The position numbers and the translations under genes were made by a program. Under the pieces are notes generated by a model, which saw only the letters and a program-made list of their open reading frames with translations, did no database searches and was not told the DNA's origin. From Nocardioides houyundeii (GTDB lineage Bacteria > Actinomycetota > Actinomycetes > Propionibacteriales > Nocardioidaceae), in the NCBI RefSeq assembly GCF_002865585.1, contig NZ_CP025581.1, positions 496,001-560,000 on the forward strand: DNA of 64,000 nt, written 5' to 3'. Below are positions 1-64,000 of this stretch, piece by piece (positions within the stretch are counted from its first letter, which is position 1; each line of letters starts with the position of its first letter).

Positions 1-1182
1 GACCGGGCGCAGGTCGAAGAAGATCTCCATCGGCGGGACGAAGAGCAGCGCCCCGGGGACGATGCCGGTCAGGTAGTGGGTCGAGGTGATCCCGTACATG
101 ATCCGCTGGTCCGGCGTCAGCCGGCGCCGCGGCGAGAAGGGATTGGCCCGGAACCAGATCTCGAAGCCGCCGGTGGCCCAGCGCAGCTGCTGCTTGGTGT
201 AGGCCTCGACGGTCTCCGGGGCGTCGCCGACGGCCAGGGACTTGGCGAGGTAGATGCTGCGCCAGCCCCGCTCGTGCAGCCGCAGCGAGGTCCAGACGTC
301 CTCGGACTTGGAGTCGACGCAGATGCCGCCGATCTCGTGCACGGCGCTGCGGCGGAACATCACGTTGGTGCCGACGCAGAAGGCGGCGTTGAAGTGGTTC
401 CGTCCCGGCTGGACGAAGCGGTAGAACATGGTCTGCATGTAGCCCGCGCCGCGGGAGATGAGGTTGGACAGGTTGCCGTAGGTCTGCGGGGTCTGGACGA
501 AGGCCACGGTGTCGTCGGTGAAGAACGGCAGCGTGTGCTCGATGAACTCCGGGTGCGGCACGAAGTCGGCGTCGAAGATGCAGAAGAAGTCGCCCTTGGC
601 GATCGACAGCGCGTGGTTGATGTTGCCCGCCTTGGCGCCGGTGTTGCTCAGCCGGCGCAGGTAGAGGCAGCCGAGCTCCTCGGCCAGGTCCCGGATCTCG
701 TCCGAGCGACCGTCGTCCAGGATCCAGGTGCGGTGCTCGCCGTGGATGGCCAGCGCCGCGGTGGCGGTACGCCGGACGGTCTCCACCGGTTCGCCGTACA
801 CCGTCACGAAGACCTCCACGCCGGGCCGGCGACCCCGGAGGGACAGCTCCCACCGGGAGGCCGGCTCCTGCCCGCGACGCACGAGCAGGGAGTCCCTCGC
901 CGCCCAGTAGGCGTAGGTCCGTGGGTCCTTGGTGCCCGAGAGCACCGTCCACATCGCCAGCAGGGTGTGCACCACGAGCACCCCCTCGGCCAGCACCACG
1001 ACCAGCCACGGCACCAGGTCGCCCCGGTTGTTCGGGTTGAGCAGGAAGGACGCGTAGAGCAGCACTCCCAGGGTGGCGAGCAGGGTGAGGACGATCAGGA
1101 GTGGCGAGTGGTGCTGGTCCGAGGCCGCCCGCCGCGTGCTCGGAACATGTCGGTCGAGCTGCAGGATGTCGTCGTGGTGCAT
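1..1182 (-). CDS. Family 2 glycosyltransferase, cellulose-synthase-like (3' end cut by window edge)
   Basis: This is a processive-type membrane glycosyltransferase that probably polymerises an exported polysaccharide from nucleotide sugars at the inner face of the membrane. The 394 visible residues start at an ATG preceded by a G-rich ribosome binding site. Two hydrophobic segments (about residues 28-48 and 57-78) precede a GT-A domain. The domain has DDG at 156-158, DAD at 204-206, an SED in place of the usual TED at 293-295, and QQLRW (QxxRW) at 331-335. These match the BcsA/hyaluronan-synthase family. The downstream membrane segments lie outside the window, and the polymer made cannot be told. 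Confidence 0.9.
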   Translation of the reverse strand, partial: MHHDDILQLDRHVPSTRRAASDQHHSPLLIVLTLLATLGVLLYASFLLNPNNRGDLVPWLVVVLAEGVLVVHTLLAMWTVLSGTKDPRTYAYWAARDSLLVRRGQEPASRWELSLRGRRPGVEVFVTVYGEPVETVRRTATAALAIHGEHRTWILDDGRSDEIRDLAEELGCLYLRRLSNTGAKAGNINHALSIAKGDFFCIFDADFVPHPEFIEHTLPFFTDDTVAFVQTPQTYGNLSNLISRGAGYMQTMFYRFVQPGRNHFNAAFCVGTNVMFRRSAVHEIGGICVDSKSEDVWTSLRLHERGWRSIYLAKSLAVGDAPETVEAYTKQQLRWATGGFEIWFRANPFSPRRRLTPDQRIMYGITSTHYLTGIVPGALLFVPPMEIFFDLRPV

Positions 1183-1393
1183 GTGCCGTCCCCCCGGACA
1201 AGGTGGGCGTCGGATCGCCCACCGGCATCACGGTAGGCGGCCTGGACCACGCCTTGTTTTCGCGCACGTGTCCGGCTTGTAACGATCCAATTTTGGGTAT
1301 TCATCACTGGATCCGAGCCGTCCCGCCCTGCTGCTGTCGCATGATCACCCTGGTCGGTTGTGCCGTGCGAGCCCGACCGAGGGGGGACGAGAG
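1183..1393. promoter_or_regulatory. Divergent intergenic region between glycosyltransferase and ABC ATPase
   Basis: About 210 bases separate two divergent starts and must hold both promoters. The stretch from about 1255 to 1310 is clearly poorer in G+C than its surroundings. I could not assign -35/-10 boxes with confidence. Confidence 0.4.
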
Positions 1394-2059
1394 ATGGCCC
1401 GGATCTGCTTCCAAGACGTGACCCGGCACTTTTCCGGGGCCGACGAGCCGGCGGTCGCCGGGGTCGACCTGGAGATCGCCGACGGGGAGGCGGTGGCCCT
1501 CGTCGGGCCGCCGGGGGCGGGCAAGACCACCCTGCTGCGCCTGGCCGCGGGACTCGAGGTGCCCGACCAGGGGCGGGTGCTGCTGGGCTCCGGGGGTGAC
1601 GGCGAGGGGGGTGACGGCGAGCAGGTCGAGGTCGTGCTGCTCTACCAGAACTACGCGACGTACCCGAACCTCAGCGTGCGGGACAACATCACCAAGACCC
1701 TGCCCGGGAGCCGCTCGCGCCGGGACATCGAGGCGAACCTGGACGAGGTCATCACCCTGCTGGACCTGGGGTCGCTGGTGAAGCGCCCGGTCTCCTCGCT
1801 GTCGGCCAGTGAGCGGATGCGAGTGGCGATGGCACGCTCCCTGGTCCGTCGTCCCGGGGTGCTGCTGATGGACGAGCCGCTGGCCAACCTCGAGCCAGGG
1901 GTGCGCACGGACCTGCGCGATCGCCTGGTCGCGGCTCAGCGGGCGCTGCGGGTCACCGCCCTCTACGCCACCGAGGACCTCGAGGAGGCGAGCGCGGTGG
2001 CCGACCGGGTCCTGGGCGTCCGGGGCGGCCGGGTCCAGGACCTGCTCCCGGACCGTTGA
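1394..2059 (+). CDS. Divergent orphan ABC ATPase (MalK/UgpC-like, altered signature and switch)
   Basis: This 221-residue nucleotide-binding domain resembles the sugar-importer ATPases (MalK/UgpC) but lacks their C-terminal TOBE domain. Walker A is GPPGAGKTT (38-46), the Q-loop is YQNYATYP with Gln at 85, and Walker B is VLLMDEP (156-162). The signature reads LSASE instead of LSGGQ (136-140). The switch histidine is replaced by Glu at 194 (ATED where MalK has THD). No permease or binding protein is nearby. It may be a regulatory or weakly active ATPase; its substrate, if any, is unknown. The ATG at 1394 follows a G-rich ribosome binding site, which favours it over longer starts. Confidence 0.8.
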   Translation: MARICFQDVTRHFSGADEPAVAGVDLEIADGEAVALVGPPGAGKTTLLRLAAGLEVPDQGRVLLGSGGDGEGGDGEQVEVVLLYQNYATYPNLSVRDNITKTLPGSRSRRDIEANLDEVITLLDLGSLVKRPVSSLSASERMRVAMARSLVRRPGVLLMDEPLANLEPGVRTDLRDRLVAAQRALRVTALYATEDLEEASAVADRVLGVRGGRVQDLLPDR

Positions 2060-2073
2060 GCCTGGGGTGCCGC

Positions 2074-3885
2074 TCAGCACCCGGTGCCGGTGCTCCTGAC
2101 CAGCAGCAGGGCGAGGTCGTCGGCGAGGTGGTCGCCGTGGAAGCCCCGGACGGCGTCGATCACCACCCCCGCCAGCTCGTCGATCGGCAGGTCGCCGTAC
2201 TTCCTCAGCAGCTCGGCGACGCGCTCGGTGCCGAACATGTCGCCGTCGCGGCGGGCCTCCACCAGTCCGTCGGTGAAGACGCACAACACCTCGCCCGGGG
2301 CGAGGTCGTGGGTGGTGTCGTGCAGCTCGGGCTCCTCGAACATCGCCAGCGCGGTCCCCGCCTCGCCAGCCTCCTCCACCTCCCCGGTGGTCCGCAGCAG
2401 CAGGGGCGGGTGGTGGCCCGCGAGGGCGAGGGTGACCAGGGTCCCGCGACTGCTGGGCCTCAGATAGCCGTAGACCAGGGTGCAGTGCCGTTCGGTGTCG
2501 GTCTGGGTGAGCAGCTTGGTGTTGACCCCGCGCAGGGTCTGGGCCGGGCTGTGGTCCGCGCGTGCCAGCGCGCGCAGCGTGTAGCGCGCGGCCGTGCTCA
2601 CGGTGGCCGCCTCGGCGCCCTTCCCGCTCACGTCGCCGAGCACGAAGGCCCAGGTGTGCGGGTCCAGGTCGAAGACGTCGAGGAAGTCGCCGCCCACCTC
2701 GCTGCCGTTCCCGGCCGGCTCGTACCTGCTGGCAAGCTCGGCGCCGCCGATCTCGGGCAGTGCCCGGGGAATCATGCTGGCCTGGAGCGAGGCGGCGATC
2801 CGGGACTTCTCGGCCAGCACCTTCCGCAGCCGCTCCTGGTCGCGGACCCGGTCGGTGATCTCCCGCAGCACCACCAGCCCGCCCGCCGTACGACCCGAGC
2901 TGTCGGTGAGCTCGCGGTGCGAGACGTCGAAGGTCCGACTGTGGAGCCGCTCGGCCTCGTCGCCGGGTCGGGCACCGAGGCCGGGCAGGGTCACCTCCGT
3001 CGGCTCCGTCACCGCTGCTGCGGGCAGGACGTCGTCCAGACGTCGACCGAGCAGGGCGGCCCGGCCGGCGGCGCCCAGCTCGACGGCGGCCGGGTTCACG
3101 TCGACGATCCGGCCGAACGGGTCGAGGACGAACACCGCGTCGGACATCGAGTCGAGCACGGCGCTGCGCGCCAGCGGCGTCAGGTCGACCAGCCGCTCGT
3201 GGAACAGCCCCCACACCAGCACCGCGCCGGTGACGGCGAACGCGAAGGGCGTCAGGTCCATCCGGGCGAACCAGCCGACCTGGAAGTTGTGCAGCAGGTT
3301 CGCCGCCCAGGGCAGCAGCGCGCCGGCCAGCAGTCCCAGCGCCATCCGACGGTAGGTGCGGGCCAGCCGCACCATGCTGATCACGAAGAGCGCGGTCGAG
3401 CCCACCAGGAGGGCGTTGTTGTAGACGAGGATGACCCAGAACGCCGGTCCGGACGCGACGATCGGCAGCTCGTCCCCGGCGCTCGCCTCGGGGTAGTAGC
3501 GCATCAGGTCGTGGGTGGCCGGGATCGCCAGGATCGCCATCACGAGCACCGGCTCCACCGCCAGGAACGCCAGCAGGCGCCGGGTCACCAGGCGGGAGCG
3601 ACCGGTGTACTGGAGCACGAAGACCAGCCAGGCCGGCGCCAGGGTGGTGATGCCCAGGTACTTCAGGTCGCCCCAGCGGCTCTTCACCGCGATCTCGTCG
3701 ACCGAGAGCTCCACGGTGTAGGCCAGGCTCCACCAGGCGACGGAGACCAGCAGGACCGCCAGGGCCCAGCCCATGCGCGACTCCCGCCGCCACGCGACGT
3801 ACGCCGCCATGCCGGCCAGGACCATCGTGGCGAGCGCCGTGAGGGTCGCTAAGAGGGTCAGCACGACGACTTCCTTCCGCACCAT
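2074..3885 (-). CDS. Membrane PAS-domain PP2C/SpoIIE-type serine phosphatase
   Basis: The 603-residue protein has three parts. An N-terminal membrane region of about seven segments (about 1-235) resembles the 7TM sensor of some histidine kinases. A PAS domain follows (about 245-350, with the motif VDVNPAA), and then a SpoIIE/RsbU-type PP2C phosphatase (about 385-600) with GGDFLD, DVSGKG, AGHHPP and FTDGLVEA. Such proteins dephosphorylate anti-sigma-factor antagonists in response to a membrane or ligand signal. No RsbV/RsbW partner is adjacent; the nearest candidate is the ATP-binding protein at 45.3-46.3 kb. The ATG at 3885 is the natural start. Confidence 0.9.
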   Translation of the reverse strand: MVRKEVVVLTLLATLTALATMVLAGMAAYVAWRRESRMGWALAVLLVSVAWWSLAYTVELSVDEIAVKSRWGDLKYLGITTLAPAWLVFVLQYTGRSRLVTRRLLAFLAVEPVLVMAILAIPATHDLMRYYPEASAGDELPIVASGPAFWVILVYNNALLVGSTALFVISMVRLARTYRRMALGLLAGALLPWAANLLHNFQVGWFARMDLTPFAFAVTGAVLVWGLFHERLVDLTPLARSAVLDSMSDAVFVLDPFGRIVDVNPAAVELGAAGRAALLGRRLDDVLPAAAVTEPTEVTLPGLGARPGDEAERLHSRTFDVSHRELTDSSGRTAGGLVVLREITDRVRDQERLRKVLAEKSRIAASLQASMIPRALPEIGGAELASRYEPAGNGSEVGGDFLDVFDLDPHTWAFVLGDVSGKGAEAATVSTAARYTLRALARADHSPAQTLRGVNTKLLTQTDTERHCTLVYGYLRPSSRGTLVTLALAGHHPPLLLRTTGEVEEAGEAGTALAMFEEPELHDTTHDLAPGEVLCVFTDGLVEARRDGDMFGTERVAELLRKYGDLPIDELAGVVIDAVRGFHGDHLADDLALLLVRSTGTGC

Positions 3886-4055
3886 CAGGCACCCCGCGGC
3901 TCACCGAGAGGCCGCGGGATCACGCTAACCGGGACTGGCTGCCACGTCCCGGGATTGGCCGTAACGAGATGATCTCGGTGCCGGCCCCGGGCGTGGTAAC
4001 TGCAGGACGCTGCTCAAGCTGGCTGTGGGGCCCGCGGTGCGGGCATCCTGGTCCC

Positions 4056-4232
4056 ATGGCGTACGACGTGCACCTCGCGGATCGGGTCCGCAGCGTGGTC
4101 CGCTTCGAGATGCGCGGGCGCCCGCTCCACGACTGGCTGCACGTGGCCCCGTCGGCCACCGCCGACGACCAGGACCTCACCCGGTGGGTCGAGGTCGGGC
4201 TGGCCTACGCCGCGTCGCTGCCGCCGAAGTAG
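4056..4232 (+). CDS. Miniature TfoX N-terminal-domain-like protein, middle missing
   Basis: This is a 58-residue protein. Its first 15 residues (MAYDVHLADRVRSVV) match the opening of TfoX N-terminal-domain proteins. Its last 40 or so, ending WVEVGLAYAASLPPK, match the end of the same domain. The central roughly 45 residues expected in the family are absent with no frame change. It is either a real minimal protein or an in-frame deletion relic. TfoX-like proteins were named from competence regulation, but the role of these actinobacterial versions is unknown. The ATG at 4056 is chosen because the family begins MAYD. Confidence 0.6.
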   Translation: MAYDVHLADRVRSVVRFEMRGRPLHDWLHVAPSATADDQDLTRWVEVGLAYAASLPPK

Positions 4233-4325
4233 CCGGCGCCGGGCCGCCGTACCCGCCCGGCGTAACTGCGCATATGAACCCAAGGGTCGCGTGACCGCCG
4301 CAACTGCGCATCTGCACCGGCGGGG

Positions 4326-4342
4326 CGGCGGCGGTGCCGCCG
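4326..4342 (-). terminator. GC hairpin just after the ribokinase-like gene
   Basis: A perfect 7-bp stem (CGGCGGC/GCCGCCG, 3-base loop) lies a few bases past the stop of the last gene of the nucleoside operon. There is no U-tract, as is common for terminators in high-GC actinobacteria. Confidence 0.4.
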
Positions 4343-4348
4343 CGCGGT

Positions 4349-5272
4349 CTAGCAGTCCAGGGCGTCGGCCCGAGGGAGAGCGGACTGCGCGCCGTGGGCC
4401 TGCACCGCGAGCGCGGCTGCCGCGGCGGCCCTCTGCGCCGCGTCGCCTGCCGCCATCCCGCGGATCAAGCCGTCGACCAGTGCGCCGACGAAGGCATCAC
4501 CAGCACCCGTGGTGTCCACCGCCTCGACACCGGGCGGCACCGACCAGGTGGACTCCTGCTCGCCGGCCAGCACCCCACCCGCGGAGCCCAGGGTGATGAC
4601 TGCCAGCCCGCCGACCCGCTCGCGGAGTCGCGCGACCGCCGTGACCGGATCCCACGGCGAGCCCTTGGGGTCGTCTTCTCCGGCGACGACGCGGGCCTCG
4701 TGCTCGTTGACGACCAGCACGTCCACCAGGGCAAGGGTCTCCTGGGCGACGCGTGCAGCAGGGGCTGCGTTGAGCACGAGCAGGTCGGACACCTCGACGG
4801 CCCGGGAGATGGTGTGCGCCACGACGTCGAGGTCCAGTTCGTGCTGGAGCACCACCGCGTCGTACCTCACCCCTGTCGCCCGGGCCTCGGCGAGCGCCTC
4901 GTCCACCTGCTCGCACGTCACCGTGTCATTGGCGCCTCCGTGGATGATGATCGTGTTGTCGGCTGCGTCGTCGACCATCACCAGGGCGATCCCGGTCGAC
5001 CCGTCGGTCACTCGGACGTGCCGGACATCGACGTCTTCCTCCTGCAGAGCGGCCAGGATCATCCTGCCCTCGTCGTCGTCGCCCACGGCTCCGACCATGC
5101 TCACCCGGGCGCCCAGTCGGGCCATCGCGACCGCCTGGTTGTTGCCCTTGCCTCCGGGCAGCCGTGCCAAGGTGCGGGCGCGCGAGGTCTCGCCCTCGCG
5201 TGGGAGGTGCTCAACCCGCACCATGGTGTCGCAGCTGAAGCTGCCGACAACGAGCACGCGTGGTCGGGTCAC
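4349..5272 (-). CDS. PfkB/ribokinase-family sugar or nucleoside kinase
   Basis: A 307-residue carbohydrate kinase. It shows the N-terminal PfkB glycine motif (PGGKGNNQA, about residues 40-48), the Asn-Glu motif VVNEHEARV and the C-terminal signature DTTGAGDAFVGAL with the catalytic Asp. Its position last in an operon with two glycosidases suggests that it phosphorylates the released ribose to ribose 5-phosphate. A nucleoside substrate is an alternative the sequence cannot exclude. The GTG start overlaps the stop of the GntR gene (GTGA), so longer readings into that gene are unlikely. Confidence 0.88.
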   Translation of the reverse strand: MTRPRVLVVGSFSCDTMVRVEHLPREGETSRARTLARLPGGKGNNQAVAMARLGARVSMVGAVGDDDEGRMILAALQEEDVDVRHVRVTDGSTGIALVMVDDAADNTIIIHGGANDTVTCEQVDEALAEARATGVRYDAVVLQHELDLDVVAHTISRAVEVSDLLVLNAAPAARVAQETLALVDVLVVNEHEARVVAGEDDPKGSPWDPVTAVARLRERVGGLAVITLGSAGGVLAGEQESTWSVPPGVEAVDTTGAGDAFVGALVDGLIRGMAAGDAAQRAAAAAALAVQAHGAQSALPRADALDC

Positions 5273-6177
5273 GTGTGCTCCCCGACGAGCGGCGGCAGGC
5301 CCTTGACCTGGGCGAGCAGCTGACTGCCGAAGTTGTCCTCGATCTCCCACTCGACGCCGACCACCTCTACGTTCGCCGGCAGGGCGAGCACGGCCGCGTT
5401 GTTGACCACCACCGCCGTGGCGTCCTCAAGGACGGACGGATCGTGACTGCCGGCCAGGAAGCCGCTGATATCGCCGCTGTAGTACTGGCTGACCAGGGCG
5501 CACATCCGCTGCACCCCCCGCTCGGTGGGGGCGACGGCGAACACGCGACCCGCGGGATCGAGGGTGGCGAGCCGCCGCAGCACCCGCGGAGCCGCGCGCA
5601 CGTTGACCGGCACCAGACGTTCCGGGCGTTCCAGCCGCCCGGACACCTCGGCCAGGTGGAAGTAGGGGACGACCACCACGTCGGCGTCCGCGTCCAGCGG
5701 ACCCTCGCCGGGGTCACCGATCAGTCTGGGTATCACCTCGAGGCCGCTGATCGCCGCCACCCGCTCGGACATGGTGGCCAGGTCGCGGTCGTTGCACTCG
5801 AGGAGCACCACCCTGGGAGTGAGCACCTCGGAGGTGACGACCTCCTCGAGAGCCCTGCGGATCTCGGTGACGGTGATCCCGGACAGGACCGCTCGCTCGA
5901 CGAGCGAGGAGAGCTCGCCAGTCAGCTCCACGGTCCCGAAGACGCGCGGCACGTCGGTCGTTCTCACGAACGTTCCTCGTCTCGGGACCGTGCGCAGGAC
6001 ACCTCGCTCCGCCAGTCGCCGCACAGCACGGTCCACGGTCGAGGGGTTGGACTCAAGCTCACCGGCAAGGGCGCGGCACGAGGGCAACCGGCTGCCCACG
6101 GCGTACACCCCCCGGCTGAGCCGGTCGGTCAACCGCGCCTCGACGTCCTCGACCGATGGAGGCTTCGCCTTGCTCAC
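5269..6177 (-). CDS. GntR-family transcriptional regulator (paralogue 1)
   Basis: A 302-residue regulator with an N-terminal winged helix (about 10-75). It contains LPSCRALAGELESNPSTVDR and the wing motif VPRRGTF. The C-terminal part (about 85-300) is not an FCD, UTRA or aminotransferase domain that I recognise. It carries ECNDRDL, PYFHL and VVVNNAA motifs that recur at matching places in the second GntR protein of this window (26059-26994). It overlaps the dehydrogenase stop by GTGA. It probably senses the imported nucleoside or its base and controls this operon from the intergenic region upstream of the BMP gene. Confidence 0.85.
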   Translation of the reverse strand: MSKAKPPSVEDVEARLTDRLSRGVYAVGSRLPSCRALAGELESNPSTVDRAVRRLAERGVLRTVPRRGTFVRTTDVPRVFGTVELTGELSSLVERAVLSGITVTEIRRALEEVVTSEVLTPRVVLLECNDRDLATMSERVAAISGLEVIPRLIGDPGEGPLDADADVVVVPYFHLAEVSGRLERPERLVPVNVRAAPRVLRRLATLDPAGRVFAVAPTERGVQRMCALVSQYYSGDISGFLAGSHDPSVLEDATAVVVNNAAVLALPANVEVVGVEWEIEDNFGSQLLAQVKGLPPLVGEHT

Positions 6178-7322
6178 GCGTCCACGCTCCTCGTCACCGG
6201 CGTCCGGACCGATCCTAGAGGTGCCCCCGGCAGCACGACCGGCTTCACGACGCGTCCCGAGGCGAGGTCCGCCTCCGCCTCGGCCGCTGCGGTTAGGGGG
6301 TAGGTGGTCACGAGCCGCTCGTAGGGCAGCAGTCCCCGCTCCCACATCCCCAGCAGCATCGGCACGGCGAGCCGGGGCACGGCCCCGCCCTGCGAGAGAT
6401 AGGTGACGCTCCGCCCCACCAGTGCCTCCGCGCGCCAGGGCAGGTCGGTCCCGGCCCCGCCGACCAAGGCCAAGTCGCCGAGCGGTGCCAGCGACGCGAG
6501 GGCGCTGCCCAGCGCCGGACTGGCACCGGAGGTCTCGAGCACCCCGTCCAGCTGCCCCCGCAGCCCGTCGGCCTCGTCATCGAGATGATCGGGGTGGTGC
6601 GCCTCGGTGGCGCCCAGCTCGAGGGCCAGCGCCCGGCGGACGGGATCCGGTTCGACGACGACCACCCGGTCCGCGCCGGCCGCTCGGGCGGCCATCACGG
6701 CGGCCAGTCCCACCGCACCTGCACCGAAGATCCCGATCCGCCGACCCGGACCGGCGCGCAGGTGACCCAGCGCCGCCAGTGCGCCGGTCGGCAGGCTGCA
6801 GCCGAACGGGCCGAGCAGTTCGAGCGGAAGATCGCGGTCGACCACGACCACGCTCCTCGCCGCCACCACTGCGTGCTCGGCCAGGCTGGACTGGCCGAAC
6901 CACTCGGACCCCACGGGCGAGCCGGCGCGGTCCCGCAACGTGGCGGATCCGTCCGGACGGAGTGGGGAGAAGTTGAGAAGGGAGAAGTCGGCGCAGTACG
7001 ACGGTCGACCGGTCCGGCACGGCACGCAGTCGGTGCACCAGGCGTACGACATCACCACGTGGTCCCCCACGCGGACATCGTGGACGTCGGGACCGACGGA
7101 TTCGACCACGCCGGCGCCTTCGTGACCCGTGACCAGAGGCAGCGACGAGGGCGTCCAGGCTCGTGGCAGCAGGTCGGTGTGGCACAGCCCCGTCCCCGCG
7201 ATCCGCACCAGCACCTCGCCCGCGCGCGGAGCGTCGATCTCCAGCTCCTCGAGCCGCAGCGGCTCGCCGGTGACGCGGAGCACGGCGGCGCGCGTCGGCC
7301 GGGAGCGAACCGGGGTCATCAT
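6174..7322 (-). CDS. Zinc-dependent medium-chain alcohol dehydrogenase
   Basis: A 382-residue MDR-family dehydrogenase. Catalytic zinc ligands appear as GLCHTD and TGHEGAG. The structural zinc site is the four-cysteine stretch CTDCVPCRTGRPSYC. The Rossmann fold has GIFGAGAVGLAA. The sequence most resembles NAD-dependent aryl/alkyl alcohol dehydrogenases. Inside a nucleoside operon it could oxidise a hydroxyl on the base side chain or the released sugar; this is inference. The first ATG overlaps the preceding stop (ATGA). Confidence 0.88.
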   Translation of the reverse strand: MMTPVRSRPTRAAVLRVTGEPLRLEELEIDAPRAGEVLVRIAGTGLCHTDLLPRAWTPSSLPLVTGHEGAGVVESVGPDVHDVRVGDHVVMSYAWCTDCVPCRTGRPSYCADFSLLNFSPLRPDGSATLRDRAGSPVGSEWFGQSSLAEHAVVAARSVVVVDRDLPLELLGPFGCSLPTGALAALGHLRAGPGRRIGIFGAGAVGLAAVMAARAAGADRVVVVEPDPVRRALALELGATEAHHPDHLDDEADGLRGQLDGVLETSGASPALGSALASLAPLGDLALVGGAGTDLPWRAEALVGRSVTYLSQGGAVPRLAVPMLLGMWERGLLPYERLVTTYPLTAAAEAEADLASGRVVKPVVLPGAPLGSVRTPVTRSVDA

Positions 7323-8446
7323 GGGCGCGGCACCCTCGGCACGTTCGCGGCGGCCCGGTCCACGGCGGCCTCCTGGTGCGGCAGCAACTCTTGGCCGTAG
7401 CCCTGGATCGCGGCGAGGAACGGGTCGAGCACCCCCGTCCGGGCGCCGCTGAGCTCCTCCAGGATGGCCAGCCCGCAGAACGGGACCACGAACGGGGAGT
7501 AGCCGCCCTCGTGGGCCAGCACGAGTCGGCTGTCGCAGAGTTCCTCGGCCGCCTCGCGGGCGTGCCGGGCGAGCATCCGGAAGCCGTCGGAGTGCAGCAT
7601 CTGGCGGGCCAGCGGGTCCATCCCGTTCCCGTCGAGGCCACTGGCGATCAGGATCAGGTCAGGCCGGAAGCGGGCCAGTGCCGGACGCACCACCCGTTCC
7701 ATCGCGGCGGCGTAGGCACCCGTCCCGGACCCTGGCGGCAACGGCACGTTGAGATTGGCGCCCACCCCGGCGCCGGTGCCGACGACCTCGACCGGCCCGG
7801 ACCCCGGCGGGTAGGCGCCGTCCTGGTGCAAGGAGATGGTCAGCACGGTGTCGTCGGCGGCGAAGATCGACTCGGTCCCGTTCCCGTGGTGCACGTCCCA
7901 GTCGAGGATCGCCACACGAGCGGCGCCACGCCGCTGCGCGTGCCTGGCAGCCACGGCTACGTTGTTGAAGAGGCAGAAGCCCCAGCCGGTCTCCGCCGAC
8001 GCGTGGTGCCCCGGAGGTCGGACGAGCGCGTAGGCGTTCTCGACCTCCCCGTCGAGCACCGCGTCGACCGCGCGAACCACCCCGCCGGCGGCGAGCATCG
8101 CGATCGCGTAGGACTCCCGGCCGAAGGGACTCGAGCCGTCACCGGCGTCGCCCCGGCCGGTGGCCGCCTGGGCCTGCACGGAGGCCCGGTAGTCGGCCGT
8201 GTGGACTGCTTCGACCTGCTCGGGTGTGGCGGGCACCGGGGTGATCGGCACGAGCTCGCGGTCCAGGCCGCAAGCCGCCACCAGGTTGGCGAAACGGCGC
8301 TTGGCGGACGGACCCTCGATGTGCTCCATCGGCTCGATCCACCCGCCGGCCGGAAACGGCCCCGCCCCCGTGCCGGTGTCGTGCCACAGATAGGTCTCGT
8401 GGAAGACCCATCCCGTACGGCGACTGGCCGGCGCCCTCGGGCTCAC
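7319..8446 (-). CDS. Class II HDAC-like / acetylpolyamine-amidohydrolase-type deacylase
   Basis: This 375-residue arginase/deacetylase-fold metallohydrolase has RPPGHHA (active-site His pair), DWDVHHGNGTE (zinc ligands), SGLDGNGMDPL and GGYSP. Bacterial members remove acyl groups from polyamines or other small amides. Next to a nucleoside hydrolase and Qng1-like glycosylase, it may deacylate a modified nucleoside or a catabolic intermediate, but no sequence feature fixes the substrate. It starts with GTG overlapping the upstream stop. Confidence 0.88.
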   Translation of the reverse strand: MSPRAPASRRTGWVFHETYLWHDTGTGAGPFPAGGWIEPMEHIEGPSAKRRFANLVAACGLDRELVPITPVPATPEQVEAVHTADYRASVQAQAATGRGDAGDGSSPFGRESYAIAMLAAGGVVRAVDAVLDGEVENAYALVRPPGHHASAETGWGFCLFNNVAVAARHAQRRGAARVAILDWDVHHGNGTESIFAADDTVLTISLHQDGAYPPGSGPVEVVGTGAGVGANLNVPLPPGSGTGAYAAAMERVVRPALARFRPDLILIASGLDGNGMDPLARQMLHSDGFRMLARHAREAAEELCDSRLVLAHEGGYSPFVVPFCGLAILEELSGARTGVLDPFLAAIQGYGQELLPHQEAAVDRAAANVPRVPRP

Positions 8447-9513
8447 GCCGTCACCCGGCAGGCCAGCTCGGCGAGGACGGTCCGCAGCCGCGCGATGAAC
8501 TTCGGGCCGTCGCCGCTCAGCGCGACGAACGCGTTGACCGGCTTGTCGACGTGTCCACGCCAGTCCGCGACCGTCTCCCCGTCGGTATGGCCACCCCCGA
8601 GGTCGACGTCGACGACAGTGGATCGGACCTCCACCAGGGTCGGGTCCAGTGCCGCGCCCACGACGAACGGGTCGTGCACGTGGGCGCCGTAGAACCCGTC
8701 GTACTCCTCGTGGAACTCGAAGTAGAAGCGGAGGGCGTCGCGCACCAGGTCCAGCACCGGGTTGCCCAGCGGGGCGGCCATCACCTCCTTGTCGGTCCCC
8801 CCGATCGTGCCGATTCCCGCCGCCTCAGCGACCGCGACCAGGTCCCTGGCGTGGAACTGCGAGGTCTCGGTGACATCCAGCCCCATCACCGTGATGGGTG
8901 TCGCGCCGCGCTCGGTCGCTGTGGACCACTGGTGGAAGACGGTGCGCGCCGCCTCAGGATCGACGTGGATGTTCCATTCCACCCGGGGCGCGACGTTGCC
9001 GGCGCCCGTGAAGGTGCCCCCCATCACCCAGACGTCCTTGAGCAGCAGCGGCAGGTTCGGTTCGGCCAGGACGGCGGCGGCGAGGTTGGTCAGCGGCCCC
9101 ATCGTGACCAGAGTGATCTCGCCGGGCCGGGCCCGTGCCTCCTCGAGGAGGAGATTGACCGCCGAACGGCCCGACACCGTGCCGACCGGATCCACCACCG
9201 CGTGGCCCAGGCCGTGCGGGCCGTGGGTCTCCGGGGTGGTGCACAGGGTGCGCGCGATGGGGCCCGCCGCTCCCGCCGCCACTTCGACGTGCCCGGCGCC
9301 CGCCAGTTCAAGCACCCCCAGCGTGTTGCACACCACGTCGTCCACGCCGACGTTGCCGGCCACCGTGGTCACCGCCACCAGATCGACGTCCGGGTGCCCT
9401 GCTGCGTAGAGAAGAGCCAGCATGTCGTCGATGCCGGTGTCCACGTCGAGGATCAGGGACTGCCTACCCGCCTCGCGCCGGGGTGGCGCGACCGAGACCC
9501 TGGGTGACCGCAT
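8443..9513 (-). CDS. Inosine-uridine-type nucleoside N-ribohydrolase
   Basis: A 356-residue IUNH-family protein hydrolysing the N-glycosidic bond of ribonucleosides to base plus ribose. The family's calcium-binding Asp cluster is clear as DVDTGIDD near residue 24, followed by VTTVAGNV and the VTMGPLTNLA segment. The C-terminal part has YDGFYGAHVHDPF, containing the His-Asp of the active site. It lies directly after the queuosine-salvage-like gene, so the operon carries two unrelated nucleoside-cleaving enzymes. The substrate range is unknown. Confidence 0.9.
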   Translation of the reverse strand: MRSPRVSVAPPRREAGRQSLILDVDTGIDDMLALLYAAGHPDVDLVAVTTVAGNVGVDDVVCNTLGVLELAGAGHVEVAAGAAGPIARTLCTTPETHGPHGLGHAVVDPVGTVSGRSAVNLLLEEARARPGEITLVTMGPLTNLAAAVLAEPNLPLLLKDVWVMGGTFTGAGNVAPRVEWNIHVDPEAARTVFHQWSTATERGATPITVMGLDVTETSQFHARDLVAVAEAAGIGTIGGTDKEVMAAPLGNPVLDLVRDALRFYFEFHEEYDGFYGAHVHDPFVVGAALDPTLVEVRSTVVDVDLGGGHTDGETVADWRGHVDKPVNAFVALSGDGPKFIARLRTVLAELACRVTA

Positions 9514-9514
9514 C

Positions 9515-10564
9515 TCAGTACCTCGTCGTGACGGTCAGGTGGTGCGGTCGGATGAGGTCGTGGAACCCCGACCAGAGACGGTAGTCGAGCTGCGGGTTCA
9601 CCAGGGCATCGGTGCGTCTGACGTTCAACTCGTCGGTGAGGAGCCCGCAGGCGTAGATGCTCTGTACCCGGATCTCGTGCTCCCAGTCGGAACCGGCGGC
9701 CACGACCACTCCGTTGTCCACGGCCTCCGCGAGCGCTGGGGAGTAGCGCAGCACTCGCATCGCCCGCAGGGCCGCGGGAACGATGTAGTCGGCGAAGATA
9801 GCCAGGGAGTCCAGGTCCTCCAGCTGCACCAGACCGAGCCGCTGCAAGGTCCACACCGCAAGCTGGGCCAGCTTGTCGAAGCGCACCGTGAGCCCGTGGA
9901 CGGTGCCGCTGTCGTCGAAATGGGGGAACTCCCGGACCAGGCGCTCAAGCAGCCCGTGACCGTCGGCGTACACCCGTGGGGGGCAATCGCGGACGAAGGC
10001 GCTGAAGCTGCCACCGTAGGACTCCACCAGCGTGCGGCCCAGGCCCCTGAGCACCTCGACACGCTCGGTCAGCAGCGGAATCGGCCGCGGGCCGTGGAGC
10101 ACTGCGGCCAGCCTCTCCTCGGTGAGTTCGGCGAGCCACTCGCCCGAGAGCACGGGAACGCCCGCGGCATGGGCCTGCAGGAACCGGCGGAACATCGCGT
10201 CGGCATCCACGAGCTCGCGCCCCTCGTGCTCGATCGACCACGGGATCTTCGTCTCGAAGTCGGTGTAGGCGAAGTTGATCGCCACGGTGACCATCGTGAA
10301 GTCGATCTGCTCCTCGAGGGTCGCGAGCTCGGGACGCTCCGGGTCCGGCCCTTCCGCGTTCCCGTCCAGGGGCGCGAACAACTCGAAGCACATCCAGTCG
10401 GCGACCGCGCTGAGCTGGTCGCGGTCCACCTCGACGTCCTGGCACCGGGGACTCGCGAGGGCGGCGCTGCGGAGGACCGCCGCGTCCCATGCGGCGCTGC
10501 GTCGTAGGGGGCCGGTCGCCCCGGTCGGGCCTGGCGAGGGGTTCAGAGAGGTGGTGCTGGGCAT
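9515..10564 (-). CDS. Queuosine salvage protein family (Qng1/DUF2419) nucleoside N-glycosylase
   Basis: A 349-residue homologue of the DUF2419 family, whose eukaryotic member QNG1 releases queuine from queuosine 5'-phosphate. I recognised it by end-to-end similarity to the human protein. Shared segments include the VTVAINFAY-type helix, GGSFSAFV, the IFADYIVP motif (MFADYRLP in human), the SDWEHEIR segment and the LDYRLW ending. The family is sporadic in bacteria. Its ribosome binding site (GAGGAG) lies in the 3' end of the preceding permease gene, three bases before the ATG. I see no tgt or queuosine biosynthesis gene in the window, so salvage for tRNA modification is not the obvious role here. 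Confidence 0.85.
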   Translation of the reverse strand: MPSTTSLNPSPGPTGATGPLRRSAAWDAAVLRSAALASPRCQDVEVDRDQLSAVADWMCFELFAPLDGNAEGPDPERPELATLEEQIDFTMVTVAINFAYTDFETKIPWSIEHEGRELVDADAMFRRFLQAHAAGVPVLSGEWLAELTEERLAAVLHGPRPIPLLTERVEVLRGLGRTLVESYGGSFSAFVRDCPPRVYADGHGLLERLVREFPHFDDSGTVHGLTVRFDKLAQLAVWTLQRLGLVQLEDLDSLAIFADYIVPAALRAMRVLRYSPALAEAVDNGVVVAAGSDWEHEIRVQSIYACGLLTDELNVRRTDALVNPQLDYRLWSGFHDLIRPHHLTVTTRY

Positions 10565-10567
10565 CGA

Positions 10568-11821
10568 CTACTCCTCGGATCTTCGATAGGTGGCACCTAC
10601 GGCGGCGGGCGGCCGCAGGGTCTGGCGGGCCGCGACGAGCACGACCAGGGTGGTGAGGTATGGGGCGACCCCGAGCAGCTCACGGGGCACCTCCGGGCCG
10701 ACCAGGAACCAGACGAGGACCGGGACGCCGAAGGCGACGTTCCAGGTGGCGGTGGTGAGACGGCCCTGGCGGTAGAGGAACAGTGCACGGCCGATCAGGG
10801 CCCCGGCGCCGAGCAGCAGCAGGGCGGTCACCGACCCCGCCTGGCGGGTGCTGAGAGCATCGGTGAAGCCGAACAGAAGGCTGCCGGTGAGCACTCCACC
10901 GGGGGTCCAGTTGCCGAAGACAACCGTGGCGAGACCGATGAAGCCGCGGCCTCCCACCTGGCCCTCGCGGTAGAGCGAGGACGCGGCGACCACCAGGTAG
11001 GCGCCCCCCAGGCCGGCGAGTCCACCGGAGATGGCCTGGGCGGCACAGCGGATGCGGTAGGGCGAGACTCCGAGGGAGTCCGCGGCGGACGGGTTCTCAC
11101 CGCAGGCGGTGACCCGGAGCCCGAACCGGGTCCGCGACAGGATCCACCAGCTCGCGGGTACCAGTAGCAGGGCCAGGACGGTTCCGGCCGAGACCCCGGT
11201 CAGTAGGCCGGTGAGCAGGCGTGCGGCGTCCGCGACCACAGGGACGTCGCTCCGGGCGACCGGACCGAGGAGCAGCTCTGCACCCGGCAAGGAGACCAGT
11301 GGCAGCTGCTCGAGCGTGGGGCTCTGGCTGATGCTCCCTCCGGGCTGCCGGGCGAACGTGACCGAGGAGAGGAAACGGACCACGCCGATGGCGCCCATGT
11401 TGATGACGATCCCGGAGATCGCCTGGTCGACGCCCCAGCCCAGGGTGACGACCGCTTGTAGGAGGCCGCAGAGGGTGCCCCCAACCACCCCTGCGACGAG
11501 GGCAGCCCACGGTCCGTGCGAGAGACCCACCCAGGCGCCGGTCCAGCAGCCCATGATCATCATGCCGTCGAGGCCGATGTTGAGAGTCCCCGATCGTTCT
11601 GCCCAGAGGCCCCCCAGTCCCGCGAGCAGGATGGGGACGGCGAAGCGCAGCGTGGCTGCGGCGATCCCCGCGGAGGTGAGGTCAGGGGCGTCGGCAAAGG
11701 TGGCGACCGCGCTGAGTGCTGCGACGGCGAGGACCACCAGGACCCACCGCGGCCGACGAGGGCGGGGTTCCCCACCGTCGGGTGCGCGGCGGTCCGCCCG
11801 GAGGAGCGTCAGGAGGCTCAT
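10568..11821 (-). CDS. BMP-type nucleoside ABC transporter permease (NupQ/YufQ-like)
   Basis: A 417-residue membrane protein of the branched-chain/ribose-type permease superfamily with about nine or ten hydrophobic segments. The family segments SGTLNIGLDGMMIMG and GENPSAADSLG are visible. It pairs with the neighbouring permease to form the transmembrane path. The start overlaps that gene's stop (ATGA). With the lipoprotein and double ATPase it forms a complete nucleoside importer of the NupNOPQ/YufNOPQ type. Confidence 0.9.
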   Translation of the reverse strand: MSLLTLLRADRRAPDGGEPRPRRPRWVLVVLAVAALSAVATFADAPDLTSAGIAAATLRFAVPILLAGLGGLWAERSGTLNIGLDGMMIMGCWTGAWVGLSHGPWAALVAGVVGGTLCGLLQAVVTLGWGVDQAISGIVINMGAIGVVRFLSSVTFARQPGGSISQSPTLEQLPLVSLPGAELLLGPVARSDVPVVADAARLLTGLLTGVSAGTVLALLLVPASWWILSRTRFGLRVTACGENPSAADSLGVSPYRIRCAAQAISGGLAGLGGAYLVVAASSLYREGQVGGRGFIGLATVVFGNWTPGGVLTGSLLFGFTDALSTRQAGSVTALLLLGAGALIGRALFLYRQGRLTTATWNVAFGVPVLVWFLVGPEVPRELLGVAPYLTTLVVLVAARQTLRPPAAVGATYRRSEE

Positions 11822-13023
11822 CTACTCGTCACCTGCTCCGGGTCGGACACCGCGACTGGCAGTTCGTCGGCGTCCGGTCGGGCGCTGCCTAGCGCGACGC
11901 TCGCGGCTCGGCGGCGCTCGCGGCGAGCCGAGACACGGTGCACGAGCTCGTAGGCCGTCACCACGGACAGGACGACGACGGCCTGCACGATAGAGACCAC
12001 CTCCTTGGGGACACCGATGAGGTCCAGCGGCAGGGCGCAGCGCTCGAGGAAGGCCCACAGCAGCGCGCCGCCGGCAACCCCCACGGGGTGGTTACGCCCG
12101 ATGATGGCGACCGAGAGCCCGACCCAGGCCAGGCCGGCGGGGAATGAGATCCCGTAGCGGTGAGTGGCACCCAGCAGCTCCGGGAGCCCCGCCAGGCCGG
12201 CGAGCATGCCCGAGGCAAGCATCGTCAGGATCACCATCCGGCGTGGGTCGCTGCCGCCCAGCAGCGCGGCCCGGGGACTGCTGCCGACCGCCCTCACCTC
12301 GAAGCCGAAGCGGGAGCGCTCGGTCACCAGCCAGAAGAGCACCCCGACGAGGACCGCGACGACCGTGAAGCCGTAGACGTCGCCCGCGCCGGGGACGGTG
12401 ATCGAGGGGACCCAGCCGGAGTCGGAGATGAGTGCCGTCTGGACGTTGTTGCTGCCCTCCTGGTGCACGCCGAAGCGCGAGGGCGCCAAGAGATAGGCGA
12501 TGATCCCCGTCGCGATCGCGTTGAGCATGATCGTGCTGATCACCTCGGAGACACCGCGCTCCGCCTTGAGGTAGGCGGCCACCATCGCGTAGGCCGCCGC
12601 CACTGCGGAGGCCACCACGATCATCAGCCCTACGTGAAGGAGGAACGGCAGCTCGACCGCTCCGCCGACGACTGCGGCGGCGAAGACGCCGAGTCGGTAC
12701 TGGCCGTCGATGCCGATGTTGAACAGGAACATCCTGAACCCGATGGCGGCCGCCAACCCCGCGAGGTAGTAGGTGGTCGCCTTGTTGACGATCGCCACCC
12801 ACCCCTGGGGTGTGACTGCGTAGGTGCCGACCACGTCGATGACCGCGATCGGCGAGGTCCCGTAGGCAGCCAGGATGAGGCCTAGCACGCCCACTGCGAG
12901 AGCCAAGGAGATCCCGACGGCCAGAGCATGCAGGGCGAGCGAGGCCAGGCGGGGTGGGGAGACGATGCGCAGCGCCGCCGCCTCCAGCGTCCCGCGAGGC
13001 GTGACGTGCGGGTCGGCGCTCAT
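11818..13023 (-). CDS. BMP-type nucleoside ABC transporter permease (NupP/YufP-like)
   Basis: A 401-residue polytopic permease with the family segments FNIGIDGQYRLG and VGSSPRAALLGG, the latter likely contacting the ATPase. It is the first permease after the ATPase gene and overlaps it by ATGA. The order lipoprotein, ATPase, permease, permease is the one usual for this importer class. Confidence 0.9.
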   Translation of the reverse strand: MSADPHVTPRGTLEAAALRIVSPPRLASLALHALAVGISLALAVGVLGLILAAYGTSPIAVIDVVGTYAVTPQGWVAIVNKATTYYLAGLAAAIGFRMFLFNIGIDGQYRLGVFAAAVVGGAVELPFLLHVGLMIVVASAVAAAYAMVAAYLKAERGVSEVISTIMLNAIATGIIAYLLAPSRFGVHQEGSNNVQTALISDSGWVPSITVPGAGDVYGFTVVAVLVGVLFWLVTERSRFGFEVRAVGSSPRAALLGGSDPRRMVILTMLASGMLAGLAGLPELLGATHRYGISFPAGLAWVGLSVAIIGRNHPVGVAGGALLWAFLERCALPLDLIGVPKEVVSIVQAVVVLSVVTAYELVHRVSARRERRRAASVALGSARPDADELPVAVSDPEQVTSR

Positions 13024-14540
13024 GCGGTCCCGGCCGTCATCGACTCGCCGATGGCGGCACGGCTCACGGTGTCGGCGTCATAGACGGCGGTGACCCGACC
13101 TCGGGCGAGCACGGCGATGCGGTCGGAGAGGCTGGTCAGCTCCTCAAGATCGGTGCTGATGAGAAGGATGCCGGTGCCTTTCGTCGCCGCCTCGATGAGC
13201 CGCGACCAGATCTGGCGCTGGGCCCCGATGTCGACTCCCCGGGTGGGCTGAGCGGCGATCAGCAGCCTCGGCCTGCCTGCGAGCTCGCGTCCGACGATGA
13301 ACTTCTGCTGGTTGCCACCGGAGAGGGCCGAAGCCAGGATCTCGACCGAGGGGACACGTACGTCGGAGTCGACGACCACCTGTGCGGCGGCGGCGCGGAC
13401 CCGGCTCACTCGGAGCCAGCGACCGCGAACGAGTCGGCGGTCGTGCAGGTGACCGAGAAGCTGAGACATCCACAGGGGGTGCCCCATCAGGATGCCCTCC
13501 CGCTGCCGGTCCTGGGGGATGCAGCCGATCCCGCTGCCCCGTCGCTGGGCGGTGGAGACACCGGCCAGGTCGCGTCCGTCCAGCAGGACCTGGCCGGTCT
13601 GCGGCGTGAGCACGCCGAGGACCGCCTCGACGAGCTCGTCCTGGCCGTTCCCCTCGACGCCGGCGACGCCGACGATCTCTCCTGCGCCGACCACGAGGTC
13701 CAGCCCGTTGAGTCTGCCGCCGGTCTCGCTCGCGCCACTGACACCACGTAGTTCGAGTACCGGCTCGCACGAGCCCGCGATGGGACGCCGTGGCAGCTCG
13801 ATCGGCTCTGAGCCGACCATCAGCATGGCGAGCTCCTTGGTGTTGGTCTCACCCGACGCCACGTCGGCGACGACCCGACCGTGGCGCATGACGGTGATGT
13901 GGTCGCTGATCCCCACCACCTCGTCGAGGTGGTGGGAGATGAACAGCACAGTGAGACCGTCCCGGCACATGTCACGCAGCTTCGCCAGCAGTTCCGAGGA
14001 CTCCTGCACGGTGAGCAGCGCGGTCGGCTCGTCGAGGATGAGGATGCGAGCCCCGCGATAGAGCACCTTGACCAGCTCGACCCGCTGACGGACGCCGACG
14101 CCCAGATCTCGCACCCGGGCGTGTGGGTCGAGCTCGAGGCCGTACCGCTCCGAGATCTCTGCGATCCGCGAGGCCGCGGACTCGCGGTCTATCGAACCGA
14201 ACCGACTCCGTCGCATCGGCTCAGCACCCAGGATCACGTTGTCCAGGACGGTGAGGTTCTCCGCAAGCTTGAAGTGCTGGAAGACCATCCCGATACCGGC
14301 CGTGATGGCGTCGAGGGGCGAGGTGAAGGAGACCGCTTTGCCGTCGACGCGCATGGTGCCGTGGTCGGGGAGGGTGGCGCCGTAGAGGATCTTCATCAGG
14401 GTGGACTTACCGGCCCCGTTCTCACCGACGATCGCGTGGACGGAGCCAGGGGCGACGCGCAGGCTCACGTCAGCATTGGCGACCACCCCCGGGTAGGTCT
14501 TGGTGATGCGGTCCAGCTCCACCGAGGCCAGCAGGCTCAC
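13020..14540 (-). CDS. BMP-type nucleoside ABC transporter ATPase, two NBDs (NupO/YufO-like)
   Basis: A 506-residue protein with two fused nucleotide-binding domains. NBD1 has Walker A GENGAGKST and Walker B ILILDEPTALL. NBD2 has the degenerate GVAGVEGNGQ in place of Walker A but a full LSGGNQQK signature. This asymmetry is normal for the RbsA/NupO family, where one site is weak. The GTG start lies one base after the stop of the binding protein. Confidence 0.92.
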   Translation of the reverse strand: MSLLASVELDRITKTYPGVVANADVSLRVAPGSVHAIVGENGAGKSTLMKILYGATLPDHGTMRVDGKAVSFTSPLDAITAGIGMVFQHFKLAENLTVLDNVILGAEPMRRSRFGSIDRESAASRIAEISERYGLELDPHARVRDLGVGVRQRVELVKVLYRGARILILDEPTALLTVQESSELLAKLRDMCRDGLTVLFISHHLDEVVGISDHITVMRHGRVVADVASGETNTKELAMLMVGSEPIELPRRPIAGSCEPVLELRGVSGASETGGRLNGLDLVVGAGEIVGVAGVEGNGQDELVEAVLGVLTPQTGQVLLDGRDLAGVSTAQRRGSGIGCIPQDRQREGILMGHPLWMSQLLGHLHDRRLVRGRWLRVSRVRAAAAQVVVDSDVRVPSVEILASALSGGNQQKFIVGRELAGRPRLLIAAQPTRGVDIGAQRQIWSRLIEAATKGTGILLISTDLEELTSLSDRIAVLARGRVTAVYDADTVSRAAIGESMTAGTA

Positions 14541-14541
14541 G

Positions 14542-15594
14542 TCACTGATCCACGGACCGTGGTACGGCGAGCTCGCCGGACTTGATCTTCTCCGCGAAGG
14601 CGTCGACGGCCTTGATCGTCTCCGGGCTCAGGAAGTCGCCCGAGGTCGCGTAGCCGACGCCCTCGCTGGACAGGTTGAGCTTGGTGGTTCCACTGGTGAC
14701 GGTGCCGTCCTCCACGGAGGAGATGAACTGCTCGACGCCCACGTCGACCCGCTTGAGCATCGAGGTGATGATGACCTCGTTGAGCGGAGGTTCCGCGGTC
14801 TCGTACTGGTCGTTGTCGACACCGATGGCCTTGGCCCCGACCTTGGCGGCGGTCTCGAAGACACCTTGGCCCGAGCCGCCGGCTGCGGCGAAGATGATGT
14901 CGACCCCGCTGTCGTACATGCCAGCGGCGGCCTCTGCGCCACGCTGCGGGTCGTTGAATCCGTTGAAGTCCGGCGGCTGGGTCAGGTAGGCCGTGTCGAG
15001 CTCGACTCCGTTGTCGGCCGCCTCGACGCCAGCCGCGAAGCCGGCTTCGAACTCGTTGATCAAAGGTGTGTTGACACCCCCGATGAAGCCCACCTGTCCT
15101 GTCTCGCTCTGGAGAGCAGCTGCGACCCCGACGAGGAACGAACCCTCGTTCGCGGCGAAGGTGAGTGAGACGACGTTGTCCGCGGTGATCGTGTCGTCGT
15201 CCACGATCGCGAACCACGTCTCGGGGAACTGCTCCGCGACCTCCGCCACCGACGGGGCGTAGAGATACCCCACGGCCACGACCGGATTGGCCCCGCCTTC
15301 CGCCATCAGCTTCAGCCGCGCGGTGCGATCGGCGTCAGTGTCCTCGGCACGCGCTGACGACTCCATCACCTTCGCGTCCATCGACTCCGCCGCCTGTGTG
15401 GCACCGGCGTACGCCAGGTCGTTGAAGCCGCCGTCTCCCCGGCCGCCGAGGTCGTAGGCCACGCCGACGGTGCGGTCGCTGTCGCCGGTGGCCCCGGTGG
15501 CCCCGGTCCCTTCGCCGCAGGCGGCGAGAGTCGCGGGCAGGACGAGGGCCAGCAGCATCAGGCCCAGCCGGGGGTGGAGGTGCGGTCGTCTCAT
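14542..15594 (-). CDS. BMP-family substrate-binding lipoprotein (nucleoside importer)
   Basis: A 350-residue lipoprotein that captures the nucleoside outside the membrane. A signal peptide ends in the lipobox LAAC with the acylated Cys at residue 26. The BMP fold follows, with GGRGDGGFNDLAY, GGVNTPLINEFEAGF and AAGGSGQGVFE. The family is known for purine nucleoside and related nucleoside binding. It is the first gene of the importer operon, with the ribosome binding site GAAGAGGG upstream of the ATG. Confidence 0.92.
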   Translation of the reverse strand: MRRPHLHPRLGLMLLALVLPATLAACGEGTGATGATGDSDRTVGVAYDLGGRGDGGFNDLAYAGATQAAESMDAKVMESSARAEDTDADRTARLKLMAEGGANPVVAVGYLYAPSVAEVAEQFPETWFAIVDDDTITADNVVSLTFAANEGSFLVGVAAALQSETGQVGFIGGVNTPLINEFEAGFAAGVEAADNGVELDTAYLTQPPDFNGFNDPQRGAEAAAGMYDSGVDIIFAAAGGSGQGVFETAAKVGAKAIGVDNDQYETAEPPLNEVIITSMLKRVDVGVEQFISSVEDGTVTSGTTKLNLSSEGVGYATSGDFLSPETIKAVDAFAEKIKSGELAVPRSVDQ

Positions 15595-15839
15595 GGGGTG
15601 CCCTCTTCACGGGATCGGGGGACCGTCGATCGGCCCCGGTGAGCAGTAGAGCGACACCCCGGCGTGCCGCTCTGTCTGCTGTCTTTGACAAGAGTTAGAC
15701 AGTTCCCCGCTTGCCGCAAGAGAGTCGAACGATTGACACGAGGGGTTTACCGGGGCGTCACAGCGGGCGGCTCACGGAGACAGGACCGGGAGGGCCGACG
15801 CCGCGGCCTCTGCCCCCTTCGACCGTGCAGCCCGCTGCC
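15595..15839 (-). promoter_or_regulatory. Promoter/operator region of the nucleoside operon
   Basis: This 245-base gap before the BMP gene is the only sizeable break in the nucleoside operon. It holds an inverted repeat at 15679-15702 (arms CTGTCT and AGACAG, 12 bases apart). The repeat overlaps a possible minus-strand promoter (TTGCGG, then TAACTC about 16 bases on). A GntR operator here is plausible but untested. Confidence 0.45.
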
Positions 15840-16355
15840 TCACCCCGGGAGATCCGTCAGGGTGCGGAACTTGCGGTCCTGATAGACCAACGGCGCGTGC
15901 AGGCGGCGTACCAGCCGGTCGACCTGGAGCACCAGCATCAGGTGGTCGCCCAGGACCGGGCGCTGCACCACCCGGCCGAGCATGGTGGTCATCGCCTCGG
16001 TCACCACCGGTACGTCGGGGTGCTCGGGGTCGAGCGTGACGTGGGTGAACTTGTCGTCGGACTTGCCGGCGAAGATCCCGGCGACCTTGGCCTGGTCGTC
16101 GGCGAGCACGTTGATCGCCACCCGCTCGACCTGCGCGAAGACGCCGTAGGAGCGGGTGGTCTCGCCGACGAAGACCCCGACCAGCGGCGGCTCGGTGGAG
16201 ATGTTGACGAAGCTGCTGGCCGTGAAGCCCACGGGCCGGCCCTCCCAGAAAGCGGTCACCAGCGTCACGGGGGCGGGGATGCGGGCGATGGCGCGACGCA
16301 GCTCGCCCGGGTCGAGCGTGAGGTCGTCCTCGACGGCGACGTCGGTGGTGGTCAT
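15840..16355 (-). CDS. HpaC-type flavin reductase
   Basis: A 171-residue flavin reductase domain protein with the RIPAPVTLVTA start, GFTASSFVNISTEPPLVGV and a C-terminal KFRTL segment. These enzymes supply reduced FAD or FMN to a two-component monooxygenase. The partner is almost certainly the HpaB-type oxygenase at 23609-25075 in the same operon. It is the last gene of the operon and starts at an ATG overlapping the amidohydrolase stop. Confidence 0.9.
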   Translation of the reverse strand: MTTTDVAVEDDLTLDPGELRRAIARIPAPVTLVTAFWEGRPVGFTASSFVNISTEPPLVGVFVGETTRSYGVFAQVERVAINVLADDQAKVAGIFAGKSDDKFTHVTLDPEHPDVPVVTEAMTTMLGRVVQRPVLGDHLMLVLQVDRLVRRLHAPLVYQDRKFRTLTDLPG

Positions 16356-17890
16356 GGGCTGGGCCTCCGGTTCTCTCCAGGGGTCGGGCCAGGGGTCGGG
16401 TCGGCGAGCGGGGACGTGGCGGGCAGCAGCCGGGCGTCGCCACGGGGCCGCGCTCGCAGTGCCGCCAGCGCCGCCGCCGAGGCGGCCGCCTCGTCCACCC
16501 CTCGACGCCGGGCGGGCGCGTGGCGCTCGTGGAGCTCGGCGACCAGCTCGGAGAACCGGCTCTCGGCTGCCGCCACGTCGACCCGCACAGCCGCCCGGTC
16601 CGCGATCACCCGCCGGCCGGCCACGAAGACGTCGGTGACGTCGGCGGCGCGGGCGGCCGTCAGCAGCTGGTTGGGTACGTCGTTCGCGGGACGGAACGCC
16701 GAGGACCCCAGGTCGAGCAGCGCCAGGTCGGCGGCGTGGTCGGGCGCCAGGCGACCGGTCTCGGTCCAGCCGCACGCGGCGGCGCCGCCCTCGGTCGCGG
16801 CGCTCAGCGTCTCCTCGACGCTCAGCCACCCGCCGGGCGAGCGCGAGCCGACCCGGGAGAGCAGCGCCGCCAGCCGGGCCGCGTCGAGCTGGTCGTAGGC
16901 GTCGGAGGAGTTGGCACCGTCGGTGCCGACGGCCAGCCGGATCCCGGCGTCCAGCATCGCCCGGGTGTCGGCGACCCCGGAGCCCAGGCGCAGGTTCGAG
17001 CCCGGCACGGTGACCGCCACCGCCCCGGCCTCGGCCAGCAGCGCCAGGTCCGCGGCGTCCACCCAGATCGCGTGGGCCACGGTGAGGTGGTGGTCGAGCA
17101 CGCCGAGGTCGCCGAGCTCGGCGGTGATCGAGCGGCCGAACCGGTCCTCGCCGCTGGCCGCCTGCGGCAGCGACTCCGCGAGGTGGGTGTGCAGCCGCAG
17201 CCCCTGCTCCCGGGCCAGCGCGTGCAGCCCGGTGATCAGCTCGGGGGTGCAGTGCGCCGCGATGGTGGGCGCCAGCGCCGGGCTGATCCCCGGCAGCGCC
17301 GGTGCGTACGTCGCCCAGTCCCGGCAGGCGGCCAGCACCAGGTCCGTCGACGGGCCGGCCGGCGGTGGCGGGCAGCATCCGCCGATCGCCGGGACCGCCG
17401 CGTGCACGGAGCGGTCGGCGACCATCGGCGCGATCACCGCCCGCATCCCGGCGCCGTGGTAGCCGCCGGCCACCGCGGAGAGGCGCTCGAAGTCGGGCAG
17501 CCCGGCCTGGGCGACCAGGTCGAACGCCCCGGTGCAGCCCGAGCGGAGCAGCTCGACGGCGGTCAGCGTGGCCGAGAGCTCGGCCAGCTCCAGGCCGCGT
17601 TCCCCGTCCAGCCCGGCGGCGAGCCAGGGGCCGTGCAGCAGCGAGGTCTCCAGCGTCCAGTCGCGGTTCACCCCGCGGGCGTGCCGGGCGTGGGAGTGGG
17701 TGTGGCCGTTGACCAGCCCGGGGATCACCAACGCGCCGGTGGCGTCGTGCCGCTCGGCGTCGACCTCGGCGAACGAGCCCGGCGCCGAGACCGACGCGAT
17801 GCGTCCGTCGACGACCAGCAGGTCCAGGGGTTCGGGTCGCCACCGGGGACCGGTCAGCACCAGCCCGCCGGAGATCACCAGCCGCCTCAT
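16352..17890 (-). CDS. Deaminase-type amidohydrolase (guanine deaminase/TrzN-like subgroup)
   Basis: This 512-residue metal-dependent amidohydrolase has NGHTHSH (HxH metal ligands), LHTHLAES, the His of VAHAIW and the Asp of VGTDGANSSDA. The pattern belongs to the subgroup of aminohydrolases that deaminate or dechlorinate purines, pyrimidines and triazines. In this operon it could remove an exocyclic amine from a heterocyclic base. It starts at an ATG overlapping the preceding stop (ATGA). The substrate is unknown. Confidence 0.85.
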   Translation of the reverse strand: MRRLVISGGLVLTGPRWRPEPLDLLVVDGRIASVSAPGSFAEVDAERHDATGALVIPGLVNGHTHSHARHARGVNRDWTLETSLLHGPWLAAGLDGERGLELAELSATLTAVELLRSGCTGAFDLVAQAGLPDFERLSAVAGGYHGAGMRAVIAPMVADRSVHAAVPAIGGCCPPPPAGPSTDLVLAACRDWATYAPALPGISPALAPTIAAHCTPELITGLHALAREQGLRLHTHLAESLPQAASGEDRFGRSITAELGDLGVLDHHLTVAHAIWVDAADLALLAEAGAVAVTVPGSNLRLGSGVADTRAMLDAGIRLAVGTDGANSSDAYDQLDAARLAALLSRVGSRSPGGWLSVEETLSAATEGGAAACGWTETGRLAPDHAADLALLDLGSSAFRPANDVPNQLLTAARAADVTDVFVAGRRVIADRAAVRVDVAAAESRFSELVAELHERHAPARRRGVDEAAASAAALAALRARPRGDARLLPATSPLADPTPGPTPGENRRPSP

Positions 17891-18804
17891 GAGGCTGTCC
17901 CGGTGCGGGTCGGCGCGGGGTGGGTCGCGGCCCAGTGCTCGGCGATCGCGGAGCGGGTCGTCACCCAGACGTCGGGGTGCGTAGCGACGTGGTCCAGGAA
18001 CCGGGCCAGCCCCGCGGCCCGGGCCGGGTGGCCGGTGAGTCGGGGATGGACCGAGACGACCATCATCGCCCCGCCCTCGGCGTACAGCACGTCGAAGGCG
18101 TCGCGCAGGTAGGTGAAGGCGTCGTCGCTGGTGGCCCACCACCCCTTGGCGTACTTGTTGTCGTTGTTGGAGAAGGTGTGCGGGACCACCAGGTGGTCGC
18201 GACCCGACACCTGGGTCCAGTAGGGCAGCTCGTCGTCGTAGGCGTCGGAGTCGTAGCTGAACCCGCCGTGCTCCAGCAGCAGGCGCCGGGTCTGCAGCGA
18301 GGGCCCGTAGCGGCAGTACCAGCCGGTCGGCGCTGCCCCCCAGGTCGTGCGGAACGACGCGGTGGCCGCCGCCAGCTCGGCGCGCTCGGCGTCCTCGGTG
18401 AGCAGGTAGTGCTTGGTGAAGCGGTGCCCGTGGCCGAGCAGGTCCCAGCCGGCCTCCCGGGCCGCGGCGGCGATCTGCGGGTTGCGCTCCAGCGCCACCG
18501 CGCACGCCGAGGCCGTCGCCGGGAGGCCGCGCTCGGTGAGCAGCCGCAGCACGCGCCAGAACCCGACGCGGCTGCCGTAGGCCATCATCGACTCCGCGGC
18601 CAGGTCCCGCCCCGGTACGTCGGCCCCCGCGGCGCCGGCGTCGGTCAGCGGCGACTCGCTGCGGCTCGCCCCGTCGGGCACCGAGTCCTCCGCGCCCTCC
18701 TCGATGTTGACCGCGATGTTGAGCGCCAGCCGGGCGCCGCCGGGCCACCGCGGGTCGGGCCGGTCCCGGCCGTAGCCGACCAGGTCCCGGCCGAGGACCG
18801 TCAC
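17887..18804 (-). CDS. PuuE-like polysaccharide-deacetylase-fold hydrolase (allantoinase-type)
   Basis: A 305-residue NodB-fold protein that opens DLVGYGRDRPDPRWPGGAR and continues with NIEEGAEDS. This is the diagnostic start of PuuE, the cofactor-independent allantoinase. A later SRVGFWRVLRLLTERGLP segment also matches PuuE. It may hydrolyse a cyclic ureide or amide formed after oxidation of a heterocycle. The GTG start overlaps the upstream stop (GTGA). A second, more diverged relative lies three genes upstream in the operon (21505-22413). Confidence 0.82.
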   Translation of the reverse strand: MTVLGRDLVGYGRDRPDPRWPGGARLALNIAVNIEEGAEDSVPDGASRSESPLTDAGAAGADVPGRDLAAESMMAYGSRVGFWRVLRLLTERGLPATASACAVALERNPQIAAAAREAGWDLLGHGHRFTKHYLLTEDAERAELAAATASFRTTWGAAPTGWYCRYGPSLQTRRLLLEHGGFSYDSDAYDDELPYWTQVSGRDHLVVPHTFSNNDNKYAKGWWATSDDAFTYLRDAFDVLYAEGGAMMVVSVHPRLTGHPARAAGLARFLDHVATHPDVWVTTRSAIAEHWAATHPAPTRTGTAS

Positions 18805-20210
18805 GGCCGCCCCAGGTCGACGAGCTCGGGGACGTCGAAGGCCTGGTAGGCGTCGAAGAACTGCGCCCGGTCCTCGAGGAACAGCGACCGCGACAGCGCC
18901 TCGGCGAGTCGGCGGCCCCCGGCGCCGAGCCCGGAGTTCATGTTGCCGTTGAGCCCCATCGAGAGCCGGGCCCCGTAGGTGAAGTCGTGCACCCGGGACA
19001 GCCACGGTGCGGTGCCCGGCCGGGCCTCGGTGAAGCCGAAGTCGCCGTCCAGGTAGGGGTAGCCGAGCAGGGCGGGGTCCTCCCAGTCCGCGGGCGGGGT
19101 GAACCGGTCCGACCACCGGGCCGCGTGCGGCGCCAGCGCGGACAGCTCGGGCCGGGAGGCGAGGTCGACGGTGGGGCCGATGCCGCTGATCAGCGCGTCG
19201 AAGCGGAACTGGCCGGCGCCTGAGTCCACGACGATGTCCGCGTCTGGTCCGGGGCCGTCCAGCCGCACGCCCTTCCAGTCGGCGCCGGTGTGCCAGGCGA
19301 AGGTGTCGTGGCTGGTGCAGCGGTACCAGGTCTGCTGCGGCGGCGGCTGGTTGATCCGCTGGAACTGCACGGTGAACTTCCACTTGTCCTCGTCGGGGAG
19401 GTCGGGGAAGTGGGCGCCGAAGGCGTAGAACTCCATCCACCGGAACGGGTTGACCCGCGGCACCTCGTGCCGGCGGTAGAACAGGTCCACCGAGGCGGCC
19501 CCGTGCTCCAGCGCGGAGGCGGCGTAGTCGAACGCCGACGCGCCGCCGCCGAGCACCCCGACCCGCTGGCCGGCGAACCGGGAGAAGTCGGTCCGGGCAC
19601 CGGTGTGGATGTAGCGCTCGGACGGGAGGTGGTCGCTGATCAGCCGGGGCACGCCCCACTGGCCGTTGCCGGCCAGGCCGGTGGCCAGCACCACCCGCCG
19701 GGCGTACGTCGTACCGCCGGTGTGCCGGACCTCCAGGACGCCGTCGCCGGCCGGCTCGATCGCGTGCACTTCGACGCCGTTGCGCACGTCCGGCGCGGTC
19801 ACCGCGCGGAACCAGCCCAGGTAGTCCTGCCAGTGCTCCTTGGGGATGTGGGTCAGCGCCTCCCAGGCCGCGTCGCCGTGCGCCGCGCGGTACCAGGCCT
19901 CCGGGGTCAGCGCCGGCAGCCCCTGGTCCGGACCGGTCAGCGTCTTGGGAGTGCGCAGCGTGTGCATCGCCGCGTACGTCGTCCAGGGACCTTCGCTGCC
20001 CGCGGGCGCGGCCTCGAGGATGCGGGTGTTGGTGATCGCGCGGCGCTTGAGGGCGAACGCCAGCGTGAGCCCGGCCTGCCCGCCGCCCACGATCAGCACG
20101 TCCACCACCGGCTCCCCCTGGTGGCGGCGCGCGCGGACCCACTCCGGGCGCGGGTAGGCCGTCAGCTCCAGCTGGCGGGCGACCTGGGTCTCGAGCTCGG
20201 GCAGGTTCAT
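18801..20210 (-). CDS. NAD(P)H-dependent flavoprotein monooxygenase
   Basis: A 469-residue class B-like monooxygenase. The FAD-binding motif is IVGGGQAGLTLAFA (about 39-52) and the NAD(P)H motif is VGVLGGGASAFDYA (about 210-223). It may hydroxylate the substrate or insert oxygen next to a carbonyl. It is the second oxygenase of the operon besides the HpaB-type enzyme. The ATG overlaps the upstream amidase stop. Confidence 0.85.
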   Translation of the reverse strand: MNLPELETQVARQLELTAYPRPEWVRARRHQGEPVVDVLIVGGGQAGLTLAFALKRRAITNTRILEAAPAGSEGPWTTYAAMHTLRTPKTLTGPDQGLPALTPEAWYRAAHGDAAWEALTHIPKEHWQDYLGWFRAVTAPDVRNGVEVHAIEPAGDGVLEVRHTGGTTYARRVVLATGLAGNGQWGVPRLISDHLPSERYIHTGARTDFSRFAGQRVGVLGGGASAFDYAASALEHGAASVDLFYRRHEVPRVNPFRWMEFYAFGAHFPDLPDEDKWKFTVQFQRINQPPPQQTWYRCTSHDTFAWHTGADWKGVRLDGPGPDADIVVDSGAGQFRFDALISGIGPTVDLASRPELSALAPHAARWSDRFTPPADWEDPALLGYPYLDGDFGFTEARPGTAPWLSRVHDFTYGARLSMGLNGNMNSGLGAGGRRLAEALSRSLFLEDRAQFFDAYQAFDVPELVDLGRP

Positions 20211-21508
20211 CGTGACTCCTGGAGGTGCTGACGGGCGGATCGGGTGGGGGACTGGGCGGTGAGCGTGTCGTGCAGGAGCCGGGCTGCGGCGAGCAGCTCC
20301 TCGTCGCGGCCGGCGAAGCCGAGCAGCTGGACGCCCTGCGGCAGGTCCTCCACGCTCAGCCACGGCGCGGAGAGGGCGGGCACCCCGAGCAGGGACGAGG
20401 TGGCCGGCATCCGGCGGCAGCCGGTGCTGGCCAGCCCCGGCGGCGCCGGGGCGGTCGTCGCCGGGGCGATCATCAGGTCGACGTGCTCGGCCAGGTCGGC
20501 GTACTGGCGCTGCAGCCGGGAGCGGACCGCGAGGGCCTGGGCCAGACCGGAGGCGCCGATCCCGGCCGCGTGCGAGACCATCTCGCCGAGCCGCGGGTCG
20601 CGCTCCCCGGCAGCGACGTAGCCAGCCAGGGTGGGGGCGCTCTCGGCGGCGAAGATGTCGAAGCAGCTCCGCCCCGACCCCCGGACCGCCTGGTCGAAGG
20701 CGCGCAGCGGGTCCTGGTCCACCAGGTCGATCCCGGCCACCCCGTCCAGGCTGCGCACCAGCCGGTCCACCCCGGCGACGGTCGCCGGGTGGGTGAGGCC
20801 GCCGTCGTCGAGGTGCAGCCGCCCGATCCGCAGCCCCTGGGGCGCCCCGGTCGGTCGCCAGTCGGCCAGCACCGGCAGCACCCGCTCGAGGTCCCCGAGC
20901 GACGCGGCGATCACCCCGAGGTCGTCGAGGGTGTCGGCGAGCAGGTGCATCCCGCCGCGGGGCAGGCGCAGGTGGGTGGGCTTGAAGCCCCACACCCCGC
21001 AGTACGACGCCGGGCGCAGGGTGGAGGCCTGGCTCTGGCTGGCCAGCGCCACCGGCACGATCCCGGCGCCCACGGCGGCGGCGGAGCCCGCCGAGCTGCC
21101 GCCGGGGGTGTGCGAGCGGCGCTGCGGGTTGGCGGTCACCGTGGTGGTGCCGCAGGCGAACGGGGTGCTGGTGGTGATGCCCAGCACCCGGGCCCCGGCA
21201 GCCCTCAGCCGGGCCACCGCCTCGGCGTCGCCGGTCGGCACCCGGTCGGCGAACAGCGAGGACCCGAGACCGACCGGCATCCCGGCGACGTCGATGATCT
21301 CCTTGACCGCGATCGGCATCCCGGCCAGCGGCCCGGCTCCGGGGTGGATGGCGGCCTCCAGCACCGGCGGCTCGACGTGGGTGAAGGCGCGCAGCCAGGG
21401 CTCGCGCTCGGCGAGCAGCCGCGACGCCTCGGTGAGGTGGTCGCGGGCGTTGCCGGTCCACGGCCGCGGGACCGGAGGCGCGGGTGGCCGGGAGCCGCGG
21501 AAGATCAC
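20207..21508 (-). CDS. Amidase-signature family hydrolase
   Basis: A 433-residue amidase with the Ser-cisSer-Lys machinery. Lys is in AVKEIID, the glycine/serine motif is HTPGGSSAGS, and the nucleophile region reads SQSQASTLRPASYCG. That last stretch resembles the branch with TQTGGSVIRPASYCG rather than GatA. The substrate is probably a small amide from ring opening. The GTG start overlaps the upstream stop (GTGA). Confidence 0.87.
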   Translation of the reverse strand: MIFRGSRPPAPPVPRPWTGNARDHLTEASRLLAEREPWLRAFTHVEPPVLEAAIHPGAGPLAGMPIAVKEIIDVAGMPVGLGSSLFADRVPTGDAEAVARLRAAGARVLGITTSTPFACGTTTVTANPQRRSHTPGGSSAGSAAAVGAGIVPVALASQSQASTLRPASYCGVWGFKPTHLRLPRGGMHLLADTLDDLGVIAASLGDLERVLPVLADWRPTGAPQGLRIGRLHLDDGGLTHPATVAGVDRLVRSLDGVAGIDLVDQDPLRAFDQAVRGSGRSCFDIFAAESAPTLAGYVAAGERDPRLGEMVSHAAGIGASGLAQALAVRSRLQRQYADLAEHVDLMIAPATTAPAPPGLASTGCRRMPATSSLLGVPALSAPWLSVEDLPQGVQLLGFAGRDEELLAAARLLHDTLTAQSPTRSARQHLQESR

Positions 21509-22413
21509 GACGCGGCTCCGTGGGCCGGCGCCGGGACCTGGGCGGCGTACCAGTCGTGGATCTCCCCGGAGGTGACCGCCCGCACGTCGCCCTCGGCCGC
21601 GGCGGCGCAGATCGCGGCGACGATCTGCTCCACCTCGCCGATCCGGTGCGCGGTGCCCATGATGTGGGGGTGCAGCCCGACCGGCATCACCAGCGGGTTG
21701 TCGCTCGCCTCGCGGCGGTGCCGGACCAGGGTGCGCAGGGTGCGGTCGGCCAGAGCGCCGTCGGCCTGGAGACCCACCTGGTAGGTGGTGACGTCGTTGA
21801 GGGTCAGCGTGTAGGGCAGTCCCAGGACCGGTCCGGCGGCGCTGGCCAGCCAGAGGGGCCGGTCGTCGATCATCCAGTCGTGGTTGAAGACCAGCCCGGC
21901 CCGCGCCAGGTGCGCGAGCGAGTCGTCGCTCTGGTTCATCCCCGGGCTCAGCCACCCCCGGGGCGCGCCGAACCGGTCGGCGATCCGGGACACGGCCTCG
22001 GCGACCACGGCCGCCTCGTCGTCGTAGGACTGGATGCTCTGCTGCCGCACCCCGTGCGCGACCACCTCCCACCCCAGGTCGGCGACCAGGTCGGCGACCT
22101 GCGGGTAGTGGTCGATCACGTCGGCGTTGAGCGCCACGGTGACCGCCCGGCCCAGCGGCGCCAGGGCCTCGGCGAGCCGGGGGAGCCCGGCCCGCAGCCC
22201 GTAGAGCACCCACGAGTGGTTGGCCACGTCCGGGACCACCGTCAGGCCGTGCGGTGCCGGCAGCGCGGCCCGGGGCATCGGCCGGTCCAGCGTCCAGTGC
22301 TCGAGGTTGAGCACCACGTTGACCAGCACCGACGCGCCGGCGAGCGGGATGAGCCGCGGACCATCGCCGGAGAGCGCGAACGGCGCCGGCGCCCGGCGCT
22401 CGGCCGGGCTCAT
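21505..22413 (-). CDS. Polysaccharide-deacetylase-fold hydrolase, second PuuE-like paralogue
   Basis: A 302-residue NodB-fold protein with VNVVLNLEHW at the N-terminus, the His of VVAHGVRQQS, a GWLSPGMNQS segment and PVGLHPHIMG near the C-terminus. It is more distant from PuuE than the gene at 17887-18804, but the layout is the same. It is flanked by the two amidase genes, overlapping each by four bases. It probably cleaves a C-N bond in a cyclic or acyl amide; the substrate is unknown. Confidence 0.75.
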   Translation of the reverse strand: MSPAERRAPAPFALSGDGPRLIPLAGASVLVNVVLNLEHWTLDRPMPRAALPAPHGLTVVPDVANHSWVLYGLRAGLPRLAEALAPLGRAVTVALNADVIDHYPQVADLVADLGWEVVAHGVRQQSIQSYDDEAAVVAEAVSRIADRFGAPRGWLSPGMNQSDDSLAHLARAGLVFNHDWMIDDRPLWLASAAGPVLGLPYTLTLNDVTTYQVGLQADGALADRTLRTLVRHRREASDNPLVMPVGLHPHIMGTAHRIGEVEQIVAAICAAAAEGDVRAVTSGEIHDWYAAQVPAPAHGAAS

Positions 22414-23612
22414 GACGGCACCGCCGCCGCCAGGTCGAGCAGCAGCTCGTCGTCCCCGGGCAGCCCCAGCAACGAGACGCCCACGGGGGCCGAGGTGCCG
22501 GTCCCGTAGTCGGTCACCCGGCCCGCGGGCAGCGTCAGCTGCGGGGCGCCGGCCAACGAGGCGGGCACCACCAGCGGCAGGTTGCGGTCCCGGTAGTCCA
22601 TCAGCGACGCGTGGCTGCTGGTGCGCAGCGGCGCCGCCGCGATCGTGGTGGGCAGCACCGCCACCTCCTCCAGGAGCAGGGACTCCAGGCGCTGGACCAG
22701 CCGGGCGCGGCCGGACTCCGCGGCCCGCACCTCGGCGTCGGTGACCGTCCCGGCCACCCGGATCCGGTCTGCGATGCCCTCGCCGAGCGTGGGGTCGGCC
22801 TCGCGCAGCCAGGCGCCGTTGGTGTGCCACAGCTGCCGGCTCATCAGGGGCCAGAAGACCGAGAGCAGCTCCGGGGCGCGCATCCCCTCGGGCAGCGGGT
22901 CGTCCAGCAGCGGCAGCCCCACCAGCTGCAGCCCGGTCGCCTCGGCCAGCCGGACCGCGGTGCGCATGGTGGCGGTCGCCACCTCCGGGGCAGCCAGGTC
23001 GAGCAGGTCGGTGAGCAGCACCAGCCGCCGTACGCCGCGGGGCGCACGGGGGGCGGCGGCGAGCGCGCCGAAGGCCGCACCCACGGTGGCCACCTCGCGT
23101 GCCAGCAGCCCGACGGTGTCGAAGCGCGGGGCCATCGGACGCAGTCCGGCGGTGTCGATGCGGCCGTGGGTGGGACGCAGGCCGACGAGTCCGCAGAAGG
23201 CGCCCGGCACCCGGATCGAGCCGCCGGTGTCGGTGCCGAGACCGAGGTCGGCCAGCCCGGCCGCCACCGCGCTCGCCGACCCGCTCGAGGAGCCGCCCGG
23301 CACCCGGTCCGGTGCGGCCGGGTTGGGCGGGGTGCCGTAGTGGGTGTTGGCGCCGAACATGCCCATGGCCAGCTCGTCGGTGGCGGTCTTGCCCACCACC
23401 GTGGCGCCGGCCCGGAGCAGCCGGGCGACGGCCCCGGCGTGGCTGCTCGCCGGGACGCCGGCGGCCAGCGTGGGGTTGCCGGCGGCGGTCACCCGCCCGG
23501 CAACGTCGAAGAGGTCCTTGACCGCGACGGTGACCCCGTCCAGCGGGCCGGCACCCGTGGGGCCCACCACCAGCTCGCCGTCGGGGGCCAGCATCCTCGG
23601 GGGCAGGCTCAT
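22410..23612 (-). CDS. Amidase-signature family hydrolase
   Basis: A 400-residue amidase with the canonical motifs AVKDLFDVAG, PGGSSSGSA and GTDTGGSIRVPGA, giving an intact Ser-cisSer-Lys triad. It differs from the other amidase in the operon by having the common GTDTGGS nucleophile loop, so the two probably act on different amides. It overlaps the HpaB-type gene stop by ATGA. Confidence 0.9.
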   Translation of the reverse strand: MSLPPRMLAPDGELVVGPTGAGPLDGVTVAVKDLFDVAGRVTAAGNPTLAAGVPASSHAGAVARLLRAGATVVGKTATDELAMGMFGANTHYGTPPNPAAPDRVPGGSSSGSASAVAAGLADLGLGTDTGGSIRVPGAFCGLVGLRPTHGRIDTAGLRPMAPRFDTVGLLAREVATVGAAFGALAAAPRAPRGVRRLVLLTDLLDLAAPEVATATMRTAVRLAEATGLQLVGLPLLDDPLPEGMRAPELLSVFWPLMSRQLWHTNGAWLREADPTLGEGIADRIRVAGTVTDAEVRAAESGRARLVQRLESLLLEEVAVLPTTIAAAPLRTSSHASLMDYRDRNLPLVVPASLAGAPQLTLPAGRVTDYGTGTSAPVGVSLLGLPGDDELLLDLAAAVPS

Positions 23613-25075
23613 CGCTGGGTCGCGTCGTAGGAGCCGAGGAACTCCTCCACCAGCGCCTCCGCCTCCGCGAACGGGTAGTGCCGGTGGGCGTACATCTTCA
23701 CCACCGGGGCGGCGCCGGAGTAGAACCGCTCGTACTGCACGTGCCGGCCCGCGAACTCCGAGCCGACCAGGTCCCAGGCCAGCTTGAACAGCTTGACGCG
23801 CTCCACCATCGGCAGGTGGTCCGAGCCCATCAGCAGGTCCATCGAGGCGATCGACTCGGGGTCGTCGAGGTCCAGCACCGAGCTGGGCACCTGGATCACC
23901 CCGCCGCCCACCAGCTCACCGAGCATCCGCACCGCCCGGGGGTAGACCTCGGTCTGCATGCCGAGCGCGGCGTAGAGGTACTTCCCGGCCGGCCGGATGA
24001 CGCCCTGGTCGTCGGCGGTGGCGAACGCGTGCGCGGACTCGGTCAGCGACTCCGAGACCGTCTGGATGGTCGCCAGGTCGGCGAGCTGCATCTTGATGGC
24101 CAGGTCAGAGTCGCGGCCGTTGGCCCGGGCGACCTTGGCGGCCACCCCGGTCAGGAAGCGGAGCTTGGCGGTGAGCCGGATGATCGACTGCAGGTTGCCG
24201 ATCTGGTGGGCGGCGGTGCCGAAGAACTGGCGGTTGACCACCTCGACGCTGCCGGCGGCGAACACCCGGTCCCAGGGCACCAGCACCCGGTCGAAGGCGA
24301 CCATGGCGTCGGACTCGTCGAGCCGGTTGCTCAGCGGGTAGTCGAACCGCGACCCGCTGGTGGCGTAGGGCCGGCGACAGATCAGGCGCAGGCCCGGGGC
24401 ATTGACCGGCACCACGAAGGAGAGCGCCTTCTCCGGCTCGGTCGGCGCCAGCGGGCGGACGCTGGTCACGAAGATCTCGTCGGCCACCGCGGCGCCGGTG
24501 CCGAGCATCTGCGCGCCCGAGACCACGATCCCCTCGGACGTCTTCTCCACCAGGTGCACCGGGGTGACCCGGCTGGTCGGGTCGTTGGGGTTGGCCTGCG
24601 GCGGGACGATCGAGTTGGTGATCCACAGCCCGCCCGCGGCGGCGTAGTCGTGGAAGGCGACCACCGTCGCGCCGAGCTGGTGCTCGTCGGTGTCGAAGAC
24701 GCCCGGGTTGCCGGCGAAGCCGGCCAGCAGGCCGGAGACGTGGTCGGGGCCGCGGCCGATGAAGCCGTGCGACATCCGGTTCCACTCCTCCAGCGCGACC
24801 TTGCGCAGGTCGTGCTGGGCGCGGGTGCGCGGGACGGTGAACAGCGCCAGCCGCCCGGTCTCCGGGTCGACCAGGGGTGACCCGGGCGCGCCTGCGGCGT
24901 CGTACATCGCGGCCATGGTCTCCGCGACGCCGCGGAAGGCGGGGTGGCCGGCGACGTCGGTGACCTGCTCGCCGTCGACTCGCACGTCGCGGCCATCCGA
25001 GAGGGCGGCGAGGTAGTCGGCGCCGGTGCGCAACCGGGTGCCGGTGAGGTCCGGGGTAGGGGAGGTGATGGTCAT
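23609..25075 (-). CDS. HpaB-type FADH2-dependent monooxygenase
   Basis: This 488-residue member of the 4-hydroxyphenylacetate 3-hydroxylase (HpaB) family belongs to a class of two-component flavin oxygenases with an acyl-CoA-dehydrogenase-like fold. Recognisable segments are TGADYLAAL, GFIGRGPDHV, the flavin-loop region GTGAAVADEIFVTS and the C-terminal GSDHLPMVERVKLFKLAWD. Members hydroxylate phenols and some N-heteroaromatics. Reduced flavin would come from the HpaC-type gene at the operon's end. It follows the upstream gene after an 18-base gap with its own GAGGAG site. Confidence 0.9.
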   Translation of the reverse strand: MTITSPTPDLTGTRLRTGADYLAALSDGRDVRVDGEQVTDVAGHPAFRGVAETMAAMYDAAGAPGSPLVDPETGRLALFTVPRTRAQHDLRKVALEEWNRMSHGFIGRGPDHVSGLLAGFAGNPGVFDTDEHQLGATVVAFHDYAAAGGLWITNSIVPPQANPNDPTSRVTPVHLVEKTSEGIVVSGAQMLGTGAAVADEIFVTSVRPLAPTEPEKALSFVVPVNAPGLRLICRRPYATSGSRFDYPLSNRLDESDAMVAFDRVLVPWDRVFAAGSVEVVNRQFFGTAAHQIGNLQSIIRLTAKLRFLTGVAAKVARANGRDSDLAIKMQLADLATIQTVSESLTESAHAFATADDQGVIRPAGKYLYAALGMQTEVYPRAVRMLGELVGGGVIQVPSSVLDLDDPESIASMDLLMGSDHLPMVERVKLFKLAWDLVGSEFAGRHVQYERFYSGAAPVVKMYAHRHYPFAEAEALVEEFLGSYDATQR

Positions 25076-25093
25076 CTGCGGCTCCTCAGCTCG

Positions 25094-26062
25094 TCAGCAC
25101 GCGGTGGTCGCCGGGACCCCGGAAGAGGTCCTCGGGGTGAAGGGGGTGGTGATCAGCCCGTCGGCCAGGCAGTAGTCGATGGCGCGGGCGAGCATCGGGG
25201 AGTTGGCGCGGAGCCCGCTGGCCCAGAAGTCCGCACCCAGCAGCCGCTCGGCGTCCATCAGGTCGTCGAGCTGCCAGGGCAGCAGGGTGTCGAGCGCGGC
25301 CGCGTCGGCCAGGTCGGACCGGGCCAGATCGATGGACTGCGTGAACGCCTGGTGCAACGCCCACGGCAGCTCGGGGTGCTGCTCGGCCAGGGCTCGCTTG
25401 ACGACCAGCACGTGCATGGCCGGGAAGATCCCGGTGCTGCGGTAGTAGTCGCGCTCCGCCTGGCGTGCGTCGGGGAGCAGCCGGCGTACGCCGCCGTCGG
25501 GCCAGGTGGAGGGCGCGCGGGCGGTCATCAGCGCGTCGATCTCGCCGGCTGCCAGGAGCTCGGCCAGCCCGGCGTCGGTGCGGTGCTCGAAGCGGAAGCC
25601 GGGCGGGTAGAACTGCGGGTGCTCGTCGCCGCTGCGCGGACCCTCCAGCCCGCCGATGACGTACGTCGGCGCGTGCCGGTCCAGCCCGAAGTGGTCGTGC
25701 AGGATGCCGCGCAGCCACACGCCCGCGGCCATGTCGAAGACCGAGATGCCGATCCGTCGGCCGGCCAGGTCCGCAGGCGTCTGCACGTCGCTCTTCTCGC
25801 TGGCGAAGAGCGAGGAGAGCCGGAAGTGCCGGGAGGGGAAGACCGGGATGGCGAGGTAGGGCCGGTCGGGCCGTTCCAGGCTGCGCAGGTAGGTGGCCAG
25901 CGGGAACTCGGCGACGTCGAAGGTGTGCTGGGCGAGCTGGTGGTTGAACAGCTTCTGGACGCCCATCAGGGTGATGTCGGCCTCGACGCCGGGGATGGCG
26001 ACGCGTCCGGCGGCCAGGGGCCGGGTGCGGGCGGTGTCGGAGAGTCCGAGGGTGAGCCTCAT
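25094..26062 (-). CDS. 4,5-dihydroxyphthalate-decarboxylase-like protein
   Basis: A 322-residue protein with a type-2 periplasmic-binding-protein fold but no signal peptide, so it is probably cytoplasmic. The start LTLGLSDTARTRPLAAGRV and the FDVAEFPLATYL segment match 4,5-dihydroxyphthalate decarboxylases. That family is often misnamed as a substrate-binding protein. Decarboxylation of a hydroxylated aromatic carboxylate would fit the neighbouring oxygenases. A transport role is less likely without export signal, permease or ATPase genes beside it. Confidence 0.75.
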   Translation of the reverse strand: MRLTLGLSDTARTRPLAAGRVAIPGVEADITLMGVQKLFNHQLAQHTFDVAEFPLATYLRSLERPDRPYLAIPVFPSRHFRLSSLFASEKSDVQTPADLAGRRIGISVFDMAAGVWLRGILHDHFGLDRHAPTYVIGGLEGPRSGDEHPQFYPPGFRFEHRTDAGLAELLAAGEIDALMTARAPSTWPDGGVRRLLPDARQAERDYYRSTGIFPAMHVLVVKRALAEQHPELPWALHQAFTQSIDLARSDLADAAALDTLLPWQLDDLMDAERLLGADFWASGLRANSPMLARAIDYCLADGLITTPFTPRTSSGVPATTAC

Positions 26063-26994
26063 GGGCGTGCCTTCTTCCGGTCGATGGTGCCGTCGATGCG
26101 GCCCTGCAGCTCGGCGGCGAAGCGGGCGTCGAGCTCCCACTCGATGGAGATCAGCTGGGCGATGCCCTGCTCGACCTCGGCGGGGATCCCGGCGGCGTTG
26201 TTGACCACCACCACCGGCTCGCCGACCAGCAGGGCCGGATCCTCGACGTCGGTGGCGAGACCGTCGATCTGGCCGGGGAAGTACTGCCCGACCAGCGACT
26301 TCATCCAGTCCACGCCGCGGGGGTGCGGGGCCACCACGACCAGCCGGTCCAGGTCCCGCAGGGCGATCAGCCGGCGGAGCGCCGAGGGCGCGGCCACCAG
26401 GTTGAGGTCGAGCACCCGGTCGAGGTCGCGGATCGCCCCGGCGACGTCGTTGAGGTGGAAGATCGGGACCGCGACGGCGTCGAACTCCTCGTCGAGCACC
26501 CGGTCGCCGATCTCGCAGAGCAGCACCGGCTGCACCTCGACGTCGCTGGCCTGCTGCACCGCCGCGGTGACCTTGCGCAGGTCCCGCTCGTTGCACTCCA
26601 CCACCGCGATCCGCGGCATCGCGTCGACGCGGTCCAGGCTGCGCTCCACCAGCTGGCGCAGCTCGGCGGCGGACACCCCGAGGCGGCGGGCACGCTGCAG
26701 CAGCTCCTCCAGGTGCCCGGTGACCACCTGCGCGGCGTCGACCGGGGCCTCGGTCTGCTCCAGCACGAAGGTGCCGCGGCGCGGCACCGTGCGCACCCGG
26801 CCGCCGGCGGCGAGCCGGCCGATCGCGCGGTCCACGGTGGAGGAGTTGGAGCCGAGCTCCTCGGCCAGCGCCCGGCACGACGGCAGCTTGGAGCCGGCCG
26901 GGTAGGCGCCGGCCAGCACCCGGTCGAGCAGCACCCGGTGCAGGTCGTCCACGGTCGGGGCCAGCTCGAAGCCGGTGACCAGCGGGGCGCTCAC
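26059..26994 (-). CDS. GntR-family transcriptional regulator (paralogue 2)
   Basis: A 311-residue regulator with a winged helix (LPSCRALAEELGSNSSTVDR, then VPRRGTF). Its C-terminal domain is of the same unnamed type as the GntR protein at 5269-6177: ECNERDL, PIFHL, VVVNNAA and EWEL occur in the same order. It probably regulates this catabolic operon in response to a chemically related ligand. The GTG start overlaps the amidohydrolase stop. Confidence 0.86.
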   Translation of the reverse strand: MSAPLVTGFELAPTVDDLHRVLLDRVLAGAYPAGSKLPSCRALAEELGSNSSTVDRAIGRLAAGGRVRTVPRRGTFVLEQTEAPVDAAQVVTGHLEELLQRARRLGVSAAELRQLVERSLDRVDAMPRIAVVECNERDLRKVTAAVQQASDVEVQPVLLCEIGDRVLDEEFDAVAVPIFHLNDVAGAIRDLDRVLDLNLVAAPSALRRLIALRDLDRLVVVAPHPRGVDWMKSLVGQYFPGQIDGLATDVEDPALLVGEPVVVVNNAAGIPAEVEQGIAQLISIEWELDARFAAELQGRIDGTIDRKKARP

Positions 26995-28409
26995 GAGACT
27001 CCTGCCTCGGCGCGCGCGGAGACGTGGGGGTCCGTCCCCGGGCGCGGCTGCTCGGCCAGTGCGGAGAGGTGGCCCAACCCGGCGCGGGCCACTAGCTCGG
27101 CCGTCACCGGTCGGGACTCCCGCGCCACCTCCAGCGGGTCCACGTTCACCACCTCGAAGTCGGCGACGCTGAGCCGGCCGTCGACCCAGACCTCCTTGAC
27201 CTCCCGGGACCCGGCGACGAACACCACCGCCTGGTAGGGGTCGTGCACCGAGGCCAGGGTGGGGCCGGTGCCGTCGAGGACCACCACGTCGGCGAGCTTG
27301 CCCACCTCCAGGGAGCCGATCCGGTCCTCCATCCGCAGCGCGCGGGCGCCGCCGATGGTGGCGATCTCGAACGCCTCCCGGGCGGTCATGGCGGTGGCCT
27401 GCTGGTCGCGGACCCGGGCCAGCATCGCCCCGGTCTTGATGGCCTGGAGGAAGTCCTGGGCGTCGTTGGAGGCGGCTCCGTCGACGCCGAAGCCGACGTC
27501 GATGCCGAGCTGGCGCATCTCGGCCACCGGGGCGATCCCGCTCGCCAGGATCCCGTTGGCCAGCGGGTTGTGGGCCACGCCGACCCGGTGCTCGGCCATC
27601 AGGGCGCGGTCGTCGCGGTCCACCCAGACGCAGTGCGCGGCCAGGGTCGGTGCGGCGAAGAGTCCTTCGTGGGCACAGTGCTCGACGGTGGTGCGGCCGT
27701 GGGCGGTCCGCATCGCGGTGACCTCCTCGCGCACCTCCTGCAGGTGGACGTGGACGCCGTGACCACCGTCGATGGCGTAGCCGATGCTGCGGGCGAACAT
27801 CTCCTCGCTCTGCCCCGGCACGGCGCCGATGCCCACTCGGAAGGTGGCGAGCCGGCTGGCGGCCGCGGCCTCCCGCAGGGCCTCGTGCTCGGCGAACTGG
27901 GCCGCGATGTCGCGCCCGCCGCGGTCGCCGGCCCCGAAGGAGACGACGCCGCGCAGCCCGAGCTGGTCCAGGGCGTGCACCACCGCGGGGGTGACCGGGC
28001 CCTCGGGACGCGGGTCGGTGACGAACATGTCGTTGGCGGTGGTGATGCCGCTGCGCAGCATCTGGATCCCCGCGACCAGGGTGCCGAGCCGGGCGACCCG
28101 GGCGTCGGTGTGCGGCTTGACCTGCTCGATCAGCGCGTGCAGCCACTCGAAGAGGGTGAAGTGGCTGGCGATCCCGGTGAGCAGCCCCTCGGAGAAGTGG
28201 CCGTGGGTGTTGACGAAGCCCGGCAGCACCAGGTCGTGGGCGGAGCCCCGCACGTCGGCGTCGGGGTGGGCGGCTCGCAGGTCGGTCCAGCGGCCGACCG
28301 CCACGATCTCGTTGCCGCGGATCGCGACCGCGCCGTCGCGCACCGGCTCGGGCGCCATCACCCAGGCGCCGCGCAGCAGGGTGACGCGCTCCCCGGGGGC
28401 GGCGCTCAC
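26991..28409 (-). CDS. Deaminase-type amidohydrolase (TrzN/SAH deaminase-like)
   Basis: A 472-residue metal-dependent aminohydrolase with NTHGHFSEG (HxH), VHVHLQE, the His of AAHCVWVD and the Asp of GFGVDGAASND. It is in the same broad subgroup as the operon's other amidohydrolase (16352-17890) but clearly diverged, so the two probably deaminate different intermediates. The GTG start overlaps the nitrilase-like stop. Confidence 0.87.
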   Translation of the reverse strand: MSAAPGERVTLLRGAWVMAPEPVRDGAVAIRGNEIVAVGRWTDLRAAHPDADVRGSAHDLVLPGFVNTHGHFSEGLLTGIASHFTLFEWLHALIEQVKPHTDARVARLGTLVAGIQMLRSGITTANDMFVTDPRPEGPVTPAVVHALDQLGLRGVVSFGAGDRGGRDIAAQFAEHEALREAAAASRLATFRVGIGAVPGQSEEMFARSIGYAIDGGHGVHVHLQEVREEVTAMRTAHGRTTVEHCAHEGLFAAPTLAAHCVWVDRDDRALMAEHRVGVAHNPLANGILASGIAPVAEMRQLGIDVGFGVDGAASNDAQDFLQAIKTGAMLARVRDQQATAMTAREAFEIATIGGARALRMEDRIGSLEVGKLADVVVLDGTGPTLASVHDPYQAVVFVAGSREVKEVWVDGRLSVADFEVVNVDPLEVARESRPVTAELVARAGLGHLSALAEQPRPGTDPHVSARAEAGVS

Positions 28410-29308
28410 GCGGGCCCGCCGTTGGCGTAGTCGTAGGCGTCGGCCTGGGGGGCGGCCAGCTCGGCGTACAGCTCGGGGCGACGGGCCCGCAGCAGCCCGG
28501 GGATGGAGTCGAAGGTCTTGGGCTCGACCATCGAGTCGTCGTTGTCGCGGAGCCAGCGCAGCCGCGCCAGGTCCAGGTCGGCGCAGACCAGCTCGCGGCG
28601 GCCGGCGTGCACCAGGGGGTGCTCGGGACCGGTGATCATCGCCGCGCCCTGCTCCTCGCCCCAGAGGTTGTTGGTGAGCGCGACGTAGCAGACGTTCTCG
28701 ATCGCCCGAGCCTGGTTGATCACCTGCCAGTTGCGGGTCAGGCTGGTGAAGCCGCCGCCGGCGGGGGAGAGGATCACCTCGGCGCCGCGCAGCGCCACGA
28801 TCCGGGCGACCTCGGGGGTCCACATCTCCGAGCAGACCACGATGCCCAGGCGCAGCCCGTCGACCTCGAAGAGGCCGAACACCTCGCCCGGCGAGGTGAT
28901 GAAGCCGTCCTCGGTCGCCGGGATGGTGGCGGGGTGGGTGCGCTCGTAGCGCAGCACCGTCTCCCCGGTCCGGCCCACGACGTAGACCACGAGCCGGAAG
29001 AGCCCGTCCGGGCACTCCTCGGTGCGGCTCCACACCACGTTCAGCCCGCCGTCCTTCGCGGCCTGGGCCATCGCGGGACCGGCGTCGTAGAAGGCGTCAC
29101 CGGCGCGGACCGGGCCGGGGCTGAACTCCGGGAAGAGCACTAGGTCGGCGTCCTCGGCGGCGGCCTGCGCGACCAGCCCGACCGCGTGGTCGACGTTCGG
29201 GCTGCCGTCCTCGCCGGCGATCCGCCGGGGCTGGGCGATCGCCAGGCGGTACGTCGTACGGGCCGGTGCGTCGTCCGGCCGGACGGCGGCGGTGGGAGTC
29301 GTGGTCAT
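28406..29308 (-). CDS. Carbon-nitrogen hydrolase (nitrilase superfamily), catalytic Lys position altered
   Basis: A 300-residue nitrilase-fold hydrolase and first gene of the catabolic operon. The catalytic Glu is in LFPEFSPG and the Cys in VVCSEMW. Where the family has R-K-x-H with the catalytic Lys, this protein reads YERTHP, so Lys appears to be Arg. Relatives cleave N-carbamoyl compounds or amides such as beta-ureidopropionate. Either the enzyme uses an unusual triad or has another role. The ATG is followed by a flexible, Thr/Ala-rich leader of about 20 residues. Confidence 0.83.
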   Translation of the reverse strand: MTTTPTAAVRPDDAPARTTYRLAIAQPRRIAGEDGSPNVDHAVGLVAQAAAEDADLVLFPEFSPGPVRAGDAFYDAGPAMAQAAKDGGLNVVWSRTEECPDGLFRLVVYVVGRTGETVLRYERTHPATIPATEDGFITSPGEVFGLFEVDGLRLGIVVCSEMWTPEVARIVALRGAEVILSPAGGGFTSLTRNWQVINQARAIENVCYVALTNNLWGEEQGAAMITGPEHPLVHAGRRELVCADLDLARLRWLRDNDDSMVEPKTFDSIPGLLRARRPELYAELAAPQADAYDYANGGPA

Positions 29309-29537
29309 GCGTCGGACACGTCCTCGAGGGTCTCGGTGCCAGCCCTGGGGGGCCGGTCGGGAGGCCGAGACTAGGCAGCGAATCGGCTCGGACAGCCGGG
29401 GTTCACAGGCTGTTTACAAGGCCCCGACGAGACTTCTCGCGCCTGTTACAAACGTCGGGACAGGGGGACAGAAATCAGCAAAACCGCAGGTCAGAGGGCA
29501 TTTTGCGGTCCGGGACACAGGGTCTACGTTGTGCGCC
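29309..29537. promoter_or_regulatory. Divergent promoter region of the catabolic operon and AbrB-like gene
   Basis: This 229-base gap is poorer in G+C than its surroundings. It holds two near-identical copies of TGTT(T)ACAA at 29411-29419 and 29444-29451. An inverted repeat with arms CCTGT/ACAGG lies at 29442-29464. These are candidate operator elements for the GntR regulator of this operon. Confidence 0.4.
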
Positions 29538-29612
29538 ATGACCCGTGTCGCCCTCCTCGTGGCCCTGCCTGCCGTGACTGCTGCCGTGACCCCTGCTGTG
29601 ATGCTCCCGTGA
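29538..29612 (+). CDS. Possible 24-residue leader peptide
   Basis: A short reading frame encodes a hydrophobic 24-residue peptide beginning MTRVALLVALPAV. Its TGA overlaps the ATG of the AbrB-like gene by one base (TGATG). The spacing suggests translational coupling, but there is no other support, and it may be only the true upstream end of the leader region. Confidence 0.3.
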   Translation: MTRVALLVALPAVTAAVTPAVMLP

Positions 29613-30695
29613 TGGCCGTCGTACGGCGCTGGAGCCTGCTGGCGGTGGCGGTCGCCGCGGCCTGCGCGGCGTTCTGGCTGGTGCGCCTGCCGACCCCGTT
29701 CCTCTTCGGCGGGCTGGTCGGAGCGCTGGTCTACGCCCTGGCCCGGCCGGCGCGGCCGCTGGCGCTGCCGGGGCGCTGGTTCACCGGCGGGCAGGCCGTG
29801 GTGGGCGCGGTGGTGGGCGCGGCGGTGGACTGGCGGAGCCTGGTGGCCCTGGGGCCGAGCTGGGTGCTGGTGGTCGCGGTCTCCTGCTTCTCCCTGGCCG
29901 TGAGCGTCCTCGCCGGCCAGCTGCTCGTGCGGCACCGGGTGAGCCGGGCCACCGCGACCTTCTCCTCCATCGCCGGCGGCGCCGCGGGCCTCACCGCGCT
30001 GGCCGAGGAGCTCGGTGCCGACGCCCGGGTGGTCGCCGTCCTGCAGTACCTGCGCCTGCTGGTGGTGCTGGTGACGATGCCCGTGGTGGTGTTCCTCGTC
30101 TTCGGTGGCGAGGACTCCGGCGCCACCACGGCCCTGGAGGCGGTCACCGGCCACACCCTGCTGCGCGACTTCTCCTACGCCGCCGCGGCGATCGGCCTGG
30201 GGCTGCTCGCCGGCACCTGGCTGCGGCTGCCCTCGGGGCGATCCTGGGTCCGCTGCTGGTCGCGGCGCTGCTCGCGCTCGTGCCTTGGTGGTCCGGTGCC
30301 GAGGTGCCGCCGGTCGTGGTGGCGGTGGGCTACCTGTGCATCGGGATCCAGGTCGGCCTCAAGTTCACCGTGGCCAGCCTGCGCGCCATCGGGGCGATGG
30401 TGCCCACCGCCCTGCTGACCATCGCGCTGACCCTCCTCGCCTGCGCGGGCCTCGCCGCGGTGCTGACCCTGGCCACCGACCAGACCCCGCTGGAGGCCTA
30501 CCTGGCCACCACGCCCGGGGGATCTACGCGGTGATGGGGACCGCCGCCGCGACCGGCAGCGACGTCACCTTCGTGGCCGCCGCGCAGGTGCTGCGACTGC
30601 TGATCGTGCTGGCCAGCGCGCCCTTCGTCGCGGCCTACCTGAAGCGCTTCTCCGACGCCTCCGACGACGACGACGACCAGCGACTGGCCGGCTGA
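29612..30695 (+). CDS. AbrB-family membrane protein, broken by two single-base deletions
   Basis: This polytopic membrane protein of the AbrB/putative transporter family (two internal repeats) has family motifs SSIAGGAAGLTALAEELGADAR and, in repeat 2, ATTPGG followed by IYAVMGTAA. The frame is lost twice: within the G run 30235-30238 and within the G run 30517-30521. Adding one G at each restores a continuous protein of about 361 residues ending in an acidic tail. Both breaks sit in homopolymers, so sequencing error is more likely than decay. Substrate unknown. Confidence 0.75.
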
Positions 30696-30725
30696 GCGCC
30701 GCGACCGGCGACTACTGTGACGGCC

Positions 30726-31082
30726 ATGAGTGCCCGCCTGCGTCGCGCCGACCCCGCCGCCGTCGCCGAGGCGCTGTCGCACCCCGACCGGTCGGCTCCC
30801 GAGCTCAAGCTCCTCACCAAGCACTTCCTCGCCGTGCTCTCGGAGCAGGCGCCTGGGGCCTCGGTGGAGGTCCGCGTCCCGCCGTACGCCGCCGCGCAGG
30901 TGATCCCCGGGGTGCGCCACACCCGGGGCACCCCGCCCGCGGTGGTGGAGATGGACGGCGCGACCTGGGTGGCGCTGGCCACCGGCGAGCTCAGCTGGAG
31001 CGAGGCCGAGTCCCGCGGCGTGGTCCGTGCCAGCGGGCAGCGGGCCGACCTCAGCCCCTACCTGCCGCTGCGTCAGGATTGA
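30726..31082 (+). CDS. Sterol-carrier-protein-like (SCP2-fold) small protein
   Basis: A 118-residue soluble protein of the actinobacterial sterol carrier family. Features include a basic N-terminus and the segment WVALATGELSWSEAESRGVV, typical of the SCP2-like lipid-binding fold with a short hydrophobic core. The ATG at 30726 is preferred over the GTG three codons upstream, although both are possible. Its function in bacteria is unknown. It is followed five bases later by the GNAT gene. Confidence 0.75.
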   Translation: MSARLRRADPAAVAEALSHPDRSAPELKLLTKHFLAVLSEQAPGASVEVRVPPYAAAQVIPGVRHTRGTPPAVVEMDGATWVALATGELSWSEAESRGVVRASGQRADLSPYLPLRQD

Positions 31083-31086
31083 GGGC

Positions 31087-31866
31087 ATGACCCCCGTGAC
31101 CTCGCTCGCCCTGCGCACCGACCTGAGCCTGCTGACCCGGTCCGGGAGCACCGTCGAGGACTACGGCACCCACCTCGTGGTGCGGACCCCGGACAACCCG
31201 ACGTACTACTGGGGCAACTTCCTGGCGCTCCGGGCGCTCCCCTTCCCCGGTGGTGCGCGCGAGGTGATGGCCGCCTGCGACGCGGAGTTCCCCACCTCGC
31301 GGCACCGGGCCATCACCTTCGACCTCACCGGCTCGGTCGACGCGGGCGAGTTCGTGGCGGCCGGGATGACCGCCTCGGACACCGTGGCCATGACCGCGAC
31401 CGCGCTGGTGCCGCCGCCCCGGCCCAACGCCGACGCCGAGCTGCGCCCGTTCGCCTCCGACGACGACTGGGAGCAGCGGGTCGCCCTGGCCCTGGCGGTC
31501 CACGAGGGCAGCGCCTCGCACGAGGCCTTCACCCGCGGCCGGGTCACCGCCGAGCGGGCCCTGGAGGCCCAGGGGCTCGGCCAGCGCTGGGGCGCGTTCC
31601 TCGACGGCCGGCTGGTGTCCACGGCGGCGCTGTTCACCCTCGAGGACGGCCTCGCCCGCTACCAGTCGGTGGAGACCCGTCCCGACGTACGCCGCCAGGG
31701 GCTCGCGGGCACGCTGGTGCACCGGCTCGGCGAGCACGGGCTGGCCCAGCCCGGGGTCAGCGGGCTGGTGATCGTGGCCGACGCGGACCAGGACTCCGCC
31801 CGCCTCTACGCCGGGCTGGGGTTCGCCGAGAGCGAGCGGGTCACCGAGCTGCTCCAGGTGCTGTGA
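31087..31866 (+). CDS. GNAT-family N-acetyltransferase
   Basis: A 259-residue protein with a C-terminal GNAT domain. Motif A is seen as VETRPDVRRQGLAGTLVHRL (acetyl-CoA pyrophosphate loop), followed by the ARLYAGLGF motif B region. The N-terminal 120 residues form a second, more degenerate GNAT-like half with YYWGNFLAL. The substrate is unknown. The start at 31087 sits just after the previous stop, so the two genes are probably co-transcribed. Confidence 0.85.
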   Translation: MTPVTSLALRTDLSLLTRSGSTVEDYGTHLVVRTPDNPTYYWGNFLALRALPFPGGAREVMAACDAEFPTSRHRAITFDLTGSVDAGEFVAAGMTASDTVAMTATALVPPPRPNADAELRPFASDDDWEQRVALALAVHEGSASHEAFTRGRVTAERALEAQGLGQRWGAFLDGRLVSTAALFTLEDGLARYQSVETRPDVRRQGLAGTLVHRLGEHGLAQPGVSGLVIVADADQDSARLYAGLGFAESERVTELLQVL

Positions 31867-31886
31867 GCGTCGTCTAAAGTCGGAGC

Positions 31887-33239
31887 ATGAGTGCTGAGCT
31901 GCGTGCCAAGGTGGCCGAGGTCCTGCCCGGGATCCGCCGCGACCTCGAGGACCTCGTCCGCATCCAGTCCGTGAGCGCCGACCCCGCCCGGGCCTCCGAG
32001 GTGGAGCGCAGCGCCGAAGCCGTCAAGGCCCTGTTCGCCGACGCCGGCTGCTTCGCGCGCATCACCCGCGTCGCCGGCGGCCCCCCTGCCGTGCTGGCCC
32101 ACAAGGCCGGCCCCACGGGTGCCCCGACGGTGCTCCTGTACGCCCACCACGACGTGCAGCCCGAGAACGACCACGCCGACTGGGACTCCCCGCCGTGGGA
32201 GCCGACCGAGCGCGACGGCCGGCTCTACGGCCGCGGCGCCGCCGACGACAAGGCCGGCATCGTGGCCCACCTGGCCGCGTTGCGGATCTTCGGCGACGAC
32301 CTGCCCGTCAACGTCGTCATCTTCATCGAGGGCGAGGAGGAGGTCGGCTCGGAGACCCTGGTGCCGCTGCTGCACCAGCACGCCGACGAGCTCGCCGCCG
32401 ACGTCATCGTGATCGCCGACTCCGGCAACTGGGACATCGGCGTCCCCGCCCTGACCACCAGCCTGCGGGGCCTGGTCCGGGCCGACATCGAGGTGCGCAC
32501 CCTGACCCACGCCGTGCACTCCGGCATGTGGGGTGGGCTGGCGCCCGACTCGCTCATCGCCCTGTCCCGGGTGATCGCGAGCCTGCACGATGACGCCGGC
32601 GACGTCGCGGTCGCCGGACTGCACTCCGGTCCCGCTGCCGACGTGGACTACCCCGAGGAGCGGCTCCGTGCCGAGTCCGGCGCGGTGCCCGGCATCGAGT
32701 GGCTCGGCACCGGCTCCGCCGTCGAGCGGCTGTGGACCAAGCCCGCTCTGAGCATCACCGGCCTGGACGCCCCCGCCGTGGAGGGCGCCAGCAACACCCT
32801 GGTCCCCGCCGCCCGCGCCCGGATCAGCATGCGGATCGCCCCGGGCGACACCACCGCCAACGCCGTCGAGTGCCTGCGCCGCCACGTCGAGCAGCACGTC
32901 CCGTGGGGCGCCGAGCTGACCTTCACGGTCGTCGACACCGGGGAGGCCACCCAGATCGACGCCACCGGACCGGCGTACGACGCGGCCCGCGAGGCGTTCA
33001 CCGAGGCCTGGGACGGCACCGCCCCGGTCGACATGGGCGTCGGCGGCTCGATCCCCTTCATCGCCGAGTTCCTCAACACCTTCCCCGAGGCCAGCGTGCT
33101 GGTCACCGGGGTCGAGGACCCCGACACCCGCGCCCACGGCGCCAACGAGGGCCTGCACCTGGCGGAGTTCGAGCGGGTGGTGCTGGCGGAGGCGCTGATG
33201 CTCGCCCGCCTCGCGGGGGCTGCTGGTTCACCCGCCTGA
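31887..33239 (+). CDS. M20-family dipeptidase/deacylase
   Basis: A 450-residue di-zinc peptidase of the M20 family. The metal ligands are in HHDVQP and GRGAADDKAG, and the catalytic Glu is in EGEEEVGS. A dimerisation domain with THAVHSGMWGG lies in the middle. It probably cleaves dipeptides or N-acyl amino acids. The last six codons (AGSPA and stop region) form part of a 94-bp repeat that continues beyond the gene, so its C-terminus may have been replaced by the repeat. Confidence 0.9.
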   Translation: MSAELRAKVAEVLPGIRRDLEDLVRIQSVSADPARASEVERSAEAVKALFADAGCFARITRVAGGPPAVLAHKAGPTGAPTVLLYAHHDVQPENDHADWDSPPWEPTERDGRLYGRGAADDKAGIVAHLAALRIFGDDLPVNVVIFIEGEEEVGSETLVPLLHQHADELAADVIVIADSGNWDIGVPALTTSLRGLVRADIEVRTLTHAVHSGMWGGLAPDSLIALSRVIASLHDDAGDVAVAGLHSGPAADVDYPEERLRAESGAVPGIEWLGTGSAVERLWTKPALSITGLDAPAVEGASNTLVPAARARISMRIAPGDTTANAVECLRRHVEQHVPWGAELTFTVVDTGEATQIDATGPAYDAAREAFTEAWDGTAPVDMGVGGSIPFIAEFLNTFPEASVLVTGVEDPDTRAHGANEGLHLAEFERVVLAEALMLARLAGAAGSPA

Positions 33240-33484
33240 GCGGGGATCCCTGCGCTTAGGGGGCATGCATGCCCCTCGAACCCGAGGGAAGCCCCTCGAA
33301 CCTTGGTCGGTGGTGCTGGTTCACCCGCCTGAGCGGGGATCCCTGCGCTTAGGGGGGCATGCATGCCCCTCGAACCCGAGGGAAGCCCCTCGAACCTTGG
33401 TCGGTGGTGCTGGTTCACCCGCCTGAGCGGGGATCCCTGCGCTTAGGGGGGCGTGCATGCCCCTCGAACCCGAGGGAAGCCCCG
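33222..33484. repeat. Tandem 94-bp repeat, three copies (last partial)
   Basis: Copies begin at 33222 (93 bp), 33315 (94 bp) and 33409 (about 76 bp, then divergent). They are nearly identical, differing mainly in the length of one G run and one A/G change. Each copy contains the perfect palindrome GGGGCATGCATGCCCC and a second hairpin CCCTCG-AACC-CGAGGG. The first copy overlaps the end of the M20 peptidase gene. No open frame or spacer pattern suggests coding or CRISPR function. Confidence 0.9.
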
Positions 33485-33518
33485 CTAACCCCCGCCGTAC
33501 GACGATCGCGAGCCCGCG

Positions 33519-35270
33519 TCAGTCGGCGCGCGGCAGGCTGACGGTGAAGGTGGTGCCCACTCCGAGCGTCGAGCCGAAGGAGATGCGGCCCCGGTGCCGT
33601 TCCACGATCCGCTGCACGATGGTCAGTCCCAGCCCGGTGCCGGGGAGGGCCACGGCGGCGGGGTTGGTGGAGCGGAAGAACTCCTGGAAGAGCTGGGCCT
33701 GGTCGCCCTCGGAGATGCCGAGCCCGGTGTCGGAGACCCGCAGCTCGACGTCCTTGGCGCGGGTCTCCAGCGAGATGGTCACGGTGCCGCCGTCGGGGGT
33801 GTACTTGGCGGCGTTGCTGATCAGGTTGGCGCAGACCCGGTCCAGACCGGACTCCTCGCCCAGCACGAACAGCGGCCCCTGGGGCGCCTCCACGATGACC
33901 TTGAGCTCCTTGCGCTCCAGGGTGACGCGCAGCAGGTCCAGCACCTCGGCGATCACCGCGGAGAGGTCGACGGGGACGGGCTTGAACTCGATGTGCGGGT
34001 CGCCGACCCGGGCCAGGACCAGGAGGTCGTCGATGAGCCGCTGCATCCGGACCGCGCCCCGCTCCATCGAGGAGATGGAGTTGCGCACCGAGCCGGTCAG
34101 GTCGGGCACCGACTCGAGCATCTCGACGTGTCCCAGGATCGAGGTCAGCGGGTTCTTGAGCTCGTGGGAGATGGTGGCGATGAGCCGGCTCTTGTAGCCG
34201 TCGAGCTCGCGCAGCTCGTCGACCAGACGTCGCTCGCGCTCGAAGGTGCGCGCGTTGATCAGCGCCCGGCCGAGGTCGTGGCCGATGTCCATCGCGGCCT
34301 GCTTCTCGATGGGGCTCCAGTCGAGGTTGCCGCCCCGGCGGGTGAGCACCAGGTTGCCCAGGCACTCCGGTCCGGCGCCCAGCGGCACGAACAGCATCGA
34401 GGTGACGTCGATGGTCTTCATGAAGCTGGTGATCTCCTGCTCCTGGTCGACCGTCATCACCCCGAGCTCGGGGATCGTGTCGTTGAGCACGGTGACGTCC
34501 TGGGCGCGCCACAGCATCCGGGCGGAGTTGCGGGCGATGATCCGCAGGTCCTCGGGCAGGGCGATCTCGGCCCCGGCGGAGTTGTAGATCGCGCCGCTGC
34601 CCTCGCCGTCCTCGTCGAAGGTCTGGATCCACATGCCGATGGCGTTGAAGCCGACGGTCAGCGCCTCCTGGCAGACCTCGATGATGCGGTCCATGGACAG
34701 CTCGGAGCTGACCTCGCGCACGATCATCCGGGCCGCGTCGGCCAACCGCACCTGCTCGGCCAGCTCGGATCGCTCGAGGGCGGCGAGGATGGCCCGCCGG
34801 GTCTGCTGGACGAAGCGCTGCAGGTCCTGACGCTTCTGGGGGTTGGGGCGTCGGCGGTCCAGCGGGACGTCGACGCTGAGCAGGCCGCGCAGCCGGCCCT
34901 CGTCGTCGTAGATCGGGGCGAGCAGCAGGTCCAGCGGGTGCCACATCTCGGGGTCGTCGGTCGGCTCGAGGTCGGGCACCCAGCCCAGCCGGTCGATGTC
35001 CAGGTCCATCCGCTCGTGCGGCACGAAACGCAGGTCGCCCCAGTGCTCGGCGGTGGAGATCTCGCGCTCGATCTCGGCCACGGGGGTGCGGTGGCCCAGG
35101 AGCTGCTCGCGGCACTCGTCGCTGCCGGCGACGGCGATCATCTCCAGGGAGCGGTCGTCGTCGCGCGCCACGCTGATCGCCGCCACCTCGAATCCCACCA
35201 GGTCGGTGACGCCCGATGCGATGTTGTTCAAAGTGTCGACGAACACAGCCTCGGTGTGCGGCTCTGTCAT
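33519..35270 (-). CDS. GAF-domain sensor histidine kinase
   Basis: This 583-residue soluble kinase has two GAF-like domains (about 20-150 and 180-330). They are followed by a HisKA domain with the phospho-acceptor in ATISHELKNPLTSILGH (about 360-376) and an ATP-binding domain with NLISNAAKYTPDGG, DTGLGI and GTGLGLTIVQ. There is no transmembrane segment, so it senses an internal signal. No response regulator is adjacent, so it is an orphan kinase. Confidence 0.92.
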   Translation of the reverse strand: MTEPHTEAVFVDTLNNIASGVTDLVGFEVAAISVARDDDRSLEMIAVAGSDECREQLLGHRTPVAEIEREISTAEHWGDLRFVPHERMDLDIDRLGWVPDLEPTDDPEMWHPLDLLLAPIYDDEGRLRGLLSVDVPLDRRRPNPQKRQDLQRFVQQTRRAILAALERSELAEQVRLADAARMIVREVSSELSMDRIIEVCQEALTVGFNAIGMWIQTFDEDGEGSGAIYNSAGAEIALPEDLRIIARNSARMLWRAQDVTVLNDTIPELGVMTVDQEQEITSFMKTIDVTSMLFVPLGAGPECLGNLVLTRRGGNLDWSPIEKQAAMDIGHDLGRALINARTFERERRLVDELRELDGYKSRLIATISHELKNPLTSILGHVEMLESVPDLTGSVRNSISSMERGAVRMQRLIDDLLVLARVGDPHIEFKPVPVDLSAVIAEVLDLLRVTLERKELKVIVEAPQGPLFVLGEESGLDRVCANLISNAAKYTPDGGTVTISLETRAKDVELRVSDTGLGISEGDQAQLFQEFFRSTNPAAVALPGTGLGLTIVQRIVERHRGRISFGSTLGVGTTFTVSLPRAD

Positions 35271-35456
35271 CCTGGGTCGTTCCCCCCGTGGTTGCGCCCG
35301 AGTCTCGCTTGCGCTGTTGACGGCTCATCGTAGGCGGGGCCACCCACCCAGACCGGGGAATCGCTCTCATTGCCCCCGCCGAGTGCCGCACGCCACTGCC
35401 GTCCGAGTCCGGCACTGCAGCCGGTACCCCGCTCCCCGGCGCCGTACACTTGCCGG

Positions 35457-37052
35457 GTGGCCCAGTCCAGCATCTCGCGCAAGGGCGGCGACGGCCGTCT
35501 CACTGCTGCCCTCGACCCTCATGACCAAGGACCCCAGGACGCCTGCGGCGTCTTCGGCGTGTGGGCCCCCGGCGAGGACGTCGCCAAGCTCACCTACTAC
35601 GGGATCTACGCCCTGCAGCACCGTGGTCAGGAGTCGGCCGGGATCGCGGTCAGCAACGGCCGCCAGATCCTGGTCTACAAGGACATGGGACTGGTCTCAC
35701 AGGTCTTCGACGAGTCGACGCTCGGTTCCCTCAAGGGGCACCTCGCCATCGGCCACGCCAGGTATTCCACCACCGGGGCGAGCACCTGGCACAACGCCCA
35801 GCCGACGTTCCACCCCACCGAGAGCGGCTCCATCGCGCTGGCCCACAACGGCAACCTGACCAACACCGCCGAGCTCGCCAAGATGGTCGAGGCCAGCGAG
35901 CTCGAGGGGCTCCTCGACGTGCGGGTCCCGGTCTCCACCAACGACACCAGCGTGGTCACCGCGCTGCTCGCGCACCACCCCGAGACCACGGTCGAGGAGC
36001 GCGCCGTCGAGCTGCTCCCGCAGGTCAAGGGCGCCTTCTCCTTCGTGTGGATGGACGAGCACACCCTGTACGCCGCCCGCGACCCCCAGGGCGTCCGGCC
36101 GCTGGTGCTGGGTCGCCTCGAGCGCGGCTGGGTCGTCGCCTCGGAGACCGCCGCGCTGGACATCGTGGGGGCTTCCTTCATCCGGGAGGTGGAGCCGGGC
36201 GAGCTGATCGCGGTCGACGAGAGCGGGCTGCGCACCCGCCGCTTCGCCGACGCCGCGCCCAAGCACTGCCTGTTCGAGTTCGTCTACCTGGCCCGTCCCG
36301 ACACGTTGATGAACGACCAGCGGGTGCACAGCGTGCGGGTCGAGATCGGCCGCCGGCTGGCGCGCGAGTTTCCTGCCGACGCCGACCTGGTGATGCCCGT
36401 GCCGGAGTCCGGCACCCCCGCCGCCATCGGGTACGCCGAGGAGTCGGGCATCCCGTACGGCGTGGGCCTGGTCAAGAACTCCTACGTCGGGCGGACGTTC
36501 ATCCAGCCCTCCCAGACCATCCGCCAGCTCGGCATCCGGCTCAAGCTCAACCCGCTGCGCGACGTGATCGAGGGCAAGCGGCTGGTGGTGGTCGACGACT
36601 CCATCGTGCGCGGCAACACCCAGCGGGCGCTCATCCGGATGCTGCGCGAGGCGGGCGCCCGGGAGATCCACGTGCGCATCTCCTCACCGCCGGTGAAGTG
36701 GCCGTGCTTCTACGGCATCGACTTCGCCACCCGGGCCGAGCTGGTCGCCAACGGCCTCTCGATCGAGGAGATCCGCCGCTCCATCGACGCCGACTCGCTC
36801 GGCTACATCGACATCGACGAGCTCGTCGAGGCGACCACGGTGCCGCGGCAGAACCTGTGCCGCGCCTGCTTCGACGGGGAGTACCCGATCCCGCTGCCCG
36901 ATCCGGTGCTGGCCAGCCAGGGCCTGGTGGACGGCGGAGCCGACGGGGGAGCGGCCTGCGGGTCGTTCGAGACCGCGGGCCCGGGCGACGTGGACGGGCT
37001 CAGCGTCTCCCTCACCAGCGCCGGGGCGGTCGACGCCCTCGGTCGTCCCTGA
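35457..37052 (+). CDS. purF: Amidophosphoribosyltransferase
   Basis: First committed enzyme of purine synthesis, making phosphoribosylamine from PRPP and glutamine. It has 531 residues from a GTG start. A propeptide precedes the N-terminal nucleophile Cys at about residue 30 (DACGVFGVW). Class II glutaminase motifs RYSTTG and AHNGNLTN follow. The PRPP loop is VVVDDSIVRGNT, and a late NLCRACF fits the iron-sulfur-containing Bacillus-type enzyme. purM follows in the same direction. A start further upstream would add a run without family similarity. Confidence 0.96.
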   Translation: MAQSSISRKGGDGRLTAALDPHDQGPQDACGVFGVWAPGEDVAKLTYYGIYALQHRGQESAGIAVSNGRQILVYKDMGLVSQVFDESTLGSLKGHLAIGHARYSTTGASTWHNAQPTFHPTESGSIALAHNGNLTNTAELAKMVEASELEGLLDVRVPVSTNDTSVVTALLAHHPETTVEERAVELLPQVKGAFSFVWMDEHTLYAARDPQGVRPLVLGRLERGWVVASETAALDIVGASFIREVEPGELIAVDESGLRTRRFADAAPKHCLFEFVYLARPDTLMNDQRVHSVRVEIGRRLAREFPADADLVMPVPESGTPAAIGYAEESGIPYGVGLVKNSYVGRTFIQPSQTIRQLGIRLKLNPLRDVIEGKRLVVVDDSIVRGNTQRALIRMLREAGAREIHVRISSPPVKWPCFYGIDFATRAELVANGLSIEEIRRSIDADSLGYIDIDELVEATTVPRQNLCRACFDGEYPIPLPDPVLASQGLVDGGADGGAACGSFETAGPGDVDGLSVSLTSAGAVDALGRP

Positions 37053-37117
37053 CCAGCGCCACCTCGGCGACACCGACACCACCCTGCCGACGTACCGATG
37101 ACGCACCGGGAGCACTC

Positions 37118-38194
37118 GTGACCGAACACACTGGCAACGCCTACGCCGAGGCGGGTGTCTCCATCGAGGCCGCCGACCGGGCCATCGACCTGATGAAGGC
37201 CTGGGTCGAGAAGGCCCGGCGCCCGGAGATGATCGGCGGCCTCGGCGGCTTCGCCGGCCTCTTCGACGCCAGCGCCCTGCTGTCCTACAAGCGGCCGTTG
37301 CTGGCCACCTCCACCGACGGCGTCGGCACCAAGGTGGCGATCGCCCAGGCGATGGACGTGCACGACACGATCGGCTACGACCTGGTCGGCATGGTCGTGG
37401 ACGACCTGGTGGTCTGCGGTGCCGAGCCGCTGTTCATGACCGACTACATCGCCTGCGGCCGGGTCGTCCCCGAGCGGATCGCGGCGATCGTGAAGGGCAT
37501 CGCCGAGGCGTGCGTGGAGGCCGGCTGCGCCCTGGTGGGCGGGGAGACCGCCGAGCACCCCGGCCTGCTGCACCCTGACGAGTACGACGTCGCGGGGGCG
37601 ACCACCGGGGTGGTCGAGGCCGACCAGCTGCTCGGTCCCGGCCGGGTCCGCCCCGGCGACGTGGTGATCGCGATGGAGGCCTCGGGACTGCACTCCAACG
37701 GCTACTCGCTGGTGCGGCACGTGCTGCTCAACACCGCCGGCTGGGCGCTGGACCGCGACGTGCCCGAGCTGGGCCGCGCGCTGGGGGAGGAGCTGCTGGT
37801 GCCGACCCGCATCTACACCAAGGCCTGCCTGGACCTGGCTCGCAGCACCCAGACGCACGCGATGTCCCACGTCACCGGCGGTGGGCTGGCGGCCAACCTG
37901 GAGCGGGTGCTGCCCGAGGAGCTGACCGTCGGAATCGACCGGGCGAGCTGGACGCCGCAGCCGATCTTCGACCTGGTGCGCCAGGTCGGGGACGTCCCGC
38001 AGCCGGACCTGGAGGCGACGCTGAACTGCGGTGTCGGCATGGTCTCGCTCACCGCGCCCGAGGACGTGGACGCCGCCATCGCCCTGCTCGCGGGGTACGG
38101 CGTACGCGCCTGGGTGGCCGGTGAGGTCAGGGCCGCCGACGCGTCCGAGGACGCCGGACGCGTGCGGTTGCGCGGCCAGCATCCCGGTTGGTGA
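37118..38194 (+). CDS. purM: Phosphoribosylformylglycinamidine cyclo-ligase (AIR synthetase)
   Basis: ATP-dependent ring closure of FGAM to aminoimidazole ribonucleotide in purine synthesis. It has 358 residues. Family segments are GGFAGLFD, STDGVGTKV, VGGETAEHPG, GLHSNGYSLVR and HVTGGGLAANL. The GTG start follows a gap of about 65 bases after purF, so the two are probably one operon. Confidence 0.96.
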   Translation: MTEHTGNAYAEAGVSIEAADRAIDLMKAWVEKARRPEMIGGLGGFAGLFDASALLSYKRPLLATSTDGVGTKVAIAQAMDVHDTIGYDLVGMVVDDLVVCGAEPLFMTDYIACGRVVPERIAAIVKGIAEACVEAGCALVGGETAEHPGLLHPDEYDVAGATTGVVEADQLLGPGRVRPGDVVIAMEASGLHSNGYSLVRHVLLNTAGWALDRDVPELGRALGEELLVPTRIYTKACLDLARSTQTHAMSHVTGGGLAANLERVLPEELTVGIDRASWTPQPIFDLVRQVGDVPQPDLEATLNCGVGMVSLTAPEDVDAAIALLAGYGVRAWVAGEVRAADASEDAGRVRLRGQHPGW

Positions 38195-38373
38195 GCCGCC
38201 GCTTTTGCGCTGGCAGCGAATTTCGCACACAACTGTGGGGAAACTGCGACTCCGGTGTGGGGGAACAGCCGGGGACCGGGTAGCGTTGCCCCCACGAGAA
38301 GTCAGATCAGAGACCGGGAGCCACGGCGCACGCGCCAAGAGCCCCGGCCAAGCGTGCGAGGGGGTCGGACCTT

Positions 38374-38565
38374 ATGGGGCGCGGCCGAGCTAAGGCGAAG
38401 CAGACCAAGGTCGCTCGCGACCTGAAGTACCGGACTCACGAGACGGACTTCGGGGCGCTGGCACAAGAGCTGCATGGCCAACCGGAACGAAGCAGTACCC
38501 AGCCAGACGAGTCGTCGAGTGATCTCGACGAGTGGTCTGACTACTCAGAGCCCCGCCGCGACTGA
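38374..38565 (+). CDS. DUF3073 small protein
   Basis: This 63-residue protein starts MGRGRAKAKQTKVAR, a highly conserved opening of the actinobacterial DUF3073 family. It is followed by LKY and a Ser/Asp-rich acidic tail. The basic head suggests nucleic acid binding, but no function is known. It lies after purM. Confidence 0.9.
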   Translation: MGRGRAKAKQTKVARDLKYRTHETDFGALAQELHGQPERSSTQPDESSSDLDEWSDYSEPRRD

Positions 38566-38599
38566 ACCGGGGTAGGGCCACCCGGACACTCGGTGGCCC

Positions 38600-39715
38600 T
38601 CACCCCAGCCAGATCCCGTGCAACCGACCGACGTCACTCATGCGACGCTCGGCCAGTCGGTCTGCGGCAAGGGCGGCGGGGACACCCTCGGTGCGGGCGA
38701 GCTCGAGGACCGACCGGGTGGTGTCGAAGATGCCGGCGGCGCGCTGGTGCGCACGCTCGAAGGAGAAGCCCTCGAGCTCGTCGGCCACCTGGATGACCCC
38801 GCCGGAGTTCACGCAGTAGTCGGGGGCGTAGAGGATGCCTCGCTCCTCGAGCGCCTTCTCGACCCCGGGGTGGGCCAGCTGGTTGTTCGCCGCCCCGCAC
38901 ACGATCCGGGCCTTCAGGACCTCGACCACGTCGTCGTCCAGCGCCCCTCCCATCGCGCAGGGGGCGTAGACGTCGAGGTCGGAGGCGACCAGCTCCTCGG
39001 TGGTGGCCACCACGGTGACCCCGGGGTGCTCGGTGCGGACCCGGTCCACCGCGGGGGCGTGCACGTCGGTGGCCACCACGCGCGCGCCGTCGTCGATCAG
39101 GTGCCCGACCAGGTGGCGGCCCACCTTGCCGACCCCGGCGATGCCGACGGTGCGGCCCTCCAGCGACGTGCTGCCCCACAGGTGCTCGGCGCTGGCCCGC
39201 ATGCCCTGGAAGACGCCGTACGCGGTGAGCACCGAGGAGTCGCCGGCGCCGCCGTGGGCGACGGTGCGGCCGGTGACGAAGTCGCACTCCCGCGCGATCA
39301 GGTCCATGTCCACCGAGGTGGTCCCCACGTCGCAGGCGGTGAGGTAGCGCCCGTGCAGGGACTGCACGAAGCGCCCGTAGGCACGCAGCAGCGCCTCGGA
39401 CTTGTCCCGGCGCGGGTCGCCGATGATGACGGCCTTGCCGCCCCCGTGGTCCAGCCCGGCCAGCGCGTTCTTGTACGACATCCCGCGGGACAGGGCGAGC
39501 ACGTCGCGCACCGCGTCGGCCGTCGAGGCGTAGGGGTAGAACCGGGTCCCACCCAGTCCCGGGCCGAGCGCGGTGGAGTGGAGGGCGATGACGGCCTTGA
39601 GGCCGCTCGCGGGGTCCGAGGCGAAGACCACCTGCTCGTGCTCGCGGCCGAGGTCGAAGACGTCGACGGCGGAGTCGAGGGGGGTGAGGTCCGCGCTGGT
39701 GCCGGGGGTGGGCAT
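38600..39715 (-). CDS. Glu/Leu/Phe/Val-type amino acid dehydrogenase (valine/leucine dehydrogenase)
   Basis: A 371-residue NAD-dependent oxidative deaminase of branched-chain amino acids. The substrate domain shows LGGTRFYPY and [20 protein letters not shown] with the catalytic Lys, and the Rossmann domain has [12 protein letters not shown]. The length and motifs fit Streptomyces valine dehydrogenase and Bacillus leucine dehydrogenase. Exact specificity cannot be read. Confidence 0.92.
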
Positions 39716-39804
39716 GTGGGTCCCTCTTTCTGCTGTGATCGGCCACGGGGGTGGTGTGGCGCTCCTCGCCGAACCACTCCGGTGTTGTGGCCCTGGTCAC
39801 CACC

Positions 39805-41193
39805 CTAGTGCGAGGTCGCCCGGCGTGACTCCCGCATCACCACCACGTCCCCGTGGGTGCCGTAGCCGACCAGGGGGCCGCCGGTGCTGGCACCGTTGAA
39901 CGTCACCATCGTCCAGCCATGCTCGGTCTCCAGCAGGGTGGGCCAGGGCAGGTTGGTGGGGTACGGCGCCGTCAGCTCGCCGACCTCGTCGAGGTCCAGG
40001 TCCAGCACCGGGAAGCGGGCCCGGGTGCCGCGCGGGCTGTCGCGGCCGTCGCTGGCCAGCACCCGCAGGGTGCCGTCGATGCGGAGCAGCGTCACTCCCT
40101 CGGTGGCGCGTCGATCGGTGTCCGCGGCGCGCAGGGTCAGCGCGTCCAGCGAGGGCCCCGACGCCACGCAGGGGTGGAACTTGAAGAACTTGCTGGCGCT
40201 GGCGTAGCCGACGTGCCAGGTCTCGCCCTCGCGCACCAGGTGCGGGTCCCAGACGCCGACGGAGCGGAAGCCGTCGGTGGGCAGCGGCAGCTCACGGGTG
40301 TCGAGCACGTGCTCGCCGTGGAGCAGGTCGTCGGTGCTCTCGGCCAGGGTGACCCGCACCGAGGCGTTGGTCTCCCGGTCGAAGTCGCCCCAGGTGCTGG
40401 TGGCGACCAGCCAGCGCCCGGCCTCGCGGACCAGGTGCAGCGCGTGGTCGCCGTACACCCCGGGCCGGTCGGGGCGGCGGAAGTAGAGGTCGCCGGTGTG
40501 CTGCAGGGAGTCCAGCCCGGGTGTACGGCGGTCCGGGTCGAAGCGCCACACGCTGGCGTGGGCGGTGTCGAAGAAGCCCGGCCCGGCCGAGGTCGCGGTC
40601 AGCCAGTACGCCGACCCGTCGCGGCACGGTGTCCCGTCCGCCTCGGTCACCAGGCGGATGTCGCGCAGGCCCAGCTGCCCGAACGCGCCGGCGTGCACCC
40701 GGCGCACCAGCCCGCTCTCGGAGCGGTGACCCGCCTTCAGGCTGGAGAGCCAGTGCTCGTCGTGGGTGTCGATCAGGTGCTCCACGTCGACCCGCGCCCG
40801 CAGCACCCAGCGGTCGTCCTCGTGGCAGAAGGCGCTGACGTGGGTGCCGGTGAGGGTCAGCGCCAGCTTGTCGGGCCGCCAGGCCACGCGCCCGTGCCGG
40901 CGGCTGCGGTGCGTGGTGGTGCGGATCGCGGCGTCGGTGACGTCGAGCCCGACGTCGCCGGTGTCGGGGGTGTACCAGGCGACGAGCTTGGTGGCGCCAC
41001 TGCCGAAGCCGACCACCACCCGACCCGCGCGGTGGTCGACGTGCCGCAGCTCGGCGACCACCGCGGCGTACGGCGCGGGTCGGGGCGCGGCGAAGAGGGT
41101 CGAGGTCCCGGAGGTGACGTGGTCCGTGCCGGTGCCGGGGGACACCAGGTCCAGCGGGCGCAGTCGAGCCACGACCTCGAGCGGGGGAAGCAT
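39805..41193 (-). CDS. Hypothetical protein with glycosidase-like beta-propeller features
   Basis: A 462-residue protein without signal peptide. Repeated strands rich in Trp, Asp and Gly (WDPHLVREGETWHVGYAS, LHLVREAGRWLVATSTWGDF) recall the five-bladed propeller of GH43/GH62-type families. I could not identify the acid triad with certainty. The ATG at 41193 is used because longer starts add a short glycine-rich leader. It lies next to a GH114-like gene, so a shared carbohydrate role is possible. Confidence 0.55.
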   Translation of the reverse strand: MLPPLEVVARLRPLDLVSPGTGTDHVTSGTSTLFAAPRPAPYAAVVAELRHVDHRAGRVVVGFGSGATKLVAWYTPDTGDVGLDVTDAAIRTTTHRSRRHGRVAWRPDKLALTLTGTHVSAFCHEDDRWVLRARVDVEHLIDTHDEHWLSSLKAGHRSESGLVRRVHAGAFGQLGLRDIRLVTEADGTPCRDGSAYWLTATSAGPGFFDTAHASVWRFDPDRRTPGLDSLQHTGDLYFRRPDRPGVYGDHALHLVREAGRWLVATSTWGDFDRETNASVRVTLAESTDDLLHGEHVLDTRELPLPTDGFRSVGVWDPHLVREGETWHVGYASASKFFKFHPCVASGPSLDALTLRAADTDRRATEGVTLLRIDGTLRVLASDGRDSPRGTRARFPVLDLDLDEVGELTAPYPTNLPWPTLLETEHGWTMVTFNGASTGGPLVGYGTHGDVVVMRESRRATSH

Positions 41194-41250
41194 GGCGCCA
41201 TTGTGGCCCCCCACGCGCACCCGGCGGCAGCGCCCACCCGGGTACGCCGC

Positions 41251-42123
41251 TCAGCAGGTGCGGAACGGACCCTCCGGCGTCACGTCCCGGTCGCGCAGCA
41301 GCACCGAGACCCGGTCGCCGACCTGGTGGCAGGCCCGCTCCCAGTCGCTCGTGCGGTACTCCACGACGAAGACCCGGCCGCCGAAGACGTCCGCGAACCT
41401 CCGGCACTCGTCCCACCGCGCGCACTCCTCCACCACGGCGAAGTCGAACCCGAGTCGTTGCTGAAGCAGGGTGGAGGCGTTCTTCTGGGCCACGGCCAGC
41501 CCGTGCCGGTGCGCGGCGGCAGTCAGGAGGCGGGCGTACGCCGTGGCGTGGTGCCGCTTCACCAGCCCGTGGGACCGGGTCCAGGAGTCGAGGTTGTCGA
41601 GCTCCGCGCCCACGAAGCCGTCCTGGGCGCACCTGCCCAGCCACCGGTCGACCACGCGGGCGAGCCGCTGACGCTTGGCGGGGGTGCGTAGGTCGAGGAG
41701 CTGCTCGCCCCACGCGGAGTCCAGGACCGGGCGACCCCGGCCGTCGCGCAGCACCAGGGCGGGGCGACGTGCCCAGAAGGCGCGCTCGTCGGGCTGGGTC
41801 TGGAACCCGTTGACGTAGCAGACCGGGTAGGCCCCGGCGGCCGGTTCCCGGCGGTCCCGGACCACGACCTGGGCCGGGTCGGGGACCGGCCGGGCCCCGC
41901 CGATCTGGTAGTCCCAGGCCGCGTCGGTGGGCGGCAGCAGCACCCCGGCGGCCGGCCGGGCGGCCCGGCTCACGGTGGCGCCGTGGGCCGGTGCGGCGCC
42001 GACCGGCGGCCCCAGGGGCAGCCCGAGGAGCAGGCCGAGGAGCAGCCCGAGGAGCAGAGCCAGCATCAGCGGGAGCACCGCGAGGGGACGGGGGAGAGGC
42101 AGGCGAGCGATCACGCCTCGCAC
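41251..42123 (-). CDS. Secreted GH114-like endo-alpha-1,4-polygalactosaminidase family protein
   Basis: About 290 residues. A hydrophobic Leu/Gly-rich signal region (about 10-40) precedes a TIM-barrel-like domain. Features are AWDYQIGG near the start, VCYVNGFQT, FVGAELDNLDSW with likely catalytic acids, and AVAQKNAS. These fit the TM1410/GH114 family, which includes enzymes that cleave polygalactosamine. The start is uncertain: GTG at 42123 or 42114. An upstream start would run into the tRNA-Phe gene. Confidence 0.78.
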   Translation of the reverse strand: MRGVIARLPLPRPLAVLPLMLALLLGLLLGLLLGLPLGPPVGAAPAHGATVSRAARPAAGVLLPPTDAAWDYQIGGARPVPDPAQVVVRDRREPAAGAYPVCYVNGFQTQPDERAFWARRPALVLRDGRGRPVLDSAWGEQLLDLRTPAKRQRLARVVDRWLGRCAQDGFVGAELDNLDSWTRSHGLVKRHHATAYARLLTAAAHRHGLAVAQKNASTLLQQRLGFDFAVVEECARWDECRRFADVFGGRVFVVEYRTSDWERACHQVGDRVSVLLRDRDVTPEGPFRTC

Positions 42124-42144
42124 TGTGGCACGTCCGGACGCCAC

Positions 42145-42179
42145 GAACCCCGCCTGACGGGACGTGTCAGGCGGGGTTC
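42145..42179 (-). terminator. Strong hairpin after tRNA-Phe
   Basis: A perfect 14-bp stem (GAACCCCGCCTGAC with its complement) closes a 7-base loop directly downstream of the tRNA-Phe gene. It has no long U-tract. It also lies upstream of the GH114-like gene start. Confidence 0.75.
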
Positions 42180-42187
42180 TGCGCTTG

Positions 42188-42261
42188 TGGGCAGGGGCGG
42201 GGTCGAACCGCCGACCTTCCACTTTTCAGGCGGACGCTCGTACCAACTGAGCTACCTGCCC
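42188..42261 (-). tRNA. tRNA-Phe (GAA)
   Basis: A full cloverleaf can be drawn: acceptor GGGCAGG/CCTGCCC, D-stem GCTC/GAGC, anticodon loop CTGAAAA with anticodon GAA, T-stem GGCGG/CCGCC and T-loop TTCGACC. Length is 74 bases; CCA is not encoded. Confidence 0.97.
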
Positions 42262-42320
42262 AAGCGGGGGAAACCCTACATCAGCAGGTCTGGTCGGCCG
42301 AAAACGACCAGCCCGTGTCG

Positions 42321-43301
42321 TCAGCACCAGGCGCGTCGGCCGGTCGCGGTGCGCCACCCGGCCTCGCCGATCTCCCAGGCGGCCACCACGACGGCACCCA
42401 CGATGATCGCCTGGTTCAAGGCGCCCAACTGGTCGCCGGTCAGCGAGACGGCGCGGACGAACTCGGGGTTGAGCAGCCGGTCCTGTGCGCAGAGCCACAC
42501 CACCGGGGCCGCGAAGGCCAGCGAGGTCACCGCAACCCCCGCCGTCACCGGCCACGTCCAGCCGGCGCGCACCTTCCACAGCTCGACACCGATGCCGGCG
42601 GCCAGGGCGACCAGCAGGAACACGATCCAAGGGGTCCAGAGCTCGGGGTCCAGGACGGGCAGGTCTCGTCCGTCGGGCCCGTGGGCCCAGTCAGGCAACA
42701 GGGAGCGGAAGTGCTGGAGCACCAGGACGGCCCCCACCACGACGTGGAACCCGATCGAGGCCACGCTGTCGCTGATCGAGCCTGCCCGCCCGGTGGGGAG
42801 CTCGGCCAGGTCCTCCGGTGTCCACTCCGGGACCTCGTCGCCGGCGCCCGTCCGATCGAGCACGGCGAAGACCGCAGTGACCCAGAAGGCGATCTGGATG
42901 GCGGTCGCGGCAGCCGACCCGAGGCCCTCGACGACCACCGTGCCGACGGTGGCGTCATCCTCGAGCGCCGCCCTGACTCCGGCCAGCACGCCGAGCGCCA
43001 GGGGCACCCAGGTCAGCAGCTGGGTCAGGACGCGCTTCCACAGCAGGTAGTACGTCGGGCCGATGAGCATGAGCCGCTCGTCGGTGTAGCGCGCGGCCAG
43101 ACGCCGTGGGTCGCCGAGCTCGACCAGCGCCTCGCGCTCCGGGTCGGGCGATCCCTCGCGGACCCGAGCCTGGACCATGTCGTCGACGGTGCTGTGCAGC
43201 TCCTCGCCGATGTCGTCGCGCCGGTCCTCGGGCAGCGCGCGGGTGGCGGCGTGGACGTACCGGTCCGTGAGCGTGGTGGTGGGCGTGCTGCGCGTGGTCA
43301 T
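42321..43301 (-). CDS. HAAS-domain membrane protein
   Basis: A 326-residue protein with a soluble N-terminal HAAS-like domain (about 10-75, with RYVHAATRALPEDRRDDIGEEL and LGDPRRLAARYT). About six membrane segments follow. Such proteins commonly sit next to PadR regulators and are thought to signal or buffer at the membrane; the exact function is unknown. Its ATG overlaps the PadR stop (ATGA), so the pair is co-expressed. Confidence 0.8.
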   Translation of the reverse strand: MTTRSTPTTTLTDRYVHAATRALPEDRRDDIGEELHSTVDDMVQARVREGSPDPEREALVELGDPRRLAARYTDERLMLIGPTYYLLWKRVLTQLLTWVPLALGVLAGVRAALEDDATVGTVVVEGLGSAAATAIQIAFWVTAVFAVLDRTGAGDEVPEWTPEDLAELPTGRAGSISDSVASIGFHVVVGAVLVLQHFRSLLPDWAHGPDGRDLPVLDPELWTPWIVFLLVALAAGIGVELWKVRAGWTWPVTAGVAVTSLAFAAPVVWLCAQDRLLNPEFVRAVSLTGDQLGALNQAIIVGAVVVAAWEIGEAGWRTATGRRAWC

Positions 43302-43672
43302 CGTGCTTCTCCCTCTCCGGGGCCCGCCGACGCGGCGGACAGACTGGTGATCGAGATCTGGACGGCGTCGAGCTCCGCGAGGAGCAGGGCGAGGATCCGT
43401 TCGCCCTCGGCGCTGGTGCGGTAGACCTTGCGCGGTCGCGCGTCCTCGGTGTTCCACTCGCTGGTGAGCAGCCCCTGGTCCTCGAGGCGGCGCAGCAACG
43501 GGTAGAGCGTGTTGGCGTCCACGTGGAGGCCGTGGGTGGCCAGCGACTCCAGCAGCCCGTAGCCGTAGCCCGGGGTGCGCAGCGCCATCAGGCTCGCCAC
43601 CACCACCGTCCCGCGACGGAGCTCCTGGACGTGCGTGCGCAGTACGTCGTCAGGATCGGGCTTCTTCGGCAT
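43298..43672 (-). CDS. PadR-family transcriptional regulator
   Basis: A 124-residue winged-helix repressor with RRGTVVVASLMALRTPGYGYGLLESL and DANTLYPLLRRLEDQGLLTSEW, followed by a short dimerisation helix. PadR proteins with a HAAS partner usually repress their own operon; the palindromic sequence just upstream supports this. Confidence 0.92.
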   Translation of the reverse strand: MPKKPDPDDVLRTHVQELRRGTVVVASLMALRTPGYGYGLLESLATHGLHVDANTLYPLLRRLEDQGLLTSEWNTEDARPRKVYRTSAEGERILALLLAELDAVQISITSLSAASAGPGEGEAR

Positions 43673-43673
43673 G

Positions 43674-43704
43674 TTTCACACCATAGTGTGTGACACACAG
43701 TATA
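43674..43704 (-). promoter_or_regulatory. Probable PadR operator
   Basis: Immediately upstream of the PadR start lies CACAC-CATA-GTGTG (43677-43690), followed by GACACACAGTATA. The symmetrical, AT-richer stretch in an otherwise GC-rich context is what an autoregulatory PadR site would look like. Confidence 0.55.
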
Positions 43705-43823
43705 GGCAATGGCACAGCATCGTGCATCCTCTGCTGCGATCGGGTCGTGGTGCCCGCAGTCGCCGCGACCCCTTATGCTGGGCTCGCTCTTCGTGCGCGG
43801 CTCCGGCTGCTCCCGGCGAGCGG

Positions 43824-43896
43824 GCCCCCATCGTCTAGCGGCCTAGGACGTCGCCCTTTCACGGCGGTAGCACGGGTTCGAATCCCGTTGGGGGTA
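43824..43896 (+). tRNA. tRNA-Glu (TTC)
   Basis: Cloverleaf with acceptor GCCCCCA/TGGGGGT, anticodon loop CTTTCAC (anticodon TTC) and T-arm around GGTTCGAATCC. It has 73 bases with no encoded CCA. Confidence 0.97.
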
Positions 43897-43980
43897 CGGC
43901 ACCACCGCTCGGAACCGGTCGATTGTGAGTCCGGGACGAGCATGGGTTAGAGTTCCACCCGCTTCACCAAGTAAAAACTT

Positions 43981-44057
43981 GGCCCTGTAGCGCAGTTGGT
44001 TAGCGCGCCGCCCTGTCACGGCGGAGGTCGCGAGTTCGAGTCTCGTCAGGGTCGCCA
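43981..44057 (+). tRNA. tRNA-Asp (GTC)
   Basis: Cloverleaf with acceptor GGCCCTG/CAGGGTC, anticodon loop CTGTCAC (anticodon GTC) and T-arm around AGTTCGAGTCT. The 3' CCA is encoded. It is probably co-transcribed with tRNA-Glu about 85 bases upstream. Confidence 0.97.
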
Positions 44058-44062
44058 GCACA

Positions 44063-44099
44063 GAGACGCTCCGGATCTATCCGGAGCGTCTCTTGTCAT
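44063..44099 (+). terminator. Terminator of the tRNA-Glu/Asp unit
   Basis: A perfect 13-bp stem GAGACGCTCCGGA with its complement closes a TCTA loop and is followed by TTGTCATTT. Confidence 0.85.
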
Positions 44100-44203
44100 T
44101 TCGCCCGAGTCCATTTCGACCGAGTCGCTTTCGCCCAGAGCCCTCAGCACGTGCGAGCGCGGGGCGTCCCGCCCGGGTTGGGATCCTTGCCTAGGCTGAC
44201 CCC

Positions 44204-44557
44204 GTGGCTCTGGAGATGACTGCGGTGGAGTTCGACTCGCTGGTCGAGCGGGCTCTCGACGAGATCCCCGAGGAGCTGGCCCGGCTGGTCGACAACGTGG
44301 TGGTGCTCGTCGAGGACGAGCCGCCGGCCGACGACCCCGACCTGCTGGGCTACTACGAGGGCCTGGCGCTCACCGAGAGGCCCGCCAACCACAGCGCCGA
44401 GCTGCCCGACCGCATCCTGCTGTTCCGGGGCCCGCTGCTCGACATGTGCGCGGACCGCGAGGAGCTGGTCGAGGAGGTGCGCATCACCGTGGTCCACGAG
44501 ATCGCCCACCACTTCGGCATCGACGACACCCGGCTCCACGAGCTCGGCTACGCCTGA
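44204..44557 (+). CDS. Metallopeptidase-family (minimal zincin) protein
   Basis: A 117-residue protein with an HEIAHHFG zinc motif near the C-terminus (HExxH). The N-terminal region ALDEIPEELARLVDNVVVLVEDEPP is typical of the small actinobacterial metallopeptidase family. Activity has not been shown for most members. The GTG at 44204 and the ATG at 44216 are both possible starts. Confidence 0.88.
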   Translation: MALEMTAVEFDSLVERALDEIPEELARLVDNVVVLVEDEPPADDPDLLGYYEGLALTERPANHSAELPDRILLFRGPLLDMCADREELVEEVRITVVHEIAHHFGIDDTRLHELGYA

Positions 44558-44592
44558 GCGCCCGCGAGCAGCGGGCGGCCGCGCGCCGGGCC

Positions 44593-44919
44593 TCAGGTCG
44601 CGACGGCGTACCCCAGGGCACAACCGGCCAGGGCCAGGGCCACGGTGGCCGCGGCGTACGCCGTACCGCGGCGCCAGCCCAGGTTGTGGGCCAGCACCGC
44701 GAACCCGGAGTACGTCGTGAGCCCGCCGCACACGCCGACCCCCAGCAGGGCCCAGGGCCGATCGCCGACCGCGAGCCCGGCGAAGAGCCCCACCAGCGTG
44801 GAGCCGGCCACGTTGACCAGCAGCGTCCCGAGCGGCCACCCCCGGTCCAGCCGCCGGGCCACGCTGTAGCGCACGCTGGCGCCAAGCCCGGCGCCCAACG
44901 CCACCAGCAGTGCCGTCAT
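44593..44919 (-). CDS. crcB: Fluoride channel FluC/CrcB, second of a tandem pair
   Basis: A 108-residue, four-helix protein of the Fluc family that exports fluoride passively. Diagnostic segments are GASVRYSVARRL, GTLLVNVAGS and GGLTTYSGFA with the conserved Asn and Thr/Ser residues. It overlaps the upstream crcB-like gene by ATGA. The products may form a heterodimer, as in many Gram-positive bacteria with two genes. Confidence 0.93.
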   Translation of the reverse strand: MTALLVALGAGLGASVRYSVARRLDRGWPLGTLLVNVAGSTLVGLFAGLAVGDRPWALLGVGVCGGLTTYSGFAVLAHNLGWRRGTAYAAATVALALAGCALGYAVAT

Positions 44920-45350
44920 GCCCGGCCCGCCGGCGCCGGGACGTGGGCTCGGGACTCCCAGCGGCGCGCGATCGCCACCCCGGCCAGGGCCGCGACCAGG
45001 GTGCCCAGCGAGTACGCCGCCGCCAGCAGCGGGCGCCCCTGGGCGAGCAGGTCACGCGTGGTCAGCGAGTACGCCGACAGCGTGGTGAAGCCGCCCAGCA
45101 GTCCGGGTCCCAGCAGGGCCGCGAGCTGGGGCCGCAGCCGCCGCCCGCGGCGGGCGGTGGCGGTCAGCAAGGTCAGGGGCAGCAGGGCCAGGGCGAAGGA
45201 GCCCAGGACGTTGAGGCACCAGGTGGTGAGGGCGAACCCCGGCCCGTCGGGGACCAGCTCGCCGAGCAGCCACCGCAGCAGACCGCCGGCGGCGCCACCG
45301 AGCGCGACCCATCCCAGCAGGCTCGGTCCGGCGGAGCCGGCCGAGCTCAC
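44916..45350 (-). CDS. crcB: Fluoride channel FluC/CrcB, first of a tandem pair
   Basis: A 144-residue Fluc-family protein with a slightly longer, more basic C-terminus than its partner. Segments are AAGGLLRWLLGEL, GTTWCLNVLGS-like (TTWCLNVLGSFA) and GGFTTLSAYS. The GTG start overlaps the stop of the preceding ATP-binding protein (GTGA). No fluoride riboswitch is visible ahead of it, and the coupling implies co-transcription with the regulator gene. Confidence 0.88.
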   Translation of the reverse strand: MSSAGSAGPSLLGWVALGGAAGGLLRWLLGELVPDGPGFALTTWCLNVLGSFALALLPLTLLTATARRGRRLRPQLAALLGPGLLGGFTTLSAYSLTTRDLLAQGRPLLAAAYSLGTLVAALAGVAIARRWESRAHVPAPAGRA

Positions 45351-46287
45351 GACACGTGGCTGTTGGCGGCGACGGTCGTCTGTGCGGTCGTCCACGGGGT
45401 CGGCGGCTGTCCCGCCGTCTGGTTGATGAACTCGTTGAGCAGCCACTGCTGGAGCCGACGCTGCTCGGCGTTGCGGGCCAGCGACAGCAGCCGCTGGGCC
45501 CGGCAGAAGGCGTCGGCGAGGTCGAACATCTCCAGCATGGTGGTGAAGATGGACGCCGACTGGGGGAGGCCTGGAAGACCAGGTTCGCCCGCTTCCCACC
45601 CCGGCGCAGGCTGGCGCCCACCTTGTCGAGCATGGCGGGCGGGAACTGCCGCTCGAAGGTGGCGAACATCCGGGACAGGTCCCGCGCCAGCGGATAGTCG
45701 GACTCGTGGGCGAGGGCGAGCAGCCGCAGCTCGCGCCGGAGGTTGTTGTACTGGTTGAGCACGCCGAGCAGGAGCTTGAGGTCGACGTTGAGCAGCTCGA
45801 CGGAGACGGCGTCGTCCATCGGGTACCACTCGACGTCGTCGTGCAGCCCGTCGATGACGCCCTCGCGCTCGCCGCCCTCCTGGAGGGTGCTCGCCGGCTC
45901 GAACCAGACGACCTTGCCGTTCCGCTCGATCGAGGCGCCCCACGCGTTGGCGGCCATGGACACCATGGAGAGCCCGCGCCCGAAGGTGGTGAGGAAGTTC
46001 TCGATGTCCTCCTCGTCGCCGCTCGCGGGGTCGGGCATCACCGGAGGACGTGAGGAGCCGTCGGAGACCTCGATGCGCGGGTGGTCGCGGGTGCCACGGA
46101 CCCGGACGCTGATCGGGGCCTCACCGTGCAGGATCGCGTTGGTGACCAGCTCGGAGACCCCCAGCTCGGCACAGTCCAAGAGGTCCTCGCGCCCCAGTTC
46201 GCGGCATAGACCCGAGACCCAGCGTCGCGCGTCGGCGACGGCACTGGGTGCGGAGTCCAGCGGCAACGCTGGTTTGTTGAGGGGCAA
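45347..46287 (-). CDS. ATP-binding regulatory protein (RsbW-like HATPase), broken by one base
   Basis: The N-terminal half (about 1-130) is a GHKL/HATPase domain with ELGVSELVTNAILHG and GRGLSMVSMAANAWG, as in anti-sigma kinases. The C-terminal half (about 140-312) is helical and unidentified, with LLGVLNQYNNLRRELRLLALAHE. The frame is lost within the G run 45562-45566; one added base joins the parts into about 313 residues. A sequencing error is likely. It could act with SpoIIE-type phosphatases such as that at 2-4 kb. Confidence 0.75.
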
Positions 46288-46496
46288 GGGGGGTCCTCGA
46301 TGGGTGCAGTGTGTGTCCAGCCAAGCACGCCATCACTACCCGCGTCCTCCAAGACACAAACACCAATGCAGGAATTGTTTGAGATTTGAACGGATTTAGG
46401 ATGTGAGGCAGGGAACGCGTCCCATATTTGGGCTTCCCCTGGACAGCGGCGGACAATGGACTTCCGGGATCATGTCACTTGCCGAAGGGGACCACC

Positions 46497-47966
46497 ATGA
46501 CCGCCCAGACCGCAGGACAACCCGAGCGGCACCGAGTCGTCGTCGTGGGCTCCGGCTTCGGCGGGCTCTTCGGCACCAAGGCGCTACGACGCTCCGACGT
46601 CGACGTCACCGTGGTCGCCAAGACCACCCATCACCTCTTCCAGCCGCTGCTCTACCAGGTGGCCACGGGGATCCTGTCCGAGGGAGAGATCGCTCCCCCC
46701 ACGCGTGAGGTGCTCGCCGGCCAGGACAACGCCCGGGTGCTGCTGGGCGAGGTCACCGACATCGACCTGGAGGCCCGCACGGTCACCTCCCAGGTGCTCG
46801 GTCGCCCCACCCAGACGCCGTACGACTCGCTGATCGTGGCCGCCGGGGCGGCGCAGTCCTACTTCGGCAACGACCAGTTCGCCGAGCACGCCCCCGGCAT
46901 GAAGAGCATCGACGACGCCCTGGAGCTGCGCGGCCGGATCTTCGGCGCCTTCGAGCTCGCCGAGCTCGGCGCCAGCCGCGGCGAGGACGTCGAGCACCTG
47001 CTCAACTTCGTGGTGGTCGGCGCCGGTCCCACCGGGGTCGAGATGGCCGGCCAGATCGCCGAGCTCGCCCACCGCACCCTGCGTCGGGACTTCCGCGCGA
47101 TCAACACCCGCCACGCCCGGGTGATCCTGGTCGACGCCGCCCCGCAGGTGCTCCCGCCCTTCGGCGCCAAGCTGGGCGACAACACCAAGCGCGAGCTGGA
47201 GAGGCTCGGCGTCGAGGTGATGCTCGGCGCGATGGTGACCGACGTCGACGAGCGCGGCCTGGAGCTGAAGTACAAGGACGGCCGCACCGAGCGTATCGAG
47301 GCCGTCACCAAGATCTGGGCCGCCGGTGTCCAGGCCTCCCCGCTGGGGCGCACGCTGGCCGAGCAGACGGGCGCCGCGCTGGACCGCGCGGGCCGGATCT
47401 CGGTCAACCCCGACCTCACCCTGCCCGGCCACCCCGAGGTTTTCGTGGTGGGCGACATGATCTCGCTGGACAACCTCCCGGGTGTTGCGCAGGTGGCGAT
47501 CCAGGGCGCCAAGTACGCCGCCAAGGAGATCGACGGGCGGATCAAGGGCAAGGCCCCGCAGGGCCCCTTCAAGTACTTCGACAAGGGCTCGATGGCGATC
47601 ATCAGCCGGTTCAACGCGGTGGCGATGGTCGGCAGGCTCCGGCTGACCGGCGTGATCGCCTGGCTGATGTGGCTCTTCGTCCACCTCTTCTACATGACCG
47701 GCTTCAAGAACCGGCTCACCGCGCTGATGCACTGGGCGGTGTCGTTCCTGGGCCGCGGACGGTCCGAGCGCACCACCACCGAGCAGCAGATCTTCGCCCG
47801 CGCCGCCCTCTCCCGGCTGGAGCGCGGCGCCGCGGACCTGGTCTCGGACCCCGGCGTGTACGACGCTCGCCGCGAGGATGAGGACCGGCGCGCCGAGCTG
47901 GAGGCCCGGGCCGCCGAGGAGGCCCGCCTCACCGACGCCGGCGAGCGCGGCGTCCACACCCGCTGA
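46497..47966 (+). CDS. ndh: Type II NADH dehydrogenase (NDH-2)
   Basis: A 489-residue single-subunit, non-proton-pumping NADH:quinone oxidoreductase of the respiratory chain. FAD motif VVVGSGFGGLFG, NADH motif VVGAGPTGVEMAG and quinone-site segment AIQGAKYAA are visible. A hydrophobic stretch near residues 385-405 anchors it to the membrane. The ATG at 46497 follows a GAAGGGG site. The Glu/Arg-rich C-terminal tail is longer than usual. Confidence 0.94.
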   Translation: MTAQTAGQPERHRVVVVGSGFGGLFGTKALRRSDVDVTVVAKTTHHLFQPLLYQVATGILSEGEIAPPTREVLAGQDNARVLLGEVTDIDLEARTVTSQVLGRPTQTPYDSLIVAAGAAQSYFGNDQFAEHAPGMKSIDDALELRGRIFGAFELAELGASRGEDVEHLLNFVVVGAGPTGVEMAGQIAELAHRTLRRDFRAINTRHARVILVDAAPQVLPPFGAKLGDNTKRELERLGVEVMLGAMVTDVDERGLELKYKDGRTERIEAVTKIWAAGVQASPLGRTLAEQTGAALDRAGRISVNPDLTLPGHPEVFVVGDMISLDNLPGVAQVAIQGAKYAAKEIDGRIKGKAPQGPFKYFDKGSMAIISRFNAVAMVGRLRLTGVIAWLMWLFVHLFYMTGFKNRLTALMHWAVSFLGRGRSERTTTEQQIFARAALSRLERGAADLVSDPGVYDARREDEDRRAELEARAAEEARLTDAGERGVHTR

Positions 47967-48001
47967 GGCGGGCAGTCCGCGCGGGACTGCCCGCCGCAGG
48001 G

Positions 48002-49228
48002 TCAGTCCTGCTCCTGCCAGACCCGGACCCAGTCGACCAGCGTGTGCTGGGTGCCGAGCCCCCGGTCGCCGGCCATCGCGATCTCGTAGTCCGAGGACAG
48101 CAACGACAGGATCAGGAACTGGGGCCGGTGGCTGATGCCGCGGCGGCTGCGCCAGGTCTCCTGCCCGTCGATCCGGAAGACGTACTCCTTCGGGGTCCAC
48201 TCCACGCTGAACACGTGGTAGCGCTTGAACCAGGAGTCGTTCCGGCCGGCCAGGAACCGGTTGACGTTCCGGATGTGCCCGCCGGTCTTGATCCGCTTGC
48301 CGCCGGGGGTGTTGTGGTAGGTGAAGGAGGTGATCCCGCCACTGGCCTTGCCGCTGCCGAACCACTCCACGACGTCGATCTCCGCGCCGGTGTAGCGCGG
48401 TCCCCGGCCGCCCTTGACGCTGGAGACGGGCTGCATCCAGAAGCTCGCGTGCTGACCGGCCCGGCGCTGGAACTTGATGCGCGCGGCGGCGACGCCGTAC
48501 GTGAACGCGAAGGAGTTCTCGGTGGAGACGTGCCCGTTGAGCCGGTAGGCGAACGGCCCCTCGCGCTTGCCCTTGCGCAGCGCCAGGCACTTGCCTGAGC
48601 GCGAGCGGTCGCGGAGCACCGAGAGCCGCAGCGCGCCCTTGACGACCCGGGCTGCCTTGGGGGCGCCCTTCGAGCACGCCCGCAGCGACTCCGGGCTGTA
48701 GGCGCGCCCCCGGTGGTGCCAGTCACCCGGCAGCCGGGAGCCCTTGAACTCGTCGGAGAAGACCGGATCCCCCCAGGTGGCGAGGTCTCCGACGTTGCTG
48801 GTCTTCGGGCCCACCTTGGCGCGGTAGGCGGCGGGCAGGCCGTTGCGCCGGGCCTTGAGCTGCACCTCGGCGACGCCCCCGGCCTTGGTGCGGACCGTGC
48901 GGACCGCCTTCCACCCGCTCGGGGTCCGTGCCTGGATGCGCACCTTGGTGCGGGCCCGGCCCGGCTTCACCCGGACCTGCAGCACCGCCGCCGCCCGGTC
49001 GGCGGGCGCCTTCGCCCGACCGTTCTGGGCGATGGGCGGCAGCACCTGGACCCGGACCTGACGTACGGCGGCGCGGGCGCTCGCCTCAGCCAGGGTCACC
49101 CGGGGTTCCGCGGCGACCGTGGAGCTGGTCGGCGCCGGAGCGGCGTTGCCGGCGGGTACGGCGGCCAGCAGGCCGGCGGGGAGGAGCAGCGCGACGAGTG
49201 CGCCGACATGACGGTAGGAGTGGCTCAC
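48002..49228 (-). CDS. Secreted GH16-family glycoside hydrolase
   Basis: A 408-residue exported enzyme. A signal peptide (about 1-30) is followed by a Lys/Arg-rich beta domain (about 45-150) of unknown type and then the GH16 jelly-roll. The catalytic motif is GAEIDVVEWFG (E-I-D-x-x-E). Substrates in the family include beta-1,3-glucans, agars and carrageenans. The GTG start at 49228 has an AAGGAA site; earlier in-frame starts would add residues unlike a signal peptide. Confidence 0.87.
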   Translation of the reverse strand: MSHSYRHVGALVALLLPAGLLAAVPAGNAAPAPTSSTVAAEPRVTLAEASARAAVRQVRVQVLPPIAQNGRAKAPADRAAAVLQVRVKPGRARTKVRIQARTPSGWKAVRTVRTKAGGVAEVQLKARRNGLPAAYRAKVGPKTSNVGDLATWGDPVFSDEFKGSRLPGDWHHRGRAYSPESLRACSKGAPKAARVVKGALRLSVLRDRSRSGKCLALRKGKREGPFAYRLNGHVSTENSFAFTYGVAAARIKFQRRAGQHASFWMQPVSSVKGGRGPRYTGAEIDVVEWFGSGKASGGITSFTYHNTPGGKRIKTGGHIRNVNRFLAGRNDSWFKRYHVFSVEWTPKEYVFRIDGQETWRSRRGISHRPQFLILSLLSSDYEIAMAGDRGLGTQHTLVDWVRVWQEQD

Positions 49229-49507
49229 GTGAGATTCCTTGGCAGTCGGGGAGCGGACCGGACTGGACCAGTCTGCGCAATCCCGGGCGACATTGCACCC
49301 CCACCGCATTCCCACCGCATCCCCACCGCCCGGCCTTCGGGTACGGCGTACTCTCCCGGGAACGCCGGTCGACCCAGCTGCGGTTTCCCCGGGTCCCCGG
49401 GGAAACCCTCAGTTCTTGAGCGTTGCAAACATCAATAACCGTCAGCTTCACCAGGTACCCGGTGAAACCGCCACCTTCGCGGCCGGCCCGGCCGTGGAGC
49501 CACCGGC
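49229..49507. repeat. Intergenic region with palindromes and short direct repeats
   Basis: Between two minus-strand genes lie three CCCACCGC units in a row (about 49300-49331). A 10-bp perfect hairpin, GTTTCCCCGG with complement and GTCC loop, is at 49383-49406. A near-perfect palindrome TTCACC-AGGTACCC-GGTGAA is at 49447-49466. The hairpins may terminate the thioesterase gene; the rest is unexplained. Confidence 0.6.
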
Positions 49508-50167
49508 TCACTCAAAGCGGTCGGGCCGCTCCTGGCTGTCGAACAGCTCGCGCGCCCACTTGGGCACGATGAAGATGCCCTCGGCCTCGACGCAGGGGCC
49601 GCCGGAGTCGCTGATGGTGCCCTTGGCGTAGGTCTTGTAGCCCTCGGTGCGGTCGATCCAGCCCTCGCAGGTCAGGTCGCCCAGCGGCGCGGGGCGCAGG
49701 TAGCGGATGGTGAGTCCGCCGGTCATCCCGGGCCTGCCGCCCGCACCGCAGGCCTCGCCGAGGGCCTGGTCGAGGATCAGGGCGCTGACGCCGCCGTGGG
49801 TCAGCCCCGGGGGCCCCTCGTAGGCGGCGCCGAGCCGGAAGTGGGCGGTGGCCCGACCGGCGGGGTCGCGGACGAAGTCGAGCGGGGGAGCGATGGGGTT
49901 GCGCACGCCCACCACGGCGTTGCCCCACGGGCGGGTGCTGCCGTCGGAGGAGTAGCGGACGCCGAACGAGCCCTCGATCTGGCTGTTCCTCAGCCGGGCG
50001 GTGATCGCCTCGATCTCGGCCTGCGCGCGCCGGATCTCCTCGTCGCCGACCGTGGTGCGCAGGGTGGCGTCGACCAGCTCCCGCACGCTCTGGGTGAAGG
50101 GCGAGTAGAGGGCCAGCTGTCCGGCCTGCTCGTCGGCGGCGAGGTCCTCGTGGTGGTAGCCATGCAT
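49508..50167 (-). CDS. Hotdog-fold acyl-CoA thioesterase (PaaI-like)
   Basis: A 219-residue protein. A helical N-terminal extension of about 90 residues is followed by a single hotdog domain with GPPGLTHGGVSALILDQALGEA and TIRYLRPAPLG. These are the substrate-pocket elements of PaaI-type thioesterases. It hydrolyses acyl- or aryl-CoA thioesters; the substrate is unknown. Confidence 0.85.
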   Translation of the reverse strand: MHGYHHEDLAADEQAGQLALYSPFTQSVRELVDATLRTTVGDEEIRRAQAEIEAITARLRNSQIEGSFGVRYSSDGSTRPWGNAVVGVRNPIAPPLDFVRDPAGRATAHFRLGAAYEGPPGLTHGGVSALILDQALGEACGAGGRPGMTGGLTIRYLRPAPLGDLTCEGWIDRTEGYKTYAKGTISDSGGPCVEAEGIFIVPKWARELFDSQERPDRFE

Positions 50168-50183
50168 GCGCCGGAGTCTAAGG

Positions 50184-51422
50184 TCAGTCCCCGGGACCGG
50201 GGAGCATCAGCACGAACGTCGTGTGCTCGCCCTCGGCGAGCTTGAGGTACCCGCCCATGGAGGTCGCCAGGTCCGAGGCGATGGTCAGCCCCAGCCCGCC
50301 CTGGCCGCCGTCCTTGCTGCTGATGCCCCGCTGGAACACCTCGTCGCCGATCGTCCTGATCCCGTCGTCGCTGACCCGGATCTCGACGAACCTCTCCTCG
50401 TCACGAGCCTCGACCTGGATCGGGCTGGTGCCGTAGGCGGAGGCGTTCTCGATCAGCACGTCGAGGATCTGCAGCACCGGGCCCGGCACCACCCGGGCCC
50501 GAACGGGGCCGCTGTCCACGTGCACGATCTGCAGACCGGCCGCCTCGACCTGGGGCCGCCAACGCGACACCACGTCGGCGACCAGGGCCGACAGGTCGAC
50601 GTCGACCGCGTCGCCGAGGCGTCGACCCCGGGCCAGTCCGAGCAGCTCGTTGATCGCGCTGCTCAACCGGTCCAGCTCGGGGAGGTAGCTCTCCAGCTCC
50701 TTGGCCACCTGCGGCGGGGTCTCGGGCCACAGCGCCAGGTCCTCCAGCTCCAGACGCAGCGCGGTGATGGGGGTACGCAGCTGGTGGGAGGCGTTGGCGG
50801 CGAACTCGCGCTCGCGCCGGATCAGGTCGTCGAGCTGGGTGGAGCTGCTGCGCAGTGCGGTGCCGATGGCCTCGGCCTCGGGGATCGAGTAGTGCGGGAA
50901 GTGGATGTCGAAGCGCCCGCGCCCCAGGTGGTCGGCCGCGTCCGCCAGCTCGCGGAACGGCCGGGAGAGCCAGCGGGCCAGCAGGAACCCGGTCAGCGCG
51001 GCGACCGCGGTGAGGCTCAGCCCGATCAGGATGAGCGGCACCAGCGCTTCGGAGATGCGCTGGTCGACGACGTTCCCCGAGCGGGACAGGGTCACGGACC
51101 CCCCGCCGGGCACGGCGCGGGTCTCCACGACGTCCCGCTCGGGGTCCACGGGTGGTCCGGAGGCCACGGTGCTGCCGTCGGCGTCGACGTACGAGACGGT
51201 GTCACCGCCGGTGACCAGGCTGCCCAGGTACGCCGGGTCCACCGGCGTCGCGTTCTCGGTGCGCTCCTGGAGCAGCAGCGCCAGCAGGGCGACGGAGCTG
51301 GAGACGTCACGACGTTCGTCGCTGCTCACCAGGTCGGCCAGGAGGTAGGCCCGGGGGATCCCGTAGAGGGCGATCATCGCGATGGTCATCCCCACCAGGC
51401 TGGCCACCAGGCGGTCACGCAC
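50184..51422 (-). CDS. Two-component sensor histidine kinase of the TasA/SipW locus
   Basis: A 412-residue membrane kinase with two membrane segments (about 5-27 and 130-152) around an extracellular sensor. A HAMP domain and HisKA (ANASHQLRTPITALRLE) follow, then HATPase with LIENASAYG, VSDDGI and GGLGLTIA. Its GTG start lies within the end of the response regulator gene (8-base overlap), so the two form a matched pair. Confidence 0.92.
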   Translation of the reverse strand: MRDRLVASLVGMTIAMIALYGIPRAYLLADLVSSDERRDVSSSVALLALLLQERTENATPVDPAYLGSLVTGGDTVSYVDADGSTVASGPPVDPERDVVETRAVPGGGSVTLSRSGNVVDQRISEALVPLILIGLSLTAVAALTGFLLARWLSRPFRELADAADHLGRGRFDIHFPHYSIPEAEAIGTALRSSSTQLDDLIRREREFAANASHQLRTPITALRLELEDLALWPETPPQVAKELESYLPELDRLSSAINELLGLARGRRLGDAVDVDLSALVADVVSRWRPQVEAAGLQIVHVDSGPVRARVVPGPVLQILDVLIENASAYGTSPIQVEARDEERFVEIRVSDDGIRTIGDEVFQRGISSKDGGQGGLGLTIASDLATSMGGYLKLAEGEHTTFVLMLPGPGD

Positions 51423-52134
51423 CGGCGCTGTCCTCCAGCCGGAAGCCGACGCCGCGGACCGTGGTCACCTGCGCCGGTGCTCCGGCGTCCTCGAGCTTCT
51501 GCCGCAGCCGGCCCACGGTGGCGTCGAGCATCTTCGTCGACCCGTACCAGTTCTCGTCCCACACGTCGCTGATCAGCTGCTCGCGGGTGACCACGGCGCC
51601 GCGTGTGGTGTCCAGCAGCGCCAGCACGTCGAACTCCTTCGAGGTGGCCGCCAGCTCGACGTCGCCGATCCAGATGCGCCGCGCCTGTACGTCGATCCGC
51701 AGGCCGTCGCGCGTGAGTGCCGGGGCCGCGGGGCCGGCGGCCGGGGCGGTCTCGGCCAGCGCGGTGCTGCGGCGCAGCAGCGCCCGGGCCCGCGCCAGCA
51801 GCTCGGCCAGCGCGAACGGCTTGGCGAGGTAGTCGTCGGCGCCGACGTCGAGGCCCACGACCCGGTCGAGCTCTCCGTCCCGGGCGGTCAGGATGATGAT
51901 GCCGCCGCGATAGCCGGCCTCGCGGGCCCGGCGGCAGACGTCGAGCCCGTCCAGGTCGGGAAGTCCGAGGTCCAGCAGCAGCAGGTCCACCCCGCCGTGG
52001 CCGAGTCGCTCCAGCGCCAGGAGCCCTTGGGCCACCCGCTCCACCACATAGCCCTCACGTTCGAGGGTGCGGACCAGGGGAGCGGCGATCTTGTCGTCGT
52101 CCTCGACGACCAGGACGTGAGTGGGCACGGTCAC
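51415..52134 (-). CDS. OmpR/PhoB-type response regulator of the TasA/SipW locus
   Basis: A 239-residue regulator. The receiver domain has VVEDDDK, the phospho-acceptor Asp in LLLLDLGLPD and the Lys in YLAKPFA. The C-terminal winged helix carries LISDVWDENWYGSTKMLDATVGRLRQK. The GTG start overlaps the stop of the small membrane protein (GTGA). It probably controls the upstream fibre genes. Confidence 0.92.
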   Translation of the reverse strand: MTVPTHVLVVEDDDKIAAPLVRTLEREGYVVERVAQGLLALERLGHGGVDLLLLDLGLPDLDGLDVCRRAREAGYRGGIIILTARDGELDRVVGLDVGADDYLAKPFALAELLARARALLRRSTALAETAPAAGPAAPALTRDGLRIDVQARRIWIGDVELAATSKEFDVLALLDTTRGAVVTREQLISDVWDENWYGSTKMLDATVGRLRQKLEDAGAPAQVTTVRGVGFRLEDSAGA

Positions 52135-52526
52135 AGAGCATACGGCGGCCTTGCCGTGGTCTTGATCACGCGGCGGGCTCGTGCGTCTTGAGCCAGCAGG
52201 GCGGGGATCGCGCAGCCCAGGAGCAGCAGCGCCAGGGAGCCGGCCGTCAGCGAGCCGCTCCCGGTGCCGCCGGGCAGACCCAGGGTGAGGTGGAGCAGGG
52301 TGCCCAGCACCGCGCCCGCAGCCACCAGGACCGCGCCCAGGTGGGACTCGAAGCAGTTGTGCAGCCCCATCTTGGCCGCGGTGAGGACCGAGATCCCGCC
52401 GAGCACCGCCTCCAGCATCTCGTAGGTGGTGCTCGGTGCGTCGAGCGCGCGTGTCAGGAGCAGGAGGGCGATGAGCAGGCACGCCAGCGAGGCGGCGCCG
52501 GAGGCCCGGGTGCGGGGGCGCCGCAT
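52131..52526 (-). CDS. Small integral membrane protein of the TasA/SipW locus
   Basis: A 131-residue protein with about four hydrophobic segments (LACLLIALLLLT, LEAVLGGISVLTAA, GAVLVAAGAVLGTLLHL, GSLALLLLGCAIPALL). No family is recognised. It overlaps the preceding gene's stop by one base (TGATG) and the regulator by GTGA. It may help anchor or sense the secreted proteins. Confidence 0.65.
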   Translation of the reverse strand: MRRPRTRASGAASLACLLIALLLLTRALDAPSTTYEMLEAVLGGISVLTAAKMGLHNCFESHLGAVLVAAGAVLGTLLHLTLGLPGGTGSGSLTAGSLALLLLGCAIPALLAQDARARRVIKTTARPPYAL

Positions 52527-53730
52527 CAGAACTCCTTGTCCGCAGGCCCGGACTCCTCGACCGAGGTGGTCGCCGACGGTCGGCCCAGCAGGTCGGTCAC
52601 CGTGCGGGTGGGGGACCACACCATGGTGCCCTCGTTGCTCGCCACCCGCGTCTGGAGGAACGAGGGGCTCTCGTCGAGCACGATGGTCACCACGGTGCGC
52701 GGCCTCCCGTCGGGGCCCGTCTCCGTGGAGGCCCGCATGGTCGAGGCCAGGGAGAACCCGGAGTTGACGTAGTTCCACCTGAGGTTGACGCTGCCGAGGT
52801 TGGTGCCGGTGACCTCGAGGGAGTCGTTGGTGATGAATCCGGAGCTGAACTTCACCTGCACGCTGCGGGGGCTTCCGTCCCAGCCGGCGACGATGCTGGA
52901 GAGGTTGACCTGGCGGTTGAACGTGTAGATAAGCGCGTCCCCGGCCTCGATCCGGCCGACGGTCGCGCCGCCGTTCTGTGCCTGCACGTCGCTGCCGGCC
53001 AGCGCCGGGCCGTTGTCGACGAGCCGGTTGGCGACCACGGGGGAGACGGTCTCGTTGCCGGCCCTGTCGGTGGCCACGGCCCGGAAGTCGTAGCGGCCGT
53101 CGGTCAGGGCGGCGGTGGGCGTGCTGCAGCTCCACGGTGCGGCGGTCATGGTGCAGAGGTCTCGGTAGGCCGTGGTGCCCGTGGGTGCGTGCTGGAGCAC
53201 GACCCGGGCAACTCCGGAGGTGGCGTCGGCGACGTTGCCGGCCGAGAAGGTCCGCACCCCGGTGAGGGTGGCGCCCGGGTCGACCATGGTGACGGTGGGA
53301 GCGAGGTTGTCCACCGTCGTACGCACGGGGGCGGAGGTGGCCTGGTAGCCGGCCTTGTCGGCCGCGACGGCGCGCAGCGAGTACTGCCCGTCGGCCCGCT
53401 CACGGGTGTTCCAGGAGCAGGAGTACGGCGCGCCGGTGGGCACGCACAGCGTCGTCCAGGTGCCGCCCGGGGGAGCTGCTGGACGGTGACTCCTGCGATG
53501 CCGGTCTCCCGGTCGGTGGCGGCGGCGACCACCGGCAGCGTGCCCTTGACGAAGACGCCGGGCTCGACCATCGAGACCGTCGGCGGGGTCCAGTCCGCGG
53601 CGGCGGTGACGGTCGCGGTCGCCGTGGTGCGCGCGGAGAAGGCCGCGGAGGAGAAGCCCGGGAAGGAGAGGGTCAGGACGGCGCCGAGGGCGACGACGGA
53701 GAGGGCGTTGAGGGAGCGGAAGCTCGTCAC
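52526..53730 (-). CDS. Secreted Ig-like repeat protein with SipW-type signal, broken by one base
   Basis: The N-terminal signal (VVALGAVLTLSFPGFSSAAFS) is of the SipW-cognate type found in TasA/camelysin-like proteins. Two Ig-like repeats follow; repeat starts are PPTVSMVEPG and APTVTMVDPG, with paired Cys such as CVPTGAPYSC. A third C-terminal beta domain holds IYTFNRQVNLSS. The frame is lost in the G run 53469-53473; one added base gives about 401 residues. The GTG start has a GAGGAGG site. It is probably a surface or matrix protein. Confidence 0.7.
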
Positions 53731-53883
53731 CTGGTCCTCCTCGGTCGGTGCTGTACGGCGGGTGTCGGCGCGGGTGGCGTGCGACGTGGTCAACGCTAGT
53801 GAGCGGCGCGCCACCGGACTTCCACAGCGATGCCTCAGGAGCTCCCCGTTTTGCTACCGGACGGTGCGTGCCTGGGGCGTCGG

Positions 53884-54495
53884 TCAGGCGGAGAGAAGCT
53901 CGGACGCGGGCGGCTCGGCGGCGGGGGCGATCGTCAGGTGCGGGGTCGCCACCTCCTGGCGCTTCCGGGTCGGCAGCAGCGCCTTGATCAGGTCACGCAG
54001 CGCCATCAGGGCGATGCCTGCGGCCGGGACGCCGATCAGGTACCTCCGGACCTGGGGGTCCGCCAGTCCGATGAAGGCCCATCCGAGGTGGGGGACCGTG
54101 TGGGCCACGACCGGCTGGTTGCCGGCGGGAAGGCTGAACTTCCACGGATCCGGGTCCGGGTTGGCGTCGCCCTGGGTGCGGAAGACGCGGGTGTCGTCCT
54201 TGCCGGGGCGGATCTTGGTGATCCGGTGGGTGACCAGGGTGCCGACGCCGCTGTCCGACGGGGGCAGGTAGGTGATGACGTCGCCCACGGCCAGGTCCTC
54301 GACCGGGACCTGCCTCTCGAAGGCGACCGACCCCTTCTCGAAGGTCCCCGACATCGAGCCGCCGGTGATGACGTAGCGCTCGTAGCCGAAGAACCCGGGG
54401 ACGATGTAGGCGGTGCAGCCGACCATGACGGCGATCAGGAGCACGTTGTTGAGCAGCCGCACAGGCCGGCGCAGCGCCTTGGTGACTCGCAACAT
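53884..54495 (-). CDS. sipW: SipW-like (ER-type) signal peptidase I
   Basis: A 203-residue membrane peptidase of family S26B with two membrane segments (about 17-37 and 155-170). The catalytic Ser is in TGGSMSGTF. The second catalytic residue is a His (LVTHRITKI) where ordinary bacterial signal peptidases have Lys. This is the hallmark of SipW, which processes TasA-like substrates. Its neighbours on both sides carry matching signal peptides. Confidence 0.88.
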   Translation of the reverse strand: MLRVTKALRRPVRLLNNVLLIAVMVGCTAYIVPGFFGYERYVITGGSMSGTFEKGSVAFERQVPVEDLAVGDVITYLPPSDSGVGTLVTHRITKIRPGKDDTRVFRTQGDANPDPDPWKFSLPAGNQPVVAHTVPHLGWAFIGLADPQVRRYLIGVPAAGIALMALRDLIKALLPTRKRQEVATPHLTIAPAAEPPASELLSA

Positions 54496-54569
54496 GTCGT
54501 GCTCCTGGGTGTCCTGGGGTCAGCGGGGGGCTCAGCAGTGGTCCGGGGGGTGCGGCGGTGGTCCGGGGT

Positions 54570-54595
54570 GGCAGGGCGCCCTGGGGCGCCCTGCC
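54570..54595 (-). terminator. Hairpin between TasA-like and SipW-like genes
   Basis: A perfect 11-bp stem (GGCAGGGCGCC with complement, loop CTGG) lies downstream of the TasA-like stop. It could attenuate transcription so that the fibre subunit is made in excess over the peptidase. Confidence 0.65.
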
Positions 54596-54629
54596 TCAAC
54601 CCTGCTGTGCCACGTCCCCGGAGAGGGGC

Positions 54630-55162
54630 TTACTGCTGGACGGTGCCGTCGAGCTGAACGGAGTCCCAGGTGTAGACGGCGCCGGCGGTCAGGCCCTGCT
54701 GGGTGTCGTCGGCCTTCGCGTCGAGGGAGACGGTGAACTTGTAGGTGGCGGCCGCGCCGGGTGCGAACTCACCGAGGTCGTTCTTGGTGCCGTCGACGAG
54801 CCCGCCGAAGGTGCCGGAGTAGACCTGGGTGTTGGAGGTCGTGTTGGTGATGACCAGCTTGAGGTTCTCCGCGGCGAAGGCGTTGGTGGAGGACTGCTCC
54901 GTCAGCGTGAACTTGGCGGGCAGCGAGCCGGTGTTGGTGATCGTCAGGGTGCCGTTGCGGGAGTCGCCGGGCTTGACGTCGCCGAGGGTGAAGATCGCCT
55001 GGCCGTCCTTGGAGTTGCTGTGCTCCAGGGTGCCGGCGGTCACGGCGCTGATGGTGTTGCCCGTGGTGGAGGTGAAGGTGGCACCCGAGCCCACGGCGAT
55101 GGCGCCGGCGGCGAGCAGCGTGGCGAGGGGACGAGGACCTTCTTGGTGCGGGCGACGCTCAT
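54630..55162 (-). CDS. TasA/camelysin-like secreted fibre protein, broken by one base
   Basis: The restored protein of about 177 residues begins MSVARTKKVLVP and continues with a hydrophobic signal (LATLLAAGAIAVGSGATFT). A beta-sandwich with GDVKPGDSRNGTLTITNTGS, typical of TasA/CalY, follows. The frame is lost in the G run 55127-55130; adding one base joins the start codon to the rest. It is first in the locus and probably the main fibre subunit, cleaved by the neighbouring SipW-like peptidase. Confidence 0.78.
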
Positions 55163-55373
55163 GACCGGTATCTCCTGGGGTGCTGGGTGGCTGCTCCGCC
55201 TGTTGCGGATCCGCCGGGTTGATGACAGAAACGCTACGGAGCCGCGGTCCACAGGATTGCCCCCGGAAGGCCCCCGGTTCTCCCCGATTCGGAACTCTTC
55301 GCCTCACCGGGACACAGATCGCCAGGACGTGGCTGAGAAGGAGCGCGGGCAAGGGGTGGGCTGGCGCGTGGGG

Positions 55374-55446
55374 TGGGCCCCGTGGGACTCGAACCCACAA
55401 CTAACGGATTAAAAGTCCGCTGCTCTGCCAATTGAGCTAGAGGCCC
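55374..55446 (-). tRNA. tRNA-Lys (TTT)
   Basis: Cloverleaf with acceptor GGGCCTC/GGGGCCC, D-stem GCTC/GAGC, anticodon loop CTTTTAA (anticodon TTT) and T-arm GTGGG/CCCAC. It has 73 bases without encoded CCA. Confidence 0.97.
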
Positions 55447-55686
55447 GGGACATGGGGGCTTGATCCGATGAACCCTCCGGACAATCCCACGACCGCTGCG
55501 CCATTCTGTCAGAGGCGGGGCGAGGCAGCGTGCGAGGGGAGATGCCCAGGCGCACCGCCCGGCCGGGCCGGAGCCGGCCGCGCCGGAGGCGCACGGATTC
55601 CGCCGTTCCCCAGTCGCGCGCGGCGCTCCGGTGACACCCTTCTCAGGACCGCTGGACGCGCTGGCGGCAACAGACCTGGAGGTCCT

Positions 55687-57421
55687 GTGCGCTCGTCGCC
55701 CCGCAAGCTGCTCGTTGCTTCAACATCGCTCTTCCTCGCCTCGACCGCGACCCTGCTGATCGCCCCCGGTGCATCCGCCGCGCCGCTGGGTTCGATCAGC
55801 GGCGCCGTCACCAACCCGCTGGGAGACCCCTTGCAGCCGTCTCGGTGTCGGCCAGCACGGACCAGGGCGAGTACTACTGGGGGAGAGCAACCCCGACGGC
55901 ACCTACACCATCGACGACCTGCCGGCCGACGACTACGTGGTCGAGTTCGGCGACTGGGCCGACGGCACCCAGGACCTGGCCGGCGAGTACTACGCCAACG
56001 TGGCTCGTAGGGCCGACGCGACGCCGGTCCCTGTCCAGGACGGCGTATCCGTCGGGCACATCGACGCCCAGCTCGAGGAGTCGGCCCACATCCAGGGCAC
56101 CGTCACCGTGCCGGCTGGCTTCTCCCCCGAGGACGTCATCGTCGAGGCGCTCGCCAACGTCGGGCGCGACGACTACACGGAGTGGCAGAACGAGTCGGCC
56201 GTCCGCGTCCAGCCTGACGGCACGTACGACGTGACCGGCCTCAACGCCGGCACCTACCGGTTGAAGTTCAGCCACCAGAACCTGGTCGAGGAGTACTACG
56301 ACGACGTGAACGACGTCGAGCTCGCCCAGGACATCACCGTCGTCGCGGGTGGCGTCGCGGAGGTCGACAACAACGTCGAGCTCGTCGAGGGAGGCAGCAT
56401 CTCCGGGCACCTGACGGCGACGGAGGGCCTCCCCGGCGTGGACAGCCTGTACATCTACCGGTGGGACGCGCGCACCGAGAGCTGGGACGACTTCGACTGG
56501 GCGATGGTGGACGAGGCTGGTGACTACACCTTCGAGAACCTCGCCGACGCCGCCTACCGCATCGGCGTCGAGGACTGGAACGGCGTCTACGCCACCGAGT
56601 ACTACTCGAACGCGCCGACCGTGGAGCAGGCCGACGACATCGACGTCGTCGATCGTGCCGACGTCGTCCTGGAGGACTTCGAGCTCGATCTCGCCGCGCA
56701 CGTCACCGGACAGGTGACCGACCCGTGGGGCGACCCGCAGCGCGGCGTCAGCGTGACCGTCTACGACTTGGTCGACGGCGCGTGGCAGCCGCGTCCCCCG
56801 GGTGGGGCGTACAGCGCCTACACCGACGAGGACGGTCGCTACGACATCCCGCAGCTGCTGCCCGGGACGTTCCGCCTCGAGTTCGACAGCCGCCTCTCGT
56901 ACCCGACCGAGTACTACCTCGACGCCGCCACCGTGGAGACCGCCACGGACGTGACCGTCACCGCCGGCAACACCACCGCCGACATCGACGTCAGGCTCGA
57001 CGAGGAAGAGGACGACTACACACCGCCCCCGACTGAAGAGCCGGCCCCGGCCCCGGCCCCGGTCCCGGCCCCGGCCCCCGCGCCGGCTGCTCCACTGCCC
57101 CCGACGCCCACGGCTACCCCGGCGCCCGCTCCGGCCATCGGGATCGGTACGCCGGGTGGCGTCCCGGCCGCGAAGGGCTCTGCCAAGGTCGGCGGCACCC
57201 TGAAGGTCGTCGTCGGCACGGTGACGCCGTCGAGCGCCAAGGTGAAGATCCAGTGGTTCGTCAACGGCAAGAAGATCAAGAAGGCCACCAAGGCGAAGTT
57301 CAAGATCGTCAAGAAGTACGCCGGCAAGAAGGTCCAGGCGAAGGTCACCGCCACCGCGCCGGGCTACCCGACCCTGGTCACCAAGACCAAGGCCGTGAAG
57401 GTCAAGAAGAAGAAGAAGTAG
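55687..57421 (+). CDS. Secreted carboxypeptidase-regulatory-like repeat protein, broken by two bases
   Basis: The product starts at a GTG with a signal peptide (LLVASTSLFLASTATLLIAPGASA). About five beta-sandwich repeats follow, each opening with G-x-V-T and ending in YYxNA or EYY motifs. A Pro/Ala-rich linker, a small beta domain (KVKIQWFVNGKKIKKA) and a Lys-rich end KVKKKKK complete it. The frame is lost in the C run 55827-55830 and the G run 55879-55883; single-base additions restore about 578 residues. It is probably a surface adhesin or matrix protein. Confidence 0.72.
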
Positions 57422-57431
57422 TCAGCTCCCA

Positions 57432-57465
57432 CAGGGCCCCGCCGGACTCGTCCGGCCGGGCCCTG
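57432..57465 (+). terminator. Terminator after the secreted repeat protein
   Basis: A 16-bp stem with one mismatch (CAGGGCCC-C-GCCGGAC) and a two-base loop lies just past the stop codon. Confidence 0.75.
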
Positions 57466-57505
57466 TCGGCATTTCGGCCCGTCGCCCGGGGTTGAGCAGC
57501 CAGGG

Positions 57506-58608
57506 TCACGCTGGTGGCCGTGACTCTGGGATCCCTGCTGCGGACCCGTGGGACGGATCCCGGTTCGCCACCAGGGGCGAGAGCCACCGGCTGGCCGGGT
57601 CGGCGTCGACCAGCAGGCACCGGAGGAGGATCGAGAGCGGGACGGCCAGGATGGCGCCGAGCGGGCCGATCACCCCCGCCCAGAAGATCAGGGAGAGGAA
57701 TGTCAGCGTCGTGGTCAGTCCGACGGAGTTCCCGACCACCCGGGGTGGATCACCGACCCGATGGTGAAGTTCACCGCCAGGTAGACCAGCACCACCGCCA
57801 GCATCAGACCCGGGCCGCCCGCGAGCAGCGCGAGGATGGCCGGCGGGACCAGCGAGATTAGGAACCCGATGTGCGGGATGTAGCTGGTGAGGAAGGCCAG
57901 CAGTCCCCACAGCAGTGGAGCCGGGACGTCCAACAGCTCCAGGGCGACCGTGTCCAGGACCGCGGCGATGAATCCGAACACCGTGGAGACCAGCAGGTAG
58001 CGGCGGGTGTCCCGGGCGAAGGTGCCCAGCGCTGCGACCAGGTCGGGTCGATCCCGGCCCGCAGCGGCCAGCTGGGCGGGGAACGACTTCCCGTCGACGG
58101 TCATGAACATCACCAGCGTCAGCAGCAGGACCAGGCCGGAGACCAGCGAGTAGACGTCGGACAGGGCGTCGCTGGCCAGTCCCAGCACCTTGCCCAGGTC
58201 GAGGCCGTCGAGCAGGTGCTGGATCTGCTCGGAGGAGACCCCGGCCTGGTCCAGGAGGCCCGCCGCGTCGGAGATCAGCCCGTTGAAGTCGTCCTTGTAC
58301 TGGGGCAGCAAGGTCGCGAACCGGGCGGTGGCCACCACGAGGGAGAGAGCGAGTGCCATCACCAGGGCGGCCACCAGGACCACGCAGAGCAGGGTCGAGA
58401 GCCACCCCCACAGATGGCGGTCGAGCCGGACCCGCAGTGGATGCACGGCGATCGTCAGCACCAGGGCGAGGAAGGCCGGGCCGATGAGGTTCGCGGAGGC
58501 GCGCATTCCGGAGATGACCAGGAACGCCGCGGCCAGGCCCAGCAGCACGACCAAGCCTCTGGGCAGCCCGCCTGCCCGACCTGCCGCTGGCTCCTGCGGT
58601 GTCGACAC
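57506..58608 (-). CDS. AI-2E family transporter, broken by one base
   Basis: A polytopic membrane protein of the AI-2E/PerM family with about seven segments. Visible features are the long amphipathic loop with YKDDFNGLISDAAGLLDQAG, the ALLWGLLAFLTSYIPHIGFL-type segment (LLWGLLAFLTSYIPHIGF) and the C-terminal VIGPLGAILAVPLSILLRCL. The frame is lost within the G run 57742-57745 after GSVIHP; one added base continues as RVVGNSVGL. The restored length is about 367 residues. Substrates are varied and unknown here. Confidence 0.8.
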
Positions 58609-58740
58609 GGGACTCCTCCCCGCTCGCCAGCGCTGGGACGTGTGCCCGAGCTGGTCCGGCTCCAGGCCTCTGGTCCGTCGGCGCCGGTGTGGCGGACCCG
58701 CTTGGTTTCGACCATACCTCCGGCACTGGGTGCGGGAGTG

Positions 58741-61010
58741 TCACACCTTGGGTCGCGGCGGGAGGACCAGCGACTTGCCGCTCTTCCTGGTCGCCTTGAC
58801 CGCCTGCTGCCAGGCGCTCAGGGCGGCGTCGTAGGAAGAGGTGATGCCGGTCGAGGCGGCACTGAGCTCCTGCCAGCTCTCGGTGTTGGCGTAGTTGCAG
58901 GCCTGCTTGCACTGCTGGTCGTTGCGCAGCGCGTCCAACGCCTCCGCGACGGCGGCGGCGGCGCTGCCGACGACGTCGACCAGGGTGGTGTGCGTCTGGG
59001 TCATGGCCGCCGGCACGGTGAGCGCGGACATCGCGTCGCGGACCGCCTCACGTCGGCTGGCCGCCAGAGACAGGGCCGCGAGGGCCTCGTCGCTGGTGAC
59101 CTTCTGACTGCCCACCACGGTGGTCCACGAGGAGAGGTCGCGGCGCAGGGTCGCGTAGTTGGCCTGCTGGACCTTCATCGCGTCCCGGTAGGCGTCCAGG
59201 CCGCCTCCGGACTGCTGGCGCTCCGCGACGACGGCGTCGTACTGGGCCTGCCAGGCGGCGATGGTGCCGGTGGCCTTGGCGATCAGCGCGTCGACCGCGG
59301 CCAGCGCGGACTGGCCGCTGGTGGCCGTCGGGCTGCCGGCCGGCAGGCGCTGCAGGCCGGCCTGGAGGTCGGGCCGAACCTCGGCCCACTCCCGAGCGAC
59401 TTGCCGTCGATGGTGGCCAGAGGGGTGAGGCGCTCCAGGACGGGGAGGTAGGTGGCGAGCTGGGTGTCCGAGGCGCTCCGGGAGGTGGCGCCCTTGATGA
59501 CGGTGAGGGTCGTCTTGGCGCTGCTCCCGACCTTGCGCAGCTGGCTGGTGCGCTCCGCCCGGCTGAGCATGCCGAAGAGCCGCTGGAGGGTCTTGTCCAG
59601 CGAGGCCGACGCGGCCTGTCCCACCACGTCCTGGACGCCGGTGACCACGGCGCTGGCCGGCAGGGTGGAGGGGTCCTCGCCGAGGCGCTCGACGTCGGCG
59701 CGACGATGGGTCAGTGCCGCGACTGCCGCTCGGAGCGGCTCGCGGGTCTGGGTCCATGGGGCGATGTTGTTCTCGCTGAGCTCGGCCAGCGGCGCCCCGG
59801 CCTCGGCGACGGCGATCTGCTGGGCGACGGTCCGCTGGGCGGCCTCGGCGACCTCCGAGCTGCGTCGGTCGGCCTCCTGGGAGGCGGACTCCAGCAACGG
59901 CAGCGCCCTGGCGTACGCGGCTCCGGCGAGCGCGATCTCCTCCAGCGAGGCGGCGTCGTCGAGCTGCTGGGTCGCGCTGGTGAACTGGCCGTGCGAACGC
60001 CCGAAGGCCTCGCGCACCGGGTCGTCCTGGGAGCGCTGGAAGTACCACCCCGCACCGCCCGCGACGAGCAGCACGGCGACGGCCGCGGCGATGACCTTGG
60101 TCCAGCCGCGGGACCCGCCCGAGCGATCACGAGAACCCGAGGCCGAGCGCGCACGGGAGGTCGTGGCGATCGGCCCCGGGCCGGTGCTCCGCGCCCAGCT
60201 CGGCGTCGGCGGAGCGACGTACGGCGGGCGGGCGGGCCTGGGCTCGCGCTCCGGACCGAGGACCGGCTTGATCACCGGGTCCTCGAGCCCGCTGCGCTGG
60301 GGCGGGGTGGGCACGTACGCCGGCCGGGGCTCGCGCTCGGGGCCCTGGATGGGCTTGATCACCGCTGCGTTGCCAGCCGAACGGCGTCCCGACGGGGCGT
60401 CGCCGGGCGTCCACGGGACCAGCGGGGCCGGAGGAGCCGAAGGCATGGCGGGCGCTCGCGGCACGGAAGGCACCTCGGGCTCGGGCTCACGGTCCGTCGG
60501 CGCCACGAGCGGCTCCCTGCTCGGTTCGCCCGCCGGCTCGGTGGGGGACTCCTCGGCGGGGACCTCCTCGACGGGGGTCTCCTCGACCGGCGGGATGGCG
60601 AAGCCGGTGGGCGGCGCGATCCGCAGCTCGGGCTGGGGGTCGGCGACGGGCTCCGGCGCCTCGGAAGCGACGGTGCGCGGGGAGGAGTCGGAGGAGATCA
60701 GGCGGAGCCTGGGCACGGGCGTGTGCACGGGCGGGGCTTCGGGGGCGGAGTTGTCAGGTGAGTTGTCAGGGGAGTCCTCGGCGGACTCCTCGGCTGAGTC
60801 GTCGGCTGAGTCGTCGGCTGAGTCGTCGGCTGAGTCGTCGGCTGAGTCGTCGGCTGACTCGTGGGAGGCCGTCTCCTGCGAGCCGGGTCCGACCTCGCCC
60901 GGCGCGTCGGCCTGCATGGCGCTCCCGCACTCGGGGCAGAACCGGAACTGCGTCGGCACGGGGGTGCTGCAGCGCGTACAGGGCGCGGTGCCCTGCTCGT
61001 CGTCGCTCAT
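58741..61010 (-). CDS. Zinc-ribbon single-pass membrane protein, broken by one base
   Basis: The restored product has about 756 residues. It starts with a zinc ribbon (CTRCSTP, then CPECGSAM). A low-complexity acidic tract with five SADD units and a Pro/Glu-rich linker follow. One membrane segment (VIAAAVAVLLVAGGAGWYF) leads to a long helical extracellular part ending KSGKSLVLPPRPKV. The frame is lost in the C run 59391-59393; one added base fixes it. Function unknown; the layout suggests an envelope-stress or cell-surface sensor. Confidence 0.65.
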
Positions 61011-61399
61011 GTGACTGCCTCGTTCCGGCGAATGGGTGGCACTACCAGTCGCCGCATCATGGCAACGATGTCGTCCCAGTGGGCTGGAATCTTGGAGTTC
61101 AGGCAGTTTCGGCACGCGCGAGCCGAGCCGGATCCCTCCACCTGCGCCTCGCAGGCTCCGGTAACGCAATGTTCACGCAGGTATTTGAATTGATCCGTCT
61201 CAGGATCTGTTGCTTCCGCGCTTTGTTGGTACTGTTGCTGCTGCAACAGGTGCAAGTTCCAGCAGGTAGACGCCCGCGGAGTTTGTGATCCAACGGCGTT
61301 TCTTCTCAGGTGCGATACCCCGGGTCGGAGCGACGTGTCACCGCATCTGATGCGGGGCGGTCGAAGTGACCGCCTCTCGCCCGATAACAGGAGTATCAC
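61007..61399 (-). CDS. Doubtful small Cys-rich reading frame
   Basis: The frame ends in a TGA that overlaps the start of the zinc-ribbon gene (ATGA). It contains CVTGACEA and CRNCLNSK, which could bind zinc. Codon use is unusually poor in G/C at third positions, and the 5' part lies in the cold-shock leader, so it may be non-coding. If real, the start is probably well downstream of the maximum extent given. Confidence 0.25.
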
Positions 61400-61403
61400 A
61401 GCA
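61011..61403 (+). promoter_or_regulatory. Promoter and structured leader of the cold shock gene
   Basis: The roughly 390 bases before the cold shock start include a stretch (about 61140-61290) much richer in A/T than its surroundings. Near the start are two successive perfect hairpins: CCGCAT-CTG-ATGCGG at 61341-61355 and GGCGGTC-GAAGT-GACCGCC at 61356-61374. They lie just ahead of the CAGGAG ribosome binding site. A temperature-responsive leader is likely, as is common for csp genes. Confidence 0.55.
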
Positions 61404-61607
61404 ATGGCTCAAGGCACCGTGAAGTGGTTCAACGCCGAGAAGGGTTTCGGCTTCATCGCGCAGGAGGACGGCGGCGACGACGTCTTCGTGCACTACTCGG
61501 CGATCCAGACGCAGGGCTACAAGTCCCTCGACGAGAACCAGAAGGTCGAGTTCGACGTCACCCAGGGCCCCAAGGGTCCCCAGGCGGAGAACGTTCGCGC
61601 CGTCTGA
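61404..61607 (+). CDS. Cold shock protein (CspA family)
   Basis: A 67-residue OB-fold nucleic-acid-binding protein with the RNP1 motif KGFGFIAQ and RNP2 motif VFVHYSA. It acts as an RNA chaperone. The start [14 protein letters not shown] is canonical. The CAGGAG site is 12 bases before the ATG. Confidence 0.97.
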
Positions 61608-61649
61608 TTGACGCCTAGTTGGACGCGCCTGTCCGACGACTCAGTGGCC

Positions 61650-61678
61650 GAGGCCCCATCCCTGGTGGATGGGGCCTC
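61650..61678 (+). terminator. Terminator of the cold shock gene
   Basis: A perfect 12-bp stem GAGGCCCCATCC with its complement and loop CTGGT lies 42 bases past the stop. Confidence 0.85.
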
Positions 61679-61937
61679 GGTCCATTTCCGGGCCGCCCCA
61701 CGCCGCCCCATCCCACCCCCGGGTCGCTCGGCACGGGCCCAATGGCCCTAGGGCCGCTCTAAGCGGCGAGGTATCTTGGTGTCAAGGACCCACTCGGGTG
61801 GTGCGGTCCTCCTCATATGGGGGAGATTTGACCATTCGGGTGTTTAGTTGACTCCCGGACGGGCACTGTTGATGACAGATCGGCTGTGTGGGTCCAACGA
61901 GGTGGCACACATGACGAAGCAACAAGGAGGCCTTCGC
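61679..61937 (+). promoter_or_regulatory. Intergenic region before the small conserved protein
   Basis: The region contains an imperfect hairpin around AGGACC/GGTCCT (61786-61813) and TTGACC/TTGACT boxes near 61827 and 61848 that may be -35 elements. Nothing else is recognised. Confidence 0.35.
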
Positions 61938-62099
61938 GTGCACGACCAGTTCGATGTCACGCTGGAAGACGGCGACCTCCTGGGCGAGGTAGAGCTCACC
62001 ACCACGCTGATCATCGCTGCCAGCGAGTCCGAGGGGCCGCTGAGCGCCGAGGAGATCGACCGGCTGCTGGGTGTGTCGCCGGTGCCCCACCAACGCTGA
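61938..62099 (+). CDS. Small conserved actinobacterial protein
   Basis: A 53-residue acidic protein (VHDQFDVTLEDGDLLGEVEL...) ending with an EEIDRLLGV helix. The GTG at 61938 follows a perfect AAGGAGG site at the right distance, so it is preferred over in-frame ATGs upstream. Similar short proteins occur across Nocardioides-type genomes, as far as I recall; function unknown. Confidence 0.65.
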   Translation: MHDQFDVTLEDGDLLGEVELTTTLIIAASESEGPLSAEEIDRLLGVSPVPHQR

Positions 62100-62194
62100 T
62101 CCCGCTCCATCTCCCCAGACTCCATCTCCCCGAGACCCTGCACCTCACCGGTGCGGGGTCTTCTGTGTGTCTAGGAGCTTCCCACTTGAACGTG

Positions 62195-62211
62195 ATACCC
62201 CCACGGGGTAT
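62195..62211 (+). promoter_or_regulatory. CsoR operator
   Basis: The perfect inverted repeat ATACCCCCACGGGGTAT lies 10 bases before the csoR start. Its TACCCC/GGGGTA core is the known CsoR-binding pattern, so copper release of CsoR should derepress the operon. Confidence 0.85.
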
Positions 62212-62220
62212 ACAAGAGGG

Positions 62221-62520
62221 GTGACCGAGACCGCGGAGCACCACCACGGCTACATCAAGAGCAAGGACGCCTACCTGGCCCGCCTGCGTCGGATCGAGGG
62301 GCAGGCCCGGGGGCTCCAGCGGATGGTCGAGGAGGAGAAGTACTGCATCGACATCCTGACCCAGGTCAGTGCCATGACCAAGGCGCTCCAGGCCGTCAGC
62401 CTCGGCCTGCTCGAGGAGCACCTGGGGCACTGCGTCGTGGAGGCCGCCCGAGCCGGCGATGCGGAGGGCCAGGAGAAGGTCGACGAGGTGATGGCAGCCA
62501 TCACCCGTCTGTTGAAGTGA
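62221..62520 (+). CDS. csoR: Copper-sensing repressor of the CsoR family
   Basis: A 99-residue all-helical repressor. The Cu(I) ligands are the Cys of EEKYCIDIL and the His and Cys of EEHLGHC, matching the CsoR C-H-C pattern. The His-rich N-terminus (EHHHGY) may add metal binding. The GTG start is immediately after the operator. Confidence 0.93.
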   Translation: MTETAEHHHGYIKSKDAYLARLRRIEGQARGLQRMVEEEKYCIDILTQVSAMTKALQAVSLGLLEEHLGHCVVEAARAGDAEGQEKVDEVMAAITRLLK

Positions 62521-62551
62521 ACGACCCCCACACTTGTCGAGGAGATCGACC

Positions 62552-62764
62552 ATGAGCCAGAGCCACACCCAGAGCTTCACCGTCACCGGCATGACCTGTG
62601 CCCACTGCGTCGCATCTGTCACCGAGGAGGTGCGTGAGGTCCCGGGCGTCGAGTCGGTCGAGGTCGTCCTCGACACCGGTGCCCTGACCGTGACCAGCGC
62701 CGAGCCCCTCGACCAGGGCGCGATCGCCGCCGCGGTCGAGGAGGCCGGCTACGCCCTGGCATGA
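62552..62764 (+). CDS. copZ: Copper chaperone (CopZ-like HMA domain)
   Basis: A 70-residue heavy-metal-associated domain with GMTCAHC near residue 14 (CxxC Cu(I) site) and the usual beta-alpha-beta-beta-alpha-beta pattern. It delivers copper to the downstream ATPase. The start follows GAGGAG. Confidence 0.93.
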   Translation: MSQSHTQSFTVTGMTCAHCVASVTEEVREVPGVESVEVVLDTGALTVTSAEPLDQGAIAAAVEEAGYALA

Positions 62765-62771
62765 GCGCGGC

Positions 62772-63722
62772 ATGAGCACCCCGGTCCGCCTCGCCGCCTT
62801 CCTGATCGGGCTGGTCGTCGCCTTCGCGGTGGCCACCGGCATCGGGCGCGCCGTGGGCCCCCTCGACGTCGCGGTGGAGGAGCACTCGACGGACGATGCC
62901 GCCCACGGGGACACGTCGACCACGGACGAGGACGGGCACGAGGACGAGGACGGGCACGAGGAGGGGGCCCACCAGTCGGGCCCCGCGGCCGGCAGCACGG
63001 TCCCGGGACTGGTGTCGCGCCAGGACGGGTTCGCCCTGCGGCTGGCCTCGCCCGAGGCGCGCGCCGGGAGGCAGGTCCCGCTCTCGTTCACGGTCGAGAC
63101 CTCGAGCGGTCGACCGCTGCTGGACTACCAGACCGTCCACGAGCGGGACCTGCACCTGATCGTGGTCCGCCGCGACCTCACCGGCTTCCAGCACGTGCAC
63201 CCCACGCTGGACCGCCGCACGGGGACCTGGTCCACGGCGCTCGACCTGACCCCGGGCACCTGGCGCGTGATCGCCGACTTCACCCCCCAGGGCTGGGACG
63301 GCCTCACGCTGGCTGACGACCTCTTCGTGCCGGGCGACTTCCGGCCCGCGCCCGAGCTGGCGGACCGCCGTACCGACAGCGTGGCCGGGTACGACGTCTC
63401 CCTGAGGGCCGACGCCGCCCCCGGGGTGGACACGGTGGTCTCGCTCACCGTCCAGCGCGAGGAGCGACCGGTCACCGACCTGAGCCCCTACCTCGGGGCG
63501 TCCGGGCACCTGGTCGCGATCCGCAGCGGAGACCTGGGCTACCTGCACGTGCATCCCGAGGAGGGGTCGAGCGGTCCGCGCATCGACTTCGCCACGACCT
63601 TCCCCACCGCCGGCGTCTACCGGCTGTTCCTGGACTTCAAGCACCGAGGCGCGGTCCACACCGCCGATTTCACCGTCGTCGCCGGTGGCGCGCCTCAGGA
63701 GGCACCCGCACATGACCACTGA
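62772..63722 (+). CDS. His/Asp-rich exported protein of unknown function in the copper operon
   Basis: This 316-residue protein has an N-terminal hydrophobic segment (about 7-28). A tract rich in His, Glu and Asp follows (HEDEDGHEEGAH), then two beta-sandwich domains with HLIVVRRDLTGFQHVHP and YLHVHPEE. The HxH motifs recall periplasmic copper-binding CopC-like folds, but I do not recognise the family. Its end overlaps the copA start by 11 bases, implying co-expression and an envelope copper role. Confidence 0.8.
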   Translation: MSTPVRLAAFLIGLVVAFAVATGIGRAVGPLDVAVEEHSTDDAAHGDTSTTDEDGHEDEDGHEEGAHQSGPAAGSTVPGLVSRQDGFALRLASPEARAGRQVPLSFTVETSSGRPLLDYQTVHERDLHLIVVRRDLTGFQHVHPTLDRRTGTWSTALDLTPGTWRVIADFTPQGWDGLTLADDLFVPGDFRPAPELADRRTDSVAGYDVSLRADAAPGVDTVVSLTVQREERPVTDLSPYLGASGHLVAIRSGDLGYLHVHPEEGSSGPRIDFATTFPTAGVYRLFLDFKHRGAVHTADFTVVAGGAPQEAPAHDH

Positions 63723-64000
63723 GACCCCCACCACCACCGGGGCGACCGCAGCCACCGGGGACGTCGAGCTCGAGATCTCGGGCATGACCTGCGCCTCCTG
63801 CGCCAACCGCATCGAGCGCAAGCTCAACAAGCTCGACGGCGTCACCGCCTCGGTGAACTACGCCACCGAGAAGGCCCGCGTGCGGTTCCCCGAGTCCCTG
63901 GACCCCGAGGTGCTGCTGGACACCGTGGCCGCCGCCGGCTACTCAGCCACCCTGCCGGCGCCGCCGGCGACCACCACCGACACCGCTCCGGCCGACCGGC
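63712..64000 (+). CDS. copA: Copper-exporting P-type ATPase, N-terminal part (cut by window edge)
   Basis: The 96 visible residues comprise a short Thr-rich leader and one HMA domain with GMTCASC (Cu(I) site). The domain continues with NRIERKLNKLDGV, the usual N-terminus of CopA. The transmembrane and catalytic domains lie beyond the window. The gene order csoR, copZ, unknown, copA supports the call. Confidence 0.88.
   Translation, partial: MTTETPTTTGATAATGDVELEISGMTCASCANRIERKLNKLDGVTASVNYATEKARVRFPESLDPEVLLDTVAAAGYSATLPAPPATTTDTAPADR

Follow-up and report, generated by a model that had tools for sequence, protein, structure and literature searches.

A candidate regulon for uptake and degradation of 7-deazaguanine compounds in Nocardioides houyundeii

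The question raised by this locus is why an operon for nucleoside import and hydrolysis, which includes a queuosine hydrolase homologue, should adjoin an operon of ring-catabolism enzymes, and which compound the two might act upon. The window, a 64,000-nt stretch from the genome of the soil bacterium Nocardioides houyundeii, contains 22 genes belonging to these operons, all on the (-) strand and with the boundaries given in a preliminary description. Gene ends are those of the longest reading frames, and start codons are provisional. Operon 1 comprises 10 genes (15594 to 4349) and, as had been described, abuts operon 2, which comprises exactly 12 genes (29308 to 15840) with 4-base overlaps at 10 of the 11 gene junctions. 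With a probability of roughly 0.6, we propose that both operons, together with a third located outside the window, form one regulon for the uptake and degradation of 7-deazaguanine compounds, most likely queuosine or queuine from tRNA turnover. Queuine, a 7-deazaguanine base found in tRNA, is a micronutrient that eukaryotes obtain from bacteria, and to our knowledge no route for its breakdown has been described. A search of open-licence PMC papers returned no queuine or 7-deazaguanine catabolic pathway; the preliminary description likewise knew of no published pathway with this gene set.

Operon 1 begins with a Bmp/PnrA-type nucleoside-binding lipoprotein (14542..15594; PF02608, 197 bits), which is kept in the related genomes G375 and G359, followed by an ABC ATPase (13020..14540; PF00005) that is 72-74% identical in the same two genomes, and by ABC permeases B (11818..13023) and A (10568..11821), both matching PF02653. 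The fifth gene (9515..10564) encodes a member of the Qng1 queuosine(-5'-monophosphate) hydrolase family, the known activity of which is queuine release. It matches PF10343 (DUF2419) at 147 bits against a cut-off of 25, covering profile positions 8-264 of 285, and PDB 7uk3/7u07 at E 5e-27. Lys231 and Asp259 align to two residues of the S. thermophilus enzyme, Lys199, which is altered in PDB variant 7u5a, and Asp231, which is altered in 7ulc; the equivalent Lys and Asp are kept in all three operon 1 copies. The remaining genes encode an IUNH nucleoside hydrolase (8443..9513), an HDAC-like amidohydrolase (7319..8446; PF00850, 270 bits), a Zn-alcohol dehydrogenase (ADH; 6174..7322; PF08240/PF00107), the regulator GntR1 (5269..6345; PF00392) and a ribokinase-like PfkB-family kinase (4349..5350; PF00294, 202 bits; TIGR02152, 257 bits, below the cut-off of 299.65). 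The IUNH hydrolase satisfies the PF01156 family profile (280 bits), and we take the QueK family, IPR023186, to belong to the same superfamily; queuosine specificity of the QueK type is putative for this protein.

Qng1 and QueK, the latter defined as IPR023186, act in queuine salvage in other bacteria according to PMC11130926. Operon 1 had accordingly been called a salvage operon in the preliminary description, a reading in which queuine would be recovered for tRNA and operon 2 would be an unrelated neighbour. The nucleoside hydrolase families are indeed those of salvage, in which queuine is freed from queuosine or queuosine-5'-monophosphate for TGT, but here the hydrolases share a regulon with ring-opening enzymes, and a Bmp-type ABC importer takes the place of the QPTR or QueT transporters of known systems. 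TGT (PF01702) was absent from the complete genome (G000) by a search that was positive in 14 of 14 controls, and was likewise missing from G359, G375 and G175. Since the genome lacks TGT, breakdown is a better fit than salvage. The salvage reading is also contradicted by the common promoter motif and the conserved co-occurrence described below, and it is now highly improbable.

The contents of operon 2 as first described, with two flavin oxygenases, paired amidohydrolases, PuuE-like hydrolases and amidases, a nitrilase-fold enzyme and a decarboxylase-like protein, were all identified by profile matches or by sequence matches to PDB entries. In order of transcription, the genes encode a CN-hydrolase of nitrilase fold (28406..29308; PF00795, 93.6 bits), amidohydrolase B of the TRZ/ATZ/guanine-deaminase type (26991..28409; PF01979, 195 bits; the NCBIfam matches shown were all below their cut-offs), the regulator GntR2 (26059..26994; PF00392), present in all four operon 2 copies, and a 4,5-dihydroxyphthalate-decarboxylase-like protein (25094..26062), which is related by sequence to the solved family member 9jp7 (E 3.9e-49). 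These are followed by the oxygenase component of an HpaB-type flavin monooxygenase (23609..25075; PF11794/PF03241), amidase 2 (22410..23612; PF01425, 216 bits), PuuE-like hydrolase 2 (21505..22413; no Pfam match), amidase 1 (20207..21508; PF01425, 190 bits), an FAD/NAD(P) monooxygenase-like protein (18801..20210; PF13738), PuuE-like hydrolase 1 (17887..18804; PDB 3cl6 PuuE, E 1.8e-75), deaminase-type amidohydrolase A (16352..17890; PF01979, 135 bits) and a flavin reductase (15840..16355; PF01613, 114 bits), the likely partner of HpaB. Oxygenase and reductase are thus both in the operon, as the two-component HpaB/HpaC type requires, a pairing that fails in the G175 copy. HpaB of operon 2 forms its own clade at at least 60% identity, with the next relatives at 51%. 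Nothing was matched by PADLOC for the three proteins submitted.

This set resembles purine ring catabolism (guanine deaminase, urate oxidation, PuuE allantoinase and ureide amidases), with which it shares the chemistry in outline and several families. Operon 2 could serve ordinary purine, hydantoin or pyrimidine catabolism: it encodes PuuE-like proteins and amidohydrolases resembling 8-oxoguanine deaminase, and the Rhizobium cluster described below contains a hydantoin-racemase-like gene. Both PuuE-like proteins, however, score below the curated PuuE allantoinase cut-off (TIGR03212; 320.9 bits for protein 1 and 66.2 for protein 2, cut-off 424.6), and a Pfam-type domain scan of the genes of the three operons revealed no xanthine dehydrogenase or urate oxidase. 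Oxidation here would instead fall to HpaB with its flavin reductase and to the FAD monooxygenase, and a module for a C7 side chain and a decarboxylase are added. Operon 2 is also rare, occurring in 4 of 215 genus genomes, and ordinary catabolism is a very improbable explanation.

The preliminary description had linked the two operons through paralogous regulators. GntR1 and GntR2 are true paralogues (43% identical over 293 aa), but as the main link they were rejected as the weaker part of the case: gntR1 matched only gntR2 in the other copies, and GntR1 is thus not conserved. The link was drawn instead from synteny and the promoter motif. A putative operator, CTGTCCCCCTGTCCC-N6-TGTAACA, precedes operon 2 (29444..29471, - strand) and has the same architecture in all four operon 2 copies. 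A diverged operator-like site lies upstream of operon 1 (15756..15783, - strand); judged by eye, G359 and G375 have it in an unchanged register, and the diverged form precedes all three operon 1 copies. Perfect palindromes common to the promoters were uninformative; for the most part the motif consists of a direct repeat. Allowing at most two mismatches, the motif of operons 2 and 3 was found at seven sites in 4 of the 215 genus genomes, all before one of these operons, with none for the reversed control; the four genomes are exactly those with hpaB and DUF5591. A 15-base matrix built on the four operon 2 sites also found the operon 1 sites, along with other positions, away from the three operons, scoring equal or higher (16.3 at position 4379 of a G359 stretch, C41, versus 9.1 for the G000 operon 1 site); true sites were better separated by the 28-base pattern and matrix. 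A genome-wide search with a degenerate motif gave two sites beyond operons 1 and 2, at 474492 and 2888327. The latter is surrounded by housekeeping genes, as named by our own reading, and was rejected as a probable chance match. The former leads to operon 3, and the shared motif, in diverged form before operon 1, links the three operons.

Operon 3 lies at contig positions 474,636-485,414 and ends 10.6 kb before the window. It encodes an NMT1-type ABC transporter, a DUF5591 protein, an aldehyde dehydrogenase, an aminotransferase, a deaminase, an FAD oxidoreductase and a methyltransferase, among others. DUF5591 (PF17884) is, we believe, the domain of archaeosine synthase (ArcS), an enzyme whose substrate is preQ0 and which also carries TGT-like and PUA domains. 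The G000 protein scored 23.0 bits against a Pfam cut-off of 26, the G175 protein 28.3 bits with neighbours included in the frame, and a Rhizobium homologue 34.5 bits; at E 0.001 the profile was matched by all 35 aligned homologues, in which DUF5591 was the only Pfam domain and no TGT-like or PUA domain was found. As a family search across 293 genomes of the order, the profile scored in G175 alone and failed to detect even G000; the protein query used for the genus counts is more sensitive. The motif PC-x3-KPY-x2-S-x2-H, presumably that of ArcS, is present in all 35 aligned homologues, in the Rhizobium homologue and in A. fulgidus AF0587. Unlike ArcS, the operon 3 protein is stand-alone (~350 aa) and encoded among catabolic enzymes. 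Foldseek, run on the predicted fold of the G000 protein, matched nothing at E 0.001 or better. The DUF5591 protein is an independent pointer to 7-deazaguanine, the compound class to which Qng1, through queuine release, also points.

The hpaB gene of operon 2 was found in 4 of 215 genus genomes, DUF5591 in exactly the same four, and Qng1 in three, all within those four. The naive chance of such overlap is 1.2e-8 for DUF5591 and 2.4e-6 for Qng1, and the co-occurrence is not fully independent, all four genomes coming from one genus. In the comparison of Qng1 neighbourhoods proposed in the preliminary description, the operons therefore do co-occur, all three Qng1 genomes carrying operon 2, and the refuting outcome named there, a complete lack of co-occurrence in other genomes, did not arise. 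The order of operon 2 is conserved for 11 of 12 genes in all four genomes; the flavin reductase is present in G375 and G359 as well but was not found in G175. The order from bmp to hdac is conserved in all three operon 1 copies, with one extra gene in G375, and nine operon 3 genes are kept in all four genomes. Operons 1 and 2 are adjacent in G375, and spacing between operons varies among the four. No match above 100 bits to GntR1, ADH or PfkB formed part of another operon 1 copy; ADH occurs in the G000 copy only, and the PfkB of G375 is only 35% alike. G175 carries operons 2 and 3 without Qng1, which is thus not obligatory, and has an HDAC-like gene near operon 2. Two genomes of the wider order, G133 and G158, carry Qng1 and lack hpaB, and the other 21 window genes were unmatched in the stretches around their Qng1. 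Both marker proteins were also found in a Microbacterium, the longest contig being of the same size for each.

Much of operons 2 and 3 is present within a single cluster on a Rhizobium plasmid. Homologues there comprise HpaB, amidase 2, PuuE-like hydrolase 1, amidohydrolase A, the flavin reductase, the FAD monooxygenase and the decarboxylase (58% identical), together with DUF5591, the aminotransferase, HDAC, aldehyde dehydrogenase and ABC transporter. The cluster contained no match for Qng1, IUNH, Bmp, CN-hydrolase, the FAD oxidoreductase or the operon 3 methyltransferase, and PuuE-like hydrolase 2 and amidase 1 had no match of their own. It also includes the hydantoin-racemase-like gene. The plasmid search yielded no Qng1, and its best HpaB matches were below 60% identity. 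Most of the set was missing from the HpaB neighbourhoods of Arthrobacter and Roseateles plasmids, where HpaB is accompanied by a flavin reductase and, in Roseateles, an amidase, and from a Mesorhizobium FAD-monooxygenase neighbourhood.

The presence of HpaB and FAD-monooxygenase relatives in other neighbourhoods on these three plasmids, and the breadth of the HpaB, amidase, PuuE-like and amidohydrolase families, would suit a recruitment of the Qng1 and DUF5591 homologues for an unrelated modified nucleobase or N-heterocycle, the 7-deazaguanine link being merely ancestral. This is unlikely given the co-regulation and strict co-occurrence of two separate families that are each tied to 7-deazaguanine, with their key residues conserved. 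A better alternative, though still one we consider improbable, is that Qng1 and DUF5591 act on a different 7-deazapurine, such as preQ0, preQ1, the archaeosine base, 7-deazaguanines from the modified DNA of phages or bacteria, or an antibiotic of the 7-deazapurine type, toyocamycin for example. Archaeosine synthase acts on preQ0, and operons 2 and 3 without Qng1 in G175, with much of both on the Rhizobium plasmid, imply that queuosine is not a necessary starting compound for the core. Also in favour of this alternative, a UPS transporter encoded beside an acidobacterial qng1 moves preQ0 and preQ1 and not queuosine (PMC11130926). Against it, Qng1 is known to release queuine and is present in three of the four operon 2 genomes of the genus. 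The earlier suggestion of a pathway for a modified, possibly 7-deazapurine, base is thus supported by co-occurrence, motif and DUF5591; the exact substrate, queuosine or queuine in the preferred reading, is what we infer.

For degradation of queuosine or queuine, the following scheme is proposed. The Bmp-type ABC transporter would import the nucleoside, from which the base would be freed by the IUNH hydrolase and, after phosphorylation, by Qng1, while the NMT1-type transporter of operon 3 would import the free base. The DUF5591 protein may act on C7 and trim the side chain; the aminotransferase and aldehyde dehydrogenase of operon 3 could then convert the amino carbon to an aldehyde and a carboxylate, which the decarboxylase-like enzyme of operon 2 would strip. 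The deaminase-type amidohydrolases would remove the 2-amino group, and HpaB with the flavin reductase and the FAD monooxygenase would hydroxylate the pyrrole part. Ring opening and hydrolysis would fall to the PuuE-like enzymes, amidases and CN-hydrolase, much as urate and allantoin are broken down. A table entry in PMC6165268 for a Rhodococcus two-component pyrrole-2-carboxylate monooxygenase, likened here by its description, provides the chemical precedent, a pyrrole ring hydroxylated by a two-component flavin system. No clear role in the scheme can be assigned to the HDAC-like protein, ADH or methyltransferase.

Somewhat more tentatively, at a little under even odds, this could be the first pathway by which queuosine and queuine are broken down completely. 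It would consist of a cross-phylum core (DUF5591, aminotransferase, aldehyde dehydrogenase, HDAC-like protein, decarboxylase, deaminases, HpaB and FAD oxygenases, PuuE-like hydrolase and amidase) with an optional Qng1/IUNH front end, in which a stand-alone relative of the ArcS domain processes the C7 side chain once the base is free, while Qng1 has a nutritional role, not one in tRNA modification, in bacteria lacking TGT. If true, a dedicated catabolic regulon would offer an answer to why some TGT-less bacteria carry Qng1, give DUF5591 proteins a first role outside archaea, provide a source of enzymes opening the 7-deazaguanine ring and add a sink to the soil ecology of 7-deazapurines. Divergent from operon 2 lies an AbrB-type membrane gene (29531..30695, + strand), which is broken into three frames here and is a single frame in three relatives.

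The two operons in the window, together with a third outside it, are best read as a regulon for 7-deazaguanine catabolism (probability about 0.6), with queuosine/queuine as the likeliest substrate. The linked catabolic pathway proposed in the preliminary description was supported and is extended here by the third operon. Its novelty lies in the pathway, the enzyme superfamilies being already known.

The window was placed at 496001–560000 within a complete genome of 3,840,802 bases. The minus strand and boundaries previously assigned to both operons were borne out by gene calling and Pfam/NCBIfam scans. The import and hydrolysis operon, henceforth op1, reads Bmp, ATPase, permease B, permease A, Qng1, IUNH, HDAC-like, ADH, GntR1 and PfkB. 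The ring-catabolism operon, op2, reads CN-hydrolase, amidohydrolase B, GntR2, decarboxylase-like, HpaB, amidase 2, PuuE-like 2, amidase 1, FAD monooxygenase-like, PuuE-like 1, amidohydrolase A and flavin reductase, with 4-base overlaps at 10 of 11 junctions. The decarboxylase-like protein is so named because it matches the solved relative 9jp7 (E 3.9e-49). In the alignments listed, both op2 amidohydrolases and the HDAC appear to retain intact metal-binding motifs. The CN-hydrolase (window 28406–29308) contains an RYERTHP stretch, identical in all four copies, with Arg in place of the nitrilase catalytic Lys. Adjoining it divergently is an AbrB-type (PF05145) membrane gene (window 29531–30695, plus strand) that aligns to intact relatives across three successive frames and is therefore broken in this genome (G000) or misassembled; the gene is uninterrupted, in one frame, in the Nocardioides genomes G375, G175 and G359.

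The motif CTGTCCCYYTGTCCC-N6-TGTWACA is common to four op2 promoters, and a diverged form was aligned by eye in a single register at three op1 promoters. A degenerate pattern matched four sites in the whole G000 genome (op1, op2, 474492 and 2888327; reversed control, 0), the last of which sits amid housekeeping genes. Site 474492 leads into a third operon, op3 (474,636–485,414), which ends 10.6 kb before the window and encodes an ABC ATPase, a permease, a binding protein, a DUF5591 protein, an aldehyde dehydrogenase, a class III aminotransferase, amidohydrolase C, an FAD oxidoreductase and a methyltransferase. These nine genes keep their order in all four op2 genomes (G000, G359, G375 and G175), and amidohydrolase C of G375 shares 41% identity with amidohydrolase B. 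Allowing up to two mismatches, the full operator was found at seven sites in 4/215 genus genomes, exactly those with op2; all seven had no mismatch, four lying upstream of op2 and three upstream of op3, and the reversed control over the 215 genomes gave none among the matches listed. A weight matrix built from these seven sites was scanned over 631,456 positions (the window and the stretches fetched for this analysis), and 12 positions, including the seven training sites, scored at least 5.2. Besides these seven, the scan picked up the G359 op3 promoter (16.6), a reverse-strand position inside the G375 op2 promoter (14.7) and, with scores between 5.2 and 8.6, all three op1 sites. Since other positions scored equal to or above op1 with an earlier 15-base matrix built from op2 sites only, the predicted motif link of op1 to the regulon is the weakest of the three operons.

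Two features of G000 op3 lie on stretch L024, outside the window. The operator (6493–6520) overlaps the 3' end of a called WYL-domain regulator frame (5573–6550) just upstream, and the aldehyde dehydrogenase gene (10653–12076) shifts frame near 11906, where its G375 relative does not. Counting the AbrB-type gene, two frames within or next to this regulon are broken, through sequencing error or decay.

An HpaB orthologue was detected in 4/215 genus genomes (G000, G359, G375 and G175) and Qng1 in three (G000, G359 and G375). In the order sample of 293 genomes, Qng1 was found in three (G000, G133 and G158) and HpaB, at E 1e-100, in two (G000 and G175). Among the 215 genus genomes, naive hypergeometric values for co-occurrence with HpaB, which ignore kinship inside the genus, were 2.4e-6 for Qng1 and 1.2e-8 for DUF5591. 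All four genomes share one order for 11 of the 12 op2 genes; the twelfth, for the flavin reductase, is present in G000, G375 and G359 and was not found with the G175 copy. The bmp-to-hdac block of op1 is kept in G359, a Nocardioides MAG and the genome behind stretch L004, and in G375, and op1 adjoins op2 in G000 and G375 and lies on a separate contig in G359. The G375 block has one additional gene between iunh and hdac (L018 8033–8602), absent there from G000 and G359, encoding a DUF1989 protein (PF09347, 30.7 bits), a family associated with urea carboxylase. G175 carries op2, the divergent AbrB-type gene and an HDAC gene; it has no Qng1, and no op1 transporter was found within the stretch examined. 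In protein listings excluding our own protein, the longest contig of 4/21 Qng1-clade clusters equalled an HpaB-clade one in size (250514, Nocardioides sp. cx-169; 421890, Microbacterium sp. NPDC076911; 59783; 42980), and the other 17 had no such match. Sizes 421890, 59783 and 42980 also recur among DUF5591 protein contigs.

Assignment of 7-deazaguanine as the substrate class is based on Qng1, DUF5591 and the absence of TGT. Qng1 scores above its family cut-off and retains Lys199 and Asp231, positions altered in PDB variants 7u5a and 7ulc. The DUF5591 protein occurs in 4/215 genus genomes, exactly those having op2. We take DUF5591 to be an archaeosine-synthase domain with the motif PC-x3-KPY-x2-S-x2-H, which was found in all 35 homologues aligned (from 120 listed), in the Rhizobium homologue and in A. 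fulgidus AF0587. Of 14 control genomes the family matched three, all archaeal (M. jannaschii, H. volcanii and M. acetivorans); the G000 protein scored 23.0 bits against a cut-off of 26, and a structure search with it was uninformative. TGT is absent from the complete G000 genome and was not matched in any of the four op2 genomes. Five of 215 genus genomes gave TGT matches, one clear (G377, 1.8e-121) and four weak and partial, two of these barely exceeding the cut-off. The G377 gene (C153:3748–4926), the only convincing one, comes from an 84% complete genome and is possibly contamination. Qng1 and QueK are treated as queuine-releasing salvage enzymes in PMC11130926, where species lacking bTGT are flagged in a figure legend; the parts of that paper covered contain no catabolic proposal.

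The proposed route would begin with import and cleavage of the N-glycosidic bond, after which the aminotransferase and aldehyde dehydrogenase may oxidise the side chain to a 7-carboxylate. Decarboxylation, deamination, flavin-dependent hydroxylation and hydrolytic ring opening would follow; the entire sequence is inferred.

Rhizobium sp. ACO-34A offers an independent case: on one of its plasmids (CP021373.1), an HpaB homologue (37%) is followed ~7.5 kb downstream by a DUF5591 homologue (42%). The same stretch encodes homologues of amidase 2 (43%), PuuE1 (56%), amidohydrolase A (43%), flavin reductase (30%), FAD monooxygenase (48%) and the decarboxylase-like protein (58%), as well as an additional deaminase-type amidohydrolase (28–31%), an aminotransferase (27%), an ALDH (32%), an NMT1-type ABC transporter (ATPase 45%) and an unannotated HDAC homologue (45–56%) spread over two frames. 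No match was found there for Qng1, IUNH, Bmp, CN-hydrolase or the op3 FAD oxidoreductase and methyltransferase, and PuuE2 and amidase 1 had no separate matches of their own. This gene content suggests a single core pathway made up of much of op2 and op3 plus HDAC, with op1 as an apparently optional nucleoside front end. On three other plasmids, the genes surrounding an HpaB or FAD-monooxygenase relative lacked most of the set. The Rhizobium cluster also contains an arylmalonate-decarboxylase/hydantoin-racemase-like gene (PF17645; L044 17724–18452), which could hint at a hydantoin-like intermediate.
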